Assembly: GCA_013285915.1 (NCBI GenBank)
Contig: JABDGS010000004.1
Span: 1 to 64,000 of the forward strand
Source of the DNA: Bacteroidota bacterium
GTDB taxonomy: Bacteria > Bacteroidota > Bacteroidia > Chitinophagales > Chitinophagaceae
DNA length: 64,000 nt
Reading direction: 5' to 3'
Part shown: positions 1 to 64,000 of the stretch, in pieces
How the letters are laid out: each line of letters begins with the position of its first letter
Numbering within the stretch: the stretch's first letter is position 1
Notes under the pieces: generated by a model
The model's input: only the letters and a program-made list of their open reading frames with translations
Database searches by the model: none
What the model was told of the DNA's origin: nothing
Translations under genes and position numbers: made by a program

Positions 1-44
1 ATTTTTATATTTTAGTGCACTTATTTAAATAAAACAAAATTTGT

Positions 45-212
45 ATGTCTTCGCACGAATTTGACCAGCAGGGCGATACCAAAAAATTTACAGCTACGGC
101 AATTTTTGCATTTGCAATAGTTTTTGCTTTTGTAATGCTTATGTCGCAATGCAAAGGGCGTTTTAAGCCGGCTATACCCGCTGAACCGGCGCCTGCCGCT
201 GCGGAAAAGTAA
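45..212 (+). CDS. small single-pass membrane protein of 55 aa, function unknown
   Basis: ATG to TAA ORF below the track cutoff: MSSHEFDQQGDTKKFTATAIFAFAIVFAFVMLMSQCKGRFKPAIPAEPAPAAAEK; one hydrophobic segment and a Pro/Ala-rich tail. Confidence 0.55.
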   Translation: MSSHEFDQQGDTKKFTATAIFAFAIVFAFVMLMSQCKGRFKPAIPAEPAPAAAEK

Positions 213-216
213 ACGG

Positions 217-501
217 CTATAATAATGCCCGCGTTATGTTTTCCCACTCTTCTTCAAGTGAGGTAGCGGGTCTTTTTTTACCAGCCCGGCTGTACCAATA
301 ATCGGCATTCCAAACATCACCTTCTTTTCTGTGCAAGTAAGCGTGTACCCAACAGGCATTTTTATCATCAAGGCTGTCTATGCTTTTATGTGCCTTGTCC
401 CAATCACCCTTGGCATCAAACCAAAGAGCAAGTAAATAAATAGGCAGGTCTGCCGGCGGAGTATTGCTTTGCATGCTTTTAGCAAATTCTGCAAATTGCA
501 T
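217..501 (-). CDS. conserved hypothetical protein, 94 aa
   Basis: complete ORF without overlap, tail to tail with the small membrane protein; Trp-rich sequence ALWFDAKGDWDKAHKSID. Confidence 0.7.
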   Translation of the reverse strand: MQFAEFAKSMQSNTPPADLPIYLLALWFDAKGDWDKAHKSIDSLDDKNACWVHAYLHRKEGDVWNADYWYSRAGKKRPATSLEEEWENITRALL

Positions 502-528
502 AAAAATAATTTAGCTGTGGTTTGTATG

Positions 529-1491
529 TCAGGCAACAAGCGCGTTTTGTGGTGAGCTTCCAACGGGTTGCATACTTTCCTTTTCATCAAGCGCAAGCCG
601 CATTTTTGTAAAGTGCAGTTTTAAACATTCAAGAAAGTTATTTATTGCTGGTGTTTGCCTGCAGGTTGCAGCATACCATGTGCGTTTTGCAACCTCCGGC
701 GGCATTTTTATAGCACGTATATCTTTTGTTTCCAGGTAAGGCTGAACGATCCAGTCGGCCAATACACTTATTCCCAAGTTGGCATTCACCAATTCAATTA
801 TTGCATCGGTGTAATGTATGCGGTGTATATTTTTTGGTTTTACCTGGTTATGCTTCAGCAGGTTTTCAATTACCGGTACACTGCCAGTTGCAGGGTCGTT
901 ATACGCAAAAAATAATTCCTCCCCTTCAAAATCCGTGATCTTTATACTGCGTTTGCGCGCAAGAGGGTGCTCGTTTGATACAATTGCAAAAAGCTGGTCT
1001 TCAAAAAGCGGCTCATACTGTATAGCAGGGTTATTATGCCTGTTGCGTATAATAGCAATATCAAGCTCGCCTTTTATAAGGTATTCAAGTGGCAGGTAAG
1101 TTGCAGCCGAAACGATATGAATATCAATTCCTGGTGATATTTTTTTATAATTTTTTATAATGCCTGGCAGCCAGTGGTAAGCAGTGTAGCATTGGGTTAT
1201 TATTTTTAAGGTGCCTGTTTCGCCGTTTTTAAAATGGTGCATGTCCGTTTCAAGCATCGTAAGTTCACTAAGTATTTTTTGAGCACTTTTTAAAAAACGC
1301 TCACCTTCGTTCGATAACTGTAATTTTTTACCTTTCCGGTAAAATATAGGTATATCCAGCTCTTTTTCAAGCTCTTTCAACTGGTGGCTTAGTGCAGACT
1401 GCGTTAAATGAAGTTTTTCAGCAGCCTTTGTTAGTGTACCTTCCTGTACTATTGTGCTCACAAGGCTAAAATGGTGTAAGGCTATATTCAT
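529..1491 (-). CDS. LysR-family transcriptional regulator
   Basis: N-terminal LysR HTH (HHFSLVSTIVQEGTLTKAAEKLHLTQSALSHQLKELEKEL) and substrate-binding domain; divergent from the efflux operon. Confidence 0.92.
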   Translation of the reverse strand: MNIALHHFSLVSTIVQEGTLTKAAEKLHLTQSALSHQLKELEKELDIPIFYRKGKKLQLSNEGERFLKSAQKILSELTMLETDMHHFKNGETGTLKIITQCYTAYHWLPGIIKNYKKISPGIDIHIVSAATYLPLEYLIKGELDIAIIRNRHNNPAIQYEPLFEDQLFAIVSNEHPLARKRSIKITDFEGEELFFAYNDPATGSVPVIENLLKHNQVKPKNIHRIHYTDAIIELVNANLGISVLADWIVQPYLETKDIRAIKMPPEVAKRTWYAATCRQTPAINNFLECLKLHFTKMRLALDEKESMQPVGSSPQNALVA

Positions 1492-1502
1492 TATCTTTAG
1501 AA

Positions 1503-1530
1503 AAATTAATGTATTTGATAAAATTAATTC
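1503..1530. promoter_or_regulatory. possible LysR operator in the divergent LysR/efflux intergenic region
   Basis: two ATTAAT half-sites (1505-1510 and 1523-1528) 18 bp apart, next to the LysR start codon. Confidence 0.3.
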
Positions 1531-1591
1531 ATTTTATTCATAATAATTGCAAATGTAGCTTTGCGGCTCAATTGCAGTATATTTAATAAGC

Positions 1592-2992
1592 ATGTTTAAT
1601 AAATTTTTCGGTCTTATTTTTCTGTTATTCCTTTTTTGTGGCTTTCTTTCAAGTACCAATGCACAAGTACTAACGCTTAAAAATGCAGTACAAGCAGCGC
1701 TTAGCAATTATGGCAGTATTAAGGCCAAAACAAATTATGTAAACGCTGCAAGGGCAATGGTAACCGAAACACGCCGCGAAGCCTTGCCGGATTTCACCCT
1801 GTCTGCCCAGCAGGACTATGGTACTATTAATGGTTCAAATGGCCCATTATCAGCTTTTAAAGGTGGCAGTGTTGCTTCTGCCGGACCACCACTGGCTTCA
1901 ACAAGCTGGAACTCAGCTTTTGGTGCCTTATACCTTGCCAACGTGAACTGGGACTTTTATTCTTTCGGCAAGGCCAAAGAAAAAACAAAAGTGTATTCTT
2001 CCCAATTGTCATTAAACGAAAGTGATCTTAGCCAGGAAAAATTTCAGCAACAGGTTAGGGTTGCCGGGGCATACCTCAACTTGCTGGCAGCGCAAAGGCT
2101 TACACTATCAGAACAAAAAAACCTTGACCGTGCTGATGCGTTACGAAATGTTGTAGTAGCCCGCGTAAAAAACGGGTTAAATGCTGGTGTTGATTCGTCG
2201 CTTGCAAACGCAGAAGTGTCAAACGCAAAAATAGCTTTGATACGCGCAAAGGATTACGAGCATGAGCAGTCAAACCAGCTTGCAATACTTATGGGTGTTA
2301 CCGATACTGCTTTTGTTCTTGATACTGTGTTTGTAACACGCATACCCGCATCAATGCACGACTCAGTTAATGCGATACCGCAAACACACCCTTTACTGCA
2401 GTATTATCAAAGCCGTATTAATGTTAGCGACGAAACTGCTAAATATTATAACACATTTAAATATCCTACGTTTTCAGCATTTGGCGTACTGCAAGGGCGC
2501 GGTAGCGGGTTTGATTATAACTATGGCGCTGCAAATCCGAATGCTTACACCCACGACTATTTTACAGGCATTAACCCCGTGAGAGGCAATTACCTGCTGG
2601 GTGTAGGTGTTACCTGGAATATTTCTTCACCTTTTCGTGTACAACAGCAGGTGCTTTCTCAAAAATTTCTATCGCTGGGGCTGCATGATGAGTACACACA
2701 AGTAAACCAGCAGCTTATAAACCAGCTGAATTTGGCTGTGCAAAAAACAAAAACGGCTATTGCAGATTATACAGAGGCACCCGTGCAGATCAAAGCAGCG
2801 TCTGACGCTTACCTGCAAAAAAGTGTTTTATATAAAAATGGCCTTAGCAATATTGTTGATGTAACACAGGCATTATACGCATTGAACCGTGCGGAGACAG
2901 ACCGGGATATTGCTTACAACAATGTTTGGGAAGCATTGCTTTTAAAGGCAGCCGCCACAGGCGATTTTGGAATATTTATAAATGAGTTTTAA
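1592..2992 (+). CDS. TolC-family outer membrane efflux protein
   Basis: signal peptide and OEP-type coiled-coil sequence (LTLKNAVQAALSNYGSIKAK; GLSNIVDVTQALYALNRAETDRDIAYNNVWEALLLKAAATG). Confidence 0.92.
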   Translation: MFNKFFGLIFLLFLFCGFLSSTNAQVLTLKNAVQAALSNYGSIKAKTNYVNAARAMVTETRREALPDFTLSAQQDYGTINGSNGPLSAFKGGSVASAGPPLASTSWNSAFGALYLANVNWDFYSFGKAKEKTKVYSSQLSLNESDLSQEKFQQQVRVAGAYLNLLAAQRLTLSEQKNLDRADALRNVVVARVKNGLNAGVDSSLANAEVSNAKIALIRAKDYEHEQSNQLAILMGVTDTAFVLDTVFVTRIPASMHDSVNAIPQTHPLLQYYQSRINVSDETAKYYNTFKYPTFSAFGVLQGRGSGFDYNYGAANPNAYTHDYFTGINPVRGNYLLGVGVTWNISSPFRVQQQVLSQKFLSLGLHDEYTQVNQQLINQLNLAVQKTKTAIADYTEAPVQIKAASDAYLQKSVLYKNGLSNIVDVTQALYALNRAETDRDIAYNNVWEALLLKAAATGDFGIFINEF

Positions 2993-3012
2993 CTGACAGC
3001 AAAAACGTAATT

Positions 3013-6000
3013 ATGGGATTGATACGCAGTGCGCTTAGAAAACCCATCTCTATACTGGTACTGGTAGCGGGGCTGTTCTTCTTTGGCATTAATGCAGTAC
3101 GCAATGTTAAAATAGATATTTTCCCCGATCTTAACTTACCGGTAATATATCTTTCACATCCTTATGGCGGGTTTTCGCCTGATCAAATGGAAGCTTATTT
3201 TGGCAAGAACTATGTAAATCTTTTATTGTTTGTATCGGGCGTAAAAAGCATTGAAACAAAAAACATACAGGGCCTTACACTTATAAAGCTTACTTTTTAC
3301 GAAGGCACAAATATGGCGCAGGCAGCAGCAGAAGTCACAGCTTTTAGTAACCGCGCGCAGGCCATATTTCCACCGGGCAGCAACCCGCCTTTTATAATAC
3401 GGTTTGATGCATCAACACTACCCGTAGGCCAGCTTGTATTAAGCAGTAACATACGCTCAAACAATGAGCTGCTGGACCTTGCGAATGTTTATGTACGCTC
3501 ACAGTTTACCTCGATACCGGGTTTGATTGCCCCCGCACCCTTTGGTGGTAACGTACGTACTGTTGTAATAAAAGTTAATCCCGATCTGTTACGTTCGCAC
3601 AACCTGACCATAGACCAAATAGTTACAGCCCTGCGTATAAATAACCAGGCCATACCCGCCGGTAATGTTCGTATAGGCGACATAAACTATTTAACGCCAT
3701 CAAACACCGGTATTAAACAAATAAAAGAGTTTGGTGATATACCCCTGTTTACCGGTGGCGTGCAAAATCTCTACATGAAAGATGTTGCCACTGTTGAAGA
3801 TGGCGCTGATATTCCTGTTAGCTACGCGCTTGTAAATGGCAAGCGTTCTATTTACCTGCCAATAACCAAATCTGCCGATGCATCTACATGGGAAGTAGTG
3901 CAGAACCTTAAAAAAGCCCTGCCAAGGTTTCAAAATAACCTGCCCGAAGATGTAAAACTTTCTTACGAATTTGACCAGTCAGTATATGTTATCAACTCAG
4001 TAAAAAGCCTGTTGTCAGAAGGTGCCATTGGCGCGATACTGACTGGCCTGATGGTGTTGCTGTTTTTAGGTGATCTGCGTGGTGCTATTATTGTGATCCT
4101 TACCATTCCAACGTCCATCATTTCGGGTGTGCTGTTCCTGTACCTTTTCCATCAAACCATCAATATTATGACGCTTAGCGGCCTTGCCCTTGCGATTGGT
4201 ATTTTGGTGGATGAAAGTACAGTTACCATTGAAAATATTCACCAGCACCTTGATATGGGCAAGCCCAAAGCCCTTGCTATTTGGGATGCCTGTAAAGAAA
4301 TAGCTTTCCCCAAACTGCTTATATTGTTTTGTATTCTCGCCGTATTTGCACCAGCGTTTACCATGCAGGGTATAACAAGGGCGCTGTTCCTCCCTCTTTC
4401 ATTGGCTATAGCATTCTCCATGATAACTTCTTACCTGCTGGCGCAAACATTTGTGCCGGTTATGGCAAACTGGTTAATGAAGGGCCATCACGGCAAAGGC
4501 CAGACCGATGCAGAAGAATATGCAGCATCTGTATTGGCAAAATCTGGCGGTGAAGAGGATACATGGGACCAAAAGAAAATGTTGATTGAAGGTAAGGATG
4601 AAACAAAATTAACAGGCTTTGAAAAAATACGTCTTCGTTTTTTACGGTTCATAGGACGGCTATTCCCTTATCGCGGTATTGTAACCGGAATATATGTTGT
4701 TGTGGCTATCGGCCTTGTAGTATTGCTTTTAAATTCGCTGGGGCGCGATGTGTTGCCGAAGGTAAATTCAGGCCAGTTCCAGGTTAGGCTGCGCGCGCCG
4801 GTAGGCACCAGGTTTGAACGTACCGGCGAAAGAACAATAACCGCATTGCACGTACTGGATGAGCTGGTGGGGCATCAGAATATTGCAGTAACATCTGCTA
4901 TGATAGGCCAGCACCCTGGCCAGTTTTCAACAAGCCCCATTTACCTGTTTTTAAGCGGGCCACAGGAGGCTGTTTTGCAGGTTGCGCTTAAAGATGATTA
5001 CAAGGTTGACCTGGATGATTTGAAAGAACGTTTCAGGAAAAAAATGGCCGAAGAAGACCCCGATGTAAAACTTTCTTTTGAGCCGATAGAACTTACTGAT
5101 AAAGTATTAAGCCAGGGTTCGCCAACACCTATTGAAGTAAAGCTTATTGGCAAAAACAAAAAACTAAATGAGCAGTATGCCCATAAAGTAATTGAAAAAT
5201 TAAAAAGCATAAGTTACCTGCGTGACATACAAATTGATGAGCCTATTAATTATCCCTCTATAAACATAAATATTGACAGGGTAAGGGCTGCACAACTGGG
5301 TGTGAACATCGCGGATATCTCGCGTTCATTAACAGCTTCAACTTCATCATCAAGGTTTACCGAGAAAAATGTGTGGCTTGATGAGAAAGCAGGTTTAAGC
5401 TACAGCGTGCAGGTAGAGGTGCCCGAAAACCAGATGAACAGCATTAATGATATTGGTGAGATACCCATATTACCCAATGCACCCCGGCCGGTGCTTAGCG
5501 ATGTGGCAACCATTAAAGAAGATACAACTTATGGACAAGATGATAATATTGGCTCAATACCCGAACTTTCTGTAACGGCAAACCTTTACAAGCAGGATTT
5601 AGGCACCGCTGCGGCCGATGTTAGCAAAGCCGTTGCATCGTTAGGTACTTTGCCAAGAGGGCTCACCATCGAAGAAAAAGGCCTTACACAAACACTGACC
5701 GAAACGCTTGACAGCCTGCAGACAGGATTGTTAACCGCTATAATTGTTATATTCCTTATGCTGGCGGCAAATTTCCAGTCGTTTAAAGTTTCGTTGGTTG
5801 TATTGTCTACGGTACCTGCAGTGCTGGTTGGGTCGCTGCTTATTTTAAAATTAACGGGCTCAACGCTTAACCTGCAATCCTACATGGGTATGATCATGTC
5901 GGTAGGTGTATCCATCGCCAATGCCGTATTGCTTATAACCAATGCAGAGCATTTACGCATGCACAGCGGCAATGCTATTGAGGCAGCAAAAGAAGCTGCC

Positions 6001-6279
6001 GCCTTGCGTATGCGGCCCATATTAATGACTAGCATCGCGATGGTTGTGGGCATGGTGCCCATGGCAATAGGTTTTGGCGAAGGTGGCGACCAGGCTGCCC
6101 CCTTGGGCCGTGCTGTAATTGGCGGTTTAATAGCCTCAACTTTTGCAGCCCTGTTTATACTGCCAATGGTATTTGCCTATGTACAGCGCAAGACTTCAAC
6201 AAGATCTGTATCACTTGATCCTGAAGATAAAGAAAGCACTCACTATATCCCATCATTGTATGAACATCATAACAAATAA
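3013..6279 (+). CDS. RND-family efflux transporter permease (AcrB/CusA-like)
   Basis: 1088 aa with duplicated TM blocks and RND motifs (GLALAIGILVDESTVTIENI; GMIMSVGVSIANAVLLITNAEH). Confidence 0.95.
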   Translation: MGLIRSALRKPISILVLVAGLFFFGINAVRNVKIDIFPDLNLPVIYLSHPYGGFSPDQMEAYFGKNYVNLLLFVSGVKSIETKNIQGLTLIKLTFYEGTNMAQAAAEVTAFSNRAQAIFPPGSNPPFIIRFDASTLPVGQLVLSSNIRSNNELLDLANVYVRSQFTSIPGLIAPAPFGGNVRTVVIKVNPDLLRSHNLTIDQIVTALRINNQAIPAGNVRIGDINYLTPSNTGIKQIKEFGDIPLFTGGVQNLYMKDVATVEDGADIPVSYALVNGKRSIYLPITKSADASTWEVVQNLKKALPRFQNNLPEDVKLSYEFDQSVYVINSVKSLLSEGAIGAILTGLMVLLFLGDLRGAIIVILTIPTSIISGVLFLYLFHQTINIMTLSGLALAIGILVDESTVTIENIHQHLDMGKPKALAIWDACKEIAFPKLLILFCILAVFAPAFTMQGITRALFLPLSLAIAFSMITSYLLAQTFVPVMANWLMKGHHGKGQTDAEEYAASVLAKSGGEEDTWDQKKMLIEGKDETKLTGFEKIRLRFLRFIGRLFPYRGIVTGIYVVVAIGLVVLLLNSLGRDVLPKVNSGQFQVRLRAPVGTRFERTGERTITALHVLDELVGHQNIAVTSAMIGQHPGQFSTSPIYLFLSGPQEAVLQVALKDDYKVDLDDLKERFRKKMAEEDPDVKLSFEPIELTDKVLSQGSPTPIEVKLIGKNKKLNEQYAHKVIEKLKSISYLRDIQIDEPINYPSININIDRVRAAQLGVNIADISRSLTASTSSSRFTEKNVWLDEKAGLSYSVQVEVPENQMNSINDIGEIPILPNAPRPVLSDVATIKEDTTYGQDDNIGSIPELSVTANLYKQDLGTAAADVSKAVASLGTLPRGLTIEEKGLTQTLTETLDSLQTGLLTAIIVIFLMLAANFQSFKVSLVVLSTVPAVLVGSLLILKLTGSTLNLQSYMGMIMSVGVSIANAVLLITNAEHLRMHSGNAIEAAKEAAALRMRPILMTSIAMVVGMVPMAIGFGEGGDQAAPLGRAVIGGLIASTFAALFILPMVFAYVQRKTSTRSVSLDPEDKESTHYIPSLYEHHNK

Positions 6280-7402
6280 ATTATTTACAGGCATTACGGC
6301 TTATGCGGTTGCTGCGGCTTTACTAAGCAGCTGCTCGAATGACGCAGCCAAAACTGACGCAGCAGCGGCATCTGCTACACAGGATGCACCGGCAGCCAAA
6401 GAAGTTTTGTTGCTGCAAAAAGGCAAGCTTAATGCTGCTTTGCAGTTACCCGGTGAGTTAATTGCCTTTCAACAGGTTGATATATACGCAAAAGATAACA
6501 GCTTTGTAAAAAAGCTGTATGCCGATGTTGGTTCAGTAGTATCGCAGGGACAATTGATCGCTGAAATGGAGGCCCCGGAGCTTGGGTCTCAATTAGCCGC
6601 TGCGCAGTCACGGCTTAAATCACAGGAGGCATTGTATATCGCCAGCAAATCAAACTACGACAGGCTTTATCAAACAAGTCAGACACCCGGCACTATTTCG
6701 CAAAACGATTTAGACCAGGCGCTTGCAAAAATGAACTCTGATCATGCACAGTTAGAAGCTGCCAAATCATCGTACGAGGAAGTGGCTGAAACAAAAAACT
6801 ACCTGGAGATAAAAGCGCCTTTTAGTGGTGTTATAACGGCACGCAATGTTAATACCGGCGCGTATGTTGGCCCATCAGGCAAGGGCTCTGAATTTCCGAT
6901 GTTCACTTTGCAGGAGCAGAAGCACCTGCGGCTGGTAGTATCGGTGCCGGAAGATTATACAGGGTTTTTAACGACCAACAGCACCATTACTTTTACTGTG
7001 CGTGCGATACCTAATCAAAAATTTACAGCGAAAGTAAGCCGCCTTGCCGGTGCATTGGATGACAAGCTACGCTCAGAGCGTGTAGAAATGGATGTGTATA
7101 ACGATAGCAAAAAGCTACTACCGGGTATGGTTGCTGAGGTTGATATGCCCACGCCTGCAAAAGACAGCACTTTTATAGTACCTAAATCTGCCTTTGTAAA
7201 TTCAACCGAAAAAATATTTGTTATACGTGTGAATAATGGTAAAGCTGAGTGGGTTGATGTAAAGCCGGGACGCGAAGCAAATGGGCTAATCGAGGTATAT
7301 GGCAATTTAAACATTAACGATACTATTTTAAAAACTGCCAATGACGAAATGCGAAATGGTACCGAAATAAAGGGTACCAAACTGGTAAGCAGCCAGCAAT
7401 AA
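6260..7402 (+). CDS. RND periplasmic adaptor (membrane fusion) lipoprotein
   Basis: biotinyl-lipoyl/HlyD-like sequence (VDIYAKDNSFVKKLYADVGSVVSQGQLIAEMEAPEL) and lipobox LLSSC; ATG at 6260 gives a proper lipoprotein signal, unlike the track start at 6143; overlaps the permease end. Confidence 0.9.
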   Translation: MNIITNKLFTGITAYAVAAALLSSCSNDAAKTDAAAASATQDAPAAKEVLLLQKGKLNAALQLPGELIAFQQVDIYAKDNSFVKKLYADVGSVVSQGQLIAEMEAPELGSQLAAAQSRLKSQEALYIASKSNYDRLYQTSQTPGTISQNDLDQALAKMNSDHAQLEAAKSSYEEVAETKNYLEIKAPFSGVITARNVNTGAYVGPSGKGSEFPMFTLQEQKHLRLVVSVPEDYTGFLTTNSTITFTVRAIPNQKFTAKVSRLAGALDDKLRSERVEMDVYNDSKKLLPGMVAEVDMPTPAKDSTFIVPKSAFVNSTEKIFVIRVNNGKAEWVDVKPGREANGLIEVYGNLNINDTILKTANDEMRNGTEIKGTKLVSSQQ

Positions 7403-7486
7403 TTTTTCGCCGGCTGACCACGATTTGCAAGAAAGCAAACAAAAACTTGCTACATTAGTTTTACAGTATTAAAACTGTTACAACCT

Positions 7487-7858
7487 ATGCGTGCATTAAA
7501 AACCGTTTGCTTTCTTCTTATTTCCAACACGTTCATGACGTTTGCCTGGTACGGGCACCTGAAATTTAAAGATTATAGCTGGGGTAAAGGCCTTGGCCTG
7601 TTCAGCATTATTTTAATAAGCTGGGGGCTTGCTTTTTTTGAATATGTGTTCCAGGTGCCCGCCAACCGCGCCGGCAGCAATGAGTATGGTGGCCCTTTTA
7701 ACCTGGTGCAGCTAAAAACCATACAGGAAGCAATTACCCTGATTATTTTTATGGTATTTACCACGGTATTTTTTAAAACAGAAAAATTTGCATGGAACCA
7801 TTTTGTCGGGTTTGGCCTTATTGTGCTGGCCGTGTTTGTGATATTTAAGAAATGGTAG
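7487..7858 (+). CDS. DMT family protein (DUF486-like membrane protein)
   Basis: 123 aa; TFMTFAWYGHLKFKD and FEYVFQVPANRAGSNEYGGPFNLVQLKTIQEAITL are typical of the family. Confidence 0.88.
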   Translation: MRALKTVCFLLISNTFMTFAWYGHLKFKDYSWGKGLGLFSIILISWGLAFFEYVFQVPANRAGSNEYGGPFNLVQLKTIQEAITLIIFMVFTTVFFKTEKFAWNHFVGFGLIVLAVFVIFKKW

Positions 7859-7913
7859 GTTTAGTTTTCTGCCCGAGGAGTAGAGATGCATATTTTTGTA
7901 ATATCTTCAATGG

Positions 7914-9017
7914 ATGAGAATAGCAGTTGCCATTATTTTTATTGTTGCGTCTTGCGCTATCAAAGCACAAGTATCAAACAAAATTGATTCGCTGCTTATC
8001 TCAACATTTAGTTCCCGCCTTCCTGGTATAAGCATCGGCATTGTTGAAAATGGCAAAACAGTATTTACAAAAAGTTATGGTGTAGCCGATTTGAATACAA
8101 AGATGGCTATAAAGCCGGAAATGGATTTCAATATTGCTTCCCTCACCAAGCAGTTTACCGCAATGGCTGTGTTACAGTTGGAAGAAAAAGGCAAGCTATC
8201 AATTGACGATAATATTGGAAAATACCTGCCTGCTTTAAACAAACATGTTGGCAGCATCATCACTATAAAAAATTTGCTCACGCATACTTCTGGCTTAATT
8301 GATCATTACAGCTATGCAGACAGCAAAAATCTTAGGCATGCTCATAATATTGATGTTTTCAACGCTATTAAAAATATTGATTCCACTTATTTTACGCCCG
8401 GTACACAGTTTCGTTATAGTAACACAGGCTTTTGCCTGCTGGCACTTATTATAGAAAAAGCAAGCGGCCTGGGTTATGACGAATACATGAAAAGAAACAT
8501 TTTTGCGCCTGCCGGTATGCAACACACGGTTGTTTGGAATGAAAACTCAAGCATTTATTCGCCCGTTACAGGATACGCATTTGACAGTGCAACCGCAAAA
8601 TTTGTTAAAAGCCAGGCAGAGGAGCATGTGTTTTTCTCAACTGAAGGCGACGGAGGAATTTACACATCTGTCGAAGATTATATGCAATGGTTCAAAGCAC
8701 TGCAGGGCGGTAAAGTATTTTCCTCTGCACTCGTAAATAAAGCAAGGAATATTGAATTTACAATTGATAAAAACAGGCAACTGGGTTATGGCTACGGCTG
8801 GTTTGTTGATGCCGGCAATGGTGCATTAAAGGCCTACCACAGCGGTGACAATAGTGGTTTCCGCACCTTTACGTTTTCTATTCCATCCCAAAATTTTCTC
8901 ATTGTCATTTTCGCCAACCGCGATGATGTGAATATTGAAGAGTTGGTGCTGAAGATTTATAGCATTTTTCGGCCCGGGGAAAAGCTGTTTGCTAAGGTTG
9001 AGGAGTTGACGTCGTAG
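7914..9017 (+). CDS. serine hydrolase, class C beta-lactamase-like
   Basis: SxxK motif in NIASLTKQFTAMAVLQL, YxN motif in FRYSNTGFCLL, and HSGDNSGFRTF. Confidence 0.92.
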   Translation: MRIAVAIIFIVASCAIKAQVSNKIDSLLISTFSSRLPGISIGIVENGKTVFTKSYGVADLNTKMAIKPEMDFNIASLTKQFTAMAVLQLEEKGKLSIDDNIGKYLPALNKHVGSIITIKNLLTHTSGLIDHYSYADSKNLRHAHNIDVFNAIKNIDSTYFTPGTQFRYSNTGFCLLALIIEKASGLGYDEYMKRNIFAPAGMQHTVVWNENSSIYSPVTGYAFDSATAKFVKSQAEEHVFFSTEGDGGIYTSVEDYMQWFKALQGGKVFSSALVNKARNIEFTIDKNRQLGYGYGWFVDAGNGALKAYHSGDNSGFRTFTFSIPSQNFLIVIFANRDDVNIEELVLKIYSIFRPGEKLFAKVEELTS

Positions 9018-9031
9018 GCAACAGAACGATA

Positions 9032-9079
9032 CGAATAAAAATCCCTTTGCAGTTTGTTGCAAAGGGATTTTTATTCGTG
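9032..9079. terminator. bidirectional rho-independent terminator between convergent genes
   Basis: perfect 20-bp inverted repeat ACGAATAAAAATCCCTTTGC / GCAAAGGGATTTTTATTCGT with 8-nt loop; U-tract on both strands. Confidence 0.85.
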
Positions 9080-9088
9080 CTTAAAGTA

Positions 9089-12000
9089 TTATTCCGCTAC
9101 ACCTGTATTGCTCACTGGCTTCTGGTAGTTCCAGTCACTTCTGTCCAGTACTCGTGTACCTGTAATTACTTCGTTGCAGGTGTTGCCATCAAACAACCGC
9201 CCATTCTTCATTACATAAAAAACGGTATTGGTATTGCGTATATTTTCCAGCGGATTTTTATCAAGAATAACAAGGTCTGCAAGTTTGCCGGGTTTAATAC
9301 TACCAAGGTCTTTATCAAGCCCCAGGCCTGTTGCCCCAAGTATAGTTGCGGCCCTCAATACGTCCATAGGTTTCATACCGCCAGATGCCAAAGCCCACAT
9401 TTCCCAATGGTAGCCAATACCATTAAATTCACCATGGCTGCCAATTCCTATAAGACCGCCTGCTTCAACCAGTGCTTTCATTGACTTTGCGTGTTTTGGG
9501 AACACCTGTTCCTCAGGCATAAACCAGCCAGTTTTTACACGTCTTGTTTTACCTGCAAGCTCATCATAGGGCATAAAGTATTGCACTTTTGGGTCGTGGT
9601 ACGGGTTTTCAGTTTCCCAAAAATAGTTCTCGGCCCATGGGCCGCCATACGCCACGATGAATGTAGGCGTAACACATATTTGCGCCTGTGCAAAAGATTT
9701 TATTAAATCACCATACAAGGGATAAATAGGTATGGCATGCTCATGGCCGGGGTAACCATCCAGCATATTGGTTATATTAAGCTTTACGTTAAGGCCGCCT
9801 TCGGTAGTAGGCATAAGCTGCTGGTTACGTGCCGCCATTATTATCCACTGGCGCTGCTGCCTGTTACCAGACAGGTACATTTTAATGTAGTTTGTATGGT
9901 AGTATTTACTGTACTGGCTCAATACATCCTCAGCCTGTGCTGAATCTTTGATATTGTAATCCCAATAACCTACACCGGGGCCTGTTGAGTAAATACGCGG
10001 GCCAAATACTTTGCCAGCCTCAACTTCATCAGCATAAGTTAATACATCTGTTGTTCCCGTTTGCGGGTCACGTGTTGTGGTAACACCATAGGCAAGGTTA
10101 ACTGCGTATTTCCATACCTGCGATTTGTGCACACCCCATTGCGGCCACATGTGCGAGTGTGGGTCAACAAAGCCGGGCACGATTGTTTTGCCTTTTACAT
10201 CAACTATTTTAGCTCCTCTCGGCACGGTTAACGAACCCTTCTTTCCAATAGCTTTAATACGGTTGTTCTCCACCAAAATATCACCATCTTCAATAACCTC
10301 TCCTGCTTCCATGGTAATAATACGCGCACCTGTAAGCAGTACCAACCCTTGCGGCTCATCCTTCGCATAATATACTTTCACTTCATTTTCCACGGGTTTG
10401 TATTCTTCGTCTTTCTTTGCTGCTTTTTTAGCAGCAATATCAGTTTTAGCTTTTGAAGAATCAGCTTTTGCCAGGGAATCAGCGGCTTTCTTTGCTTCGG
10501 GAGTTATCGCCGCCAGTGAATCGGCAATACGCTTTTTAGCCGTTTTCACACTGTCATCAAAGGCTTCAGCAGCGTCTACATCATACACAAAATGCGCATT
10601 ACCAAGGCTCCAGTGTACTTTTTTGCCATCTGCTTCCCAAAAAGGAAACTCACCACCCAGTTTGGTAAGTTTGCGGGCCGGCCATTGGGCAGAGCCTGCA
10701 TCTGCAAGGGAAACATTAACCACCTTGCCGGTTTTTGGTATAGACACTACATATATCTCATTATTTATTTGCACCAATGCGCGCTTACCAACAGGGCTCA
10801 TAGTTATTTGCCCGGCCGGCGAAGGTGGGTTAACTTCTGTAGCATCTGCACCGGTTTCACTCATCACCAACTCATCACCAGCAGGTTTTCCTTTCTTCAT
10901 TATGCTTATACCCGCCGTGGTAATACCAGTAATATGCGCAATATTTTTTTCATCCGTTCCATCCCATTTAATTGACACAAGGCCACCATTGCCTTTATCA
11001 AAGTAAATACGGTCGTCCTCGTCAGCAAAATGGGGGTTGTATCTGCCAACCGCCCTATCAATAACAGTTATATCGCCGCCTGCTGCAGGTATCCAGCAAA
11101 TCTCATCTTCGGCATCGTCATAGCCGGTTTCGATAGCATCTTTATATTTTTCTGTTTTTGTGCGTATAAATACAATGCGCTCGTTTTTGTTGTCAAACAC
11201 AGGTGTCTGATAAAAAGCGGGCAGTTTATTTAGTTTTTGCAGGTTGCTGCCGCTTACATTTACCTTATACAAATCGCCGCCTTTTGATTGCCATGCAACA
11301 AATGCGATTGATTTACCATCTTTGCTCCATGCAGGCATGGCCTCAGTAAAATCGTTATTGGTAAGGCGCTTAGGTGTACCATTGGGATAGTCCATCACAT
11401 AAAGGCGGTCAAGCACTGTAAATGCCAGCATTTTACCATCGGGAGACGGAACAGCGTCTCTTATCTGGGTAGCAACATTGTAGGCGGTATCTTTTACCGG
11501 GTATTTAAATTGCAGCCTTGGCCCAAGCTCAAGCTGCATGTTTACATTAAATGATATTTCAGCTGGTGCGCTGCCATCAATCGGTATTCTGTGTATTTTC
11601 CCACCGTATGATGCTACCACAGCTTTACTATCAGGTGTAAATGCCATGCCCGGTAGCACACCCATCGTGGCAATTGATTCCTGGTCGTCACGCTGAATGG
11701 GGTAAGCCAGCCATTTTTCATCGCCGCTTTCAATATTGCGCAGTATAAGGCCGGTTTTATCCTCAAACCGACTGCCGTATACCAGCCATTTACCATCTTT
11801 TGAGAGCACTGGAGTAAATGCAGAACCATATCGTGATGTAACAACAACAAACTTGCCGTTGTTTCTATCGTACATGCCTAATTGATATTGTGGTAAATCA
11901 GCGTTATAGCTCCATGGCCCGGTTCTGCTGGAGAAATACACAAACCTTCCGTCAGCACTAACTGCCGGGTCAATCGTTTTCAGGTTGGCGAAACCATCAA

Positions 12001-12592
12001 GCAATTGGGTGCCACCGCCGCCATTTTTGTACACCATGTACAACTGCACATTAAGCTTGCCTTTAGAATAGAATATGTAATCACCATCAGGCGACCAGCA
12101 GCCCATGGGCACATTCACGTCACGCTCTTTAGTAACCTGGAAAGTGTCTTTCTTTTCAAAATCGATCCACCAGATATTTTCACAGCCGCTGCGGTCTGAA
12201 CTGAACAGTAGTTTTTTACCGTCTGGGCTGTACCGCGGATGGGAATCAAAGGCAAGGCCTTTAGTAACTTGCGTTGCCTGGCCGCCTGTTATGGGTACGG
12301 TGTAAATATCGCCCATAAGGTCAAAAGCAATTGTTTTGCCGTCCGGGCTAACGTCAAGGGATGTCCAGGTACCTTCGGTAGTATTAAAGCTTATTGTGCG
12401 CTGCGCTTTCAGGGGTAGATCTTTATACTCCTGGTATTTAAAAGAATCCTTTTTTGTTGAATCTTCAACGGGTGATTTAACAAGCCCGCTAAATTTTCTA
12501 TGTGCGAACGATGGTGTTGCAAGGGTAACACCTAAAGCAATAGCTGAGAACAGGGTTGCTTTACCTGCAGTTAGTTTGGCCATTTTTCTCAA
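9089..12592 (-). CDS. TolB-like beta-propeller / amidohydrolase fusion protein
   Basis: repeated PD40-type motifs (SPDGKTIAFDLMGDIYTV; YSPDGKKLLFSSDRSG) followed by an amidohydrolase domain (IVDVKGKTIVPGFVDPHSHMWPQ; GSIKPGKLADLVILDKNPLENI). Confidence 0.93.
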   Translation of the reverse strand: MRKMAKLTAGKATLFSAIALGVTLATPSFAHRKFSGLVKSPVEDSTKKDSFKYQEYKDLPLKAQRTISFNTTEGTWTSLDVSPDGKTIAFDLMGDIYTVPITGGQATQVTKGLAFDSHPRYSPDGKKLLFSSDRSGCENIWWIDFEKKDTFQVTKERDVNVPMGCWSPDGDYIFYSKGKLNVQLYMVYKNGGGGTQLLDGFANLKTIDPAVSADGRFVYFSSRTGPWSYNADLPQYQLGMYDRNNGKFVVVTSRYGSAFTPVLSKDGKWLVYGSRFEDKTGLILRNIESGDEKWLAYPIQRDDQESIATMGVLPGMAFTPDSKAVVASYGGKIHRIPIDGSAPAEISFNVNMQLELGPRLQFKYPVKDTAYNVATQIRDAVPSPDGKMLAFTVLDRLYVMDYPNGTPKRLTNNDFTEAMPAWSKDGKSIAFVAWQSKGGDLYKVNVSGSNLQKLNKLPAFYQTPVFDNKNERIVFIRTKTEKYKDAIETGYDDAEDEICWIPAAGGDITVIDRAVGRYNPHFADEDDRIYFDKGNGGLVSIKWDGTDEKNIAHITGITTAGISIMKKGKPAGDELVMSETGADATEVNPPSPAGQITMSPVGKRALVQINNEIYVVSIPKTGKVVNVSLADAGSAQWPARKLTKLGGEFPFWEADGKKVHWSLGNAHFVYDVDAAEAFDDSVKTAKKRIADSLAAITPEAKKAADSLAKADSSKAKTDIAAKKAAKKDEEYKPVENEVKVYYAKDEPQGLVLLTGARIITMEAGEVIEDGDILVENNRIKAIGKKGSLTVPRGAKIVDVKGKTIVPGFVDPHSHMWPQWGVHKSQVWKYAVNLAYGVTTTRDPQTGTTDVLTYADEVEAGKVFGPRIYSTGPGVGYWDYNIKDSAQAEDVLSQYSKYYHTNYIKMYLSGNRQQRQWIIMAARNQQLMPTTEGGLNVKLNITNMLDGYPGHEHAIPIYPLYGDLIKSFAQAQICVTPTFIVAYGGPWAENYFWETENPYHDPKVQYFMPYDELAGKTRRVKTGWFMPEEQVFPKHAKSMKALVEAGGLIGIGSHGEFNGIGYHWEMWALASGGMKPMDVLRAATILGATGLGLDKDLGSIKPGKLADLVILDKNPLENIRNTNTVFYVMKNGRLFDGNTCNEVITGTRVLDRSDWNYQKPVSNTGVAE

Positions 12593-12762
12593 TTTAATAA
12601 TAGTGTAATGGCAAAGTAAATAAACAATAGCATATTTCCTATTTGGCGCGTCTTTTTTTAAACTGCCGGAAATTGTAAATAGAAATTAAATCGCCGCAAC
12701 AACATTATTATACCAACATAAACAAATTAAAATGTATTTTTAAAATACAACACTTAACTGCC

Positions 12763-13626
12763 ATGATAACAATTGTTTTGTGCGCGCTTGCAGCATTGGC
12801 CGTGTGGTTCTCATTCTTCCTGGGACGTGATTTTTTTAAACATAAAAAAAGCCTTGAAAATGTTAGCTGGTTAAAAACCGGTGTGATAGGCTTTGTCGTA
12901 AACTTTTTTGACACGCTTGGCGTTGGCGCATTTGCACCGCAAACAGCTTTATTAAAATTTACCCGCCAAACAAAAGACAAACAAATACCCGGCACGTTGA
13001 ATGTTGCCAATACCTTACCCACATTGGCAGAGGCAATTATTTTTATCAAAATTATTGAAGTTGATATAACTACGCTTATTGTTATGGTGCTTGCTGCAAT
13101 GTTTGGTGCTATAATAGGCGCCGGAATGGTTGCAAAATTTTCCGAAAGCAAGGTGAGGTTAACAATGGGCATTGCGTTGCTGGTAACTGCAAGTTTTATG
13201 CTTGCCAACAAGTTTAATCTTATACAGGGCTCAGGCAGCGAGACAGGCTTAACCGGTGCAAAACTGGTTATAGCAGGTGCAGTTAATTTTATATTAGGTG
13301 CATTAATGACGGCTGGCATTGGCCTTTATGCCCCTTGCATGGCGCTGGTGTTTGCGCTGGGTTTATCACCAAAGGTCGCTTTTCCCATCATGATGGGTTC
13401 GTGCGCTTTTTTAATGCCGCCTGCCTCATATAAGTTTATTAAGGCAGCCGCTTATAACCGAAAAGCTGCTGTTGGCATGGCCATACCGGGCATTGTTGGC
13501 GTGCTGCTGGCTGCATTTATCGTGAAAAGTTTACCACTGGATATTTTCCGTTGGATCGTGATCGTAGTTATTCTTTATACTTCCGCAACCATGCTGTTCG
13601 CATATTTTAAAAAGAACAGTAGCTGA
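12763..13626 (+). CDS. sulfite exporter TauE/SafE family protein
   Basis: multi-TM sequence with duplicated GxxNFxxTLGVGAFAP and MTAGIGLYAPCMALVFALGLSPKVAFPIMMGSCAFLMP. Confidence 0.87.
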   Translation: MITIVLCALAALAVWFSFFLGRDFFKHKKSLENVSWLKTGVIGFVVNFFDTLGVGAFAPQTALLKFTRQTKDKQIPGTLNVANTLPTLAEAIIFIKIIEVDITTLIVMVLAAMFGAIIGAGMVAKFSESKVRLTMGIALLVTASFMLANKFNLIQGSGSETGLTGAKLVIAGAVNFILGALMTAGIGLYAPCMALVFALGLSPKVAFPIMMGSCAFLMPPASYKFIKAAAYNRKAAVGMAIPGIVGVLLAAFIVKSLPLDIFRWIVIVVILYTSATMLFAYFKKNSS

Positions 13627-13706
13627 GCAAACATTCATATCAAAATACCGCGCAAAGGGTATGTTGTAAAGCAGTCGCTGCCAATATCTTTCCGGAAAGA
13701 TCAAAT

Positions 13707-14072
13707 ATGTTCTCAAAACTATTTTGCTGCCTTGCAGTATTTGCAGTGTTAACCCTTCACGCTCAGCATAAAGAAAATCCAGGCCCATCTGCCCTGCAGG
13801 ACAGCATTGATAAAGGCCTTGCCAAAATAAAGCAAATGCAGGCACGGATAGACAGCGTAGATAAAGCCCAACTGCAAAAGCTTGCCGACAAAACAGCAGC
13901 AAGCGACAGTGCAAATATGGCACGGGGCCTTGATGAATATATGGCTGAGAAAAAAGAACAGGATAAACGTATGGTAAAACAATTGTGGATCAAGGGATCA
14001 GTGTTTGTGTTTATGCTGGGCGCAACAATAGTGGGGTTTGTAAGGCGGAGAAAGCAGAAAGTAAAGGGGTGA
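13707..14072 (+). CDS. hypothetical protein with signal peptide, coiled coil and C-terminal TM helix
   Basis: complete ORF in a gap; HAQHKENPGPSALQDSIDKGLAKIKQMQARIDSVDKAQLQ and VFVFMLGATIVGFVRRRKQK. Confidence 0.7.
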   Translation: MFSKLFCCLAVFAVLTLHAQHKENPGPSALQDSIDKGLAKIKQMQARIDSVDKAQLQKLADKTAASDSANMARGLDEYMAEKKEQDKRMVKQLWIKGSVFVFMLGATIVGFVRRRKQKVKG

Positions 14073-14082
14073 CAATTTTATT

Positions 14083-14102
14083 CAACCGGCAGAAACCGGT
14101 TG
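14083..14102. terminator. hairpin between convergent genes
   Basis: CAACCGG-cagaaa-CCGGTTG followed by a T-rich tract; second palindrome GGTGAATT-TT-AATTCACC at 14118-14135. Confidence 0.5.
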
Positions 14103-14125
14103 TAATTTTATTAACCCGGTGAATT

Positions 14126-14599
14126 TTAATTCACCACTTTATCAGCACAGCAACTGCTGGCAAAAGCCTCTGGCTTGGCTTTAAAGGCAAAACCCATCCC
14201 CAATATGTAGCCCATTGCCTCGCGCAGGGCATCATTACTTTTAAATTGCGGGTTGGTGTTAATGTCAGCATGTACTTCCATATCAACATCATACGTAATA
14301 AACAGGTTGCAAAGCTCATAAGCAATCTCAATACTTTTTGCTACTTCAACAAGCATGCGTTCCTTAATGTTGTACTTATGCCTTGTTTTTTCGTTGTGAA
14401 TGTACATAAAGCCACCATTGTGTTCCCGCAAAAAAACAATCACTGTGGCAAATTCTGTTTCATCACCCTTAACCTGGCTATCGGTACCAATGCATACCTT
14501 AAGACGAACACCATTCGCGGTTTCGCGCTTAATGGCTTCTTCTACCGCGTCTTTAATTGGCAGTACAATGGTTTCGCCGTTAAACTTTCTCCATCGCAT
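14126..14599 (-). CDS. YkuK-family (DUF458) ribonuclease H-like protein
   Basis: VCIGTDSQVKGDETEFATVIVFLREHNGG and VDMEVHADINTNPQFKSNDALREAMGYILGMGF are characteristic. Confidence 0.87.
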   Translation of the reverse strand: MRWRKFNGETIVLPIKDAVEEAIKRETANGVRLKVCIGTDSQVKGDETEFATVIVFLREHNGGFMYIHNEKTRHKYNIKERMLVEVAKSIEIAYELCNLFITYDVDMEVHADINTNPQFKSNDALREAMGYILGMGFAFKAKPEAFASSCCADKVVN

Positions 14600-14772
14600 G
14601 AGATAATAATTTTATACCGGAAATTACTTAATAAAAGCGTTACCCGCGTAAAAAAACGATTACTCAATTATTAACAGTTGTTAAGAACGCGCTGGAAATC
14701 ATTATTTCCAATGAAATTTTGAAGAGGGTTTTGCAGCATGAAAGCGCTGTTTTTGAAAGGCATAAGGGATGG

Positions 14773-15468
14773 CTATTGGGTTATTTTAACTACGTCATTT
14801 GCGTATGCCGCGCCAACCGGCAGTTCTGTTTGCTTTATCCAGACACTGTTCCTGTCAACTTTTATAACATGTTTTTTTGCTGCGATATACGACCGGTGAA
14901 TACGCACAAAATTATCAACGGGCAATAGTGCCTCCGCTTCAGCCATTGTAAGCCTGCTGACTATTTTCCTGTTATCCAGTACAAACTGCATGTAATTACC
15001 GTTGCTTTCAACAAACAAAATATCATCCAGCTCTACACGTATTTGTTCGGCGCCGCTTTTTATAAAAATATGGCTAACAGGTGGGGATACGACAGTTGTA
15101 TTTGCTTTTTTGAGCGTAAACTGTTCATAAGCCTTATTACACGCCTTTAAAAACCTTGCCTGCGAAAAGGGTTTAAGCAGGTAATCAATTGCATCAAGCT
15201 CAAAGCTTTGCACAGCATGCTCACTGTAGGCTGTAGTAAATATAACCATTGGCGGCCTGGGTATTGACTTTAAAAAATCAATACCAGAAATATCCGGCAT
15301 TTTTATGTCAAGAAAAATTAGATCAGCCTGTTGCTTTTGCAAGTAGTTTAGTGCATCAAAAGCATTGGTAAAACAAGCTGCAATTTTTATAAAATTTATT
15401 TTAGCGGCCAGTGCTTTGATAACATCAAGCGCAACAGGCTCATCGTCTATGGCAATGGCAATGATCAT
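14773..15468 (-). CDS. LytTR-family response regulator
   Basis: REC domain (ADLIFLDIKMPDISGIDFLK, TTAYSEHAVQSFELDAIDYLLKP) and LytTR domain (ILFVESNGNYMQF, NFVRIHRSYI). Confidence 0.94.
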   Translation of the reverse strand: MIIAIAIDDEPVALDVIKALAAKINFIKIAACFTNAFDALNYLQKQQADLIFLDIKMPDISGIDFLKSIPRPPMVIFTTAYSEHAVQSFELDAIDYLLKPFSQARFLKACNKAYEQFTLKKANTTVVSPPVSHIFIKSGAEQIRVELDDILFVESNGNYMQFVLDNRKIVSRLTMAEAEALLPVDNFVRIHRSYIAAKKHVIKVDRNSVWIKQTELPVGAAYANDVVKITQ

Positions 15469-15723
15469 TATTTTATTTTCTTAACGTATTTTGTTGTACC
15501 ATCTTGAAATATCGTGACGCCGCTTACCTTTCCATCAATACAGCCTTAACCGGTATATTATAAAGCTGAATATGCGAGCCGCCAACAACTTATCCGCAAT
15601 ATGTACTGCATCAAATGTACAATCCTTATTGCCAGGCAATACAATGCATGCATCAGTTACAATTCGTACAAAGTTACTGCAGCAGCCTGAAATAGTGCCA
15701 TTGTGATATAAAACTGCTCGTGT

Positions 15724-16962
15724 TTATTGTGGCTGCTCCAGCTTGTTTAATCTTTCTTTTACATCAGCATTATAATCAAGCGACAAAGACCTTTTGTAGC
15801 AGTCAACAGCTTTTAACTTATCCCCTTTTATCGCATAGAACATCCCCATATCAGCATACGCATGCGCGCTTTTTGGGTAGTTGGTAAGGTTCATTTGCAA
15901 AAAATAATAGGCCCTGTTAAATTGCTTCATATCTGTAAGCTGGTGATATACTGCACTTACAAATTGCTCGGGTGGCGATACTGTATAACCCATTTGCCTG
16001 CTTACTGCTGCATAATGTGCAGCAAGCAGCGTATCACCTTTATATGCAGGGCTAAAAAATTCACCATAAGGAAAATTGTAACTGTAAAATTTAAACATGG
16101 CAGGCAATCCGTCATATTCTGATGGCAGTGTTACGCCATCATGATCATAATCCGGGTAATACTTCCAATTAAACTGCAGGCCGTTTTGTTTATTCGCATT
16201 TAAGTAATAACCAAGCTGTATAATGCTGCGTATATGCAGTGTATTGAAATTTGTATCTTTTTTTACGCGCACCGTATCCATGCCTTTCTGCATAGTGTTT
16301 GCCATGGCAACAAACAGGCTACGGCCAGTAAATACCTTCTCCTGCAATGCTTGTTTTACCTGTTTTAATAATGCCTGGTGATCCCACCACAAACTTGGGT
16401 CGCTGGCCAAATAGGCATTAAATAATTTAGTATGATTGATAAGTATATGCACGGCGGTAAGGCCACCGAGCGAGTGGCCAATTAATACACGATAAGGCGC
16501 TGTTGGATAAGAAGAATCAATATGCGGTATAAGCTCATTTTCTATAAAGGATATAAAATTTTCACCACCACCAGACTGAGAAGAAGACATACTATCCAGC
16601 GCGGGTGAAGGATTTCCATGCGTTGGCGAAAGGTCGCGCGTGCGGTTTGTGTTGGGTATGCCAACCAATATCATTTGCGGAAAGCCGGTATTACCGCTGC
16701 CACCACCCAACTGGTGCAGTAACACGGCAACAGTGGCAAAACTATTTTCATCGCCGTCCAGTAAATAAACAACCGGGTAGCGTTGCGGGTAAAACCTGCC
16801 ATCTGGTGAAGTGGTGTCGGGCATGCTCACCCATATCTTTCTTTTCTCACGCAGTATGTTCGAGTATATACTATCAGCATTTCCAATAGTTATGGTATTG
16901 CTGTTTTGTGCGTTAGCCTGAATGCCTGTAAAAAGCAACAAACAATATATAAGTGATCTCAT
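15724..16962 (-). CDS. secreted esterase (Esterase D/Fes-like alpha/beta hydrolase) with C-terminal TPR
   Basis: signal peptide, YPVVYLLDGDENSF, nucleophile elbow VLIGHSLGGLTAVH, and C-terminal TPR-like AYADMGMFYAIKGDKLKAVDCYKRSL. Confidence 0.87.
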   Translation of the reverse strand: MRSLIYCLLLFTGIQANAQNSNTITIGNADSIYSNILREKRKIWVSMPDTTSPDGRFYPQRYPVVYLLDGDENSFATVAVLLHQLGGGSGNTGFPQMILVGIPNTNRTRDLSPTHGNPSPALDSMSSSQSGGGENFISFIENELIPHIDSSYPTAPYRVLIGHSLGGLTAVHILINHTKLFNAYLASDPSLWWDHQALLKQVKQALQEKVFTGRSLFVAMANTMQKGMDTVRVKKDTNFNTLHIRSIIQLGYYLNANKQNGLQFNWKYYPDYDHDGVTLPSEYDGLPAMFKFYSYNFPYGEFFSPAYKGDTLLAAHYAAVSRQMGYTVSPPEQFVSAVYHQLTDMKQFNRAYYFLQMNLTNYPKSAHAYADMGMFYAIKGDKLKAVDCYKRSLSLDYNADVKERLNKLEQPQ

Positions 16963-16979
16963 ATTTATGTTATTTATAA

Positions 16980-18566
16980 TTATGGCTGAATATGCAGTTT
17001 TGCAACGAACTCTTTCCCATCGCCTGAAGCGTTGAAAGTGTGCCTGCCCGGGTACAGTAACGCAAGCCTTTCTGATACATTTTTCAACCCAATGCCACCC
17101 CTGTCTTTCTCTGTATCGCTGCCCTGTTTTGCGTGCATACTGTTACCAACAGTAAACCGTATTGTTGTTTCATCGCAAACAAGGGTAATGTTTATCCACG
17201 ATCGTTCTACCAGGCTTATGCCATGCTTGAAGGCATTTTCAACCAAGGGTATAAACAGCATGGGAGCTATTTGATGAGTACATAAGCTGATATCAATATG
17301 CGTTTCAATATTAATGTTGGGGGATTGTTGTATGCGCAGCTTTTGCAGGCTTATATAATTTTCCAGGTATTCAATTTCACGCTGCATGGGTATATGGTCC
17401 ATATTGTTGTCATGCAACATAAAGCGCATCATATCGCCAAGTTTTTGAATGCCTTCAGCCGTGCGCCCGCTGCCGTCCTGCAGTGCTGTGCCGTAAAGTG
17501 TATTAAGCGCGTTAAAAAGAAAATGCGGGTTTATTTGTGAGCGTAAAAACTGTATGCCGGCCTGCGATTGTTTTAACGCAGTTTCCATGCCCCTTAACTG
17601 CAATATTTTATCTTTTTGTTGCTGGTATACCAGCCAGGATAGCGGCGTTATAATAAACATGTACGCAGCCCATGCACCAAAGAAAAGCAAGCCCGGGCTA
17701 ATCACTTGCGCCTGATGAAGCAACATAACCGGTAAGGTGCATATTACGGTAACCAATAACAACTGGCCAATGCGTTGCCCCGCAAATAACCGGGCAGCAC
17801 TTTTTGAAGGAAAAATCCAATATATATTAACAGCCGCCACCGTTAATACGGGCGGCAGCACAAAGATGAAAACTTCAAGAATTTCAGATTGTGCATCGCC
17901 AGGCCTTAACACGGAAGCAAACATAGAAATGGCAGCAAGCACAGAAAAGTAAACCGATGCAAAAAGGGTAACCTGGTTGGCAATAAGCACCCGGTATGCC
18001 TTGCGCCCGTCCTGCTTTTCAATACTGTAAATGGCTGTTTCGCGCACCGCTGTATATAACAGGTACAGGCCCACAAAAAAAAGTGTTATATCAAAACCGC
18101 CGAACATATTGAAGAATGGCTGCGGGTGCACGGGAAAAATGCTGTCTACTAAATTTACTATGCCCCTGTCAGGAAAGCTTTGTGTACAATAAAATTCCGC
18201 AAAATTGCACACCGGGCCCAGCAGGTAAATAATGATAATAAACTGCGCAACAATAAAAAAATACTTCGCAATAATAAGCAGGATAGGCTTAACAGGTATG
18301 CGTGTTTTGTTAACTACCGCAGCCATAACCGGCTGCCACAATGTTTTTGGCAATGCCAGTTTTGCTATAACAAGCTTATTAAGCCACAAGTAACATGCGT
18401 ATTGCAGAAACAGTATAATACCCTGCAGCAGCAGTATGTTATGGTAAAATTTAAAATTTTCAATAAATGGTACGCCGTTAAAAAGCCATATTATGCGCCG
18501 CATTATAGTGAACACAGCAATCATTGTTACCAGTATAATCTCATGCTGCCGCCATTTTGCTTTCAT
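16980..18566 (-). CDS. LytS/YpdA-type sensor histidine kinase
   Basis: multi-TM N-terminus and His_kinase motif LRSQINPHFLFNALNTLYG; HATPase PLVENAFKHGIS and GGIGLKNVSERL. Confidence 0.93.
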   Translation of the reverse strand: MKAKWRQHEIILVTMIAVFTIMRRIIWLFNGVPFIENFKFYHNILLLQGIILFLQYACYLWLNKLVIAKLALPKTLWQPVMAAVVNKTRIPVKPILLIIAKYFFIVAQFIIIIYLLGPVCNFAEFYCTQSFPDRGIVNLVDSIFPVHPQPFFNMFGGFDITLFFVGLYLLYTAVRETAIYSIEKQDGRKAYRVLIANQVTLFASVYFSVLAAISMFASVLRPGDAQSEILEVFIFVLPPVLTVAAVNIYWIFPSKSAARLFAGQRIGQLLLVTVICTLPVMLLHQAQVISPGLLFFGAWAAYMFIITPLSWLVYQQQKDKILQLRGMETALKQSQAGIQFLRSQINPHFLFNALNTLYGTALQDGSGRTAEGIQKLGDMMRFMLHDNNMDHIPMQREIEYLENYISLQKLRIQQSPNINIETHIDISLCTHQIAPMLFIPLVENAFKHGISLVERSWINITLVCDETTIRFTVGNSMHAKQGSDTEKDRGGIGLKNVSERLALLYPGRHTFNASGDGKEFVAKLHIQP

Positions 18567-18695
18567 GCCTGTAAATTTTAAGCAAGATTAGTTTATAGCA
18601 ACGGTAGCTTTTTTGCAATGGGACAAACATGCCTGTAAATGTGACGGAAATGGATCGTATAAATAAAAATGGGCTGAATCCATTATAAACAAAAA

Positions 18696-18718
18696 GCCCC
18701 GGCTTTTTTTACCGGGGC
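18696..18718 (-). terminator. rho-independent terminator for the downstream minus-strand gene
   Basis: GCCCCGG-ctttttttA-CCGGGGC hairpin; minus-strand reading followed by TTTTTG. Confidence 0.75.
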
Positions 18719-18741
18719 ATTATAATAAACATATTTGATAA

Positions 18742-19269
18742 TTATTTGGGAAGGTGCGCCTTAAACTGGTTAAAATAAACAATTTTACCATTTGCTACCA
18801 TCCAGTTTTCCTGTATCAGGCTGGTATCAGGTTTGCCCTTTTTTGGGTAACGTCGTTCCGTACTCCAAATATTTACCCAATCCTGGTTTTTGTCATTTAC
18901 ATGGGCGCTTTGCCATGCTGATATATCAAAGCGAAGCGAATCTAAGTCGCGAATGTCTTGCCCGGCAAAAGCAAGCAGCGAGTCTGCCGGCCCGTTAAAC
19001 CGAAAGCCGCTTGCATCATCATAAACAACGGTATCAGCAAAAGATGCGCGTTTTGATTTTATATCGTTGCTTTCAAAAGCCTTCCATACATCAAGCACCT
19101 CATGGGCAACCTGTGCACTGCCGGGCACTGTTATGTCTGATGAATAAGTTGCCTTAAATGGATAAGGCAATGTGTCTTTTGTTGAAGCATTTACCGGTGC
19201 GCTACCGGTCTGGGGTGTATTGCAGGCAGCCAGTATTAACAGGGCGGCCAATGCGTAGGTTTTTCTCAT
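18742..19269 (-). CDS. putative lipoprotein, SnoaL/NTF2-like
   Basis: lipobox LLILAAC; VLDVWKAFESNDIKSKRASFADTVVYDDASGFRFNGPADSLLAF resembles NTF2-like folds. Confidence 0.65.
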   Translation of the reverse strand: MRKTYALAALLILAACNTPQTGSAPVNASTKDTLPYPFKATYSSDITVPGSAQVAHEVLDVWKAFESNDIKSKRASFADTVVYDDASGFRFNGPADSLLAFAGQDIRDLDSLRFDISAWQSAHVNDKNQDWVNIWSTERRYPKKGKPDTSLIQENWMVANGKIVYFNQFKAHLPK

Positions 19270-19494
19270 TTTGTTTTTATTGGTTTTATGGTGAAATGTA
19301 TTAATCGAAGATTATTAATTGATACCGTCAATCACCGGGTGCACTTCACTTTTGCAGGTATGTTACCAAATATAGCATTTGCTTTGGCAACAGCAACGGC
19401 TTCATCACTATCTTTTGCTGTAAAATATTTTGCCCCCAGCCTTCGTTTTAACTTTAACAACCGTATTGCACGTTTTTTGCGACCTTGCTTTTGC

Positions 19495-21402
19495 ATGAAA
19501 TATACCGTATTAATATTTTTATTATTAGCGAACACATCGCTTTTTGCACAGGCGGACCCGCCGCCTGTTAACAAGAAGGCGCAGGAAGCGTACGACAAGG
19601 CTATGCTGCAATTGCGCGATGGATTGGTTAAAGATGCCATACCCTTGTTAGGTAAAGCCATTGAATACGACCCAAATTTTGTTGATGCCTACCTTAGCAT
19701 GGCGGGGGTTTATGGAGAATTAAAGAATTACCAGAAATGCATTGATTATTATGAACTTGCCCGCAAAAAAGATTCGGCTTACGTTAAATATTATGATGTA
19801 CCCTACAGCATGAACCTTGAAGCACTTGGCCGGTTTGACGATGCGCTTGCTGTTATAAACGAATACCTGTCTATTCCCAATCTTAATGAAACCAACAGGC
19901 GCAGTGGTTTGTACCGCAAACAATGTTATGAATTTGCAGTTGATTATGCGAAAAAACACCCCAATGCAGCCACTACGTTTACGCCGGTAAACATGGGTGA
20001 CAGTATAAACAGCAAAGGAAGCGAATATTACCCAACCTTTACTATTGACGACAGCACTTTTGTATTTACACGCCGTGGCGATGGAGCACGGGAGGATTTT
20101 ATGGAGAGTAAATTACAGCCCGGCGGTGGTTATAGTAAAGCAAAACTTATTGATGGCTATATAAATGTTGAACCGCTGAAAGGTGCTATAAATATTTCGC
20201 AGGATGGGGAATGGCTGATCTTTGCGGGTGATTTTCCAGGGAAGGGCGATGGTGACTATGACCTGTTTATAAGTTATAATACGCCGGATGGCTGGAGCGA
20301 GCCTGCAAATATGGGTTACAGCATTAATACAGAGTACTGGGAAAGTGCACCCAGCCTTAGCCCCGATAAAAACACACTGTATTTTAGCAGCAACAGGCCC
20401 GGCGGCTATGGTGGCAAAGACCTTTACGTAAGTCACCGCAAGCCTAACGGTACCTGGACACCGGCTGAAAATATGGGCCCAACCATTAACACAAAAGGCA
20501 ATGACGAAGCGCCTTTTATACATGCTGATGGGCAAACATTGTACTATACGTCTGATGGGTTGCCCGGTTATGGGGGCAGCGATATTTATGTTACCAGGAA
20601 AACAGGGGATACCTGGAGCACACCGGAAAACCTTGGTTACCCGATTAACACAATTGAGAACGAAGGCAGCCTGTTTGTTTCGTCTGATGGGGTTACCGCG
20701 TATTACTCAAGTGACAGGGCCGATACAAGAGGAAAGCTTGACCTGTATAAATTTCAATTGCAGCCCGAAACAAGGCCTGCACGCACATTATATGTGCAGG
20801 GTTATGTAACAGATGCCGCAACAGGAAAATACATACCATGCGCTGTTGAACTTACGGAAGACTCTACCCAAAAAGCAGTTACCAAATTACAGACTGATGA
20901 AACCGGCTTTTATTTTATGACGTTACCTGTTGGCAAAGACTATACTTTTACCGTAAACCGCAAAGGCTATTTATTTTACAGCGATGTATTTAAGCTGCGG
21001 GAAAAGGCCGCTGACAGTACTTATGTAAAAAATATAAAGTTGCAGCCAATTGCCGTTAACACTACCGTGGCGTTAAAGAATATTCAGTTTGATTTGAAGT
21101 CGTTCGAATTAAAACCTGTAAGCCTTACTGAGCTTGATAAACTGCTACAATTATTGACAGATAACCCAACGGTGCATGTTGAGATAAGCGGGCACACAGA
21201 TAATATTGGGTCTGATGCCGATAATATGAAGCTTTCAGCAAACAGGGCTAAAGCTGTGGCAGATTATCTTATCAGTAAGGGTATTGGCGCAGACCGCTTA
21301 ACATGGAAAGGTTATGGCGCATCCAAACCTATTGCCGACAACGCTACTGAAGAAGGCCGCGCTAAGAACAGGAGAACCGAATTTACTGTAACAGGAATGT
21401 GA
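19495..21402 (+). CDS. OmpA-family protein with TPR, PD40 propeller and peptidoglycan-binding domains
   Basis: C-terminal VHVEISGHTDNIGSDADNMKLSANRAKAVADYLISKGI; WD40-like YFSSNRPGGYGGKDLYVSHR repeats; ATG at 19495 gives a signal peptide MKYTVLIFLLLANTSLFAQ. Confidence 0.92.
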   Translation: MKYTVLIFLLLANTSLFAQADPPPVNKKAQEAYDKAMLQLRDGLVKDAIPLLGKAIEYDPNFVDAYLSMAGVYGELKNYQKCIDYYELARKKDSAYVKYYDVPYSMNLEALGRFDDALAVINEYLSIPNLNETNRRSGLYRKQCYEFAVDYAKKHPNAATTFTPVNMGDSINSKGSEYYPTFTIDDSTFVFTRRGDGAREDFMESKLQPGGGYSKAKLIDGYINVEPLKGAINISQDGEWLIFAGDFPGKGDGDYDLFISYNTPDGWSEPANMGYSINTEYWESAPSLSPDKNTLYFSSNRPGGYGGKDLYVSHRKPNGTWTPAENMGPTINTKGNDEAPFIHADGQTLYYTSDGLPGYGGSDIYVTRKTGDTWSTPENLGYPINTIENEGSLFVSSDGVTAYYSSDRADTRGKLDLYKFQLQPETRPARTLYVQGYVTDAATGKYIPCAVELTEDSTQKAVTKLQTDETGFYFMTLPVGKDYTFTVNRKGYLFYSDVFKLREKAADSTYVKNIKLQPIAVNTTVALKNIQFDLKSFELKPVSLTELDKLLQLLTDNPTVHVEISGHTDNIGSDADNMKLSANRAKAVADYLISKGIGADRLTWKGYGASKPIADNATEEGRAKNRRTEFTVTGM

Positions 21403-21412
21403 TACGATTTTG

Positions 21413-21547
21413 GATTAGGCGATTGCGGATTGCAGATTTGTTTGACGTGAGATAAATTGCATATCATTTCATCAATATTCACACAGATCTGCGAAATGGG
21501 CTTTTATATTCTCCATAATCCAATCTGCAATCCGCAATCGGGTAATC
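21413..21547. repeat. inverted pair of GATTGCG heptamer repeats between convergent genes
   Basis: GATTAGGCGATTGCGGATTGCAGATT (21413-21438) and AATCTGCAATCCGCAATCGGGTAATC (21522-21547); 24/26 complementary. Confidence 0.85.
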
Positions 21548-21567
21548 TGCAATAGCTTAATCTGCAA

Positions 21568-22401
21568 TCAATCGTGTACTACCATCAGCGGTACATGGCT
21601 GTGGAAGGCCAATTGTTTGGTGTGGCTGCGCTTAAACAGGCCTTCAAAAAAACCGTGCTTTTTAGGGATGGTTATAATAAGGTCAATGTTATTGTCAACT
21701 GCAAAACTGTTGATTGCTTCCACAAAGTCTGTGCTGTCAACAAAATGGTACTGCGGCTCGTAACCATAAAACAATGTATCAAGCATCAGGCTTTCAAATG
21801 GCGTATCGGGTGAAAAGTTCTTATTGCCATGGTCAATATTCAATACAAACAGTTTTGCTCTTGTTTCGTCAAGAATATGTTTAATGGCGCCTACAGGGGT
21901 TGTTTCAACAACCTGTTTAAAATCACAAGCCAGCATTACATTTTTAATACTTGAGAAAGCAGTACCAGGCGGTACTACAATTACCGGGATAGTTGAATGT
22001 TTGGCAACATTAACAGCGTTACTGCCGATTAAGACCTCATCAAGTTTACCACCACCTGTAACCCCCATTACGATAAGATCAATTTGCTTTGATTCCGCGA
22101 TATCCCTCCATCCATCGGCCAGGGTTATGTATTCCCCAACGGTCTCAAGCGTAACGCCTTCCGCAGCATGTGTTTGCAGTACTGTTTTAAAATGTTCAAG
22201 CCCTGTGTTGCTAATCTCTCTTATATCGTCAAAATTTATAAGCTCTACCGGCGTCATTGACGCATCTGTGGCAACAGGCTGCTGGTAAGCATTGTAAAGC
22301 ACTATTTTTTCGGCATGTAATTGCTGGGCAAGTTGCAAAGCATAAATCCCTGCCCTTTTCGCTGCTTCCGAAAAATCAGTTGGTACAAGTATGTTTTTCA
22401 T
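21568..22401 (-). CDS. universal stress protein (tandem UspA domains)
   Basis: MKNILVPTDFSEAAKRAGIYALQLAQ; DLIVMGVTGGGKLDEVLIGSNAVNVAKHSTIPVIVVP. Confidence 0.93.
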   Translation of the reverse strand: MKNILVPTDFSEAAKRAGIYALQLAQQLHAEKIVLYNAYQQPVATDASMTPVELINFDDIREISNTGLEHFKTVLQTHAAEGVTLETVGEYITLADGWRDIAESKQIDLIVMGVTGGGKLDEVLIGSNAVNVAKHSTIPVIVVPPGTAFSSIKNVMLACDFKQVVETTPVGAIKHILDETRAKLFVLNIDHGNKNFSPDTPFESLMLDTLFYGYEPQYHFVDSTDFVEAINSFAVDNNIDLIITIPKKHGFFEGLFKRSHTKQLAFHSHVPLMVVHD

Positions 22402-22531
22402 GTAGTGTATCTATTGAAGTGTAAAGTTCAAAAAGAATTAATATACTTATTACGAGTTATACCATACCGGTATAAAAATATTCACTCCTTGAAATCATTT
22501 TGCTGTGTAAACTTGTTTTGCGACAACGTAA

Positions 22532-22684
22532 TCAGTTTCCAGCTTTTAATTTCTGTTGCCGCAAATATTCTTGTATTTGAGCCAGTGTCATCTCCGAAAT
22601 ATCTTTTGAAATTCTTTCTTTAATGGCTCTAAAAGTCTCAACTGTATCAAATTCTTTCTCATTCACTTCCTTCTTCGTTTTCAT
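22532..22684 (-). CDS. putative 50-aa antitoxin partner of the adjacent PIN protein
   Basis: ORF missing from the track: MKTKKEVNEKEFDTVETFRAIKERISKDISEMTLAQIQEYLRQQKLKAGN; overlaps the PIN gene 3' end by 26 bp. Confidence 0.65.
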   Translation of the reverse strand: MKTKKEVNEKEFDTVETFRAIKERISKDISEMTLAQIQEYLRQQKLKAGN

Positions 22685-23135
22685 AATTGATAACATCTTT
22701 AGGTGAACGTATTTCTAATGTGGCATAACCATGCTTCAAATTTACCGAATTATACCCTCGTATCCTGTAAATATTAACAATGTGCTTAAAATTCCAACTC
22801 ACCAGAATATCTGCTTTGTTAATTGTAGCTAATGCAATATGCACACAATCGTCAAAACTGCTTTTGCCTACAACATTTTCAGCAATATACTCTCTCGCCA
22901 AATTAAGGGATTCATTTGTAATCTGAACAAATTCCATATTTTCATTTGGCAGCGTATTAATAAAATTTCTAACTTGTTCTGGTGCGTTATCAAGCTCACC
23001 AATTGTCAGATCTGAATACATGCAGATAATTTCGCCAAGTTTTACCTTTTCAAATAATTGGAGTGTCAGTTCATCAAATTCGATGTCATAAACACCACCG
23101 AAAACAGAAGTGTCAAAATAGAAACGCTGTTTCAT
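22659..23135 (-). CDS. PIN-domain protein, probable type II toxin nuclease
   Basis: RFYFDTSVFGGVYD, acidic SSFDDCVHIALATINKADILVSWNFKHIVN. Confidence 0.85.
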   Translation of the reverse strand: MKQRFYFDTSVFGGVYDIEFDELTLQLFEKVKLGEIICMYSDLTIGELDNAPEQVRNFINTLPNENMEFVQITNESLNLAREYIAENVVGKSSFDDCVHIALATINKADILVSWNFKHIVNIYRIRGYNSVNLKHGYATLEIRSPKDVINYENEEGSE

Positions 23136-23169
23136 ATTATGAAATTATTAAACTTGACATAGAGACAGG

Positions 23170-23550
23170 TTATCTTTTTTCGTATTCATACATTTTTGCT
23201 TCTTTAAGAAAAGTAAAATGGTTCCAATGAGCCCAAATGCTTACTGCAAAAGCAATACTTGAAAAAACCCGGGCAGTCGTATCTGTTTTTTTGTCCAATG
23301 ATTGCCCGGCCCAAAATCCACCAACAGCCCATCCCAAAGAAAACAAAATTGAAAAAATATATCTGAAAAATCTATTAGCAAAAAATAGCACTGCAAATAA
23401 AAATACTGCTGCAATACCAATTATTATACCTATTGCAGGATGAAGTTTAAAATATATTACCACAAGAATTGCAGTGGTGGCAGCAGCAATCAAAAATTCT
23501 GTGTATAAAATTGTATTTTTTCGCCTACGAATTATATATTTTCGAGTCAT
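23170..23550 (-). CDS. hypothetical multi-pass membrane protein
   Basis: hydrophobic ORF; start uncertain (track start 23610, internal ATG at 23550). Confidence 0.55.
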   Translation of the reverse strand: MTRKYIIRRRKNTILYTEFLIAAATTAILVVIYFKLHPAIGIIIGIAAVFLFAVLFFANRFFRYIFSILFSLGWAVGGFWAGQSLDKKTDTTARVFSSIAFAVSIWAHWNHFTFLKEAKMYEYEKR

Positions 23551-23721
23551 TAGCTTTTTATTTATGATTTTATAAATCATGCTTGCACTATAAATTTGCC
23601 CTTTTATCAAGAAACAACTATTACATTTATAATTTAAGCTCGCAACATAATTCTATTCGACTATCCGCATATAGCAACCTATTTCACCTTTGTATTCTCT
23701 GTGTGGATTTTTTCTTTGAGA

Positions 23722-23757
23722 CCTTTGTGGTTAAGGCTTTCGTTTTAGCCACAAAGG
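23722..23757. repeat. hairpin-forming intergenic sequence
   Basis: CCTTTGTGGTTAA ... TTAGCCACAAAGG, near-perfect inverted repeat between minus-strand genes. Confidence 0.5.
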
Positions 23758-23823
23758 ATTAACATAAAGGGCACAACACTGGCTTACATTGCTATCTGCA
23801 AATAGTCAATTACTTCTAACTTA

Positions 23824-25002
23824 TCAGGCTATATTCTCAATAATGCCTGCGATGCCCTGCCCACCACCAACACAAGCAGTAACCATACCATATTTTTTAC
23901 CAAGCCGCTCCATATCGGTTAGCAGTTGCACTGTTAATTTACAGCCGGTACAGCCCAACGGGTGACCCAATGCAATAGCCCCTCCGTTTATATTTACAAT
24001 ATCGGGATTAAGGCCAAGTTCATGTATTACAGCGAGCGCCTGCGATGCAAATGCTTCGTTCAGTTCGATCAAATCAATATCAGCAAGGCTCATATTTGCC
24101 TGCTTTAGTACTTTTGGTACCGCTGCCACCGGCCCAATGCCCATAATACGCGGGTGCACACCTGCGCTGGCGCAATTTACCAGCCTGCCAATGGGTTTTA
24201 AACCAAGTTCGTTCACCATCCTTTCACTCATCACAATTACAAATGCGGCACCATCGCTTGTTTGCGATGAGTTACCTGCCGTAACACAACCACCCTGCGC
24301 AAAAGCTGGCTTAAGCTTTGCCAATGCTTCCAGTGTGGTATCTGCACGTACACCCTCATCAGTATCAACCGTATAATTTCTTGTTTTACGTTTACCTTTT
24401 TCATCTACATATACCTGCTCAACATTTATTGGTAAAATGCCGGGTTTAAAATGCCCGTTCTGTATGGCATGCATAGCTTTTGTGTGGCTTTGCAGGGCAA
24501 ACAGGTCCTGGTCTTCACGGCTAACCTTAAATTCTTTGGCAACGGCTTCTGCAGTCAAACCCATGCTTAAATAGTAATCAGGCTCGTCTTTCGCTATGCT
24601 GTAAGCCGGCACAGTTTTCCACCCTGCGGTGGGTACAAGGCTCATGCTTTCGGTGCCGCCTGCTATAATACATTCGGCCATGCCCGAGCGAATTTTTGCA
24701 GTAGCCATAGCAATGCTTTCCAGCCCGCTGGCGCAGTAACGGTTAATTGTAATACCCGCCACCTCAATACCTAAAGCGCGCGCAGATATTATCCGCCCAA
24801 ATTGCAGGCCCTGCTCCGCTTCAGGCACAGCATTACCCACAATAACATCATCAACCCGTTTTACATCAAGCTGGGGAACAGATGCAGTTAACCCTTTAAT
24901 TACTTCAACCGCAAGGTCGTCAGGACGGTAAAACCTAAAAAAGCCGCGTTTGCTTTTGCCCACCGCTGTGCGGTAACCGGCCACTATATAAGCTTCCTGC
25001 AT
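23824..25002 (-). CDS. acetyl-CoA acyltransferase (thiolase)
   Basis: active-site sequence TINRYCASGLESIAMA; NINGGAIALGHPLGCTGCKL; VTACVGGGQGIAGIIE. Confidence 0.95.
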   Translation of the reverse strand: MQEAYIVAGYRTAVGKSKRGFFRFYRPDDLAVEVIKGLTASVPQLDVKRVDDVIVGNAVPEAEQGLQFGRIISARALGIEVAGITINRYCASGLESIAMATAKIRSGMAECIIAGGTESMSLVPTAGWKTVPAYSIAKDEPDYYLSMGLTAEAVAKEFKVSREDQDLFALQSHTKAMHAIQNGHFKPGILPINVEQVYVDEKGKRKTRNYTVDTDEGVRADTTLEALAKLKPAFAQGGCVTAGNSSQTSDGAAFVIVMSERMVNELGLKPIGRLVNCASAGVHPRIMGIGPVAAVPKVLKQANMSLADIDLIELNEAFASQALAVIHELGLNPDIVNINGGAIALGHPLGCTGCKLTVQLLTDMERLGKKYGMVTACVGGGQGIAGIIENIA

Positions 25003-25115
25003 AGCAATCTTATTTAATTACTTTCAAAATTAGTAAAAAGTTGTTTATGCAACTAATGTGAGTGCGCCACGAATTATTTAAAGATATTCAGTAAATTTGG
25101 AAAGAAAACGTTGCT

Positions 25116-25307
25116 ATGTTAACTTTAAGTGAAACAAAAAATATTATCTCTCAACTAAATCCAGAGGAAAAAAGGCAGCTGTTTCAATGGCTTCAGCAGG
25201 AGCAGGAAGAACAGGAGCTTTCCACTTTTTCCTTTGTAACATCGCATTCTGTTCTTGAAGAAGAATGGCTAACGCCCGAAGAAGACAAAGCATGGGAAAA
25301 TTTGTAG
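25116..25307 (+). CDS. small antitoxin-like protein upstream of PemK/MazF-family toxin
   Basis: 63 aa MLTLSETKNIISQLNPEEKRQLFQWLQQEQEE...; 3' end overlaps the toxin ORF. Confidence 0.7.
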   Translation: MLTLSETKNIISQLNPEEKRQLFQWLQQEQEEQELSTFSFVTSHSVLEEEWLTPEEDKAWENL

Positions 25308-25624
25308 CCGGAGATATAATTGTAGTCCCTTTTCCCTTTACTGATCTGACACAGTTTAAAAAGAGGCCCGCCTTGATTATTAAAGAAACTGGCAACGGAG
25401 ATTATATGTGCATGATGATAACATCTAAAGCATATTCGCCGGCATATAGTATTGAAATATTATCTTCTGATTATGTTGTATCAACTTTGCCTGTAAAAAG
25501 CTTTATACGCTACAACAGGATTTTTGAGGCCAACGAGCAGATAATCCTTAAAAAAGCAACGTCGCTTACGCAAGCTGCCACAAACACCGCCATCAAAAAA
25601 TTAATTGCTTTTTTGCAACCATAA
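25292..25624 (+). CDS. PemK/MazF-like toxin
   Basis: FVAGDIIVVPFPFTDLTQFKKRPALIIKE is the typical PemK N-terminus; ATG at 25292 preferred over track start 25265. Confidence 0.85.
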   Translation: MGKFVAGDIIVVPFPFTDLTQFKKRPALIIKETGNGDYMCMMITSKAYSPAYSIEILSSDYVVSTLPVKSFIRYNRIFEANEQIILKKATSLTQAATNTAIKKLIAFLQP

Positions 25625-25680
25625 CCACCAGCCTGAAACATCAGTTTCTTCAATCCCTTATTTCGTGTTTTCTTTGCAGT

Positions 25681-26760
25681 ATGTTTTACCCGCTTATACG
25701 CAATACACTGTTTGCCTTTGACCCTGAAGATGTGCATTATTTTGTGATGAACAATCTTAGAAGAAGCTGTGCTGTACCGGCTGTAAAAAGTATACTTCGG
25801 TCATCATTTCAATACGATCATCCATCGTTGCAGAAAAATGTTTTTGGGCTGCAATTTAAAAACCCGGTAGGACTGGGCGCAGGGTTTGATAAAAACGCGT
25901 TGTTTTTAAATGAGCTTGAAATGCTGGGTTTTGGCTTTGTGGAAATTGGCACTGTTACTCCAAAACCACAACCGGGAAACGAAAAGCCCCGTTTATTCAG
26001 GTTGAAAGAAGACAAGGCATTGATAAACCGCATGGGATTTAATAATGATGGGGTTGAGGCGGTTGCAGCAAGGCTGAAAAATCGTCAATCGTCAATCATC
26101 TCCAAAGGAGTCCATTGGGACAATCGACAATCGCCAATGATCATTGGCGGCAACATTGGTAAAAACAAGGTTACACCTAATGAGGATGCATGGAAGGATT
26201 ATGAGATATGCTTTAACGGCCTGTTTGATTGTGTGGACTATTTTGTAGTGAATGTTAGCAGCCCAAATACACCAGGATTGAGGGAACTGCAGGAGAAAGA
26301 TTCGCTTCGTAAAATTTTATCTCAGCTGCAAAATATTAATTACGGCAAGGCAGCCAAAAAGCCTTTGTTGCTTAAAATTGCACCAGACCTTACCAGTGAA
26401 CAATTAACCGATATTGTGGACCTTGCGTTTGAAGTAAAGCTTGATGGGCTGGTGGCAACGAATACGACGATTGACAGAAGAAATTTGAGTGAAAAGTCGA
26501 AAGTAAAGAGTGAGTTGATTGGTGCTGGAGGTTTAAGTGGTTTGCCTTTGCGTGAACGGGCAACACAGGTAGCGCAATATCTTGCAACACAGTTGCAGGG
26601 TAAAATACCACTTATTGCGAGCGGTGGTATTTTTACGGGGGATGATGCCAAAGAAAAATTAAACGCAGGGGCTGCATTGGTGCAGGTGTGGACAGGCTTT
26701 ATTTATGAAGGGCCGGGTATTGCAAAAAATATCTGCAAACACCTGGCAACAAAAAACTGA
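25681..26760 (+). CDS. pyrD: dihydroorotate dehydrogenase (quinone), class 2
   Basis: NPVGLGAGFDKNA, FVEIGTVTPKPQPGNEKPRLFRL, NRMGFNNDG, VNVSSPNTPGLRELQ, GLVATNTT, ASGGIFTGDDA. Confidence 0.97.
   Translation: MFYPLIRNTLFAFDPEDVHYFVMNNLRRSCAVPAVKSILRSSFQYDHPSLQKNVFGLQFKNPVGLGAGFDKNALFLNELEMLGFGFVEIGTVTPKPQPGNEKPRLFRLKEDKALINRMGFNNDGVEAVAARLKNRQSSIISKGVHWDNRQSPMIIGGNIGKNKVTPNEDAWKDYEICFNGLFDCVDYFVVNVSSPNTPGLRELQEKDSLRKILSQLQNINYGKAAKKPLLLKIAPDLTSEQLTDIVDLAFEVKLDGLVATNTTIDRRNLSEKSKVKSELIGAGGLSGLPLRERATQVAQYLATQLQGKIPLIASGGIFTGDDAKEKLNAGAALVQVWTGFIYEGPGIAKNICKHLATKN
26081..26148. repeat. core-bearing heptamer repeat inside pyrD
   Basis: AATCGTC AATCGTC AATCATC / CTCCAAAGGAGTCCATTGGGA / CAATCGA CAATCGC CAATGAT CATTGGC, in frame as NRQSSIISKGVHWDNRQSPMI. 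Confidence 0.75.
26489..26516. repeat. second heptamer-periodic stretch inside pyrD
   Basis: GTGAAAA GTCGAAA GTAAAGA GTGAGTT. Confidence 0.5.
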
Positions 26761-26780
26761 CACTTAATTAAAATATTTGC

Positions 26781-27560
26781 ATGGCACCACTGTTTTCATT
26801 CGATTCGCTGGTAAGCTTATTTACATTAACCATTCTTGAAATTGTTTTGGGAATTGATAATGTAATTTTTGTCTCCATTATCATGAATAAGATGCCCGAG
26901 GCCACCCAAAGGCTTAGTGCAAGAAGAATATGGATGTTTGCCGGCATTTGTATACGTGTTGGGTTATTGCTTTTATTAACCACGCTTGTAACCCATGGGG
27001 ATAAAGAGCTATTTGGTTTTGATTTTAATGCAAAGCACATAGGGTTTACGCTGCGTAATGTTATAATGTTTGGCGGTGGCCTGTTCCTGCTGTATAAAAC
27101 GGTTTCGGAAATACATGAGAAATTTGATCTTGAGAATGAGGCAGGCGGCGTTAAACCAAAAACCTCGTCTTTTGCAGCGTTGGTCGTACAGATAATATTG
27201 GTTGATACGGTTTTTTCTTTTGATAGTATCATCACCGCAGTGGGCCTTGCCAATCACGTTGAGGTAATGATGGTTGCTGTAGTGATAGCTATGATATTGA
27301 TGTTTTTCTTTTCCGAGAAAATATCTTCGTTCATTCATAAATACCCTTCACTAAAAATGCTGGCCCTGTCGTTTTTATTAATGGTTGGCTTTAGCTTGTT
27401 TTTTGAAGGGCTTGAACCTATACATGGCAGCCATATTGAGAAGGGCTACATCTACTTTGCCATGGCATTTTCCTTTGCGGTTGAATTATTAAACATACGC
27501 CTGCGTAAAAAAACCAAAGAGGCAAAGGCCAAGCAGGATATAGCGGGCAAAGGTGTATAA
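26781..27560 (+). CDS. TerC-family integral membrane protein
   Basis: LTILEIVLGIDNVIFVSI; LVVQIILVDTVFSFDSIITAVGL. Confidence 0.95.
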   Translation: MAPLFSFDSLVSLFTLTILEIVLGIDNVIFVSIIMNKMPEATQRLSARRIWMFAGICIRVGLLLLLTTLVTHGDKELFGFDFNAKHIGFTLRNVIMFGGGLFLLYKTVSEIHEKFDLENEAGGVKPKTSSFAALVVQIILVDTVFSFDSIITAVGLANHVEVMMVAVVIAMILMFFFSEKISSFIHKYPSLKMLALSFLLMVGFSLFFEGLEPIHGSHIEKGYIYFAMAFSFAVELLNIRLRKKTKEAKAKQDIAGKGV

Positions 27561-27564
27561 TTGC

Positions 27565-28731
27565 TTAAGTAAGCTTTATATGTATGCACGTACCCTTACC
27601 TACTTCGCTGTCAATAAACATTTCGCTTTTTATTTTACGCAAAAAGTCTTTTATAAGCATAAGGCCAAGGCCGGTGCCGCCTTCATTATGCGTTCCTGCG
27701 GTTGAAGTCACCTGTCCCTGTGTGCGTAATGTTTCAATCTGGGCTTTTGTCATACCGGTGCCTGTGTCGCACACACTAATGGTTTGGCGGTTGTTTTTTA
27801 TAGTTATAGTGCCATCGTCGGTAAACTTGTTGGCATTGGTTATCAGGTTGCGCAAAATAAAACTCAGGCTGTTCTCATCAATTTTGGTGAAGATATTTTC
27901 GCTGGTTTCATTCTTTATCGTATTCTTCTTATCCTCAATATTTAAGGTTAGCCCTTTAATGCAACCATCTGTGATGGCATGCAGTGGTAAAGGCCTTATT
28001 TCGCCGGTGTGGCCGGTAAGGTTTAACCTGCCCCATTCTGCCAGGTTGCTAACCATGCTTATGGTATTATCAACCTGTTCACTGGCCATTTTTAAAAATT
28101 TCTCTTCATCATCACCTTTTATAAAACCCATTTCCTTCATCTGAAGGATGTTTTTTACTGATGCAAGCGGGTTGCGCACATCATGCCCTATAATGGAGAT
28201 GATCTTGTTCTTTACATTGGTAAGCTCATTCAGTTCCCGCACTTTTACCCGCAATTCTATGATACGCATCACCTGCCGGGCCAATGTTTCAAGGCTTTCA
28301 AGTTGGCCTTCATCAAGGTGGCGGGGTACTGTATCAATAACGCATAAGGTGCCTATTTTATAACCGCGTTGCGTTACCAGTGGCATGCCTGCGTAGAAAC
28401 GTATATTGGGGGTTTCAGTTACCAGCGGGTTATCAAAAAAACGCTCATCGTCAAGCGCGTTTGGTATTTCCATAATAGTATCACCCATTATTGCATGCCC
28501 GCAAAATGACACACTGCGCGGCGTTTCAGCTCCAAGGTTACCTGTTTTTGCTTTAAACCACTGCCGCTGCGAATCAAGCAGTGTTACAACAGACATAGGG
28601 GCGTTGCATATTTTAGATGCAATACGCACTATTTCATCAAATTCTTCTTCATAAGGGGTGTCTAATAACTCAAGATTGTACAATTCCTGCAGTCTTATTT
28701 CTTCATTTGCAGGTAAAGGCGCTGCTACCAT
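27565..28731 (-). CDS. GAF-domain sensor histidine kinase
   Basis: GAF sequence (APMSVVTLLDSQRQWFKAKTGL-like), HisKA IISIIGHDVRNPLASVKNIL, HATPase NANKFTDDGTITI, GGTGLGLMLIKDFL. Confidence 0.93.
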   Translation of the reverse strand: MVAAPLPANEEIRLQELYNLELLDTPYEEEFDEIVRIASKICNAPMSVVTLLDSQRQWFKAKTGNLGAETPRSVSFCGHAIMGDTIMEIPNALDDERFFDNPLVTETPNIRFYAGMPLVTQRGYKIGTLCVIDTVPRHLDEGQLESLETLARQVMRIIELRVKVRELNELTNVKNKIISIIGHDVRNPLASVKNILQMKEMGFIKGDDEEKFLKMASEQVDNTISMVSNLAEWGRLNLTGHTGEIRPLPLHAITDGCIKGLTLNIEDKKNTIKNETSENIFTKIDENSLSFILRNLITNANKFTDDGTITIKNNRQTISVCDTGTGMTKAQIETLRTQGQVTSTAGTHNEGGTGLGLMLIKDFLRKIKSEMFIDSEVGKGTCIHIKLT

Positions 28732-28956
28732 AAGCTAAAGTATTTCTCCGTTTTTAATTTGCTGACACATTTCTTCAACAGGGTACAAAGATAGTTAATA
28801 GTCAATGTGTTATATAGCGCTGGCTATTATTGAAGCACTTTTAAAAACCGTGCCTTAATTTAATAACAAATTATAGCGAAGGGGCTATATCCGGGAGTTT
28901 TAAGATAGATGGATTACAAATATATATAAAAATGGTTGTTGATATTTAGCACAACT

Positions 28957-29658
28957 CTAAAACTTTGTCATTTCAGCGTAAATCTCGTTAGGACCGATAA
29001 AAACATCAATAGCACCGACAGGATCTTCTATTGCTGCAAGCCTTAATGCAGTACCTGGCCGTAGTTTTTTATGTAAGGTTTTCTTTTTTTCGTGGTCTTT
29101 ATCGTCACTCTCATAGCTGCTGATGGTTGTATGTACCGTAAGCATCTGGCTGGTTACATCATACTCCTGATCAACATGCAAAATATGGTTTGTATCGGGC
29201 GTATTTTTCTCCACAAATATTAAACTTGTGCTTGCCAATAAATAACATTTAAGCTGTTTATTAAACTGGTAAGTTGAACTGTTTGCACCATGGGAAAATG
29301 AATGCGAAACAATTAGCTGCAAACCACTAGTTTGTACTTGCGGGCCCCTGCCATCAATCTCGTATGCAGCCGAGCTATCAATAATTATAAGTGTATTGTT
29401 TTTTCTGGCAAGTACAAATATTTTCCTGCTGCCCTGCTCTTCATCAGTACTCGTGGGGGCTGTTATTATTTCGTTTATCCCGTCGCCGTCAAGATCAATT
29501 TCATCAAGTGCACTATACAAATTATACGGCGGCGCAGTGTCCCGTTCAATTTTATATTCTGGTCCGATTATTTTATTAATGGAGTCTACCAAGGCAAGGC
29601 TTTGCCCTTTGGAACAAAAACACAATAAAAGGCTAATACAAACAATAAGGGTTTTCAT
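28957..29658 (-). CDS. secreted hypothetical protein
   Basis: signal peptide MKTLIVCISLLLCFCSKGQS; EIDLDGDGINEIITAP resembles FG-GAP/VCBS-type sequence. Confidence 0.7.
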   Translation of the reverse strand: MKTLIVCISLLLCFCSKGQSLALVDSINKIIGPEYKIERDTAPPYNLYSALDEIDLDGDGINEIITAPTSTDEEQGSRKIFVLARKNNTLIIIDSSAAYEIDGRGPQVQTSGLQLIVSHSFSHGANSSTYQFNKQLKCYLLASTSLIFVEKNTPDTNHILHVDQEYDVTSQMLTVHTTISSYESDDKDHEKKKTLHKKLRPGTALRLAAIEDPVGAIDVFIGPNEIYAEMTKF

Positions 29659-29673
29659 GTTACTGTTTACTTT

Positions 29674-32178
29674 TTACAACGCCAGCCTAAACCCAAAAAA
29701 TACGCCAAAACGCTGTATGGCAGCCGGTGGCAATGGTTGCGGCAGCACACGCCACACAAAATCTATCCTGAACAATTTGAATATATTGTCTATACCCGTA
29801 CCTACCTCAAGATACATCTTTCCGTTTAGCGAGCTGAACGGATAATTACCCACAAAATTCAGTTGTTTATTGGCATCGCTTAAATCGCCCACCACACCTT
29901 TGGCTTCCCATAACTGGCGCAGCTTTAATTTACGCGTAAGCTTTATAAAACGAAACAGGCCACTGCCCACGTTATGCTCAATATTAAAGCCTGCATAACG
30001 GTCAGTTATAAATTCAAACCGGTTCATCAGGTTAAAGCTGTAGTTACTGTAATAATTAAACTCGTTGCCCGGCTGTATATCAAGCAACTGGTATGGCAGC
30101 GCACCTTTGCCAAAAACCTTACCCGCAAACACATTATAGCTTAACGTACCGTAAGGGGTTATATTTAAAAAGTCGCTGATAATAATATCGGCTTTATTGT
30201 AATCGTAACCACCGTTTAATACCCCTTTAAAACCATGCGAATATTTAACCTCTACAATAGGGTAGTCGCTGCCAAGGCTGTAACGGTCAAAGTTTTCGGC
30301 GTAAGTATGCTCCTCATAAGCATAACGCAGCCTTACCGATGTTTCAAAACTGGTAAGCGGGTCACCATTACCAACCGAAGGGAACAACGATTTCGTTGGC
30401 AGGTTAAGCAACGGCGTATACTTCCTGTTATCGGCTGTAATACCCAGGCCAAAGCCGTGATAGTTCTCTTTATAAAAATCGAGCTTTGCCTCATCAACAC
30501 GCTGGTACTTGAAAGGTACATTTTTGCGAAACAGGTATGCCAGCAGGTTATCTGAGCCTAACTGGCCGGTATACAATGCGCCGTTATCAAGGTCGTGCTT
30601 GAAAGAGAGGTTTATATAACTCCACGGTGCGCGGCTAAACTGGTATTCGCCTTCAATTTTGCCTTTTAGTGCATTATCGCCAGTGCCATAGGCCGCATAC
30701 CCGTGAAAGTACCAGTGCTTGCTAAAATCACGGTTTGTTGATACATCAAACCTGAAACGTATGTTTTCCCAATAGTTGGCGGATATCCAGTTATACCATG
30801 GGCCAATACGGAAATTGCCAATGTCTTTTACACCGGTGCCAATAAAATTTACAAGGTTGCGGGCGTGTATGTAGGTTTTGTTCTTTTCCAGTGTGTCAAG
30901 CACTTTATATACGGTTTGCTCATCTTTATTCAACGGTTCATGCCTGTGTGCCTGCCAGAATGAATCGGGCAGGTTGCCCTTATCGGGCAGCAGAACAATA
31001 TCTTCGGGCGATTTGCTCTTCGCCAGCTCGCGCGTAACCGAGGTATCGTTTATGACGACATTTCTGTATGTAGCTGTTTTTCGTCCTTTAAATGCAATGT
31101 TCGACTTTGTACCCAGCGGGGAAAAATCGGCCACAAACTTATCCTTGTATAAAAACCAGGTAGTATCGTTCACCAGTTTATACTCCTGGATGATTGACAT
31201 GCCAGTAATAAAATTAAGATTAGCATCGAGGCTGGGGCGCAGGGTAACTTTTTGTATAGCAAAGCTGGTATCATTCACCCAGCAATCACCTTCAAATGTA
31301 CTTTGCCCTACGTGTTTGGCGGTAAAGCTAAAATGCACCAGCCGCTTTTTATTAAGGTACTGGGTATCAAGCAGCTTAAAGTTGTAAAAGTTGTCGCCGT
31401 TGGTGCTGAAAGGGCCTACAAAGTCCCTGTTAAAAACGGGGATGGTGTTATCGTATACGTTTACGTTTTGATAAGTACCACCCAATTGCTTCATCAAACT
31501 CTCATTATCAATGCCATTAGTAATACTGGCCTTTATCACCTCGCGGGTGCGTACCGGGTTTTTCTCATAGTAATAATCAGATAGCGTTTCTATCAGGTAA
31601 ACCGGTAAAAAAGGGTCTTTTTCGCTGGTGCTGTCAACATACTGCAGTATAAAGTCAAATGGTTTTAAAATCTTAACCTTGCCCAGCTTTTCTTTATTCA
31701 CCTTATCAATATCCACTTCCAGTTTGTTGTATATCTCGTAGCTGAAGTTGTTAAACTTCCTGCGGTCATTAATGGGCTTATGAGCCATTATCTTGCGCCA
31801 AAACCATAATGCTCGGTTGTATTTGGCTTTTACAGTTGCGTTGTGCTGCGGTGGTAATACTTCAAGGTAAAAAGTGTGGGTTACAGTATCCTGGTTATAG
31901 GCAAAAGCAATATCTACAATTTTATAGCCTACGCTGCTTAGTTCCAGCGTATCACCAACGGGCCAGTTATTTAACCTTAGCTCAAACTTACCCAGCGAGT
32001 CAGTTAAGGCGCCCCTGCCATTTATTTTAAAAACAGCCGATGCAAAAGGTATCGGCTCGTCGCTTTGCTTGTCTAAAATAACGCCTTTCAGTACTTTTTC
32101 CTGCCCAAAGGCGGTAAAACATTGCGCTGCTAAAACAAACCCTGCTAATAACAAGTTCCTTAACATTCTCATAATCAC
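29674..32178 (-). CDS. DUF5686 family outer membrane protein with N-terminal carboxypeptidase-like regulatory domain
   Basis: KVLKGVILDKQSDEPIPFASAVFKINGRGALTDSLGKFEL followed by a long beta-barrel-like sequence; internal ATG at 32172 also possible. Confidence 0.83.
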   Translation of the reverse strand: MIMRMLRNLLLAGFVLAAQCFTAFGQEKVLKGVILDKQSDEPIPFASAVFKINGRGALTDSLGKFELRLNNWPVGDTLELSSVGYKIVDIAFAYNQDTVTHTFYLEVLPPQHNATVKAKYNRALWFWRKIMAHKPINDRRKFNNFSYEIYNKLEVDIDKVNKEKLGKVKILKPFDFILQYVDSTSEKDPFLPVYLIETLSDYYYEKNPVRTREVIKASITNGIDNESLMKQLGGTYQNVNVYDNTIPVFNRDFVGPFSTNGDNFYNFKLLDTQYLNKKRLVHFSFTAKHVGQSTFEGDCWVNDTSFAIQKVTLRPSLDANLNFITGMSIIQEYKLVNDTTWFLYKDKFVADFSPLGTKSNIAFKGRKTATYRNVVINDTSVTRELAKSKSPEDIVLLPDKGNLPDSFWQAHRHEPLNKDEQTVYKVLDTLEKNKTYIHARNLVNFIGTGVKDIGNFRIGPWYNWISANYWENIRFRFDVSTNRDFSKHWYFHGYAAYGTGDNALKGKIEGEYQFSRAPWSYINLSFKHDLDNGALYTGQLGSDNLLAYLFRKNVPFKYQRVDEAKLDFYKENYHGFGLGITADNRKYTPLLNLPTKSLFPSVGNGDPLTSFETSVRLRYAYEEHTYAENFDRYSLGSDYPIVEVKYSHGFKGVLNGGYDYNKADIIISDFLNITPYGTLSYNVFAGKVFGKGALPYQLLDIQPGNEFNYYSNYSFNLMNRFEFITDRYAGFNIEHNVGSGLFRFIKLTRKLKLRQLWEAKGVVGDLSDANKQLNFVGNYPFSSLNGKMYLEVGTGIDNIFKLFRIDFVWRVLPQPLPPAAIQRFGVFFGFRLAL

Positions 32179-32314
32179 TATTAATTAATCATCTTTGTAA
32201 TACGTATATACGGCAAGATGTTTACAGCATTCCCCAAAAATATTAACAATCGGCGAGATTAAGTTTTGCTCAGTCCTTATAAGAAGTTAATTTTGCCGAA
32301 TTTGCAACTTAATA

Positions 32315-33511
32315 ATGAGTACTACAACACTTTCTTCCAACGAGTCTATTCCATCCAAGAAAAAAAAGATCATTGTTTTAGGCAGCGGCCCCAACAGAAT
32401 TGGGCAGGGCATTGAGTTTGATTATTGCTGCGTGCACGGCCTGTTAGCCATAAAAGAGTGTGGTTATGAAGCGATAATGGTTAACTGCAACCCCGAAACA
32501 GTGAGCACCGATTTTGATATGGCCGACAAGCTGTATTTTGAACCGGTTTACTGGGAACACCTGTGGGAGATAATTGAGCTTGAAAAACCCGATGGCGTTA
32601 TAGTACAGCTTGGCGGGCAAACGGCTTTAAAACTTGCGCGTAAGCTTACCAAAAAAGGCATACCCATTATAGGCACCTCTTTCGACAATATGGATATTGC
32701 CGAAGACCGTGGCCGTTTTAGCGATATGCTGAAGGAACTTAAAATACCTTACCCTGAATACGGTACTGCTTTTACTGCTGATGAAGCTATTGAGGTGGCA
32801 AAAAAAGTAGGCTTCCCTGTTCTTGTACGCCCCAGCTATGTGTTGGGTGGGCAAAGAATGAGAATTGTAATTAATGATGATGAATTAGAGAAAGCGGTGG
32901 TGAGCTTGCTGAAGCATATACCTGACAATAAGATTTTGATTGACCATTTTCTTGACCGTTGCCAGGAAGCAGAGATTGACGGCATTTTTGATGGCGACGA
33001 TTTTCACGTAATGGGTGTGATGGAGCATATTGAACCCGCAGGTATACACAGCGGCGACAGTAACGCGGTATTGCCGGCCTTTAACCTTACCCCGCTGGTA
33101 GTTACCACTATGGAATATTACGCGGAGAAAATTGCAAGGGCATTAGACATTCGCGGGTTGATAAACATACAATTTGCCATTAAAAACGATAAGGTGTATG
33201 TAATTGAGGCCAACCCCCGCGCCAGCCGCACAACGCCGTTTATTGCAAAGGCCTACCAAATACCTTACCTTAATATTGCTACCAAAGTAATGCTGGGCGC
33301 CGCAAAGCTTAAGGACTTTACGATGGAGAAAAACATGCAGGGTTTTGCAATAAAAGAGCCAGTGTTTAGCTTTAATAAATTTCCCAATGTAAATAAAGAG
33401 CTTGGCCCTGAAATGAAGAGTACGGGTGAGGCCATACGCTTTATAAAAGACCTGCGCGACCCATACTTTAGAACGCTTTATAAAGAGAAGAGCATGTATT
33501 TGAGCAAGTGA
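32315..33511 (+). CDS. carB: carbamoyl-phosphate synthase large subunit, C-terminal ATP-grasp half only (split CarB)
   Basis: 398 aa aligning by eye with the second half of E. coli CarB (VLGSGPNRIGQGIEFDYCCVHG; NCNPETVSTDFDMADKLYFEPV; RPSYVLGGQRM; LGPEMKSTGEAI); no N-terminal half and no MGS domain. Confidence 0.88.
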   Translation: MSTTTLSSNESIPSKKKKIIVLGSGPNRIGQGIEFDYCCVHGLLAIKECGYEAIMVNCNPETVSTDFDMADKLYFEPVYWEHLWEIIELEKPDGVIVQLGGQTALKLARKLTKKGIPIIGTSFDNMDIAEDRGRFSDMLKELKIPYPEYGTAFTADEAIEVAKKVGFPVLVRPSYVLGGQRMRIVINDDELEKAVVSLLKHIPDNKILIDHFLDRCQEAEIDGIFDGDDFHVMGVMEHIEPAGIHSGDSNAVLPAFNLTPLVVTTMEYYAEKIARALDIRGLINIQFAIKNDKVYVIEANPRASRTTPFIAKAYQIPYLNIATKVMLGAAKLKDFTMEKNMQGFAIKEPVFSFNKFPNVNKELGPEMKSTGEAIRFIKDLRDPYFRTLYKEKSMYLSK

Positions 33512-33514
33512 TGT

Positions 33515-33535
33515 GATTGCGGATTGCAGATTGTG
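33515..33535. repeat. GATTGCG heptamer repeat
   Basis: GATTGCG GATTGCA GATTGTG, just after the carB stop. Confidence 0.75.
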
Positions 33536-33734
33536 ATGCAATATATTAGGACATGTTTAGGCGTGCCTTTTTTATGGACTGCTACTAACGATGCGCTAAT
33601 ACCCTAGAAGTAAAATCCTGCCCGAACGGCAAGACCGGGCGACTTTGCAGCGATATGATTGTGCTGGCACTTTTACTGCGGTAATCAAATAATGCTAACT
33701 TAAGGCATATACATTTAGGGGGGCAGTGTTGTTT

Positions 33735-34427
33735 TTACCCCACCACAAACCTATATCCCACGCCTTTTATGGTAAGTATTTCAACTGCATCGTCGGCTTT
33801 AAGGTAGCTACGGAGTTTTGTAATGTATACATCTAAATTGCGGCTGTTGAAGAAGGAATCGTTGCCCCAAATAACCTGCAAAATATCCCTGCGGTCAATA
33901 ATGTTATTGCGGTTTTGCCAAAGGTATTTAAGCAGTTCGCTTTCGCGGTAAGACAGCTTCTTTTCCTCCGCTTCAAACACCAGCACTTGCCTGTTAAGGT
34001 GAAAGATATATTTACCTACGTTTATAAAGTCAGCCGTTATTTGTGCGGGCCCGGCATCTTTTTTTACACGCAGCGCGTTTTCAATACGCACTATCAGCTC
34101 CTCCATACTAAATGGCTTGCGTATATAATCATTTCCGCCTGTTCTAAAGCCTTTTACAAGATCTTCTGTTTGTGTTTTTGCTGTAAGAAAAATAATAGGC
34201 ACATCATCATTTATCAGCCTTATATCTTCTGCAACTTCAAAGCCGTTGCGGTTGGGCATCATAACATCAAGCACGCAAATATCAGGTTGCTCTTCTTTAA
34301 AAGCATCCAGCACTGCTGCGCCGTTTGTTTCCATTACCACCTCAAATCCGCGCCCCTCAAGCGTTTCCTTCACTATTTTACCCAAAAACACCTCGTCTTC
34401 TGTGTATAGTATCTTTATCCTGCTCAT
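33735..34427 (-). CDS. OmpR/PhoB-family response regulator
   Basis: REC (DICVLDVMMPNRNGFEVAEDIR) and winged-helix (LSYRESELLKYLWQNRNNIIDRRDILQVIWG). Confidence 0.95.
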   Translation of the reverse strand: MSRIKILYTEDEVFLGKIVKETLEGRGFEVVMETNGAAVLDAFKEEQPDICVLDVMMPNRNGFEVAEDIRLINDDVPIIFLTAKTQTEDLVKGFRTGGNDYIRKPFSMEELIVRIENALRVKKDAGPAQITADFINVGKYIFHLNRQVLVFEAEEKKLSYRESELLKYLWQNRNNIIDRRDILQVIWGNDSFFNSRNLDVYITKLRSYLKADDAVEILTIKGVGYRFVVG

Positions 34428-35920
34428 GTTACGGGTAGTTTAATAATAAATGTGCTGCCCTTACCTTCTGTGCTTTCAACACTAATGGTGCCCCCATGCT
34501 TCAGCACAATATGGTGTACATAGCTTAAGCCAAGCCCATAACCTTTTATATTATGATGATCGCCCGACGGCACCCTGAAAAATTTTTCAAATATCTTATC
34601 CTTGTACGCAGGTGAAATACCAATGCCGTTATCAGATACCGCCATAATAATAAAGTCGCCGTCCCGTGTTAAATGCACTGTTATTGCCGGTTTTTCTTTG
34701 CTATATTTTAGGGCGTTATCAATTAGGTTATATAATACGCTGGTTATATGCAGCTTATCGGCTTTAAGTACAAAGTCGCTGCCATCTTTAGTAAGCTGTA
34801 TGTATGCACCTGCCTTTTCAAGCTGCAGCTTAAGGCCTGCTATAACTTCGGCGGCAAGCTGGTGCAGGTCAATATTTTCTTTATTCAGTTCAATCTCTTT
34901 ATTCTCAAACATGCTTAGCTTAAGCACTTTATCAACCAGCATGCTCAGGCGCTGCAGCTCAAGTGCAGATATATCAAGATACTCTCTTGTTCGCTCGGGG
35001 TTTTGCAGGGCATTAAAGTTGCGCAAAGCTTCAATAGCAACATTAACCGTTGCTATGGGTGTTTTTAGCTCGTGCGTTATATTGCTTATAAATTCATTTT
35101 TAAGCAACGCAAGCTTTTGTTGCGCGCGCAGGTTGCGGTATAAAAACACAAACGATGCAATGGTAAATGCAATAAGCACCAGCCCTATAAGCATGGGTAA
35201 CTTAAGCCTGTTTAGTATATAACCATAAGCGCTGCCAAATGTAGCCTGGTAGGCATAAGCGCCTGAAAGCCCCACAAATATAAAATTGGTTTTAAGCTCA
35301 TCCGGGTTACTATCTTTTACCACATCTTTCTCCTTACCCGTTATCATTTGTATGGTGTAAGGCACAGTAATACCAGCATTGGCAAGTTCCTTTTTATAGG
35401 CTGAATCAATTTGCTTTATGTTTAACGGCTTATTTATGGCAACAGGGTTACCCGAATAATATTTTATAACTTTTTCAGTATCGCCACCCGGCAACTGCAG
35501 GTTACTTTGCAGGGTATTGATATGCCTGATAAAACTGTCTTTGATGGTATGCAGCGTATCGTGCCGCACATTGGCTTCAACTGATACAGTAAACTGGCCG
35601 CCGCCGTTAAGTTTAACTGTTTTGTGCACCGGGCCACTGCCTATGTTGCCTTTAACACTGTCAATAAGGTCAAACAAAAAAAGGTTATCAGGCAGGTGGC
35701 TGCCAAAAAAAGTGGTGTCATTTCTAAACCTGCTTACCTGCAGTTTATACATAACATCTCTAAAAGCTACATCTGTTTCTTTTTTCAACCCATCCCATTC
35801 TTCCCTGTACAATTTTTTTATCCAATACACCTGGAAACCTGCAATAAGCACAATTGTGCTTATCATTAATACCCTGGACAATGCCAGGCGGTTTACCTTA
35901 ATTGTAACTGTATTAGCCAT
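34424..35920 (-). CDS. sensor histidine kinase
   Basis: HisKA FISNITHELKTPIATVNVAIEAL; HATPase NLIDNALKYS, GYGLGLSYVHHIVLKHGG; 4-bp overlap with the response regulator. Confidence 0.95.
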   Translation of the reverse strand: MANTVTIKVNRLALSRVLMISTIVLIAGFQVYWIKKLYREEWDGLKKETDVAFRDVMYKLQVSRFRNDTTFFGSHLPDNLFLFDLIDSVKGNIGSGPVHKTVKLNGGGQFTVSVEANVRHDTLHTIKDSFIRHINTLQSNLQLPGGDTEKVIKYYSGNPVAINKPLNIKQIDSAYKKELANAGITVPYTIQMITGKEKDVVKDSNPDELKTNFIFVGLSGAYAYQATFGSAYGYILNRLKLPMLIGLVLIAFTIASFVFLYRNLRAQQKLALLKNEFISNITHELKTPIATVNVAIEALRNFNALQNPERTREYLDISALELQRLSMLVDKVLKLSMFENKEIELNKENIDLHQLAAEVIAGLKLQLEKAGAYIQLTKDGSDFVLKADKLHITSVLYNLIDNALKYSKEKPAITVHLTRDGDFIIMAVSDNGIGISPAYKDKIFEKFFRVPSGDHHNIKGYGLGLSYVHHIVLKHGGTISVESTEGKGSTFIIKLPVT

Positions 35921-36041
35921 GCAGGCAACAAAAGTATGTAATGCTGCCGTAGCCGCGCCACGCCATTAACCTTAATTAACCTTATAACAAGTTTTGTTAA
36001 CTGCCGCGCACAATAGTTTTACGCCATAAACATTTGAACAA

Positions 36042-36779
36042 ATGAAAAAATACGCGATGCTTATTGCAGCTTTTGCCGGTGCAGTAGGCCTGCATGCACA
36101 AACAAAAGAAGGCACAATAGTATATGAACGCAAGATTGATGCTCACCGCATGATGCAGGATGAGCAAATGAAAGCCATGGTTCCGCAATTTCAAACAGCC
36201 AATTATGAGCTGTATTTTAAAGACACTGTATCGGTGTACAAGCCCGCACCAAAAGATGATGCACCAGACCCTTTTGAAAGCAATAACGGCGGTGCACATG
36301 TTGTAATGAGGTTTAGTGGCCCCGGCGACGACGGCGCTTTGTACAAAAACTTTAGCAGCGGCAAACTGTTGCAGGAAAATACGCTGGAAGAAAAAAAATA
36401 TATAATAACAGACACCCTTAAGCCACAGGGATGGAAGCTTGCTGACGAAACAAAAACTGTTTTAAACCATACGTGTAAAAAGGCTACCATGACCACCGAA
36501 CGCGGTAGTAAAGTGGTTGCATGGTATACTGAAGATATACCCGTGCCTGCAGGGCCAGACAGGTTTACAGGCTTGCCGGGCACCGTGTTGCTTGTTGATA
36601 TTGACAGCAGCAGGATTGTATTTGCAGCAAAAGAAATAAAAACATCTGCCGATGCAAAAGAATTAAAAGCTCCGTCTGGCGGTAAGCTGCTAACCCGCGC
36701 GGATTACGATAAAAAGCTGGATGAACTATTAGGGCCGGCCGATGCACAGGGCCGAAGAATTATAAAGAGGGATAATTAA
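36042..36779 (+). CDS. GLPGLI-family protein
   Basis: signal peptide; AWYTEDIPVPAGPDRFTGLPGTVLLVDID. Confidence 0.85.
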   Translation: MKKYAMLIAAFAGAVGLHAQTKEGTIVYERKIDAHRMMQDEQMKAMVPQFQTANYELYFKDTVSVYKPAPKDDAPDPFESNNGGAHVVMRFSGPGDDGALYKNFSSGKLLQENTLEEKKYIITDTLKPQGWKLADETKTVLNHTCKKATMTTERGSKVVAWYTEDIPVPAGPDRFTGLPGTVLLVDIDSSRIVFAAKEIKTSADAKELKAPSGGKLLTRADYDKKLDELLGPADAQGRRIIKRDN

Positions 36780-36800
36780 TGTGCGTGTATATATCTAAGC

Positions 36801-36835
36801 AAAAGAGGCGGTCTGTTTAAGATTGCCTCTTTTTT
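36801..36835 (+). terminator. rho-independent terminator
   Basis: AAAAGAGGC ... GCCTCTTTTTT downstream of the GLPGLI gene. Confidence 0.75.
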
Positions 36836-36888
36836 GAATATCCTCTTTATCCTGGAAACTCTCACCATCTGCGTTCTATCACCCGCCT

Positions 36889-36955
36889 CAATCCAATCTG
36901 CAATCTGTCACAAAGTGATCCCTTCGGGACAATCGGGTAATCTGCAATCCTCTAT
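36889..36955. repeat. core-bearing heptamer repeat, intergenic
   Basis: CAATCTG CAATCTG T / CACAAAGTGATCCCTTCGGGA / CAATCGG GTAATCTG CAATCC. Confidence 0.75.
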
Positions 36956-37602
36956 CCCGGTATCCTTGAAATATATTTTTCTATCTCTTTTATTTGGGTT
37001 ACAACTTCCTTGGTGGTGGGTTTCATTGCTTTTGCCTTGCGGAAGAACTCTTTTGCAGCACGAAACTCTCTTTTGTTCATAAATATCTGGCACATGCTTA
37101 AATAGGCCACGGCCTGGCTTTCTTTGTCAGGTATGCCGGCACGTATGGCAGCACGTATGTAGCCCTCGCCTGCCCTGAAATCGCCTTTTTGCAAAGCCAT
37201 CATGCCTAACTGCAATTTGTTGGCGCCTTCTGCCTCCGGCATTGCCGCACCAAGTGCTGAGCTTTTTTTAAGATGTTTTTCGGCAGCGTCAAAATCCTGG
37301 TTCATCATTGCAAGGTTGCCCTTAACAGTATAATATGTTGAACGGATAGGTTTATATAACAGGCCGGGAAACCAAATGCTGTCTAATATTTTTTGCACTT
37401 CTTCCACATTGCCCTGTTCCATAGGCTCCTGTATCAAACGCATTGGGCCGATAAAGAAATTGGAAAATAAGCCGATCACCGCCAGGAAATACAGCACAAA
37501 AGCAGGCCAAAAACCACTGGTCATATTCACCAATACCGCCAGCACTACTGCCACTATACTAAGCCAAAAGCGGTATCTGATTATAAGGCTATAAAACTTC
37601 AT
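36952..37602 (-). CDS. membrane protein with TPR-like repeats
   Basis: two N-terminal TM segments, then FDAAEKHLKKSSALGAAMPEAEGANKLQLGMMALQKGDFRAGEGYIRAAIRAG. Confidence 0.75.
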   Translation of the reverse strand: MKFYSLIIRYRFWLSIVAVVLAVLVNMTSGFWPAFVLYFLAVIGLFSNFFIGPMRLIQEPMEQGNVEEVQKILDSIWFPGLLYKPIRSTYYTVKGNLAMMNQDFDAAEKHLKKSSALGAAMPEAEGANKLQLGMMALQKGDFRAGEGYIRAAIRAGIPDKESQAVAYLSMCQIFMNKREFRAAKEFFRKAKAMKPTTKEVVTQIKEIEKYISRIPG

Positions 37603-37633
37603 ACACTCATTTTAGGAGCGCAAAGATAGCAGG

Positions 37634-37668
37634 AATTGCGGATTGGCGATGGCGGATCGCAGATTGAT
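37634..37668. repeat. heptamer repeat, 5 units
   Basis: AATTGCG GATTGGC GATGGCG GATCGCA GATTGAT. Confidence 0.7.
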
Positions 37669-37736
37669 GAAAAGTAAATATTAAACAGGAATATTAGAGA
37701 TAATAGGATATTTCTCAAAATGACGGAGTTGACATA

Positions 37737-37764
37737 CTATGAGCCATGAACTATTTGCCATGAA
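37737..37764. repeat. heptamer repeat, 4 units
   Basis: CTATGAG CCATGAA CTATTTG CCATGAA; 19-nt identity with 58238-58256. Confidence 0.75.
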
Positions 37765-37769
37765 ACTCC

Positions 37770-38882
37770 TCACCCCTTCACATTCAGCGCATCCCGCAAC
37801 CCATTGCCTAACAGGTTAAAGGCAAGCACAAGTAACATTATAGCAATGCCGGGCTCAAGGGCAAGCATGGGGTTGTTAGTAATGATAAAATTATAGTTCT
37901 CCTTTATCATTAAGCCCCAGCTGGGTTGCGGCGGCTGCACGCCCACGCCTAAAAAGCTTAAACCAGCTTCAATTACTATAGCTGAGGCAAAATTACTTGC
38001 TGCTATCACCATAACCGGCCCCAGTATGTTGGGCAATATGTGCAACACAATAGTGCGGGCGTTGGAATAACCTAACACCCTTGTTGCCTCAATATACTCC
38101 AGTTCCCTAACGGCTAATACCTGCCCGCGTACCAGCCTGGCTACATTTACCCACATGGTAAGGCCAACTGCAATAAAAACCTGCCAAAAACCTTTACCCA
38201 ATAGTAGCGTAACAGCAAAAACCAGCAGTAAAGTGGGTATGCTCCATATAACATTTATAAGCCACATAATAATATCATCTATCCAGCCCTTAAAGTAACC
38301 GGCCAGCGCACCCAGCATTATGCCAATAGTTAACGAAATAACAACCGTTATTAAACCTACGCTAAGGCTAACCCGCGTGCCAATAATAAGCCTGCTTAAA
38401 ATATCCCTGCCAAATTTGTCGGTACCCAGCCAAAAAGTTTGTTGTACAATGTTTTTTTGCGGGGTAAAATGGTACACTATTGCTATAAGCGGGTAGCCTG
38501 CTTTTTCAGTAACGCCTTCATCCACATATTTGGTAACAATAAGGCTGTCGTTTACAACGCTGTAGCCGGTAATGGGCACGTAATCGTAAATATCTCTTTT
38601 GCCACCGGCCAATGTTCTAAAGAAACTATTATCATCCGGACCAATTTGCTTGTCAATTTTCAACAGTTTAATGCTAAAACCCGGCTTATGGTTAGCAATT
38701 TCGGGTATTATCCTGTTAGCGTTGGGCGAATTATCAGGCGCTAAAAAATAGCAAAACACCGCCGTCAAAAAAGCAAGCGCAATTATTACCAAACCAAAAA
38801 CAGCACCTTTATTTTTTAACAGGCGGCGGCGAAACATTGCGTTATTTGAGAAATTTGCCGGCATGGGTTGAAGATAGGGCAA
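37770..38882 (-). CDS. ABC transporter permease (DppC/OppC-like)
   Basis: FWLGTDKFGRDILSRLIIGTRVSLSVGLITVVIS and EAGLSFLGVGVQPPQPSWGLMI. Confidence 0.95.
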   Translation of the reverse strand: MPYLQPMPANFSNNAMFRRRLLKNKGAVFGLVIIALAFLTAVFCYFLAPDNSPNANRIIPEIANHKPGFSIKLLKIDKQIGPDDNSFFRTLAGGKRDIYDYVPITGYSVVNDSLIVTKYVDEGVTEKAGYPLIAIVYHFTPQKNIVQQTFWLGTDKFGRDILSRLIIGTRVSLSVGLITVVISLTIGIMLGALAGYFKGWIDDIIMWLINVIWSIPTLLLVFAVTLLLGKGFWQVFIAVGLTMWVNVARLVRGQVLAVRELEYIEATRVLGYSNARTIVLHILPNILGPVMVIAASNFASAIVIEAGLSFLGVGVQPPQPSWGLMIKENYNFIITNNPMLALEPGIAIMLLVLAFNLLGNGLRDALNVKG

Positions 38883-39065
38883 TAAACCAAAAAACCCGTA
38901 AACTGCCTGTAACGGGATTTATAAAGCTGCAAATTATCTTTTAGGGCAGGGCTGGGTAGGCTGTGAATGTTTACATTTGCAAAAAATTAGCGTAACCCGT
39001 TTATTTTAACTTTATTAACACATCATTTTATTGATATTCGCCCAGCAAAGATTTTTTAATAATAA

Positions 39066-39803
39066 TTGCTCATGAAAAAATTCCTTTTCTTTTCTTTATT
39101 TATAGTACTTGTTTCATCATCAGTTGTGGCGCAAACCAAGGCAAAACCAAAATCGTCTAAGGATGAAATTGACCCATTTTCCCTTATTATAACTGCCGGC
39201 TCAAACTGGTCAATTTATTCAAACCCGGCAAACAGTGCCTCAGCTTTTACCCAGGCAAAGCAGGTTGGCGGTATAAGTTTTAGTATAGCAGGCAACTGGC
39301 CACTGGTAAAAAACTTCTCCCTGCAGGTAGGCGCCAGGCTAACGGAAAAAGGCAGCAGGGTATATGCCGACACACCTTATTTTCACATATTCAGTACATC
39401 ACGCCCATTATATTTAGAGTTGCCGATAGGTTTTGAATATACCCATAAGCTAAACCGCAATTTTAAGTTTTTTGTTGGTGTTGGTGGCTATATAGCGGAA
39501 GGTATTGGCGGTAAAACCAGCTATAGCGGTATTAGCGGCCAGCTTGGCGGAGAAGCATCTGTTTCTGGCCATGATAAAATTGTTTGGGGCAACCCTACAA
39601 GCACTTTGGTGCAGCCGCAAACATTTGGCGACATGAAGAAGTACGATTATGGCTTTACCGGCATAGCGGGCATTACCTACTGGAAATTGCGCCTTGCATT
39701 AAATTATGAGGAAGGCCTGGCTGCTATAGCTTACGGCGACAAAACGCCCAACCCCGACTCAAAGAACAAAACCATGAGCTTAACAGTAGGTTTTCAGTTT
39801 TAA
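39066..39803 (+). CDS. outer membrane beta-barrel protein
   Basis: signal peptide and alternating beta-strand pattern ending in an aromatic residue (TVGFQF). Confidence 0.75.
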   Translation: MLMKKFLFFSLFIVLVSSSVVAQTKAKPKSSKDEIDPFSLIITAGSNWSIYSNPANSASAFTQAKQVGGISFSIAGNWPLVKNFSLQVGARLTEKGSRVYADTPYFHIFSTSRPLYLELPIGFEYTHKLNRNFKFFVGVGGYIAEGIGGKTSYSGISGQLGGEASVSGHDKIVWGNPTSTLVQPQTFGDMKKYDYGFTGIAGITYWKLRLALNYEEGLAAIAYGDKTPNPDSKNKTMSLTVGFQF

Positions 39804-39859
39804 AGCCTACTTTTAAACTTGTGTAGTTTACTTACTTACAGGTTTAACCAGCAGGCAAT

Positions 39860-40963
39860 ATGGTACGCAAGTTTTTTAAACGGTTGTTTATAGGGCTGAA
39901 TATTTTTATTTGTGCCTTTTACCTTATTGCCTGTCTTGCACCATTCGTAAGCACTGCATCCTGGCCCATATTTGGTTTTTTAAGCCTTTCATTACCATAC
40001 CTTATAATACTCCTTATATTTTCTGCTTTCTTCTGGCTTATTATTAAACCCCTTTATTCATTACTGCCTGTTTTGGTTTTATTGGTGGGGTACAAACAGC
40101 TTAGTGTTTTGTTTGCCGTTCACCCGGCTACAAAATTTGTCGCCGCAAAACCAGCATCGCGTATTAGGATAGTTTCATGGAATGTTGGTAACATGTACGG
40201 GCTTAGCAACAACGCCGATAAAAAAAAGCACACACGCATTGAAATAGCTGAGGCAATTTTAAAGCTGCAGCCTGATATTGTATGCCTGCAGGAATTTAAT
40301 AACTCTACCACCCGTGGCGAGGAAGCTAATAATATTGGCCTTTTTACTGCTGTGTACCCATATTACTATTTCTCGAAAGATGTAAATAAAGAAAATGGCT
40401 TTTACCAGTATGGCAGTATTATTTTTAGCAAATTGCCCATAACAGATAGCGGGCGCATACAATACCCAGGCAGGCCCGAAAGCCTTATTTTTACTGACCT
40501 GCATGTTGGCAACGATACACTGCGTATTTATACATCTCACCTTCAATCATTTAAGTTTAGTAAGGAAGATTATTCTGATATTAACAAGATTAAAGAAGAT
40601 AAACAGCCATTGGCGGCATCAAAAAATATTTTTCAAAAAATGAAACAGGCGTTTGAAGAGCGGGGCAAACAGGCATTACTGGTGCGCAGTGAATTAGACA
40701 GTTGTCGCATTGCCAGCATAATGTGCGGCGATTTTAATGATGTACCAGGCTCGTACACCTATTTTCATATACGCGGTAACAGGCAGGATGCATTTTTGCA
40801 AAAAGATTTTGGCATTGGCAGCACTTTTAACTCGCTGGCACCTGCACTGCGTATAGATTATATTATGCCCGATAACAATTTTACCGTTCATCAATTTGAT
40901 ATGGTGGACGAAGATCTAAGCGACCACGTTATGCTGGTTAGTGACGTAAGTTTGAAAAAATAA
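39860..40963 (+). CDS. endonuclease/exonuclease/phosphatase family membrane protein
   Basis: IRIVSWNVGNMYGL, DIVCLQEFN, IMCGDFNDVPGSYTY, LSDHVMLVSDV. Confidence 0.93.
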   Translation: MVRKFFKRLFIGLNIFICAFYLIACLAPFVSTASWPIFGFLSLSLPYLIILLIFSAFFWLIIKPLYSLLPVLVLLVGYKQLSVLFAVHPATKFVAAKPASRIRIVSWNVGNMYGLSNNADKKKHTRIEIAEAILKLQPDIVCLQEFNNSTTRGEEANNIGLFTAVYPYYYFSKDVNKENGFYQYGSIIFSKLPITDSGRIQYPGRPESLIFTDLHVGNDTLRIYTSHLQSFKFSKEDYSDINKIKEDKQPLAASKNIFQKMKQAFEERGKQALLVRSELDSCRIASIMCGDFNDVPGSYTYFHIRGNRQDAFLQKDFGIGSTFNSLAPALRIDYIMPDNNFTVHQFDMVDEDLSDHVMLVSDVSLKK

Positions 40964-41098
40964 ATTACATTTGCATCTTCATGACACAGTGTTATACATA
41001 CAGTTGTTGTTGCTTCGGCTGCTGATCTGTTCAGCAATGCCTTATCTTCTATACCTTAGTTTACTCAATCAATCGCCAACTAAAAATCTTGTATCTAA

Positions 41099-42613
41099 AT
41101 GTCACAGCTTAAAGTATATAATTCTTTAACCCGTACAAAAGAAGTATTTCAGTCAATAACGCCCGGCAGAATAGGCATGTACGTGTGCGGCCCCACTGTT
41201 AGCGGCGAAAGCCATTTGGGCCACGCACGCCCGTTTATAACGTTTGATATTGTTTACCGTTACCTTATGCATTTGGGTTATAAAGTACGCTATGTGCGCA
41301 ATATTACTGATGCAGGCCATTTTGAAGAAGAAGGCCGTGAAGCTGAAGATAAAATAAGCAAAAAGGCTGTGCTTGAAAAGCTGCAGCCCATGGAGCTTGT
41401 GCAGAAATACACCAATCTTTTTCATTGGGCCATGCACCAGTTTAATAATCTTGATCCTGCGATTGAGCCAACAGCCACCGGCCATATTATTGAGCAAATT
41501 GTAATGATTGAAAAAATAATTGTTGACGGCTACGCGTATGTGTCAAACGGCTCGGTTTATTTTGATGTAGAGAAATATAACACTGATTTTTCTAAGCTTG
41601 GCCAGCCTTATGGCATACTAAGCGGCAGGGTGCTTGATGATATGCTGGAAACCACCCGCGAGCTTGACAACCAGGAAGAGAAAAGAAACAAGGCGGATTT
41701 TGCTTTATGGAAAAATGCGCCACCGGAACATATTATGCGCTGGCAAAGCCCCTGGGGTGAAGGTTTTCCTGGGTGGCATATAGAATGCTCTGCAATGAGT
41801 GCAAAATATCTGGGCAGCGAATTTGATATACATGGTGGCGGTATGGACCTGCAGTTTCCGCACCACGAGTGCGAAATTGCGCAAAGCACCGTTTGCAACC
41901 ATATTATGCCTGCACGTTATTGGTTACATAATAACATGATAACCATTAACGGCAAAAAAATGGGTAAAAGCTATAATAATGTTATAAAGCTTACTGAGCT
42001 TTTTAGCGGCAACAGTCCTGTTTTAGAACAGGCTTATTCGCCCATGGTTATACGGTTTTTTATTTTGCAAACGCATTACCGCTCTACGCTCGATTTTAGC
42101 AACGAGGCCCTGCAAGCCTCTGAACGTGGCCTTAAACGCCTGTGGGAAGCCTATAATAATTTGAGTAAGTACGAGGCACGAGGTACGAAGTATGAAGTGG
42201 CTGATGATGTTGAACTTGATAAAAAAGTTAATGCATTGCTGGATGAGTTTGACGATTTTATGAATGATGATTTTAGTACCGCAAAAGTATTAGCCAACAT
42301 GTTTGAGCTTGTGCCTGTTATTAATGGCATAAAAGATAAACATATATCACCAACAGCTTTAAGCAGTAAAACCATTGAGGCATTGCAGGCGAAAATGAAA
42401 ACCTATCTTGAAGATATTTTTGGGCTGAAGGATGAGCAGGAAACAAATGACAATAAGCTTGATGGTGTACTGCAGTTGCTTATAAACATTCGCAAAGATG
42501 CCCGCGCAAAAAAAGACTATTTAACCAGTGACAAAATACGTAACGAACTTGCAAACATTGGCATACAGCTTAAAGACGAGAAGGATGGTAATATGAGTTA
42601 TAGTGTGGCATAA
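41099..42613 (+). CDS. cysS: cysteinyl-tRNA synthetase
   Basis: [62 protein letters not shown]. Confidence 0.97.
42169..42196. repeat. in-frame heptamer repeat inside cysS, 4 units
   Basis: GTACGAG GCACGAG GTACGAA GTATGAA, translated in the [11 protein letters not shown] segment. Confidence 0.75.
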
Positions 42614-42638
42614 TTATTTATTTTCAACCTTATTATAT

Positions 42639-43658
42639 ATGTCTAAAAATATATGCCTCTTAATCATTGCAATTGCAATTGCAACAAAAGGCCTTGCACA
42701 ATTAGACAGTGTTGCGCTTGCTAAAATTGCAGACAAAATTGAATTAAATTTTGAACTGTTTAAGGAAGAGGAGTTTGGGCCTGTAAGATTATCCATCGCA
42801 AACACAAAGGTTCTTATACCACACAATGACGACGTTACCGCTCAAATAAGAACACTGTTGTTTACCGGTGAATTTAAAGACACGAAAAGCCTGTTCGCGT
42901 GGCTGTTACCTATCGTGGATAAGATAGCGTTGAAAAGATATTTTGAAATAAATGATGATTTGTATACCAAATATGCAAGTCTTTATAGCAATATGGTTAC
43001 TGCAACGTGCCCGTGCTTTAATGACTTTGAAAAGGTGGGAGTACAGAATATATCCCGCGACAGCAACTCAATAAACGGCCTGCGGCATATTTGGGATGAT
43101 ACCAGTTTTCTGTCTGCATACCGTAAAAAAATTTTATCGTTAGACAACAACAGTAAGATACGTTTTTTGCAAGGCCTGGTAAGATATGCCCAGGTAAATT
43201 GCGATAACTATTTTAAAATATTGACCAAGTCATCGTTAAATGAGTTGCCAGAAAGGTTTGACAAGGGATGGGAAAACTTTAAAATAAGTAAGTTTTTTGA
43301 TATGGTACATTACGATGTGTCCGCGCAAACCGACTCACTACTTCAAATTTTTCCATCATTTAAACAATATTTGCCTGAGTTACAGAAAATTGCGTCTATT
43401 TATCAGAAAAACCCCCTGTTGCAATTACCAACAACAAGACTTGTACAACAACCTGGGTTTGATAGGAATACGAGTTTCTTTGTCATATATTCTAATGGCA
43501 AGCCAACAATCCTCGGACAGGCCGTATATGAAGTTGGCACCGACAAATTCATGCCTTATATTAAAAAGCTTACGTTTTACGCCAGGGAAAATTTACAGAA
43601 TATTAAAAACCTTGAAAAATCAATGCCGCCGCTACCGTTTGCCGATAGTAGGGATTAG
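42639..43658 (+). CDS. secreted hypothetical protein
   Basis: signal peptide MSKNICLLIIAIAIATKGLAQ from internal ATG 42639; track start 42603 overlaps cysS. Confidence 0.7.
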   Translation: MSKNICLLIIAIAIATKGLAQLDSVALAKIADKIELNFELFKEEEFGPVRLSIANTKVLIPHNDDVTAQIRTLLFTGEFKDTKSLFAWLLPIVDKIALKRYFEINDDLYTKYASLYSNMVTATCPCFNDFEKVGVQNISRDSNSINGLRHIWDDTSFLSAYRKKILSLDNNSKIRFLQGLVRYAQVNCDNYFKILTKSSLNELPERFDKGWENFKISKFFDMVHYDVSAQTDSLLQIFPSFKQYLPELQKIASIYQKNPLLQLPTTRLVQQPGFDRNTSFFVIYSNGKPTILGQAVYEVGTDKFMPYIKKLTFYARENLQNIKNLEKSMPPLPFADSRD

Positions 43659-43663
43659 GTCGA

Positions 43664-44041
43664 TCACTTATGCCCTACACTGCATTGCCTGTAGTTAAAA
43701 ATGTGCGCACTTACAATAAGCAATACCGCAGGCAGTAAAAACAACAATTCAACATTATGCCATACCTGTTTGGCCAAAAGGCAAAGCATACCTGCTGCAA
43801 ATAAGGCAAGAGGTAAAATGTTATGGTGATGTTTTTTAAACCCGTGGTACAGGGCGTTAGCGCCAACTGCAAAAGCAATTACAATCATCCCAATTTCAAA
43901 CAATTGGTTGTGTATAATATTAACTCCCAACAAGGGTAAGGAGGTTAAAAATATGGGCAGCAAAGCGCAATGTATGGCACATGCCACCGACACAAATATG
44001 CCCAGTCCGTCCCAGTTTATGCTATTTTTTGATTTGCGCAT
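43664..44041 (-). CDS. MerC-domain membrane protein
   Basis: MRKSKNSINWDGLGIFVSVACAIHCALLPIFLTSLPLLG with the MerC ACAIHC motif; ATG at 44041 preferred over track start 44296. Confidence 0.85.
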   Translation of the reverse strand: MRKSKNSINWDGLGIFVSVACAIHCALLPIFLTSLPLLGVNIIHNQLFEIGMIVIAFAVGANALYHGFKKHHHNILPLALFAAGMLCLLAKQVWHNVELLFLLPAVLLIVSAHIFNYRQCSVGHK

Positions 44042-44061
44042 CACCCCCGCAAAGGTACATA

Positions 44062-44080
44062 TTTGCAACTTTGTTGCAAA
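44062..44080. promoter_or_regulatory. Zur-box-like palindrome upstream of merC
   Basis: perfect inverted repeat TTTGCAAC-TTT-GTTGCAAA, 20 nt upstream of the MerC start and in the divergent region with the SCO/Fur genes. Confidence 0.55.
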
Positions 44081-44152
44081 ACAAAAGTTAAGCGCACTGC
44101 AAATTGCTAAACAACGCAAAATGCTGATTACCTTTGCACCACAATTTGTTTT

Positions 44153-44845
44153 ATGCGCAATAAAAAGGTGGTTGGCTACAGCATTTTCTTTTTTGTGCTG
44201 GTAGCGGTTTTTCTCATAGTGGTATTGGGTGAAGTAAAAACCCCAGGCGACCTTTTTAAGGCAGATACCTATGCAACCCTGGCGTCTAACTTTCACAGCA
44301 AGTCCCCTGTATTAAGCACTGTAAAACCATTTACGTTTACAACACAGGATGGTAAACCATTTACTGAAAAAGATATGCTGGGTAAGGTATGTGTGGTTAA
44401 TTATTTTTTTACTACCTGCAAAGGTATTTGCCCCCGCATGAACGCCAATATGCAAAGTATGGTGTACAATGTGTTTAAAGATAACCCAGACTTCATGATC
44501 GTTAGCCACACCGTGGACCCTGAAATTGATACCGCAGCAGTACTTAAAAAATATGCTGATAAACTTGGTGTTGACGGGCACAAATGGGTTTTTTTAACCG
44601 GCCGTAAGGACAGTCTTTACCAGGCGGCACGTAACAGTTACCTGCTTGACGATCCAAAAAATGCCGTGGTTAATATAAACGACCAGTTTTTACACACACA
44701 GTTTTTTGCGCTGGTTGATAAGAACGGCAATGTGCGCGGCCAGGTATATGACGGTTTAAAAAATGATGAATTAAAACAGTTGCAAAGTGATATAAAAGAA
44801 CTGCTGCGGGAAAAAGCAAATAACCCTTCTGCAGTTAGTTATTAA
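44153..44845 (+). CDS. SCO1/SenC-family copper chaperone
   Basis: VVNYFFTTCKGICPRMNANMQ CxxxC motif; DPEIDTAAVLKKYADKLGVDGHKWVFLTG. Confidence 0.94.
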   Translation: MRNKKVVGYSIFFFVLVAVFLIVVLGEVKTPGDLFKADTYATLASNFHSKSPVLSTVKPFTFTTQDGKPFTEKDMLGKVCVVNYFFTTCKGICPRMNANMQSMVYNVFKDNPDFMIVSHTVDPEIDTAAVLKKYADKLGVDGHKWVFLTGRKDSLYQAARNSYLLDDPKNAVVNINDQFLHTQFFALVDKNGNVRGQVYDGLKNDELKQLQSDIKELLREKANNPSAVSY

Positions 44846-44856
44846 TTAAACATTGT

Positions 44857-45279
44857 ATGGAAGCAGCAGTATCAGAGATATTAAAGCGAAGTCAGTTAAG
44901 TGTTACAGACAGCCGCAAACGTATACTGGAATTTTTTCACCAGTCAAGCGGCGCGTTGGCGCATGCTGATATTGAAAGGCTGTCGGGTGAACAGTTTGAC
45001 CGTGTTACTATTTACCGCACACTGCAAACCTTTGTTGAAAAAGGTATTATACACTCTATACCTACTGCAGATAACAGCATACGTTATGCACTATGTAAAG
45101 ACGATTGCGCTGAAGGCCACCACCACGATAACCATATACATTTTGTATGCGATAAATGCGGCACCACTTTTTGCCTTGACCATGTAAGCATACCTGCCGT
45201 TCAATTACCTATGGGCTTTACAAGCAGCCAAACAGATGTTATAGTTAGCGGCGTTTGCAAACAATGCAATGCTGCATAG
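44857..45279 (+). CDS. Fur-family transcriptional regulator, possibly Zur-like
   Basis: SVTDSRKRILEFFHQSSGALAHADIERL, FDRVTIYRTLQTFVEKGII, HFVCDKCGTTFCL and VCKQCN zinc cysteines. Confidence 0.93.
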   Translation: MEAAVSEILKRSQLSVTDSRKRILEFFHQSSGALAHADIERLSGEQFDRVTIYRTLQTFVEKGIIHSIPTADNSIRYALCKDDCAEGHHHDNHIHFVCDKCGTTFCLDHVSIPAVQLPMGFTSSQTDVIVSGVCKQCNAA

Positions 45280-45320
45280 CGCAACAGTTTACAAATAATA
45301 TTTAAGCGTAATAAACAAAT

Positions 45321-45348
45321 GCCATCCAATAAAACAGGTGGCTTTTTT
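45321..45348 (+). terminator. rho-independent terminator after the fur-like gene
   Basis: GCCATCC-aataaaaca-GGTGGC followed by TTTTTT. Confidence 0.65.
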
Positions 45349-45710
45349 ATATGCACCGGTACTAATAAAAGCTATAGCCGAAGGTGGCTGTTATAGAGGA
45401 AACAGCAGCGTAGCCGTGTACCTTGTTTTGTTTTAGCGGTAAATAGAGTGTATTAATTATATGGAAACAATACGTTAAAAAAATCAATCATCTACGTTTG
45501 GCTAAGGCTATAAGCATGCGGAAAGCTGATTGCTGGCATAGTTTTTTGTATAAGGGGGTCAAGGAAAGGCAATTTACGTTAGCCGCTTAATTTATAACAC
45601 AGCAAATGCTGCCATAAATAATTGATTGCTATTGCTGTTTTGGCAACAACGGATGTAATTTGACTGACCATTGATAAACACACAACTTCTGCTTTAAAAA
45701 TCATTATTGT

Positions 45711-45899
45711 ATGGAACACACACACGATATTGAAAAGCTGAAGAAAGAGCTTGAAGCCGAAAAGATCTGTTTAAGATTTGCCATTCAAAAAGATGTGCCA
45801 TTTGATGAAGCAAAACCAATAAGGCAGCGCATATCGCAATTGGAGAAACTTATTGCTGCGGTGCCGCAACAAGCTTTGACTGTGAATAGCGACAAATAG
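45711..45899 (+). CDS. hypothetical coiled-coil protein, 62 aa
   Basis: complete ORF with Glu/Lys-rich helix MEHTHDIEKLKKELEAEKICLRFAIQKD. Confidence 0.55.
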   Translation: MEHTHDIEKLKKELEAEKICLRFAIQKDVPFDEAKPIRQRISQLEKLIAAVPQQALTVNSDK

Positions 45900-46003
45900 T
45901 TTTTGCATAGTTTCATATACCAGGCTGCACACTAATAAATAGAGTATAGTTGTGTCAAAACAAAAAGCGATTACAACTTTCGTCATAACCGCTTTACTTT
46001 GTG

Positions 46004-46076
46004 TGGTGTGGGCCGGGATCGAACCGGCGACACAAGGATTTTCAGTCCTTTGCTCTACCGACTGAGCTACCGCACC
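46004..46076 (-). tRNA. tRNA-Phe (GAA)
   Basis: 73-nt cloverleaf GGTGCGG-TA-GCTC-AGTCGGTA-GAGC-A-AAGGA-CTGAAAA-TCCTT-GTGTC-GCCGG-TTCGATC-CCGGC-CCACACC-A; CCA not encoded. Confidence 0.95.
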
Positions 46077-46100
46077 AACTGCATTAAGCAAATATCAAAA

Positions 46101-46170
46101 TTTAAGTACCAAAGTCCAAATACAAATCTTAAAATTCTAAGCTTGGAATTTGGAATTTTCTTCCTTTGGT
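46101..46170. repeat. heptamer-periodic imperfect inverted repeat between tRNA-Phe and asnS
   Basis: ACCAAAG TCCAAAT ACAAATC TTAAAAT ... TTGGAAT TTGGAAT; outer arms AAGTACCAAAG / CTTTGGTGCTT. Confidence 0.6.
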
Positions 46171-46233
46171 GCTTTAATTTGGGCTGCAAATATACAGGCA
46201 AATATGTAAAATACGCAGCTTTTAGGCTATTTT

Positions 46234-47673
46234 TTAAAATTCGCAATTATTAGGTGTACGCGCAAACGCAATTACATCCCTTATATTGGTCATGCCGGTA
46301 ACAAAAAGTACCATACGTTCAAAGCCAAGGCCAAAGCCCGCATGCGGTACCGCACCAAAACGGCGGGTATCAAGGTACCAGTCCAAATCTTCAACCGGTA
46401 TATGCATTTCGCGCATACGCTCTTCCAGTTTTTCAAGCCGCTCTTCACGCTGGCTGCCGCCAACAATTTCTCCAATGCCCGGTGCAAGTATGTCCATGGC
46501 CGCCACAGTTTTACCATCGTCGTTCTGGCGCATATAAAAGGCCTTAATAGCCTTGGGGTATCCTGTAACAATTACCGGCTTTTTAAAATGCTTTTCAACA
46601 AGATAACGCTCGTGCTCACTTTGCAGGTCAATTCCCCAACTAACGTCGTATTCAAATTTCTTCTTTTTGTATGCCGGGCTTTGTAATAAAATATCAACAG
46701 CCTCGGTATATGTTATGCGTTCAAAGGGGTTATTTAATACAAACTCAAGCTTTTCAACCAGTCCAAATTCACTGCGTTTATCCTGTGGCAACTGTTTTTC
46801 CTCATCAGCCAGGCGCTGGGCCAAAAATGCAATATCATCAGCGTTATGCTCTATTGCATGTTTAATAATGTATTTTATAAACTCCTCTGCAAGGTTCATG
46901 TTATCCTCAATATCATAAAATGCCATTTCAGGCTCAATCATCCAAAACTCAGCTAAATGGCGGGTAGTATTGCTGTTCTCCGCCCTGAACGTAGGGCCGA
47001 AGGTGTATATATCGCTAAAAGCCATAGCGCCAAGTTCACCTTCCAGTTGGCCGCTTACAGTAAGGTTGGTACTTTTGCCAAAAAAATCTTCGGCAAAGTC
47101 AACGGTACCATCTTCTTTGCGTGGTGTTTTGTCAAACGGCAGGGTAGTAACTCTAAACATTTCACCAGCACCTTCCGCATCGCTGCTGGTAATTATTGGG
47201 GTGTGCAGGTAAACAAAACCCTTATCGTTAAAAAATTTGTGCACTGCAAATGCCAGGCTATGCCTTACGCGAAACACCGCGCCAAATGTGTTTGTTCTAA
47301 AACGCAGGTGTGCTTTTTCGCGCAGGTATTCCAATGTTGGCCTGTTTTTAAGCTGCAGCGGGTATTTTTCAGGGTCACAATCACCCAGTATTTCAATGTT
47401 TTTGGCCTTCACTTCTACTTTTTGCCCCTTGCCTAAACTTTCAATTAACTGTCCCACCACTTTAAGCGATGCACCGGGTGTTATACGTTTAAGCGTAGCG
47501 TCATCAAGCAGGCCCAGTTCAGCCACTACCTGTATGTTATTATTGGTACTGCCATCGTTTAACGCTATAAACTGGTTGTTTCTAAAACTGCGTACCCAAC
47601 CCATTACTGTTACTTCCTGGCCCGTTTGCTCACTGCTGAGCAAGGCCTTGATCTTTGTCCTGCTGTTAAACAT
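46234..47673 (-). CDS. asnS: asparaginyl-tRNA synthetase
   Basis: OB fold [22 protein letters not shown]; class II motifs [24 protein letters not shown] and [28 protein letters not shown]. Confidence 0.96.
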
Positions 47674-47786
47674 GGCATATAAATTTTGGGCTGCAAAGAT
47701 AACCGTCTGTACGGGGATTTTGCAGGATTTTTGGGATGTAACGGATTATTGAAAATTAAAAAGAATAATTAAGCCCGTTAAAGCAA

Positions 47787-49067
47787 TCAGGCTAATCTTT
47801 TCAACTCATTCAATTCATAGTTGAATGACAAAACTCCCGGTTTTTTCCCCTTTTCAAAGCCGCCTAACAAGCCATCCATACCCAGTGCTTTGGCTCCATT
47901 TAGGGTAGCCCATTGCAGCATTTCTTCAAGGCCAATGTGAGGGAAATGCCTGCGAAGGGTTTTTACTTCTCCCAGTATGCAAAGCATGTTGTTGCTTGCA
48001 AGGCTGTCGGTACCAAGTACTATATTGCAGTTATGCTTACGAAGCATATCAACCGGCGGCAAAGTGTCTTCAATATAAAGGTTGGCGTTGGGGCAAAGGC
48101 ACCAAATTGGAGATTGCAGGTTGTGGATTGTCTTACTGGACTCCTTTGGAGCAGATTGATTTGAATTTTCACGATTGACGATTGACGATTGACGATTGAC
48201 GAAAAAAACGTCTTCTTCACTGGTAAACGTATTATGCACCATTATCAATTTACCTGCCTTATCCAGTTCTGGCAAATAGGTTTGCAGGCTTGTTTTGCCC
48301 GGTGGCTGGAAGAAGGAAATGTCAATATTAAACAGTTTGAATAGTCTTCTAAAACCACTTTCACCTGTTAGAAAAAAGCCATTTTCCTCCTGAGATTCCT
48401 GGTTGTGTATAGTAATAGTTTTACCTGCCGAATGTTCATTTGTAAGCCGCATTAGCTCAGGGGAAGTAGAGTAAGGGGCGTGAGGAACGATGGAGGAAGT
48501 TAAAAGTATAGAGTTAAAAGTTAAAAGTTGTCGGTCAATTAACTCTTCACTTTTAACTTTTAACTTTTCACTGTCTTCAAATTGCTTCCAAACTGCTTCC
48601 GCCTGCTCAAAACGTTTTTGGGCGAAGGCCGGTACAAAACCAGTTGCTTCAATAAAATTGTAATAATGCAGGCCGCCTTTTTGCTTTTGCGGCAGCGTGT
48701 GTGCAGTGTTGCAAATATCGCCAACAGCTACAATGCCGTTGCTGATCATTTCGGCTTCGGCCTGCTCAATGGCATTATAAATTACTTCTTCGGCAAAGCC
48801 CCGCTGCTGCATTACCGTAATTACAAAATCAACCAACCCGGTTTTTTCGGGTATAATGCCCTTCATGTGGCTAAGTTCCAGGTGGCAATGGCTATTAATA
48901 AAACCCGGTGAAAGTATACCTGCGAGGTATTGTACATCATCGCCGCCTTCCGACAAGGGGACAAGATTCTCAATAACGCCGGTTTGCGTAGTAATTAGCA
49001 CCTGTTTATCCTCTAAAAACTTCGTTCCGTTAAAAATTTTATCTGCGGTAAATTTTAGGTAGCTCAC
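47787..49067 (-). CDS. amidohydrolase-family protein (SsnA/MtaD-like deaminase)
   Basis: GILSPGFINSHCHLELSHMKG, SSIVPHAPYSTSPELM, WCLCPNANLYIEDTLPP, LGTDSLASNNMLCILGE. Confidence 0.9.
   Translation of the reverse strand: MSYLKFTADKIFNGTKFLEDKQVLITTQTGVIENLVPLSEGGDDVQYLAGILSPGFINSHCHLELSHMKGIIPEKTGLVDFVITVMQQRGFAEEVIYNAIEQAEAEMISNGIVAVGDICNTAHTLPQKQKGGLHYYNFIEATGFVPAFAQKRFEQAEAVWKQFEDSEKLKVKSEELIDRQLLTFNSILLTSSIVPHAPYSTSPELMRLTNEHSAGKTITIHNQESQEENGFFLTGESGFRRLFKLFNIDISFFQPPGKTSLQTYLPELDKAGKLIMVHNTFTSEEDVFFVNRQSSIVNRENSNQSAPKESSKTIHNLQSPIWCLCPNANLYIEDTLPPVDMLRKHNCNIVLGTDSLASNNMLCILGEVKTLRRHFPHIGLEEMLQWATLNGAKALGMDGLLGGFEKGKKPGVLSFNYELNELKRLA
48112..48200. repeat. core-bearing heptamer repeat inside the amidohydrolase gene
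   Basis: GATTGCA GGTTGTG GATTGTC / TTACTGGACTCCTTTGGAGCA / GATTGAT ... GATTGAC x4 (48173-48200). Confidence 0.85.
48498..48569. repeat. inverted AGTTAAA heptamer repeats inside the amidohydrolase gene
   Basis: AGTTAAA AGTATAG AGTTAAA AGTTAAA AGTTGTC ... ACTTTTA ACTTTTA ACTTTTC. Confidence 0.85.
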
Positions 49068-49438
49068 TGTTGTTGCAGTTCGTATTCTTTAATAAGTATA
49101 GCGGGCGGTATATGCAGCAACTTACTGAATTTGCGTATCATATTTAATGACAACGGCTGCTTATAATTTAGTACTTTGCTTATAGTGCCTTTATCACCGT
49201 ACACTTCTGCAAGGTCCGCCGCCTTATAGCCAAAATCTTCCATTCGTATTTTAATAAATTCAACCGGGTCTAATTCAGGGAGGATAGATGTTTTATTCTC
49301 ATATTCGCTAATAAGCTTTGCCAGCAGCATTTTCTCTTTATGCTCTAGAGTACCTTTTTTAGTTGCCTTCACCTGCTGGTAACGCACCATTGCATTTTGA
49401 TACTCTTCTTCATTTTCTATAATAAACCATGCCTGCAT
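49064..49438 (-). CDS. HigA-like HTH antitoxin
   Basis: EDFGYKAADLAEVYGDKGTISKVLNYKQPLSLNMIRKFSKLLHIPPAILIKEY. Confidence 0.88.
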   Translation of the reverse strand: MQAWFIIENEEEYQNAMVRYQQVKATKKGTLEHKEKMLLAKLISEYENKTSILPELDPVEFIKIRMEDFGYKAADLAEVYGDKGTISKVLNYKQPLSLNMIRKFSKLLHIPPAILIKEYELQQQ

Positions 49439-49441
49439 AAT

Positions 49442-49735
49442 TTATACTGTTCCTGCGTCAATTTTGTCATATTCATTATGCGTTCCAATAAACCTAACTT
49501 CAACTATTTCATCTGCATAATCTATCTCCCCAATAAGCCTGTATTGGTTGTGCAATATTTCAAAACGCGCCCTGTTATTTTTTAACATTTTGGCGTGCGG
49601 AAAAGAATTTAAAACATCCTGCCTGCTTTTCCAGGTTACGCCCTCTGTAATCTTTTTCCAAGTGGCCAGGCTTTTGCGTGAATCAGCATGCTTACGTGCA
49701 AAATCATCTAATTTTCTTAAGCTGATGATAACCAT
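49442..49735 (-). CDS. HigB-like mRNA interferase toxin
   Basis: [46 protein letters not shown]... [29 protein letters not shown]; toxin-first order. Confidence 0.9.
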
Positions 49736-49914
49736 AAAACTGGTTTCGGTTGTTAAAAAATAGCTCTATTCATCAATAAAGCAATATTTATTAATAACCA
49801 GTTTGGGTCCCCACATAAACTCATACTGATTGAAAGGATAAAGTTATTAAAAAGTTGGCATTCCACCAACTTGCGTAAATATATTATCAAATTTAAAATC
49901 AAACTTTTTAGACC

Positions 49915-50043
49915 CACAAACCCACAAACTTTCAAACGATCAAACCTGCTTTAAAACCCGTAATTTTGCAGCCGCTTTCGGAAGATTGTAAATGTTTGGA
50001 ACTATTGGATTAGAGAACTTCTCAAACATTTAAACTTCCGGAA
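49915..50043. repeat. octamer-periodic tract and long hairpin upstream of prfA
   Basis: CACAAACC CACAAACT TTCAAACG ATCAAACC (49915-49946); hairpin arms 49977-49998 and 50023-50043 (TTCGGAAGATTGTAAATGTTTG / CAAACATTTAAACTTCCGGAA). Confidence 0.6.
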
Positions 50044-50061
50044 CATTCAAACAAAGCAGAG

Positions 50062-51126
50062 ATGATTGACCAGTTAGAAGCCATAAAGGCACGATTTGAA
50101 CAGGTGGGTGTAGCCCTTACCAACCCTGCGATTATTAATAATCAAAAGGAGTTTGGCCAGATGAGCAAGGAATACCGCGACCTGGAGAAGATTGTTGTGC
50201 CTTTTGAAGAATACAAAAAGGTATTGGCAGATTATGATTTTGCCAAAGAAGGGTTAAACAGCAACGATGATGAAATGCGTGAGCTGGCTAAAATGGAACT
50301 GCCTGAACTGGAGGAGAAAAAAACAGAGTTGGAAAAACACCTTACCAAACTTTTAATACCCAAAGATCCGCAGGATGATAAAAATGCGGTGCTGGAAATT
50401 CGTGCGGGTACCGGCGGTGATGAGGCAAGCCTTTTTGCTGGTGATCTGTTGGGTATGTATTTGCGGTATTGCGGCAAAAAAGGGTGGAAAACGGCTATTG
50501 TAAGTGAAAGCGAAGGTACGGTAGGTGGTTATAAAGAAGTTGTGGTTGAGGTACAGGGTGAGGATGTGTATGGCACCTTAAAGTTTGAAAGTGGTGTGCA
50601 CCGTGTACAGCGTGTGCCCGATACTGAAACCCAGGGCCGCGTACACACATCTGCCGCAACTGTGGCGGTGATGCCAGAAGCAGAAGAGGTGGATTTTGAA
50701 CTTAACCCCGCCGACGTAAAAATGGAAACAGCCCGTAGTGGTGGCGCCGGTGGCCAGAACGTAAACAAGGTTGAAACCAAGGTTATGCTTACGCACATAC
50801 CCACCGGTACCGTAGTAGTTTGCCAAACAGAGCGCAGCCAGCTTGGTAACCGCGAAAAGGCTATGACGATGCTGCGTACCCGGTTGTACGAGGAGCAGGT
50901 ACGCAAACACGAGGAAGAAATTGCCCGCCACCGTAAAACATTGGTAAGCACCGGCGACCGGAGTGCTAAAATACGCACCTATAACTGGCCCCAGGGCCGG
51001 GTGACTGACCACAGGATCGGCCTTACATCATACAACCTGGATGCAGTAATAAATGGCGATATAGATGAATTTATAGAGGCGCTGCAGGTAGCGGAGAATG
51101 CAGAAAAAATGGCCAAACAGAATTAA
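50062..51126 (+). CDS. prfA: peptide chain release factor 1
   Basis: GGQ motif [28 protein letters not shown]1-type [52 protein letters not shown]. Confidence 0.97.
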
Positions 51127-51196
51127 AAAGCGTTTGCTGTTTCATGTTTACAGTTTTTAGGCCCAGCTAATAATTTGGGTGCACTTAATTAAAAAA

Positions 51197-51231
51197 ACTT
51201 GAAACCTGGAACTTGAAACCTGAAACTTATA
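51197..51231. repeat. heptamer repeat, 5 units, abutting the next start codon
   Basis: ACTTGAA ACCTGGA ACTTGAA ACCTGAA ACTTATA. Confidence 0.75.
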
Positions 51232-51232
51232 T

Positions 51233-52348
51233 ATGCGTATTGCGGTAATTCATCACATTAGTGCGGTAGAAAATGATTATGGTTTTTATGTGTCCGACCT
51301 GTTGTCGGAGTACGCAGCATGGCTGGGCTATGATGTGCAATTACTGGAAGATTTTGTGTTTTACAGTAATAAAACCAAATCACTTGCAGAAAATGCGGTA
51401 ATAGGTATTCATGTAAAGGCTGGCAGCAGTTTTGGCTTACGCTTGTGGTATAGTGTAAAGCTGCCTTCTATTCTTGCCCAAATAAAGGCCCACGTAGTAG
51501 TAAATCTTAACGGCATCTATAGCAGGTCAACCAAAATACCCCAATTGCTTGCTGTTTCAGACACTACATTTCTTGAAAACATAAAGCAGGCAAATTCTGG
51601 CTGGAAAAAGCTTGTTGCTAAAAATATTACGGCCTATACTTCAGGTGCTGCGGCTGTTTTTACCTATTCAAAACATGCTTCAGGTATAATAGAAAAAAGA
51701 ACGCAAAAAAGCCCGCACGTTGTACCTTACTGTGCAGGTAAAGACTACAAAGTATGGGAATGGCACGATAAGGTGCTTACAAAATCTGAGTTCACCAGTG
51801 GTAAAGAGTTTTTTATCTGCACGCTTGATGATAAAGACGTAGATCTGTGGTTAACAATACTTAAAGCTTTTTCAAAATTTAAAAAATGGCAGCAAAGCAC
51901 CATGCAATTAATATTGTTGCCAAAACATGATATTGTTCCGCTGAAGATAGTTGATAAACTGGCTACCTATAAATACAGGGATGATGTTCAAACGCTGGAT
52001 GGTTTATCAGAAAAAGAGAAATCCTCTTTGTTTGGCTGTGCCTACGCCATAATCCACATCCCTGTTAACGATGCTGATATTTTGCCTGTTGCAGAAGCTT
52101 TACAGTGTGCCATACCGGTAATAAGTGTTTCAGCAAGCCAAAGTTTAAAGGAATATGGTACCGATACCGGTATTGCCGTTAGTTCAGCTGATAGCGAGCT
52201 GTTAGGGGAAGCTATAATAAATGTGTTTAAGAACGAGGATCAAAAAACAAAAATGGCGGACAATGCCAAAGATCAGGCTGCAACTGTTAACCGTGACGAG
52301 ATAGCAAAATCGCTTTGGGAGTTAATTGAAGCAGCGGTAAAAAACTAA
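51233..52348 (+). CDS. glycosyltransferase family 1-like protein
   Basis: N-terminal Rossmann-like region; C-terminal YAIIHIPVNDADILPVAEALQCAIPVISVSASQSLKEYGTDTGIAVSSADSELLGEAI. Confidence 0.75.
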   Translation: MRIAVIHHISAVENDYGFYVSDLLSEYAAWLGYDVQLLEDFVFYSNKTKSLAENAVIGIHVKAGSSFGLRLWYSVKLPSILAQIKAHVVVNLNGIYSRSTKIPQLLAVSDTTFLENIKQANSGWKKLVAKNITAYTSGAAAVFTYSKHASGIIEKRTQKSPHVVPYCAGKDYKVWEWHDKVLTKSEFTSGKEFFICTLDDKDVDLWLTILKAFSKFKKWQQSTMQLILLPKHDIVPLKIVDKLATYKYRDDVQTLDGLSEKEKSSLFGCAYAIIHIPVNDADILPVAEALQCAIPVISVSASQSLKEYGTDTGIAVSSADSELLGEAIINVFKNEDQKTKMADNAKDQAATVNRDEIAKSLWELIEAAVKN

Positions 52349-52409
52349 ACAGGAATAATTATTATCAATATATTTTCGCCCTTATTATTGAAACTTTTAT
52401 ATAATTTGT

Positions 52410-52751
52410 ATGGACAAGTCAACTATAACCATTGACGTTTACCTTGATAAAGACAAAATACCCCAGCAATTAGCATGGCAGGCCAACCCTGGAGACGAAG
52501 CGCAAAAAGCAAAAGCCATGCTGGTGGCATTTTGGGATGGCGCCGAAAAAACAGCGCTGCATATTGACCTGTGGACGAAGGAGATGATGGTTGATGAAAT
52601 GGCCGATTTTTACTATCAAACAATAATGGGCATGGCTGATACCTTTGACCGCGCCACCCATAACCATGAGCTGGTAAATGATATGAAAAATTTCGCCAAG
52701 GATTTTTTCAAAAAATTCAGGGACCAGCAGCTGAAAGAAAATAAACAATAA
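52410..52751 (+). CDS. gldC: gliding motility protein GldC
   Basis: STITIDVYLDKDKIPQQLAWQANPGDE..KAMLVAFWDGAEKTALHIDLWTKEMMVDEMADFYYQTIMGMADTFDRAT. Confidence 0.88.
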   Translation: MDKSTITIDVYLDKDKIPQQLAWQANPGDEAQKAKAMLVAFWDGAEKTALHIDLWTKEMMVDEMADFYYQTIMGMADTFDRATHNHELVNDMKNFAKDFFKKFRDQQLKENKQ

Positions 52752-52787
52752 CCGCAGATAATTCACCACTTAAAATAAATTAACCAT

Positions 52788-53240
52788 ATGAACCTGGAAG
52801 CTAAAGTAATGGAGCAAATGAAAGATGCCATGAAAAGCAAGAATGAAGCTGGCTTACGTGGCTTAAGGGCAATTAAAGCCGAAATTATAAAAGCAAAAAC
52901 TGAACCGGGTGCAAACGGCGAAATTTCCGCAGACACTGAATTGAAGATTTTGCAAAAAATGGTAAAGCAGCGCAAGGACTCATTAGATATATACCAAAAA
53001 CAAAACAGGCCCGACCTGGCGCAAAAGGAAATTGATGAGATTGACGTTATTGAAAAGTTTTTGCCTAAGCAATTAAGCGAAGCTGAATTAAGAGATGAGG
53101 TGGCTGCAATAATTGCAGAAACCAGCGCATCCTCACCTGCTGATATGGGTAAAGTAATGGGTGTTGCATCAAAAAAATTGGCTGGCAGGGCTGAAGGCAA
53201 AGCTATATCAACGGTGGTTAAAGAGTTACTTGCTAAGTAA
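52788..53240 (+). CDS. GatB/YqeY domain-containing protein
   Basis: DAMKSKNEAGLRGLRAIKAEIIKAK; EIDVIEKFLPKQLSEAELRDEV; DMGKVMGVASKKLAGRAEGKAIS. Confidence 0.94.
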   Translation: MNLEAKVMEQMKDAMKSKNEAGLRGLRAIKAEIIKAKTEPGANGEISADTELKILQKMVKQRKDSLDIYQKQNRPDLAQKEIDEIDVIEKFLPKQLSEAELRDEVAAIIAETSASSPADMGKVMGVASKKLAGRAEGKAISTVVKELLAK

Positions 53241-53429
53241 AGTGTGTGTTCTGGGAAATGGAAGGCAAAGGCTAACCGTCAATCCCGGTTAATATTTGCC
53301 TTACTTGAACGCAATGTTTTGGTATTACCTTCGTTCTAATTGTTTGCCAGGCAAAAGTTGGCGCATTAGTGTAAGAGTATTGTGTTATTGCTCACTTTCC
53401 GCCTTATTCCTTCCGCCTCATACTTTACT

Positions 53430-53963
53430 ATGATAATTGATATTATTCTTCTTGTTGTGCTGGCCATGGCCTGCTTTAAAGGTTATTCACGGGGCCTTAT
53501 TGTGGCCATATTTTCCTTTCTTGCCATTATCATTGGTGTTGCCGCCGCTATGAAATTTTCTATAGTTGTAGGAGGCTGGCTGCAAAACAGTACACACATA
53601 AGCAGGCAGTGGATACCATTTCTATCGTTTTTACTTATAGTTATAGCGGTTGTTATTTTAGTAAGGCTGGTTGCTAATTTGCTGCAAAAAAGTGTTGAAT
53701 TTGTAATGCTGGGCTGGTTAAACCGGCTGGGTGGTATAGTATTTTATGTTGTTTTATACGTAATAATATACAGCATAGTGCTATTTTATGCAACAGAAAT
53801 GAATGTAATTAAGCCCGAAACGATACAAGCATCTAAAACTTACAGTTTAATTGAACCCTTTGGCCCCAGGGCTATTAACCTTCTCGGCTCATTGGTACCT
53901 ATATTTAAAGACCTTTTTGTTCAGCTGGAAAAGTTTTTCGGCTCAGTTGTTAATAGCCATTAA
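53430..53963 (+). CDS. CvpA family protein
   Basis: MIIDIILLVVLAMACFKGYSRGLIVAIFSFLAIIIGVAAAMKFS; ATG at 53430 preferred. Confidence 0.88.
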   Translation: MIIDIILLVVLAMACFKGYSRGLIVAIFSFLAIIIGVAAAMKFSIVVGGWLQNSTHISRQWIPFLSFLLIVIAVVILVRLVANLLQKSVEFVMLGWLNRLGGIVFYVVLYVIIYSIVLFYATEMNVIKPETIQASKTYSLIEPFGPRAINLLGSLVPIFKDLFVQLEKFFGSVVNSH

Positions 53964-54171
53964 ACATTTTTACCTTCGGGGCGTTCATTATTAATTAACG
54001 TACTAAACCCGGCTGAACTGCCCAATAGGCGATTTTTATGCAGAAATAAGGTAAATTTGCAATTAATCCGGTATTAGCTTATTCATCCTTCTAAACAATA
54101 AGGTTTTTTCGTTTCAATTACGTTTATTTGTAACAGGTAAACTGCTGAAACGGGTTTTTTAAGGAAATACA

Positions 54172-54951
54172 ATGGAGTATAAAATAAAACAAACAGATAA
54201 ATTCAGGTATATTGAAGAGGGGGAAGGCGAAACCCTTATGTTGCTGCACGGGTTGTTTGGCGCCCTAAGTAATTTTAAAGATCTTATAGAATATTTCCGC
54301 ACCAAGTACAAGGTGGTGGTACCTATGCTGCCTTTGTTTGACCTTGATATTTTTCATACAACTGTAGGCGGCCTTGAAAAGCATGTGCAAAAGTTTATAG
54401 AGTTGAAAGGGTACAATAATATTCACCTGCTTGGCAACTCCTTGGGTGGCCACGTTGCGCTGGTGCACATTCTTAAACACCCGGAACGTATAAAATCTTT
54501 AATTTTAACTGGCAGTTCAGGCCTGTTTGAGAATGGAATGGGTGACAGTTACCCAAAGCGTGGCGACTACGAGTATATAAAGAAAAAAACCCAGGTTACC
54601 TTTTACGATCCGGCAACTGCCACCAAGGAACTGGTTGACGAGGTGTATGCCATTACCAATAACCGCATTACGGTTATTAAAATAATCGCTTTGGCAAAAA
54701 GTGCCATCCGTAACAATCTTAACGAGGAGCTAAACCAAATTAAACAGCCTACATTGCTTATTTGGGGCAATAACGATGCGGTTACGCCGCCTTTTGTTGC
54801 AAAGGAATTTAACAGGCTTATTCCCAACAGCGAATTATATTTTATTGACAAATGCGGCCACGCCCCTATGATGGAAGTACCGGCTGAATTTAACAGGATA
54901 CTGGAACAATTTTTATCCAGGCTTAAACAACCTGTTGCAGCGATAGTCTGA
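54172..54951 (+). CDS. alpha/beta hydrolase
   Basis: MLLHGLFGALSNFKD, nucleophile IHLLGNSLGGHVALVH, C-terminal CGHAPMMEVPAEFNRIL. Confidence 0.93.
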   Translation: MEYKIKQTDKFRYIEEGEGETLMLLHGLFGALSNFKDLIEYFRTKYKVVVPMLPLFDLDIFHTTVGGLEKHVQKFIELKGYNNIHLLGNSLGGHVALVHILKHPERIKSLILTGSSGLFENGMGDSYPKRGDYEYIKKKTQVTFYDPATATKELVDEVYAITNNRITVIKIIALAKSAIRNNLNEELNQIKQPTLLIWGNNDAVTPPFVAKEFNRLIPNSELYFIDKCGHAPMMEVPAEFNRILEQFLSRLKQPVAAIV

Positions 54952-54984
54952 TATTTAGTGTCATATCACCGCAAGGTTGCAAAT

Positions 54985-55647
54985 ATGTTAGTATCGCATA
55001 TCATAGAAACTAATTTTCCGCAGGTAAATTTTACTGATAAAATATCTTTTGCCCTTTTGCTAATGGATGATTATCATGTAGAGCACCTTGCTGTAGTTAA
55101 TGAAGAGGGTTTTGCAGGCATTATAGGCAAGGACGCATTGCTTGATGAAGACGAAGACAGCCTGCTGGATGTATTACAGGAGCAGTTGTTGCAGGCAAGC
55201 GTTTTACCACATGAGCATTTTCTTTCCGCAGTAAAGCTTGTTTCTGTAGCCGGCGATATTTCCCTTGTGCCTGTAGTCAACGAAAGCAAGGAGCTGCTTG
55301 GTGTTATAACTGCAAAAAAACTTATTCACGCATTGTCAATTTTTAATGCTGTTGACGAACCCGGTGGCGTAATTGTAATTGAAATGGATAAGCGTAACCT
55401 GTCGTTTGGTGAATTAAGCCGCCTGGTTGAAACCAATGATGCCTATATAACCCAATTAAATACCTATACTGAAACCTCAACCGGTTTATTGCAGGTTACG
55501 GTTAAGGTTAACAAGCTTGAAATATCTGACATTATTGCCACCCTGCAACGCTACGATTATAACATTCGCTACTACTTTGGCGAGGAGTTGTACGAAAACG
55601 AATTGAAAGAAAACCTTGATCTTTTGATGACTTACCTAAACATTTAA
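54985..55647 (+). CDS. CBS domain-containing protein
   Basis: two CBS-type motifs (DDYHVEHLAVVNEEGFAGIIGKDALLDE; ISLVPVVNESKELLGVITAKKLI); ATG at 54985 preferred over GTG 54958. Confidence 0.85.
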   Translation: MLVSHIIETNFPQVNFTDKISFALLLMDDYHVEHLAVVNEEGFAGIIGKDALLDEDEDSLLDVLQEQLLQASVLPHEHFLSAVKLVSVAGDISLVPVVNESKELLGVITAKKLIHALSIFNAVDEPGGVIVIEMDKRNLSFGELSRLVETNDAYITQLNTYTETSTGLLQVTVKVNKLEISDIIATLQRYDYNIRYYFGEELYENELKENLDLLMTYLNI

Positions 55648-55751
55648 ATGTTTTTCGGGTTATTTCATACGTTTGTTAAAATTATACGTATAAAAATAAA
55701 GAGAAGTGTAAAAGCCTATTTTTACCATTTACCAGTCCAACTGTACATTGA

Positions 55752-57191
55752 ATGAAATTTTTTTACAGGCAGCTAATACTATGGATATGTTGTGCTATGT
55801 GCCTGTGTTGTGCTGCGCAAAAAGATACAGTTGCGCCGCATGCCGCTCCAACTAACGCGTTTGATACATCAGTAAATTCTCCGCTATTGCTGGTAGCCGA
55901 TATAGCTATTTCAGGCAACAAAAAAACGAAAGCCTACATTATTGAGCGGGAAATACCCTTTAAGCAGGGTGATTATATTTTAAAGAAAGATCTGCTGGCC
56001 AAGCTTACGCTTGCAAAAGATCAAATAACCAACACTAGCCTGTTTGTTTACGTAGATGTATACGTTGTAAGCCAGTCGGGTGAGCTTGTGTTTATAAAAG
56101 TTGATGTAAAAGAAAGGTGGTACCTTTTTCCTTTACCATACTTTAAGCTGGTTGACCGTAATTTTAACCAATGGTGGGTTAAAGAAAACCATAGCCTTAA
56201 AAGGGTAAATTATGGCTTGAAATTTATGCAGAATAATGTGAGTGGCCGCAATGATATGCTCAATGTATTTTTAATAAGCGGCTATAATCACCAGGTCGAT
56301 TTAAGGTATATTCAGCCTTTTGCCGACAGGGCTTTGAAGAGCGGGCTCGACATAAGGTTCCTTTATTCGCAGCAGCACGAAATGAATTATGGCACTATTG
56401 AAAATAAACAGGCATTTTATAAAGAAAATGATAATTATACCAGGAAAACAATAAGGGCAGAAGGCGCATACCTGTACCGGCCCGCTGTAAGAACAAGGCA
56501 CTCCTTTAAGCTATCGTACGTTTATGAAGAAGTTGCTGATAGTGTTGCAAAGCTAAATCCTAATTATTTTTCGTACGGCGCCAAAAAAATAGCATTTCCT
56601 GAACTGTCATATTCGTTGCAATATTTCGGCGTTGATAATATTGCTTACCCGCTTAATGGTTTTGCATTTGATTTTTATTTACTGCAGCGGGGCTTTAATA
56701 AAAAGATGGATATGACCCAGTTTGAGTTTCATTCATCATACAGCCATCCTTTTATTGCAAAAACCAACATACAATTCCAGGCCGCAGGTATTATACGTGC
56801 ACCTTTTGACCAGCCCTATTATAACCAGCAGCTATTTGGTTATGGCGATATTTTTTTAAGGGGGCTTGAATATTATGTTTTAGATGGTGTTGCGGGCATT
56901 GTGGGGCGTGTTACCGAGCGAAAGGAATTATTTACAGTTGTTTTTAAGCCTAAATATAAAAAGCAACAATTGGCACCTGTGCCATTTAAATTTTACCTGA
57001 AAGCCTTTGGCGACGCGGGTTATGGCTACAGTACCGCACCGGGCAACGGCCTGCTTGGCAATAAGCTGCTAAGAACGTGGGGTATGGGCCTTGACATTGT
57101 TTCGCTGTACGACGCAGTGTTTAAGTTTGAATACAGCATTAACCAATTTGGTGAAAAGGGTTTGTTTTTTCATGTACAAGCCGACTTTTAA
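55752..57191 (+). CDS. BamA/TamA-like POTRA and beta-barrel outer membrane protein
   Basis: LLVADIAISGNKKTKAYIIEREIPFKQGDYILKKDLLAKL POTRA and C-terminal barrel ending GEKGLFFHVQADF. Confidence 0.87.
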   Translation: MKFFYRQLILWICCAMCLCCAAQKDTVAPHAAPTNAFDTSVNSPLLLVADIAISGNKKTKAYIIEREIPFKQGDYILKKDLLAKLTLAKDQITNTSLFVYVDVYVVSQSGELVFIKVDVKERWYLFPLPYFKLVDRNFNQWWVKENHSLKRVNYGLKFMQNNVSGRNDMLNVFLISGYNHQVDLRYIQPFADRALKSGLDIRFLYSQQHEMNYGTIENKQAFYKENDNYTRKTIRAEGAYLYRPAVRTRHSFKLSYVYEEVADSVAKLNPNYFSYGAKKIAFPELSYSLQYFGVDNIAYPLNGFAFDFYLLQRGFNKKMDMTQFEFHSSYSHPFIAKTNIQFQAAGIIRAPFDQPYYNQQLFGYGDIFLRGLEYYVLDGVAGIVGRVTERKELFTVVFKPKYKKQQLAPVPFKFYLKAFGDAGYGYSTAPGNGLLGNKLLRTWGMGLDIVSLYDAVFKFEYSINQFGEKGLFFHVQADF

Positions 57192-57244
57192 TTTATCTTG
57201 CTGTTGTGGTTTAACAACCAGGGCCACCAATAAATTTTCCCCAC

Positions 57245-58120
57245 ATGAAAATTGCCATTTACAGCAGAGGTTTGGGCGATGACATGAAAAGCCAGCTTGA
57301 TATATTATTAGGCGAGTTGCAAAAGCATGATATTAGAATATGCCTGCATTCCCAACTGGGCGACTACGATTTAAGCCAACACAATAATACAAACATTGAT
57401 TTTTTTTCAGGCTTCAATGAGCTTGATGCTACCATTGATTTTTTAATAAGCCTCGGTGGCGATGGTACCATATTAGATACTGTTACACTGGTACGCGATA
57501 AAAATATACCTGTGCTGGGTATAAATTTTGGCAGGCTTGGCTTTTTGGCAAGTGTTAGTAAAGAGGAGCTTACAACAGCCGTAGACGCACTGGTTAACGG
57601 GACTTATATAATTGACAAGAGAACGCTTATTCACCTGGATGCCGATCCCGCCCTTTTTGATGAAGCACCTTTTGGGCTGAACGAGTTTGCTATACACAAG
57701 CGCGATACATCCCCCATGATAAAGATTCATACCTATCTTAACGGCGAATTTTTAAACTCGTATTGGGCGGATGGTTTAATAGTGTCAACACCAACAGGTT
57801 CAACCGGCTATAATATGAGCTGCGGCGGCCCTATAGTTTTTCCCGAGTCGTCAAGTTTTGTTATTACACCTGTTGCGCCGCATAATCTCAACGTAAGATC
57901 AATTGTAGTACCTGACAACAATATTATTTCATTTGAAATTGAAGGCAGAAGCGAACAGTTTATTTGCGCCCTTGACGCGCGCAGGGAGATAGTTGATAAA
58001 AATGTACAATTAGCGGTAAAAAAAGAAAAATTTAAAATGAGCCTGCTGCTGCTTAATGAAAATAATTTCCTCTCTACCCTGCGCACCAAACTTACCTGGG
58101 GGTTGGATAAAAGAAATTAA
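57245..58120 (+). CDS. nadK: NAD kinase
   Basis: DFLISLGGDGTILDTVTLVRDKNIPVLGINFGRLGFLA; DGLIVSTPTGSTGYNMSCGGPIV. Confidence 0.97.
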   Translation: MKIAIYSRGLGDDMKSQLDILLGELQKHDIRICLHSQLGDYDLSQHNNTNIDFFSGFNELDATIDFLISLGGDGTILDTVTLVRDKNIPVLGINFGRLGFLASVSKEELTTAVDALVNGTYIIDKRTLIHLDADPALFDEAPFGLNEFAIHKRDTSPMIKIHTYLNGEFLNSYWADGLIVSTPTGSTGYNMSCGGPIVFPESSSFVITPVAPHNLNVRSIVVPDNNIISFEIEGRSEQFICALDARREIVDKNVQLAVKKEKFKMSLLLLNENNFLSTLRTKLTWGLDKRN

Positions 58121-58130
58121 CATCAAAAGG

Positions 58131-58256
58131 TTCATAGTTCATGGCTCATCGTTCATAGAGGAGCAAGCACGTTGAATTTAAATACAGCCTCAGGTTCCTA
58201 CTTCAATAAACTGCCGGGCATACTCTTACTATTAGCTATGAACTATTTGCCATGAA
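58131..58256. repeat. inverted pair of TTCATAG heptamer repeats
   Basis: TTCATAG TTCATGG CTCATCG TTCATAG (58131-58158) and CTATGAA CTATTTG CCATGAA (58236-58256). Confidence 0.75.
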
Positions 58257-58294
58257 CAAATTTTCTTACCTTGTACTGTCAAAAAAATCTTGCC

Positions 58295-59116
58295 ATGTTT
58301 CAAAAGTTTTTGTTGGGTTTTGAAAACATTCCATCTCATTACCGGGCTTTAATTCTTGCAGGCGGCCTCACCATATTTTGGTTAATTGAAGGCGCTATTC
58401 CGTTATTCAGGCACAGTTATAACAAATGGAAACACGCAGGCGTAAATATTTTTTTTACCATAACAACTATAATAGTAAATTTTGCTTTTGCGTTGGTTAT
58501 TGTAAATGCCAGCCGCTGGAGTATTGCCCATTCATTTGGCGTTTTACAATGGCTTCAACTGCCTTTTTGGGCACAGCTGCTTGTTGGCCTGCTCGTTCTT
58601 GATCTTATTGGTGCATACCTTATTCATTTGATACAACATAAAGTAAAATGGATGTGGCGCTTCCACATGATACACCATGCGGACAATTATGTTGATACTA
58701 CAACTGCTAATCGCCACCACCCGGTTGAAAGTGTTTTCAGGGCAGTATTTACATTACTTGCAGTAATAATCTGCGGGTCACCAATGTGGCTGGTAATGCT
58801 TTACCAATCTTTTTCAGTTTTGCTGTCACAGTTTAATCACGCTAATATACATTTACCGCACTGGCTTGATAAGGGCTTAAGCTTTATCATTGTTTCTCCT
58901 GATATGCATAAGGTGCACCATCATTTCAAAAGACCTGATACCGATACGAATTATGGCAATATCTTTCCTTTTTGGGACTGGATATTTGGCACTTACAGCA
59001 ACACACCCGCTAACAAAGTACAATACGGGCTTGATATTTTGGAAGGAAGAAACCCCAATAGCCTTGTTGATCAACTAAAGATGCCTTTTGATGGAAACCT
59101 GAACGCTGGTAAATAA
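58295..59116 (+). CDS. sterol desaturase/fatty acid hydroxylase family protein
   Basis: histidine motifs HLIQHKVKWMWRFHMIHHAD, NRHHPVES, MHKVHHHFKRPDTDTNYGN; ATG at 58295. Confidence 0.93.
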   Translation: MFQKFLLGFENIPSHYRALILAGGLTIFWLIEGAIPLFRHSYNKWKHAGVNIFFTITTIIVNFAFALVIVNASRWSIAHSFGVLQWLQLPFWAQLLVGLLVLDLIGAYLIHLIQHKVKWMWRFHMIHHADNYVDTTTANRHHPVESVFRAVFTLLAVIICGSPMWLVMLYQSFSVLLSQFNHANIHLPHWLDKGLSFIIVSPDMHKVHHHFKRPDTDTNYGNIFPFWDWIFGTYSNTPANKVQYGLDILEGRNPNSLVDQLKMPFDGNLNAGK

Positions 59117-59177
59117 AATTGAGCCAACATTGTTTACCGAATGATACGTTCAGCAAAGTCAGGTAGCGGTTGCAGCC

Positions 59178-60497
59178 TTATGGTTTAGAAACAAAACCAA
59201 GTTTCCTTAATCCTTCTTTTATTTCCGGGGCACTCATAAATAATTTCCACAACAACCCCGTACGGTAGTTTTCAATCATAACAATTTCTGGACCCTGGTC
59301 AATTGCCAGGTACGATTTTGCGTACCAGTTTTTTGTTTCATTAAACGCATCAACAAATCCGTATTCCCCCCAAATTTTATCACCCAGGTCATCATAAAAA
59401 TGCCTGATTGCCTTCATTGAATATTCGGGTGTATAAACAATTGACGATATGGCACCGGTAGGCGAAATGGTTCCTAAATCATTACTTGGGCTATGCGCGT
59501 TGTAACCATCATAAGTATCGCTTGCAGTAAGTCCCCAGCAATTTTCACCGTACCCTTTAAACTTATTTGGGTTTGCTACACAATGTTTGTAGTTGATGAG
59601 GGTGTGGTTATAATTTTGCTGCCAATAATCAGCATATTCATCTTTAAGGCCGTGTGGATTTAAGCCCAGGAAAGAATAATGTGCAAAAAACAACGGGCCC
59701 CCATAATCAAAGCCTAATGGAAGTGTTACGCCATAAAACTCTTTACCGTTTTTAAAATGGTCGCTAACTGCCCAGCATTTATGATAAACGCTGGCATTAA
59801 TGGAATAGTTGGGGGATGACGCTGCGAGTATGTAAGTAATTAGTGTTTCATTCCAGCCACGCAGTTCAAAGTTCATGCTCCAGTCGTTGTTGGGGCTCCA
59901 ATGCCAATATAAAAGGTCTAATCCTCCCCGTGTATGCCAGTTCCATTCAACTTCGTTCCACAGCCAGGTTATACGGTTATGCAGCTCGTGCTCCAATGGC
60001 GAATTACCTGTAAAATATTGTCTTGCGCACAACAACCCCTCAAATAAGTAAGAGGTTTCCACGAGGTCCGCTCCATCATCTTTACGGCTAAACGGAATGG
60101 TTTTACCTGTTGCACCATTCATCCAATGAGGAAACACACCGTGGTAAGAATCGGCTTTTGAAAGAAATTTCACCATTTTAAGCAGTCGCGCCGCCGCAGA
60201 ATCGCGGGGAACCCATTTTCTGTCCGCTGCTACTACAATAGCCATTACACCAAAGCCGGTACCACCGGTTGTTACAACTTCATCGCCATATTCATACGCA
60301 ACATTGCTGCGTTCGCGGGCCATAGCGCTTATGGGGTGGCCAAAATCCCAAAAATACCGGAAGGTTTGCTTTTCAACCAGGTCCAATAAACCCGAGTCAG
60401 ATAAATTTTTAGGCCGTGCGGCAGCGTTAAAATTGTTTTGCGAAAAGGAACAGTAAAAAATTATAATGCAGGCAAAGGTTAGCGCAAAGTTTTTCAT
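59178..60497 (-). CDS. glucoamylase-like/GH144-type secreted glycoside hydrolase
   Basis: signal peptide; LLDLVEKQTFRYFWDFGHPISAMARERSN, GTGFGVMAIVVAADRKW, NCWGLTASDTYDGYNAHSPSNDLGTISPTGAISSIVYTPEYSMKAIRHFY. Confidence 0.85.
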   Translation of the reverse strand: MKNFALTFACIIIFYCSFSQNNFNAAARPKNLSDSGLLDLVEKQTFRYFWDFGHPISAMARERSNVAYEYGDEVVTTGGTGFGVMAIVVAADRKWVPRDSAAARLLKMVKFLSKADSYHGVFPHWMNGATGKTIPFSRKDDGADLVETSYLFEGLLCARQYFTGNSPLEHELHNRITWLWNEVEWNWHTRGGLDLLYWHWSPNNDWSMNFELRGWNETLITYILAASSPNYSINASVYHKCWAVSDHFKNGKEFYGVTLPLGFDYGGPLFFAHYSFLGLNPHGLKDEYADYWQQNYNHTLINYKHCVANPNKFKGYGENCWGLTASDTYDGYNAHSPSNDLGTISPTGAISSIVYTPEYSMKAIRHFYDDLGDKIWGEYGFVDAFNETKNWYAKSYLAIDQGPEIVMIENYRTGLLWKLFMSAPEIKEGLRKLGFVSKP

Positions 60498-60698
60498 CAC
60501 ACAAAATTTAAGTACCAAATATACCAACGCTATTTATTTCATTTTCCACATTTAGGTAAAAACGCTATTCAGTTCTGCTATAACATCCCAATACCACTCA
60601 CCCAAAATAATAACCGCTCGGCCTAATTAAGCAGTATTTTCTTAAAAGTTGTACGTACTTAGATGTACGAAAATATTCGTGAATTGTAAAATACAAAT

Positions 60699-61430
60699 AT
60701 GAAAAAAATACCCCTTCTTTTAATTATTGCCATTATAGGCACCTCTGCGGTAGCGCAATATCAGCACACGCTTAAACCCAGCGGTAATGTTATTACGCGT
60801 GATGTAGCTGTTAAGCCCTTTACAGCCATAAAAGCAAATGGCCTTTATGAGCTTATTTTAACCCAAGGCAGTACCGAGAGCGTTAAGGTAGAAACAGATG
60901 ATAATTTGCAAAGCCTTATTGAAGTATCGAACGATGGTAATACCCTGCTAATTGATGAACCTAAATTGCGTAACAACGGCGTAAACTTTGAAAGTGCCGA
61001 TGGCGAACGTACAAAAAAACAGCATTTTAAAATATATGTAAACTTTAAATCAATTTCCAGCCTTGATGTGCAAACTATTGGTAATACACACGCCGACGGC
61101 ACATTAAATTTTGACGCTTTAACTATAAACGACCGCTCAGTTGGCAGTATAAACCTGTCGCTCAACGCAGCAAAGCTCACCATTACAAATAAGGGTGTTG
61201 GCACCATTACATTAAGCGGCAAGGTTGACAATGCAGTTATTACCAACAGTGGCGTAGGTTCTTTTAAGGGAGAGGATCTTGCGGTGCAGACCATGCATAT
61301 TACAAATAGTGGTGTTGGCCACGCAGAAGTTAATGTAGTGAAAGACCTTATAGTGAAAGATTCATTTTTAGGAAAAGTAAGTAATAGCGGCCCGGCCAAA
61401 ACCCGCAAACTGGATGGCCAGGAAATATAA
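60699..61430 (+). CDS. DUF2807 (head GIN domain) family protein
   Basis: VAVKPFTAIKANGLYELILTQGSTESVKVETDDNLQSLIEV and repeated beta-helix-like ITNSGVG motifs. Confidence 0.9.
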   Translation: MKKIPLLLIIAIIGTSAVAQYQHTLKPSGNVITRDVAVKPFTAIKANGLYELILTQGSTESVKVETDDNLQSLIEVSNDGNTLLIDEPKLRNNGVNFESADGERTKKQHFKIYVNFKSISSLDVQTIGNTHADGTLNFDALTINDRSVGSINLSLNAAKLTITNKGVGTITLSGKVDNAVITNSGVGSFKGEDLAVQTMHITNSGVGHAEVNVVKDLIVKDSFLGKVSNSGPAKTRKLDGQEI

Positions 61431-61454
61431 GATTTTTGTTGTTTGCGTTTTTTG

Positions 61455-61488
61455 AACCATTGTTGTTGTAAGCGGCAATGGTTTTTTT
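61455..61488 (+). terminator. rho-independent terminator
   Basis: AACCATTG ... CAATGGTT followed by TTTTT. Confidence 0.75.
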
Positions 61489-61513
61489 ATTGTTGTTTTA
61501 TTATGGAGCAAAA

Positions 61514-61548
61514 AAAAATCCCGTATAAGAGTTTTACGGGATTTTTTT
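61514..61548. terminator. bidirectional terminator
   Basis: AAAAAATCCCGTA ... TACGGGATTTTTTT between convergent genes. Confidence 0.8.
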
Positions 61549-61570
61549 ATTGATGAATTGTTTTTTAATC

Positions 61571-62365
61571 TTAAACCTTTTCTTCATGCACAACCAACAC
61601 AGGGGCATTGCCTTTATAGCTCATATTTTTAGTTTGGCTTGGCTTAAACAGGCGGTGCACAAGGGAGTGGTCACGCTGGATGGTTATGATCAGGTCAATA
61701 TTTTTTTCAACTGCAAATATTTGCAGGCCTTCTTCCACATCAAAAAACCGCAGGAAATAAAATTCAGGGCTAAACTCCTGGAAATGGTCCATTAATCCCT
61801 TCTTCTCCTTTTCGTGATGTTCAGTAAGCGCTATGTAATGCTCACTGTTTACATTTACAACGTGCAGGGCCGGGTTAAATGATGCGAGAAATTTTTTAAT
61901 GGCAGCAGCAGGTGTGGTATAATACGTGTTTTCCAGGTCAGATGCAAGCATAACGTTCTTTATGCCTTTGTACTCTGCCGCTTCCTGCACAATCAGCACA
62001 GGGCAGCTTCCTGTTTCCGCAAACTTAAGGGTATTACTGCTTACAAATTTTTGTGCAAGCTCGCCGCGTGGGGTAATGCCCATTACCACAAGGTCGGCTA
62101 ACTCGCTTTTGGCCAAAATTTCAAGATGATCAATAAAGTTGTGCCCTTTTACACTTTTAACTTCTATAGAAAAATCGCCGCCGGTGGATAATTGTTTGCA
62201 TAATTCATCCAGTCTTTCAGGTGCACTTGCAGCATCCACATCATCTTCTGCAAGGTGATATAAAAGCATCGTTACGCCGGGGTAACCTGCACATAGCTGG
62301 GCCGCATATTTAGCTGCGTTAAGAGAAGTGTCTGAAAAATCTACAGGTACAATTACTTTGTTCAT
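61571..62365 (-). CDS. universal stress protein (tandem UspA domains)
   Basis: MNKVIVPVDFSDTSLNAAKYAAQL; DLVVMGITPRGELAQKFVSSNTLKFAETGSCPVLIV; ATG at 62365. Confidence 0.92.
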   Translation of the reverse strand: MNKVIVPVDFSDTSLNAAKYAAQLCAGYPGVTMLLYHLAEDDVDAASAPERLDELCKQLSTGGDFSIEVKSVKGHNFIDHLEILAKSELADLVVMGITPRGELAQKFVSSNTLKFAETGSCPVLIVQEAAEYKGIKNVMLASDLENTYYTTPAAAIKKFLASFNPALHVVNVNSEHYIALTEHHEKEKKGLMDHFQEFSPEFYFLRFFDVEEGLQIFAVEKNIDLIITIQRDHSLVHRLFKPSQTKNMSYKGNAPVLVVHEEKV

Positions 62366-62456
62366 AACAGGTGTTTTGTATAAAAGTGAAGATAAGGCAA
62401 TGATATAAAAGTGCAATATATAAACCCTAAAAAATTCTGTTTTTGCGTTGTGTATT

Positions 62457-63620
62457 TTACTTCACACACCTGAAACCAATATGATTTGAACCAGAACTTA
62501 TTTCGCCTTTGCCCCGGCTGCCCACCATATACCTTGTACAGTACTGGTCGGTACATAAAAAAGATCCACCTCTTTGCACTTTTTTTTGGGCGTTAGGCTC
62601 ATCGGGGTCAAAAGAATTTACCGGTCCGTGCGGATTTTTGGCCACGGCATTTTGTTTGGCCAATTGTGTATAATAGTCAGGCCTGTACCAGTCGGCGCAC
62701 CATTCCCATACATTCCCGGCAATATCGTAAAGGCCATAATCATTTGCGGGGTACTGTTTGGTTGGCGCAATACCCGCAAATCCGTCAGCCCCCTTATCGC
62801 TGTTAGGAAAACTGCCTTCAAAAATATTGGCCATCCATTTGTCATTTGGCTTTAATTGGTTGCCCCAGGGGTATAGGTTGCCTGCCTTTCCGCCCCTTGC
62901 AGCAAATTCCCATTCGGCTTCGGCCGGTAATCTTTTACCGGCCCATTTAGCATAGGCTGCGGCATCGTCCCAACTAACCTGCACTACCGGGTAATTGTCT
63001 TTTCCGTCTATTGAGCTTTGCGGCCCCTCAGGGTGACGCCAATCTGCCCCGCCAATATAACGCCACCACAACAGGTAATTATTCAACGGCACAGGCTGGT
63101 TAGGTGGTGTAAAAACAGCCGAGCCGGCAATTAACTGTTCAGCCGGCACGCCGGGAAAATCGGCAGCATCGGGCTTGCGTTCGGCAGTTGTTATATATCC
63201 GGTAGCCTTTACAAATTTGGCAAACTGTGCATTGGTAACCTCGCTGGCATCCATATAAAAACCATCAACATAAACACGGTGTACCGGCCTTGCATCGTCC
63301 ATATCTTTATCGCCGCCCGCATCCATTCCAACAGGGTTAAGGCTACCCATGCTAAATTCGCCACCGGGTATCCAAACCATTCCATCGGGCGCAGTACCGG
63401 CAGGCTTGTTAACATTTATAAATGAAGGCTGGTACTCCTGGCCACCCTGGTGCATATATAAAACGCTGTCGTTGGGTGTAAGGCCAATGCTGGTGCAGGT
63501 TATGGCATTTGTAGCTTTTGCCTGCAGAAGGTTTTGCCCGGTATTATCTGCCCCGCTGCCACAAGCCATAAGGCCTTGCATCAATAAAATAACAACACTA
63601 TAAATAACGGGCTGTTTCAT
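62457..63620 (-). CDS. formylglycine-generating-enzyme (SUMF1/FGE-sulfatase) family lipoprotein
   Basis: lipobox LMACG; DGMVWIPGGEFSMGS, VYVDGFYMDASEVTNAQFAKFV, KRLPAEAEWEFAARGG, GGSFLCTDQYCTRYMVGSRGKGEISSGSNHIGFRCV. Confidence 0.93.
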   Translation of the reverse strand: MKQPVIYSVVILLMQGLMACGSGADNTGQNLLQAKATNAITCTSIGLTPNDSVLYMHQGGQEYQPSFINVNKPAGTAPDGMVWIPGGEFSMGSLNPVGMDAGGDKDMDDARPVHRVYVDGFYMDASEVTNAQFAKFVKATGYITTAERKPDAADFPGVPAEQLIAGSAVFTPPNQPVPLNNYLLWWRYIGGADWRHPEGPQSSIDGKDNYPVVQVSWDDAAAYAKWAGKRLPAEAEWEFAARGGKAGNLYPWGNQLKPNDKWMANIFEGSFPNSDKGADGFAGIAPTKQYPANDYGLYDIAGNVWEWCADWYRPDYYTQLAKQNAVAKNPHGPVNSFDPDEPNAQKKVQRGGSFLCTDQYCTRYMVGSRGKGEISSGSNHIGFRCVK

Positions 63621-63671
63621 CAAAAAGGAGTTATCAATACAAATCAATTGCTTTTCGGCTTACACCAGTGG

Positions 63672-64000
63672 CTAATTGCCTTTTGCCTTCTTCGCAATGG
63701 TCAGTAATCTTTTTATACGTATATTAAATTCCGCAGGGTTAAATGGTTTTGACAGAAAATCGTTCGCCCCCATTGAAAAAGCCTCAAGCACTGTATTTTC
63801 TTCATCCAATGCAGATAAAACCAATATCGGCACTTTTTCTCCCCTTTCTGAACGAATAATTCCAATAAGCTCCAGCCCTGAAGTGTAAGGCATTAAAATA
63901 TCTGTTATTATAAGGTCTGGCTGAAAGTTATCCAGGGCCTGCAGTGCCTCCCTGCCGTCGTTGGTGCCCAAAACAACATAATCATCTTTTTTAAGTTGTT
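63672..64000 (-). CDS. response regulator receiver domain protein, 5' end outside the window
   Basis: DLIITDILMPYTSGLELIGIIRSERGEKVPILVLSALDEE..GANDFLSKPFNPAEF; frame stays open to the window edge (QLKKDDYVVLGTNDGREAL). Confidence 0.88.
   Translation of the reverse strand, partial: QLKKDDYVVLGTNDGREALQALDNFQPDLIITDILMPYTSGLELIGIIRSERGEKVPILVLSALDEENTVLEAFSMGANDFLSKPFNPAEFNIRIKRLLTIAKKAKGN

Follow-up and report, generated by a model that had tools for sequence, protein, structure and literature searches.

Heptanucleotide-periodic arrays of a Chitinophagaceae-like genome: genome-specific units, polar inverted arms and unit replacement at orthologous slots

The STRR sequences of heterocystous cyanobacteria are heptanucleotide tandem repeats of intergenic DNA, and REPs have a partner transposase. 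STRR are described as such in the introduction of PMC4692102. An excess of heptamers in bacterial genomes has been on record since 2007, as long simple sequence repeats in which period 7 dominates and whose phylogeny is scattered (Mrazek, Guo and Shah 2007, as summarised in PMC4679880). GGGNATC repeats of Xanthomonas and Nostoc have period 7, occur genome-wide, lie near stop codons when on the sense strand and ahead of ORFs when on the opposite one, form many convergent inverted pairs in Xanthomonas, and have been interpreted through G-quadruplexes (Rehm 2015, PMC4692102). TAACTGA direct repeats are found near genes in Beggiatoaceae, Cyanobacteria and a few Bacteroidetes, and a translational role and horizontal transfer have been proposed for them (MacGregor 2015, PMC4679880). 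REP and REPIN sequences are short, dispersed and palindromic, mostly intergenic, and multiplied within the genome (PMC3116915, PMC3733652).

We analysed a window of 64,000 nucleotides (the whole stretch of DNA examined) from a Chitinophagaceae-like MAG of the Bacteroidota, the host genome. Its tracts are of an established type, the heptanucleotide simple repeats, bearing out the likeness proposed in the initial annotation. As in the Mrazek repeats, period 7 dominates, the phylogeny is scattered and tandem 7-nt runs are longer than chance allows; unlike those repeats as they are summarised, the host tracts are short, imperfect and often inverted arms, with units homogenised inside each genome and exchanged at orthologous slots. 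STRR are likewise intergenic heptanucleotide tandem repeats, set apart by organism and probably by unit. The resemblance to GGGNATC repeats is one of geometry only (G-rich strand outward from stops, before starts on the other strand, inverted pairs): host units lack G-tracts, several occur per genome, and the 19 unit classes found in host arrays do not include GGGNATC. Because units without G-tracts show the same geometry, G-quadruplexes no longer serve to explain the strand rule in general. TAACTGA repeats are also heptamers near genes, Bacteroidetes included, but consist of one unit in direct repeats with a single inverted case reported (PMC4679880), and the corresponding class AACTGAT was missing among host arrays. 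Like REP/REPIN, the arrays are short, dispersed, mostly intergenic and multiplied in the genome; unlike REP/REPIN with their conserved sequence, they conserve the period alone. Across phyla there were 132 distinct unit classes besides the query unit, an EM fit over which was scarcely above random, so that neither a universal sequence motif nor a REP-type conserved palindromic core with terminal tag was found. Genome-specific units, polar inverted arms at gene ends and unit replacement at orthologous slots go beyond the descriptions that we found.

Tracts were located by direct reading and TRF. The coordinates first listed were correct, apart from a weak tract at 46108 (two units only, TRF-negative), which is the partner of 46143-46158.

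Table. Heptanucleotide-periodic tracts in the window. "New" marks tracts beyond those of the initial annotation; z, folding z-score; G001 and G002, congeners.
Tract	Position	Strand	Context	Further observations
GATTGCG/GATTGCA array	21413..21439	+	directly 3' of stop of ORF 19288-21402; 5' (left) inverted arm	direct reading, TRF; with 21521-21540, predicted 19-bp stem, z -4.9
GATTGCA-family right arm	21521..21569	-	beside stop of ORF 21568-22401 (-)	new (inverted partner); TRF rows 21521-21553, 21529-21569
GATTGAC-family array	26080..26100	-	in pyrD; encodes NRQSSII	new
GATTGTC/GATTGGC second tract	26119..26138	-	same pyrD loop as 26080-26100	new
GATTGCG/GATTGCA array	33515..33533	+	3 bp past stop of CarB-like ORF 32315-33511	direct reading, TRF; none 3' of carB in either congener
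Broken GATTGCA-family array	36889..36950	-	3' of stop of ORF 36952-37602 (-)	direct reading confirmed 36889-36907; missing from G002
GATTGCG/GATTGGC/GATGGCG/GATCGCA array	37634..37666	+	upstream of ORF 36952-37602 (-)	AGTTTCC-family units in G002 slot
CTATGAG/CCATGAA array	37735..37764	-	3' end of ORF 37770-38882 (-)	
AAGTACG-family array	42167..42198	+	length-variable loop of cysS; encodes a 12-residue peptide	TRF; partly common to G001; missing from G002 and other genera
Short TTGGAAT tract	46143..46158	+	adjoins tRNA 46004-46076 (-)	TRF
ACGATTG x4.6 array	48168..48202	+	in ORF 47787-49067 (-); encodes VNRQSSIVNRE	TRF; loop encodes VKRETANVN in G002
AGTTAAA array	48497..48529	+	in ORF 47787-49067 (-); hairpin arm	TRF; predicted hairpin, z -3.6
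AGTGAAA/AGTTAAA arm, reverse complement of AGTTAAA array	48539..48572	-	encodes SEKLKVKSEEL	new (inverted partner); TRF; GTGAAAC-type units (VNRETGNVNRETS) in G002 loop
AAACTTG/AAACCTG array	51195..51228	-	6 bp upstream of ORF 51233-52348 (+)	TRF; missing from G002
GTTCATA/GTTCATG array	58130..58158	+	9 bp past stop of NAD kinase (57245-58120)	TRF; with 58228-58257, predicted fold, z -2.6
GTTCATG inverted partner of 58130-58158	58228..58257	-	upstream of next gene	new; TRF

The period-7 tracts are a real feature of the host genome. In 464 kb, segments scoring at least 11 numbered 18 at lag 7, 16 at lag 14 and 13 at lag 21; lags not divisible by 7 gave 0-5 each. Five dinucleotide shuffles of the same sequence gave no lag-7 segment (18 vs 0), and the signal thus passed the shuffle comparison put forward in the initial annotation. 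In an 861-kb sample there were 50 lag-7 segments, and the best lag that was not a multiple of 7 gave 12. Autocorrelation of the whole window at lag 7 was not raised (identity 0.2538), because the tracts occupy few bases and the excess is confined to local segments. A step of 8 was also found in some genomes. Only 17 of 58 tracts lay in genes, although coding DNA makes up 88% of the sequence. The placement of tracts inside essential enzymes held for cysS and pyrD but not for the 33515 tract; the third gene with tracts inside it encodes an aminofutalosine-deaminase-like amidohydrolase.

The common period without one common unit was borne out. Several units do occur from locus to locus, as first noted, but they are not unrelated: units are genome-specific, each genome having a few dispersed families, some of which intergrade. 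In the cross-phylum set, the probability that distant arrays (more than 400 bp apart) had a unit in common was 0.107 inside one record and 0.0037 between records, a 29-fold difference. A small test limited to the flanks of tilS, pyrD and cysS showed at most one mismatch in 14 of 69 within-genome array pairs (20.3%) vs 3.6% between genomes. Horizontal spread of one unit was considered and rejected: (CGATTSA)n occurs in many phyla, yet in some genomes reversed-pattern controls are frequent too, and a single shared unit therefore proves little.

Orthologous slots were read by eye and via TilS and PyrD; an automatic table of four regions (25 slots) proved too strict and small for use. Of 27 genomes, 12 had 7-bp arrays in the TilS loop, with mostly different units (0.02 expected after codon shuffling, score at least 10), and 8 of 30 had them in the PyrD loop, again with mostly different units. 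The 3' end of the NAD kinase gene carried three unit families in three congeners (AAGTACG-family arms in G001, a GTGAATC-family array in G002). In a Flavobacterium pair, different units, or a 7-mer/8-mer difference, occupied the same site with well-conserved DNA on either side. Gain, loss and replacement were thus seen at orthologous loci, and not the ancient conservation that would have refuted the initial annotation. Some copying process appears to preserve the 7-base step and not the letters, relatives holding different words at the same spots. To our knowledge, the cause of the heptamer excess has never been tested since 2007; the slot comparison makes it testable, with one TilS loop, one family, many units and one period.

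Several array-bearing PyrD loops (28-29 aa) do not exceed the array-free ones in length (21-31 aa), as would be expected of overwriting. Each 7-bp step moves the reading frame, and growth by one unit inside tilS, pyrD or cysS should therefore be purged; since it would frameshift these loop-bearing enzymes, the blocks in the TilS and PyrD loops were probably written at once, not unit by unit. The findings argue against one-unit-at-a-time growth and point to copying that overwrites coding DNA in frame. Bacterial peptides such as VNRQSSIVNRE, SEKLKVKSEEL and the 12 residues in cysS can be recent intrusions at the DNA level and not conserved protein features.

The common generating mechanism proposed at the outset is upheld as a reading. 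We put at roughly one in two (about 0.48) the probability that array blocks are copied within the genome by recombination or template switching, plus slippage, and are largely selfish or neutral. The arrays would form a genome-wide, fast-turning population of 7-bp-periodic blocks some 20-60 bp long, often built of two inverted arms. Existing arrays would act as donors whose copies land at new sites or replace older arrays in the same genome; ectopic recombination or template switching, where DNA is nicked or prone to hairpins, is the likeliest route. Slippage would add or remove length in 7-bp steps, and copies would persist where harm is small: gene ends, intergenic DNA and protein loops. The copying route, the action of slippage and the lack of a dedicated function are what we infer from these patterns; no copying event with an identified donor was caught among the compared genomes.

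Ancient inherited arrays may instead have turned over in place, with 7-bp slippage and point mutation altering the unit while the register is kept. This is a serious possibility, if on balance unlikely: unit families intergrade in register (for example ACTTTTC-ATTCTTC-AAACTTC-AAACTGG), slots are common to relatives, and most genomes have heptamers as their most frequent long simple repeats (Mrazek 2007, as summarised in PMC4679880). However, turnover in place leaves unaccounted for the sharing of units among places within a genome, the inverted arms and the frame-safe arrays in essential genes, and congeners lack an array at many of the slots.

Arrays pair as inverted arms of fixed polarity that adjoin gene ends. 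An inverted partner within 250 bp was found for 19 of 58 host arrays vs 5.8 expected, in agreement with the inverted pairs first reported; across phyla, adjacent arrays were inverted in 67 cases vs 21 direct. Selected hairpins near gene ends, acting as terminators, insulators or mRNA-end protectors in RNA or DNA, would fit the 16 host arrays within 10 bp of stop codons (5.4 expected), the stable predicted folds of paired arms (z to -8.2), the consistent polarity (114 vs 25) and the AAAAGC...GCTTTT flanks of some Acidobacteriota pairs. We consider such selection improbable, since arrays also lie between divergent genes, before start codons and in coding loops, many are single arms, and they are lost in congeners and nearly absent from sister genera; the first two placements argue against terminators as the main function. 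Samples of 30-60 kb from array-poor genera of the same family (G016, G017, G005) held no arrays, which suggests that a genetic factor is needed and counts against the block-copying model. The helical constraint offered in the initial annotation was not supported either: the helical repeat of DNA is not 7 bp, genes are depleted of tracts, and some sister genera are poor in arrays. Neither terminator function nor helical constraint is supported as a general cause.

The 5' arm was G-richer in 65 of 74 inverted pairs, a rule that plain recombination does not predict; nor does the block-copying model give a reason for a step of 7, or of 8 in some genomes. It is conceivable, though we think it rather unlikely, that many bacteria have an as yet undescribed process which writes heptamer blocks (also octamer blocks in some lineages) with a ruler-fixed step, genome-specific donors or templates and polar arms on both sides of a break, repeatedly overwriting loops of essential genes in different genera. 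Quite doubtful is a dedicated, template-directed writer, a telomerase-like reverse transcriptase or other polymerase that would extend broken 3' ends with heptamers ahead of rejoining, which would give G-type arms first and inverted pairs. Arm polarity would match repeat addition to both 3' ends, the step is fixed while the unit changes freely, and DRT10 reverse transcriptases synthesise tandem-repeat DNA (PMC12632851). However, the main described DRT10 product is 9-nt-repeat cDNA and not chromosomal arrays, and an array of mixed units would call for several templates. RVT_1 matches were absent from three 99% complete, array-bearing genomes (G002, G023, G419), a search that very divergent reverse transcriptases could escape, whereas array-poor G017 and G005 had one match each. 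No enzyme for DRT10-type synthesis was thus found there, and a reverse transcriptase seems not to be required.

Chance or an assembly artefact, conceivable in a source assembly of 226 contigs and 63% completeness, is ruled out for practical purposes by the negative shuffles and by recurrence of the pattern across phyla and in genomes assembled into one or a few contigs (G743, G023).

Two significant but small effects favour block copying: the order of unit variants was kept between places more than expected (20.6 vs 19.9 after shuffling unit order, 2.4 sd), and arms mirrored each other (p about 0.003). A short AAGTNNA array was present 3' of the OmpA gene in G001.

The window is contig C4 of a genome of 4.26 Mb in 226 contigs, 63% complete; gene content and relatives point to a Chitinophagaceae-like family of Bacteroidota, the family name being our reading of the gene content. 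Plain autocorrelation of the window was flat at lag 7, so a test for the 7-bp period must use segments. We scanned for stretches self-matching at a given lag. In 464 kb of this genome, lag 7 yielded 18 segments and lag 14 yielded 16, compared with 0-5 for lags that are not multiples of 7 and none at lag 7 in five trials of dinucleotide-shuffled DNA (2-kb blocks). Over 861 kb, lag 7 gave 50 segments and the best non-multiple lag 12. The lag-7 excess over shuffles foreseen in the initial annotation was thus present in local segments but not in window-wide autocorrelation, and the tracts it named were all legible at the positions given, that at 46108 weakly. Only 17 of 58 arrays lay in genes, although coding sequence made up 88% of the total.

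The arrays of this genome fell mostly into a handful of unit families: GTGAATC/GTCAATC/GTGAAAC (the window's GATTGAC), GATTGCA/GATTGCG, AAACTTT/AAACTTG/AAACTGG, AGTTAAA/AGTGAAA, GTTCATA and AAGTACG. An exact search with the unit query CGATTSACGATTSACGATTSACG gave at least 118 matching stretches; the named genomes in which they lie belong to Chloroflexi, Acidobacteriota, Verrucomicrobia, Planctomycetota, Omnitrophota, Nitrospinota, Desulfobacterota, Proteobacteria and Bacteroidota; by our own estimate, fewer than 0.1 would be expected by chance in 257 Gb. The 854 kb flanking these matches held 329 lag-7 segments, compared with 36 at lag 8 and no more than 28 at any other non-multiple lag; 134 unit classes were represented. 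With the query unit excluded, the probability that two arrays shared a unit was 0.107 within a record (more than 400 bp apart) and 0.0037 between records, indicating that units are near-random across genomes but strongly shared within one. Around tilS, pyrD and cysS, 14 of 69 own-genome array pairs differed by at most one mismatch, compared with 3.6% between genomes. The shared period without one shared unit noted in the initial annotation was correct in that several units follow one period, but within a genome the units belong to a few dispersed families.

Locations of arrays, orthologous slots and neighbouring features (G001 and G002 are congeners; L numbers denote sequence stretches)
Location	Feature	Content
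Window 58120-58290	Slot 3' of NAD kinase gene	GTTCATA arms here; AAGTACG-family arms in G001; GTGAATC-family array in G002
5' of ORF 36952-37602	Slot	GATTGCG units here; AGTTTCC units in G002
3' of carB	Slot	Occupied here; vacant in one or both congeners
5' of 51233	Slot	Occupied here; vacant in one or both congeners
L015:18708	Slot	Occupied here; vacant in one or both congeners
L015:19483-19585	tilS array site, outside the window	Gene named from sequence
L015:12426-12473	Array	Family-to-family transition, 7-bp register kept
L067:1584-1613	Array	Family-to-family transition, 7-bp register kept
L076:9892-9935	Array	Family-to-family transition, 7-bp register kept
L021:2160-2257	Array	14 perfect GATTGCA copies, by far the longest perfect array seen in this genome; likely a length-variable site
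Window 46004-46076, minus strand	tRNA gene	Sole Rfam match within the window
L015:16891-16949	Short dispersed repeat (~60 bp)
L015:796-853	Short dispersed repeat (~45 bp)

The ortholog comparison proposed in the initial annotation revealed gain, loss and replacement: several slots filled here were vacant or differently worded in the congeners. Loop 1 of the window's amidohydrolase reads SEKLKVKSEEL in this genome and G001 and VNRETGNVNRETSTVNRQ in G002. At two sites with well conserved flanks in two Flavobacterium species, one (B119135) carried 7-bp arrays whose letters differed while the ACT step was kept, and at the other (B109702) the array was built of 8-mers in one species and of 7-mers in its counterpart. 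In G001, the end of contig C68 (matching window 51267) and contig C142 end near array positions of this genome; arrays may break assemblies.

Arrays were also seen, as claimed, inside essential enzymes (cysS and pyrD, and tilS outside the window). The tilS loop between the R-Y-x-W-F and AHHxxDxIET motifs carried 7-bp arrays, with mostly different units, in 12 of 27 resolved genomes; codon-shuffled loops gave 0.02 array loops at score >=10, and control lags of 5, 6, 8, 9 and 10 gave 0 or 1. Two tracts were present in nine of the 12; in about half of these the second tract could be recognised as the first in reverse complement, and in the rest it belonged to another unit. The loop of pyrD, a gene of the window itself, carried arrays in 8 of 30 genomes, again mostly with different units, and four of the eight array loops, at 28-29 aa, were of a length also covered by loops without arrays (21-31 aa).

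The reported inverted pairs were in excess. In this genome an inverted partner within 250 bp was found for 19 of 58 arrays (5.8 expected) and a direct partner for 15 (4.8 expected); in the cross-phylum set, neighbouring arrays were inverted in 67 cases and direct in 21, where random pairs split evenly. Of 74 inverted pairs with unequal counts, 65 had more G than C in the left arm. By simple longest-ORF gene calls, gene-boundary arrays read G-richer in the direction away from the gene, whether at a stop or at a start (114 vs 25, three sets summed), and arrays lay within 10 bp of stop codons more often than expected (16 vs 5.4 in this genome; 60 vs 31 cross-phylum). The same geometry has been reported for GGGNATC repeats, with G-quadruplexes discussed (Rehm et al., PMC4692102); the present units lack G-tracts, so quadruplexes cannot be its general reason. 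Some inverted arms in Acidobacteriota (L142, L154, L177, L187, L198) were enclosed by AAAAGC...GCTTTT flanks, as though they had grown inside hairpins resembling terminators.

A gain or loss of 7 bp shifts the reading frame. Unit-by-unit growth in cysS, pyrD and tilS is therefore unlikely, and these arrays would have arrived as blocks or in 21-bp steps. Compared with shuffled order, the order of units was kept from place to place, and mirrored from arm to arm, by a small but significant margin; together with unit sharing, this favours array-to-array copying. In-register blending of families is compatible with recombination among arrays of partial similarity, and with slippage too. Because of the frame constraint, unit sharing, unit order, blending and the Flavobacterium sites, we favour a reading in which array blocks would be copied within the genome by recombination or template switching, a step we infer, as not one copying event with its donor was seen in this analysis. 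Slippage would act as a second process, and the arrays would have no dedicated function. DRT10 shows that bacteria are able to make tandem-repeat DNA, but what it has been described to make is cDNA, whose repeat unit measures 9 nt in the main example (PMC12632851). Reverse transcriptase does not seem to be the key: RVT_1 had no match in the array-bearing complete genomes G002, G023 and G419 and was present in array-poor G017 and G005.

The present arrays are the same kind of object as the GGGNATC repeats, the TAACTGA heptamer repeats (PMC4679880) and the heptanucleotides that, in the passage of PMC4679880 citing Mrazek 2007, dominate long simple repeats. In the open-access literature searched, where absence is weak evidence, neither the replacement of units at orthologous slots, nor recurrent arrays in one essential-enzyme loop, nor within-genome unit sharing across phyla was found described.

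Array density varied from 21 per 100 kb in G012 to 0 in G016, G017 and G005, array-poor genera of the same family (30-80 kb samples). A minor step of 8 accompanied 7 in G012 and G419; octamer arrays AATAACTG, AATTTGAA and CATTCACT, with inverted arms, stood alongside heptamer arrays in G012 (L094, L095, L321, L322) and G419 (L309, L311). The two short dispersed repeats of L015, unrelated to the heptamers and possibly MITE-like, had many copies in both congeners. In Flavobacterium granuli (L289-L291, the contig's first 53 kb) and a congener (L296-L298), a variable region was dense in 7-bp arrays, some of them arranged as cassettes of ~170 bp in tandem, between which a hairpin element, TCACTTCGAGTGA...TATCGAGAAGT, alternates; the conserved 85 kb next to it held almost no 7-bp arrays.
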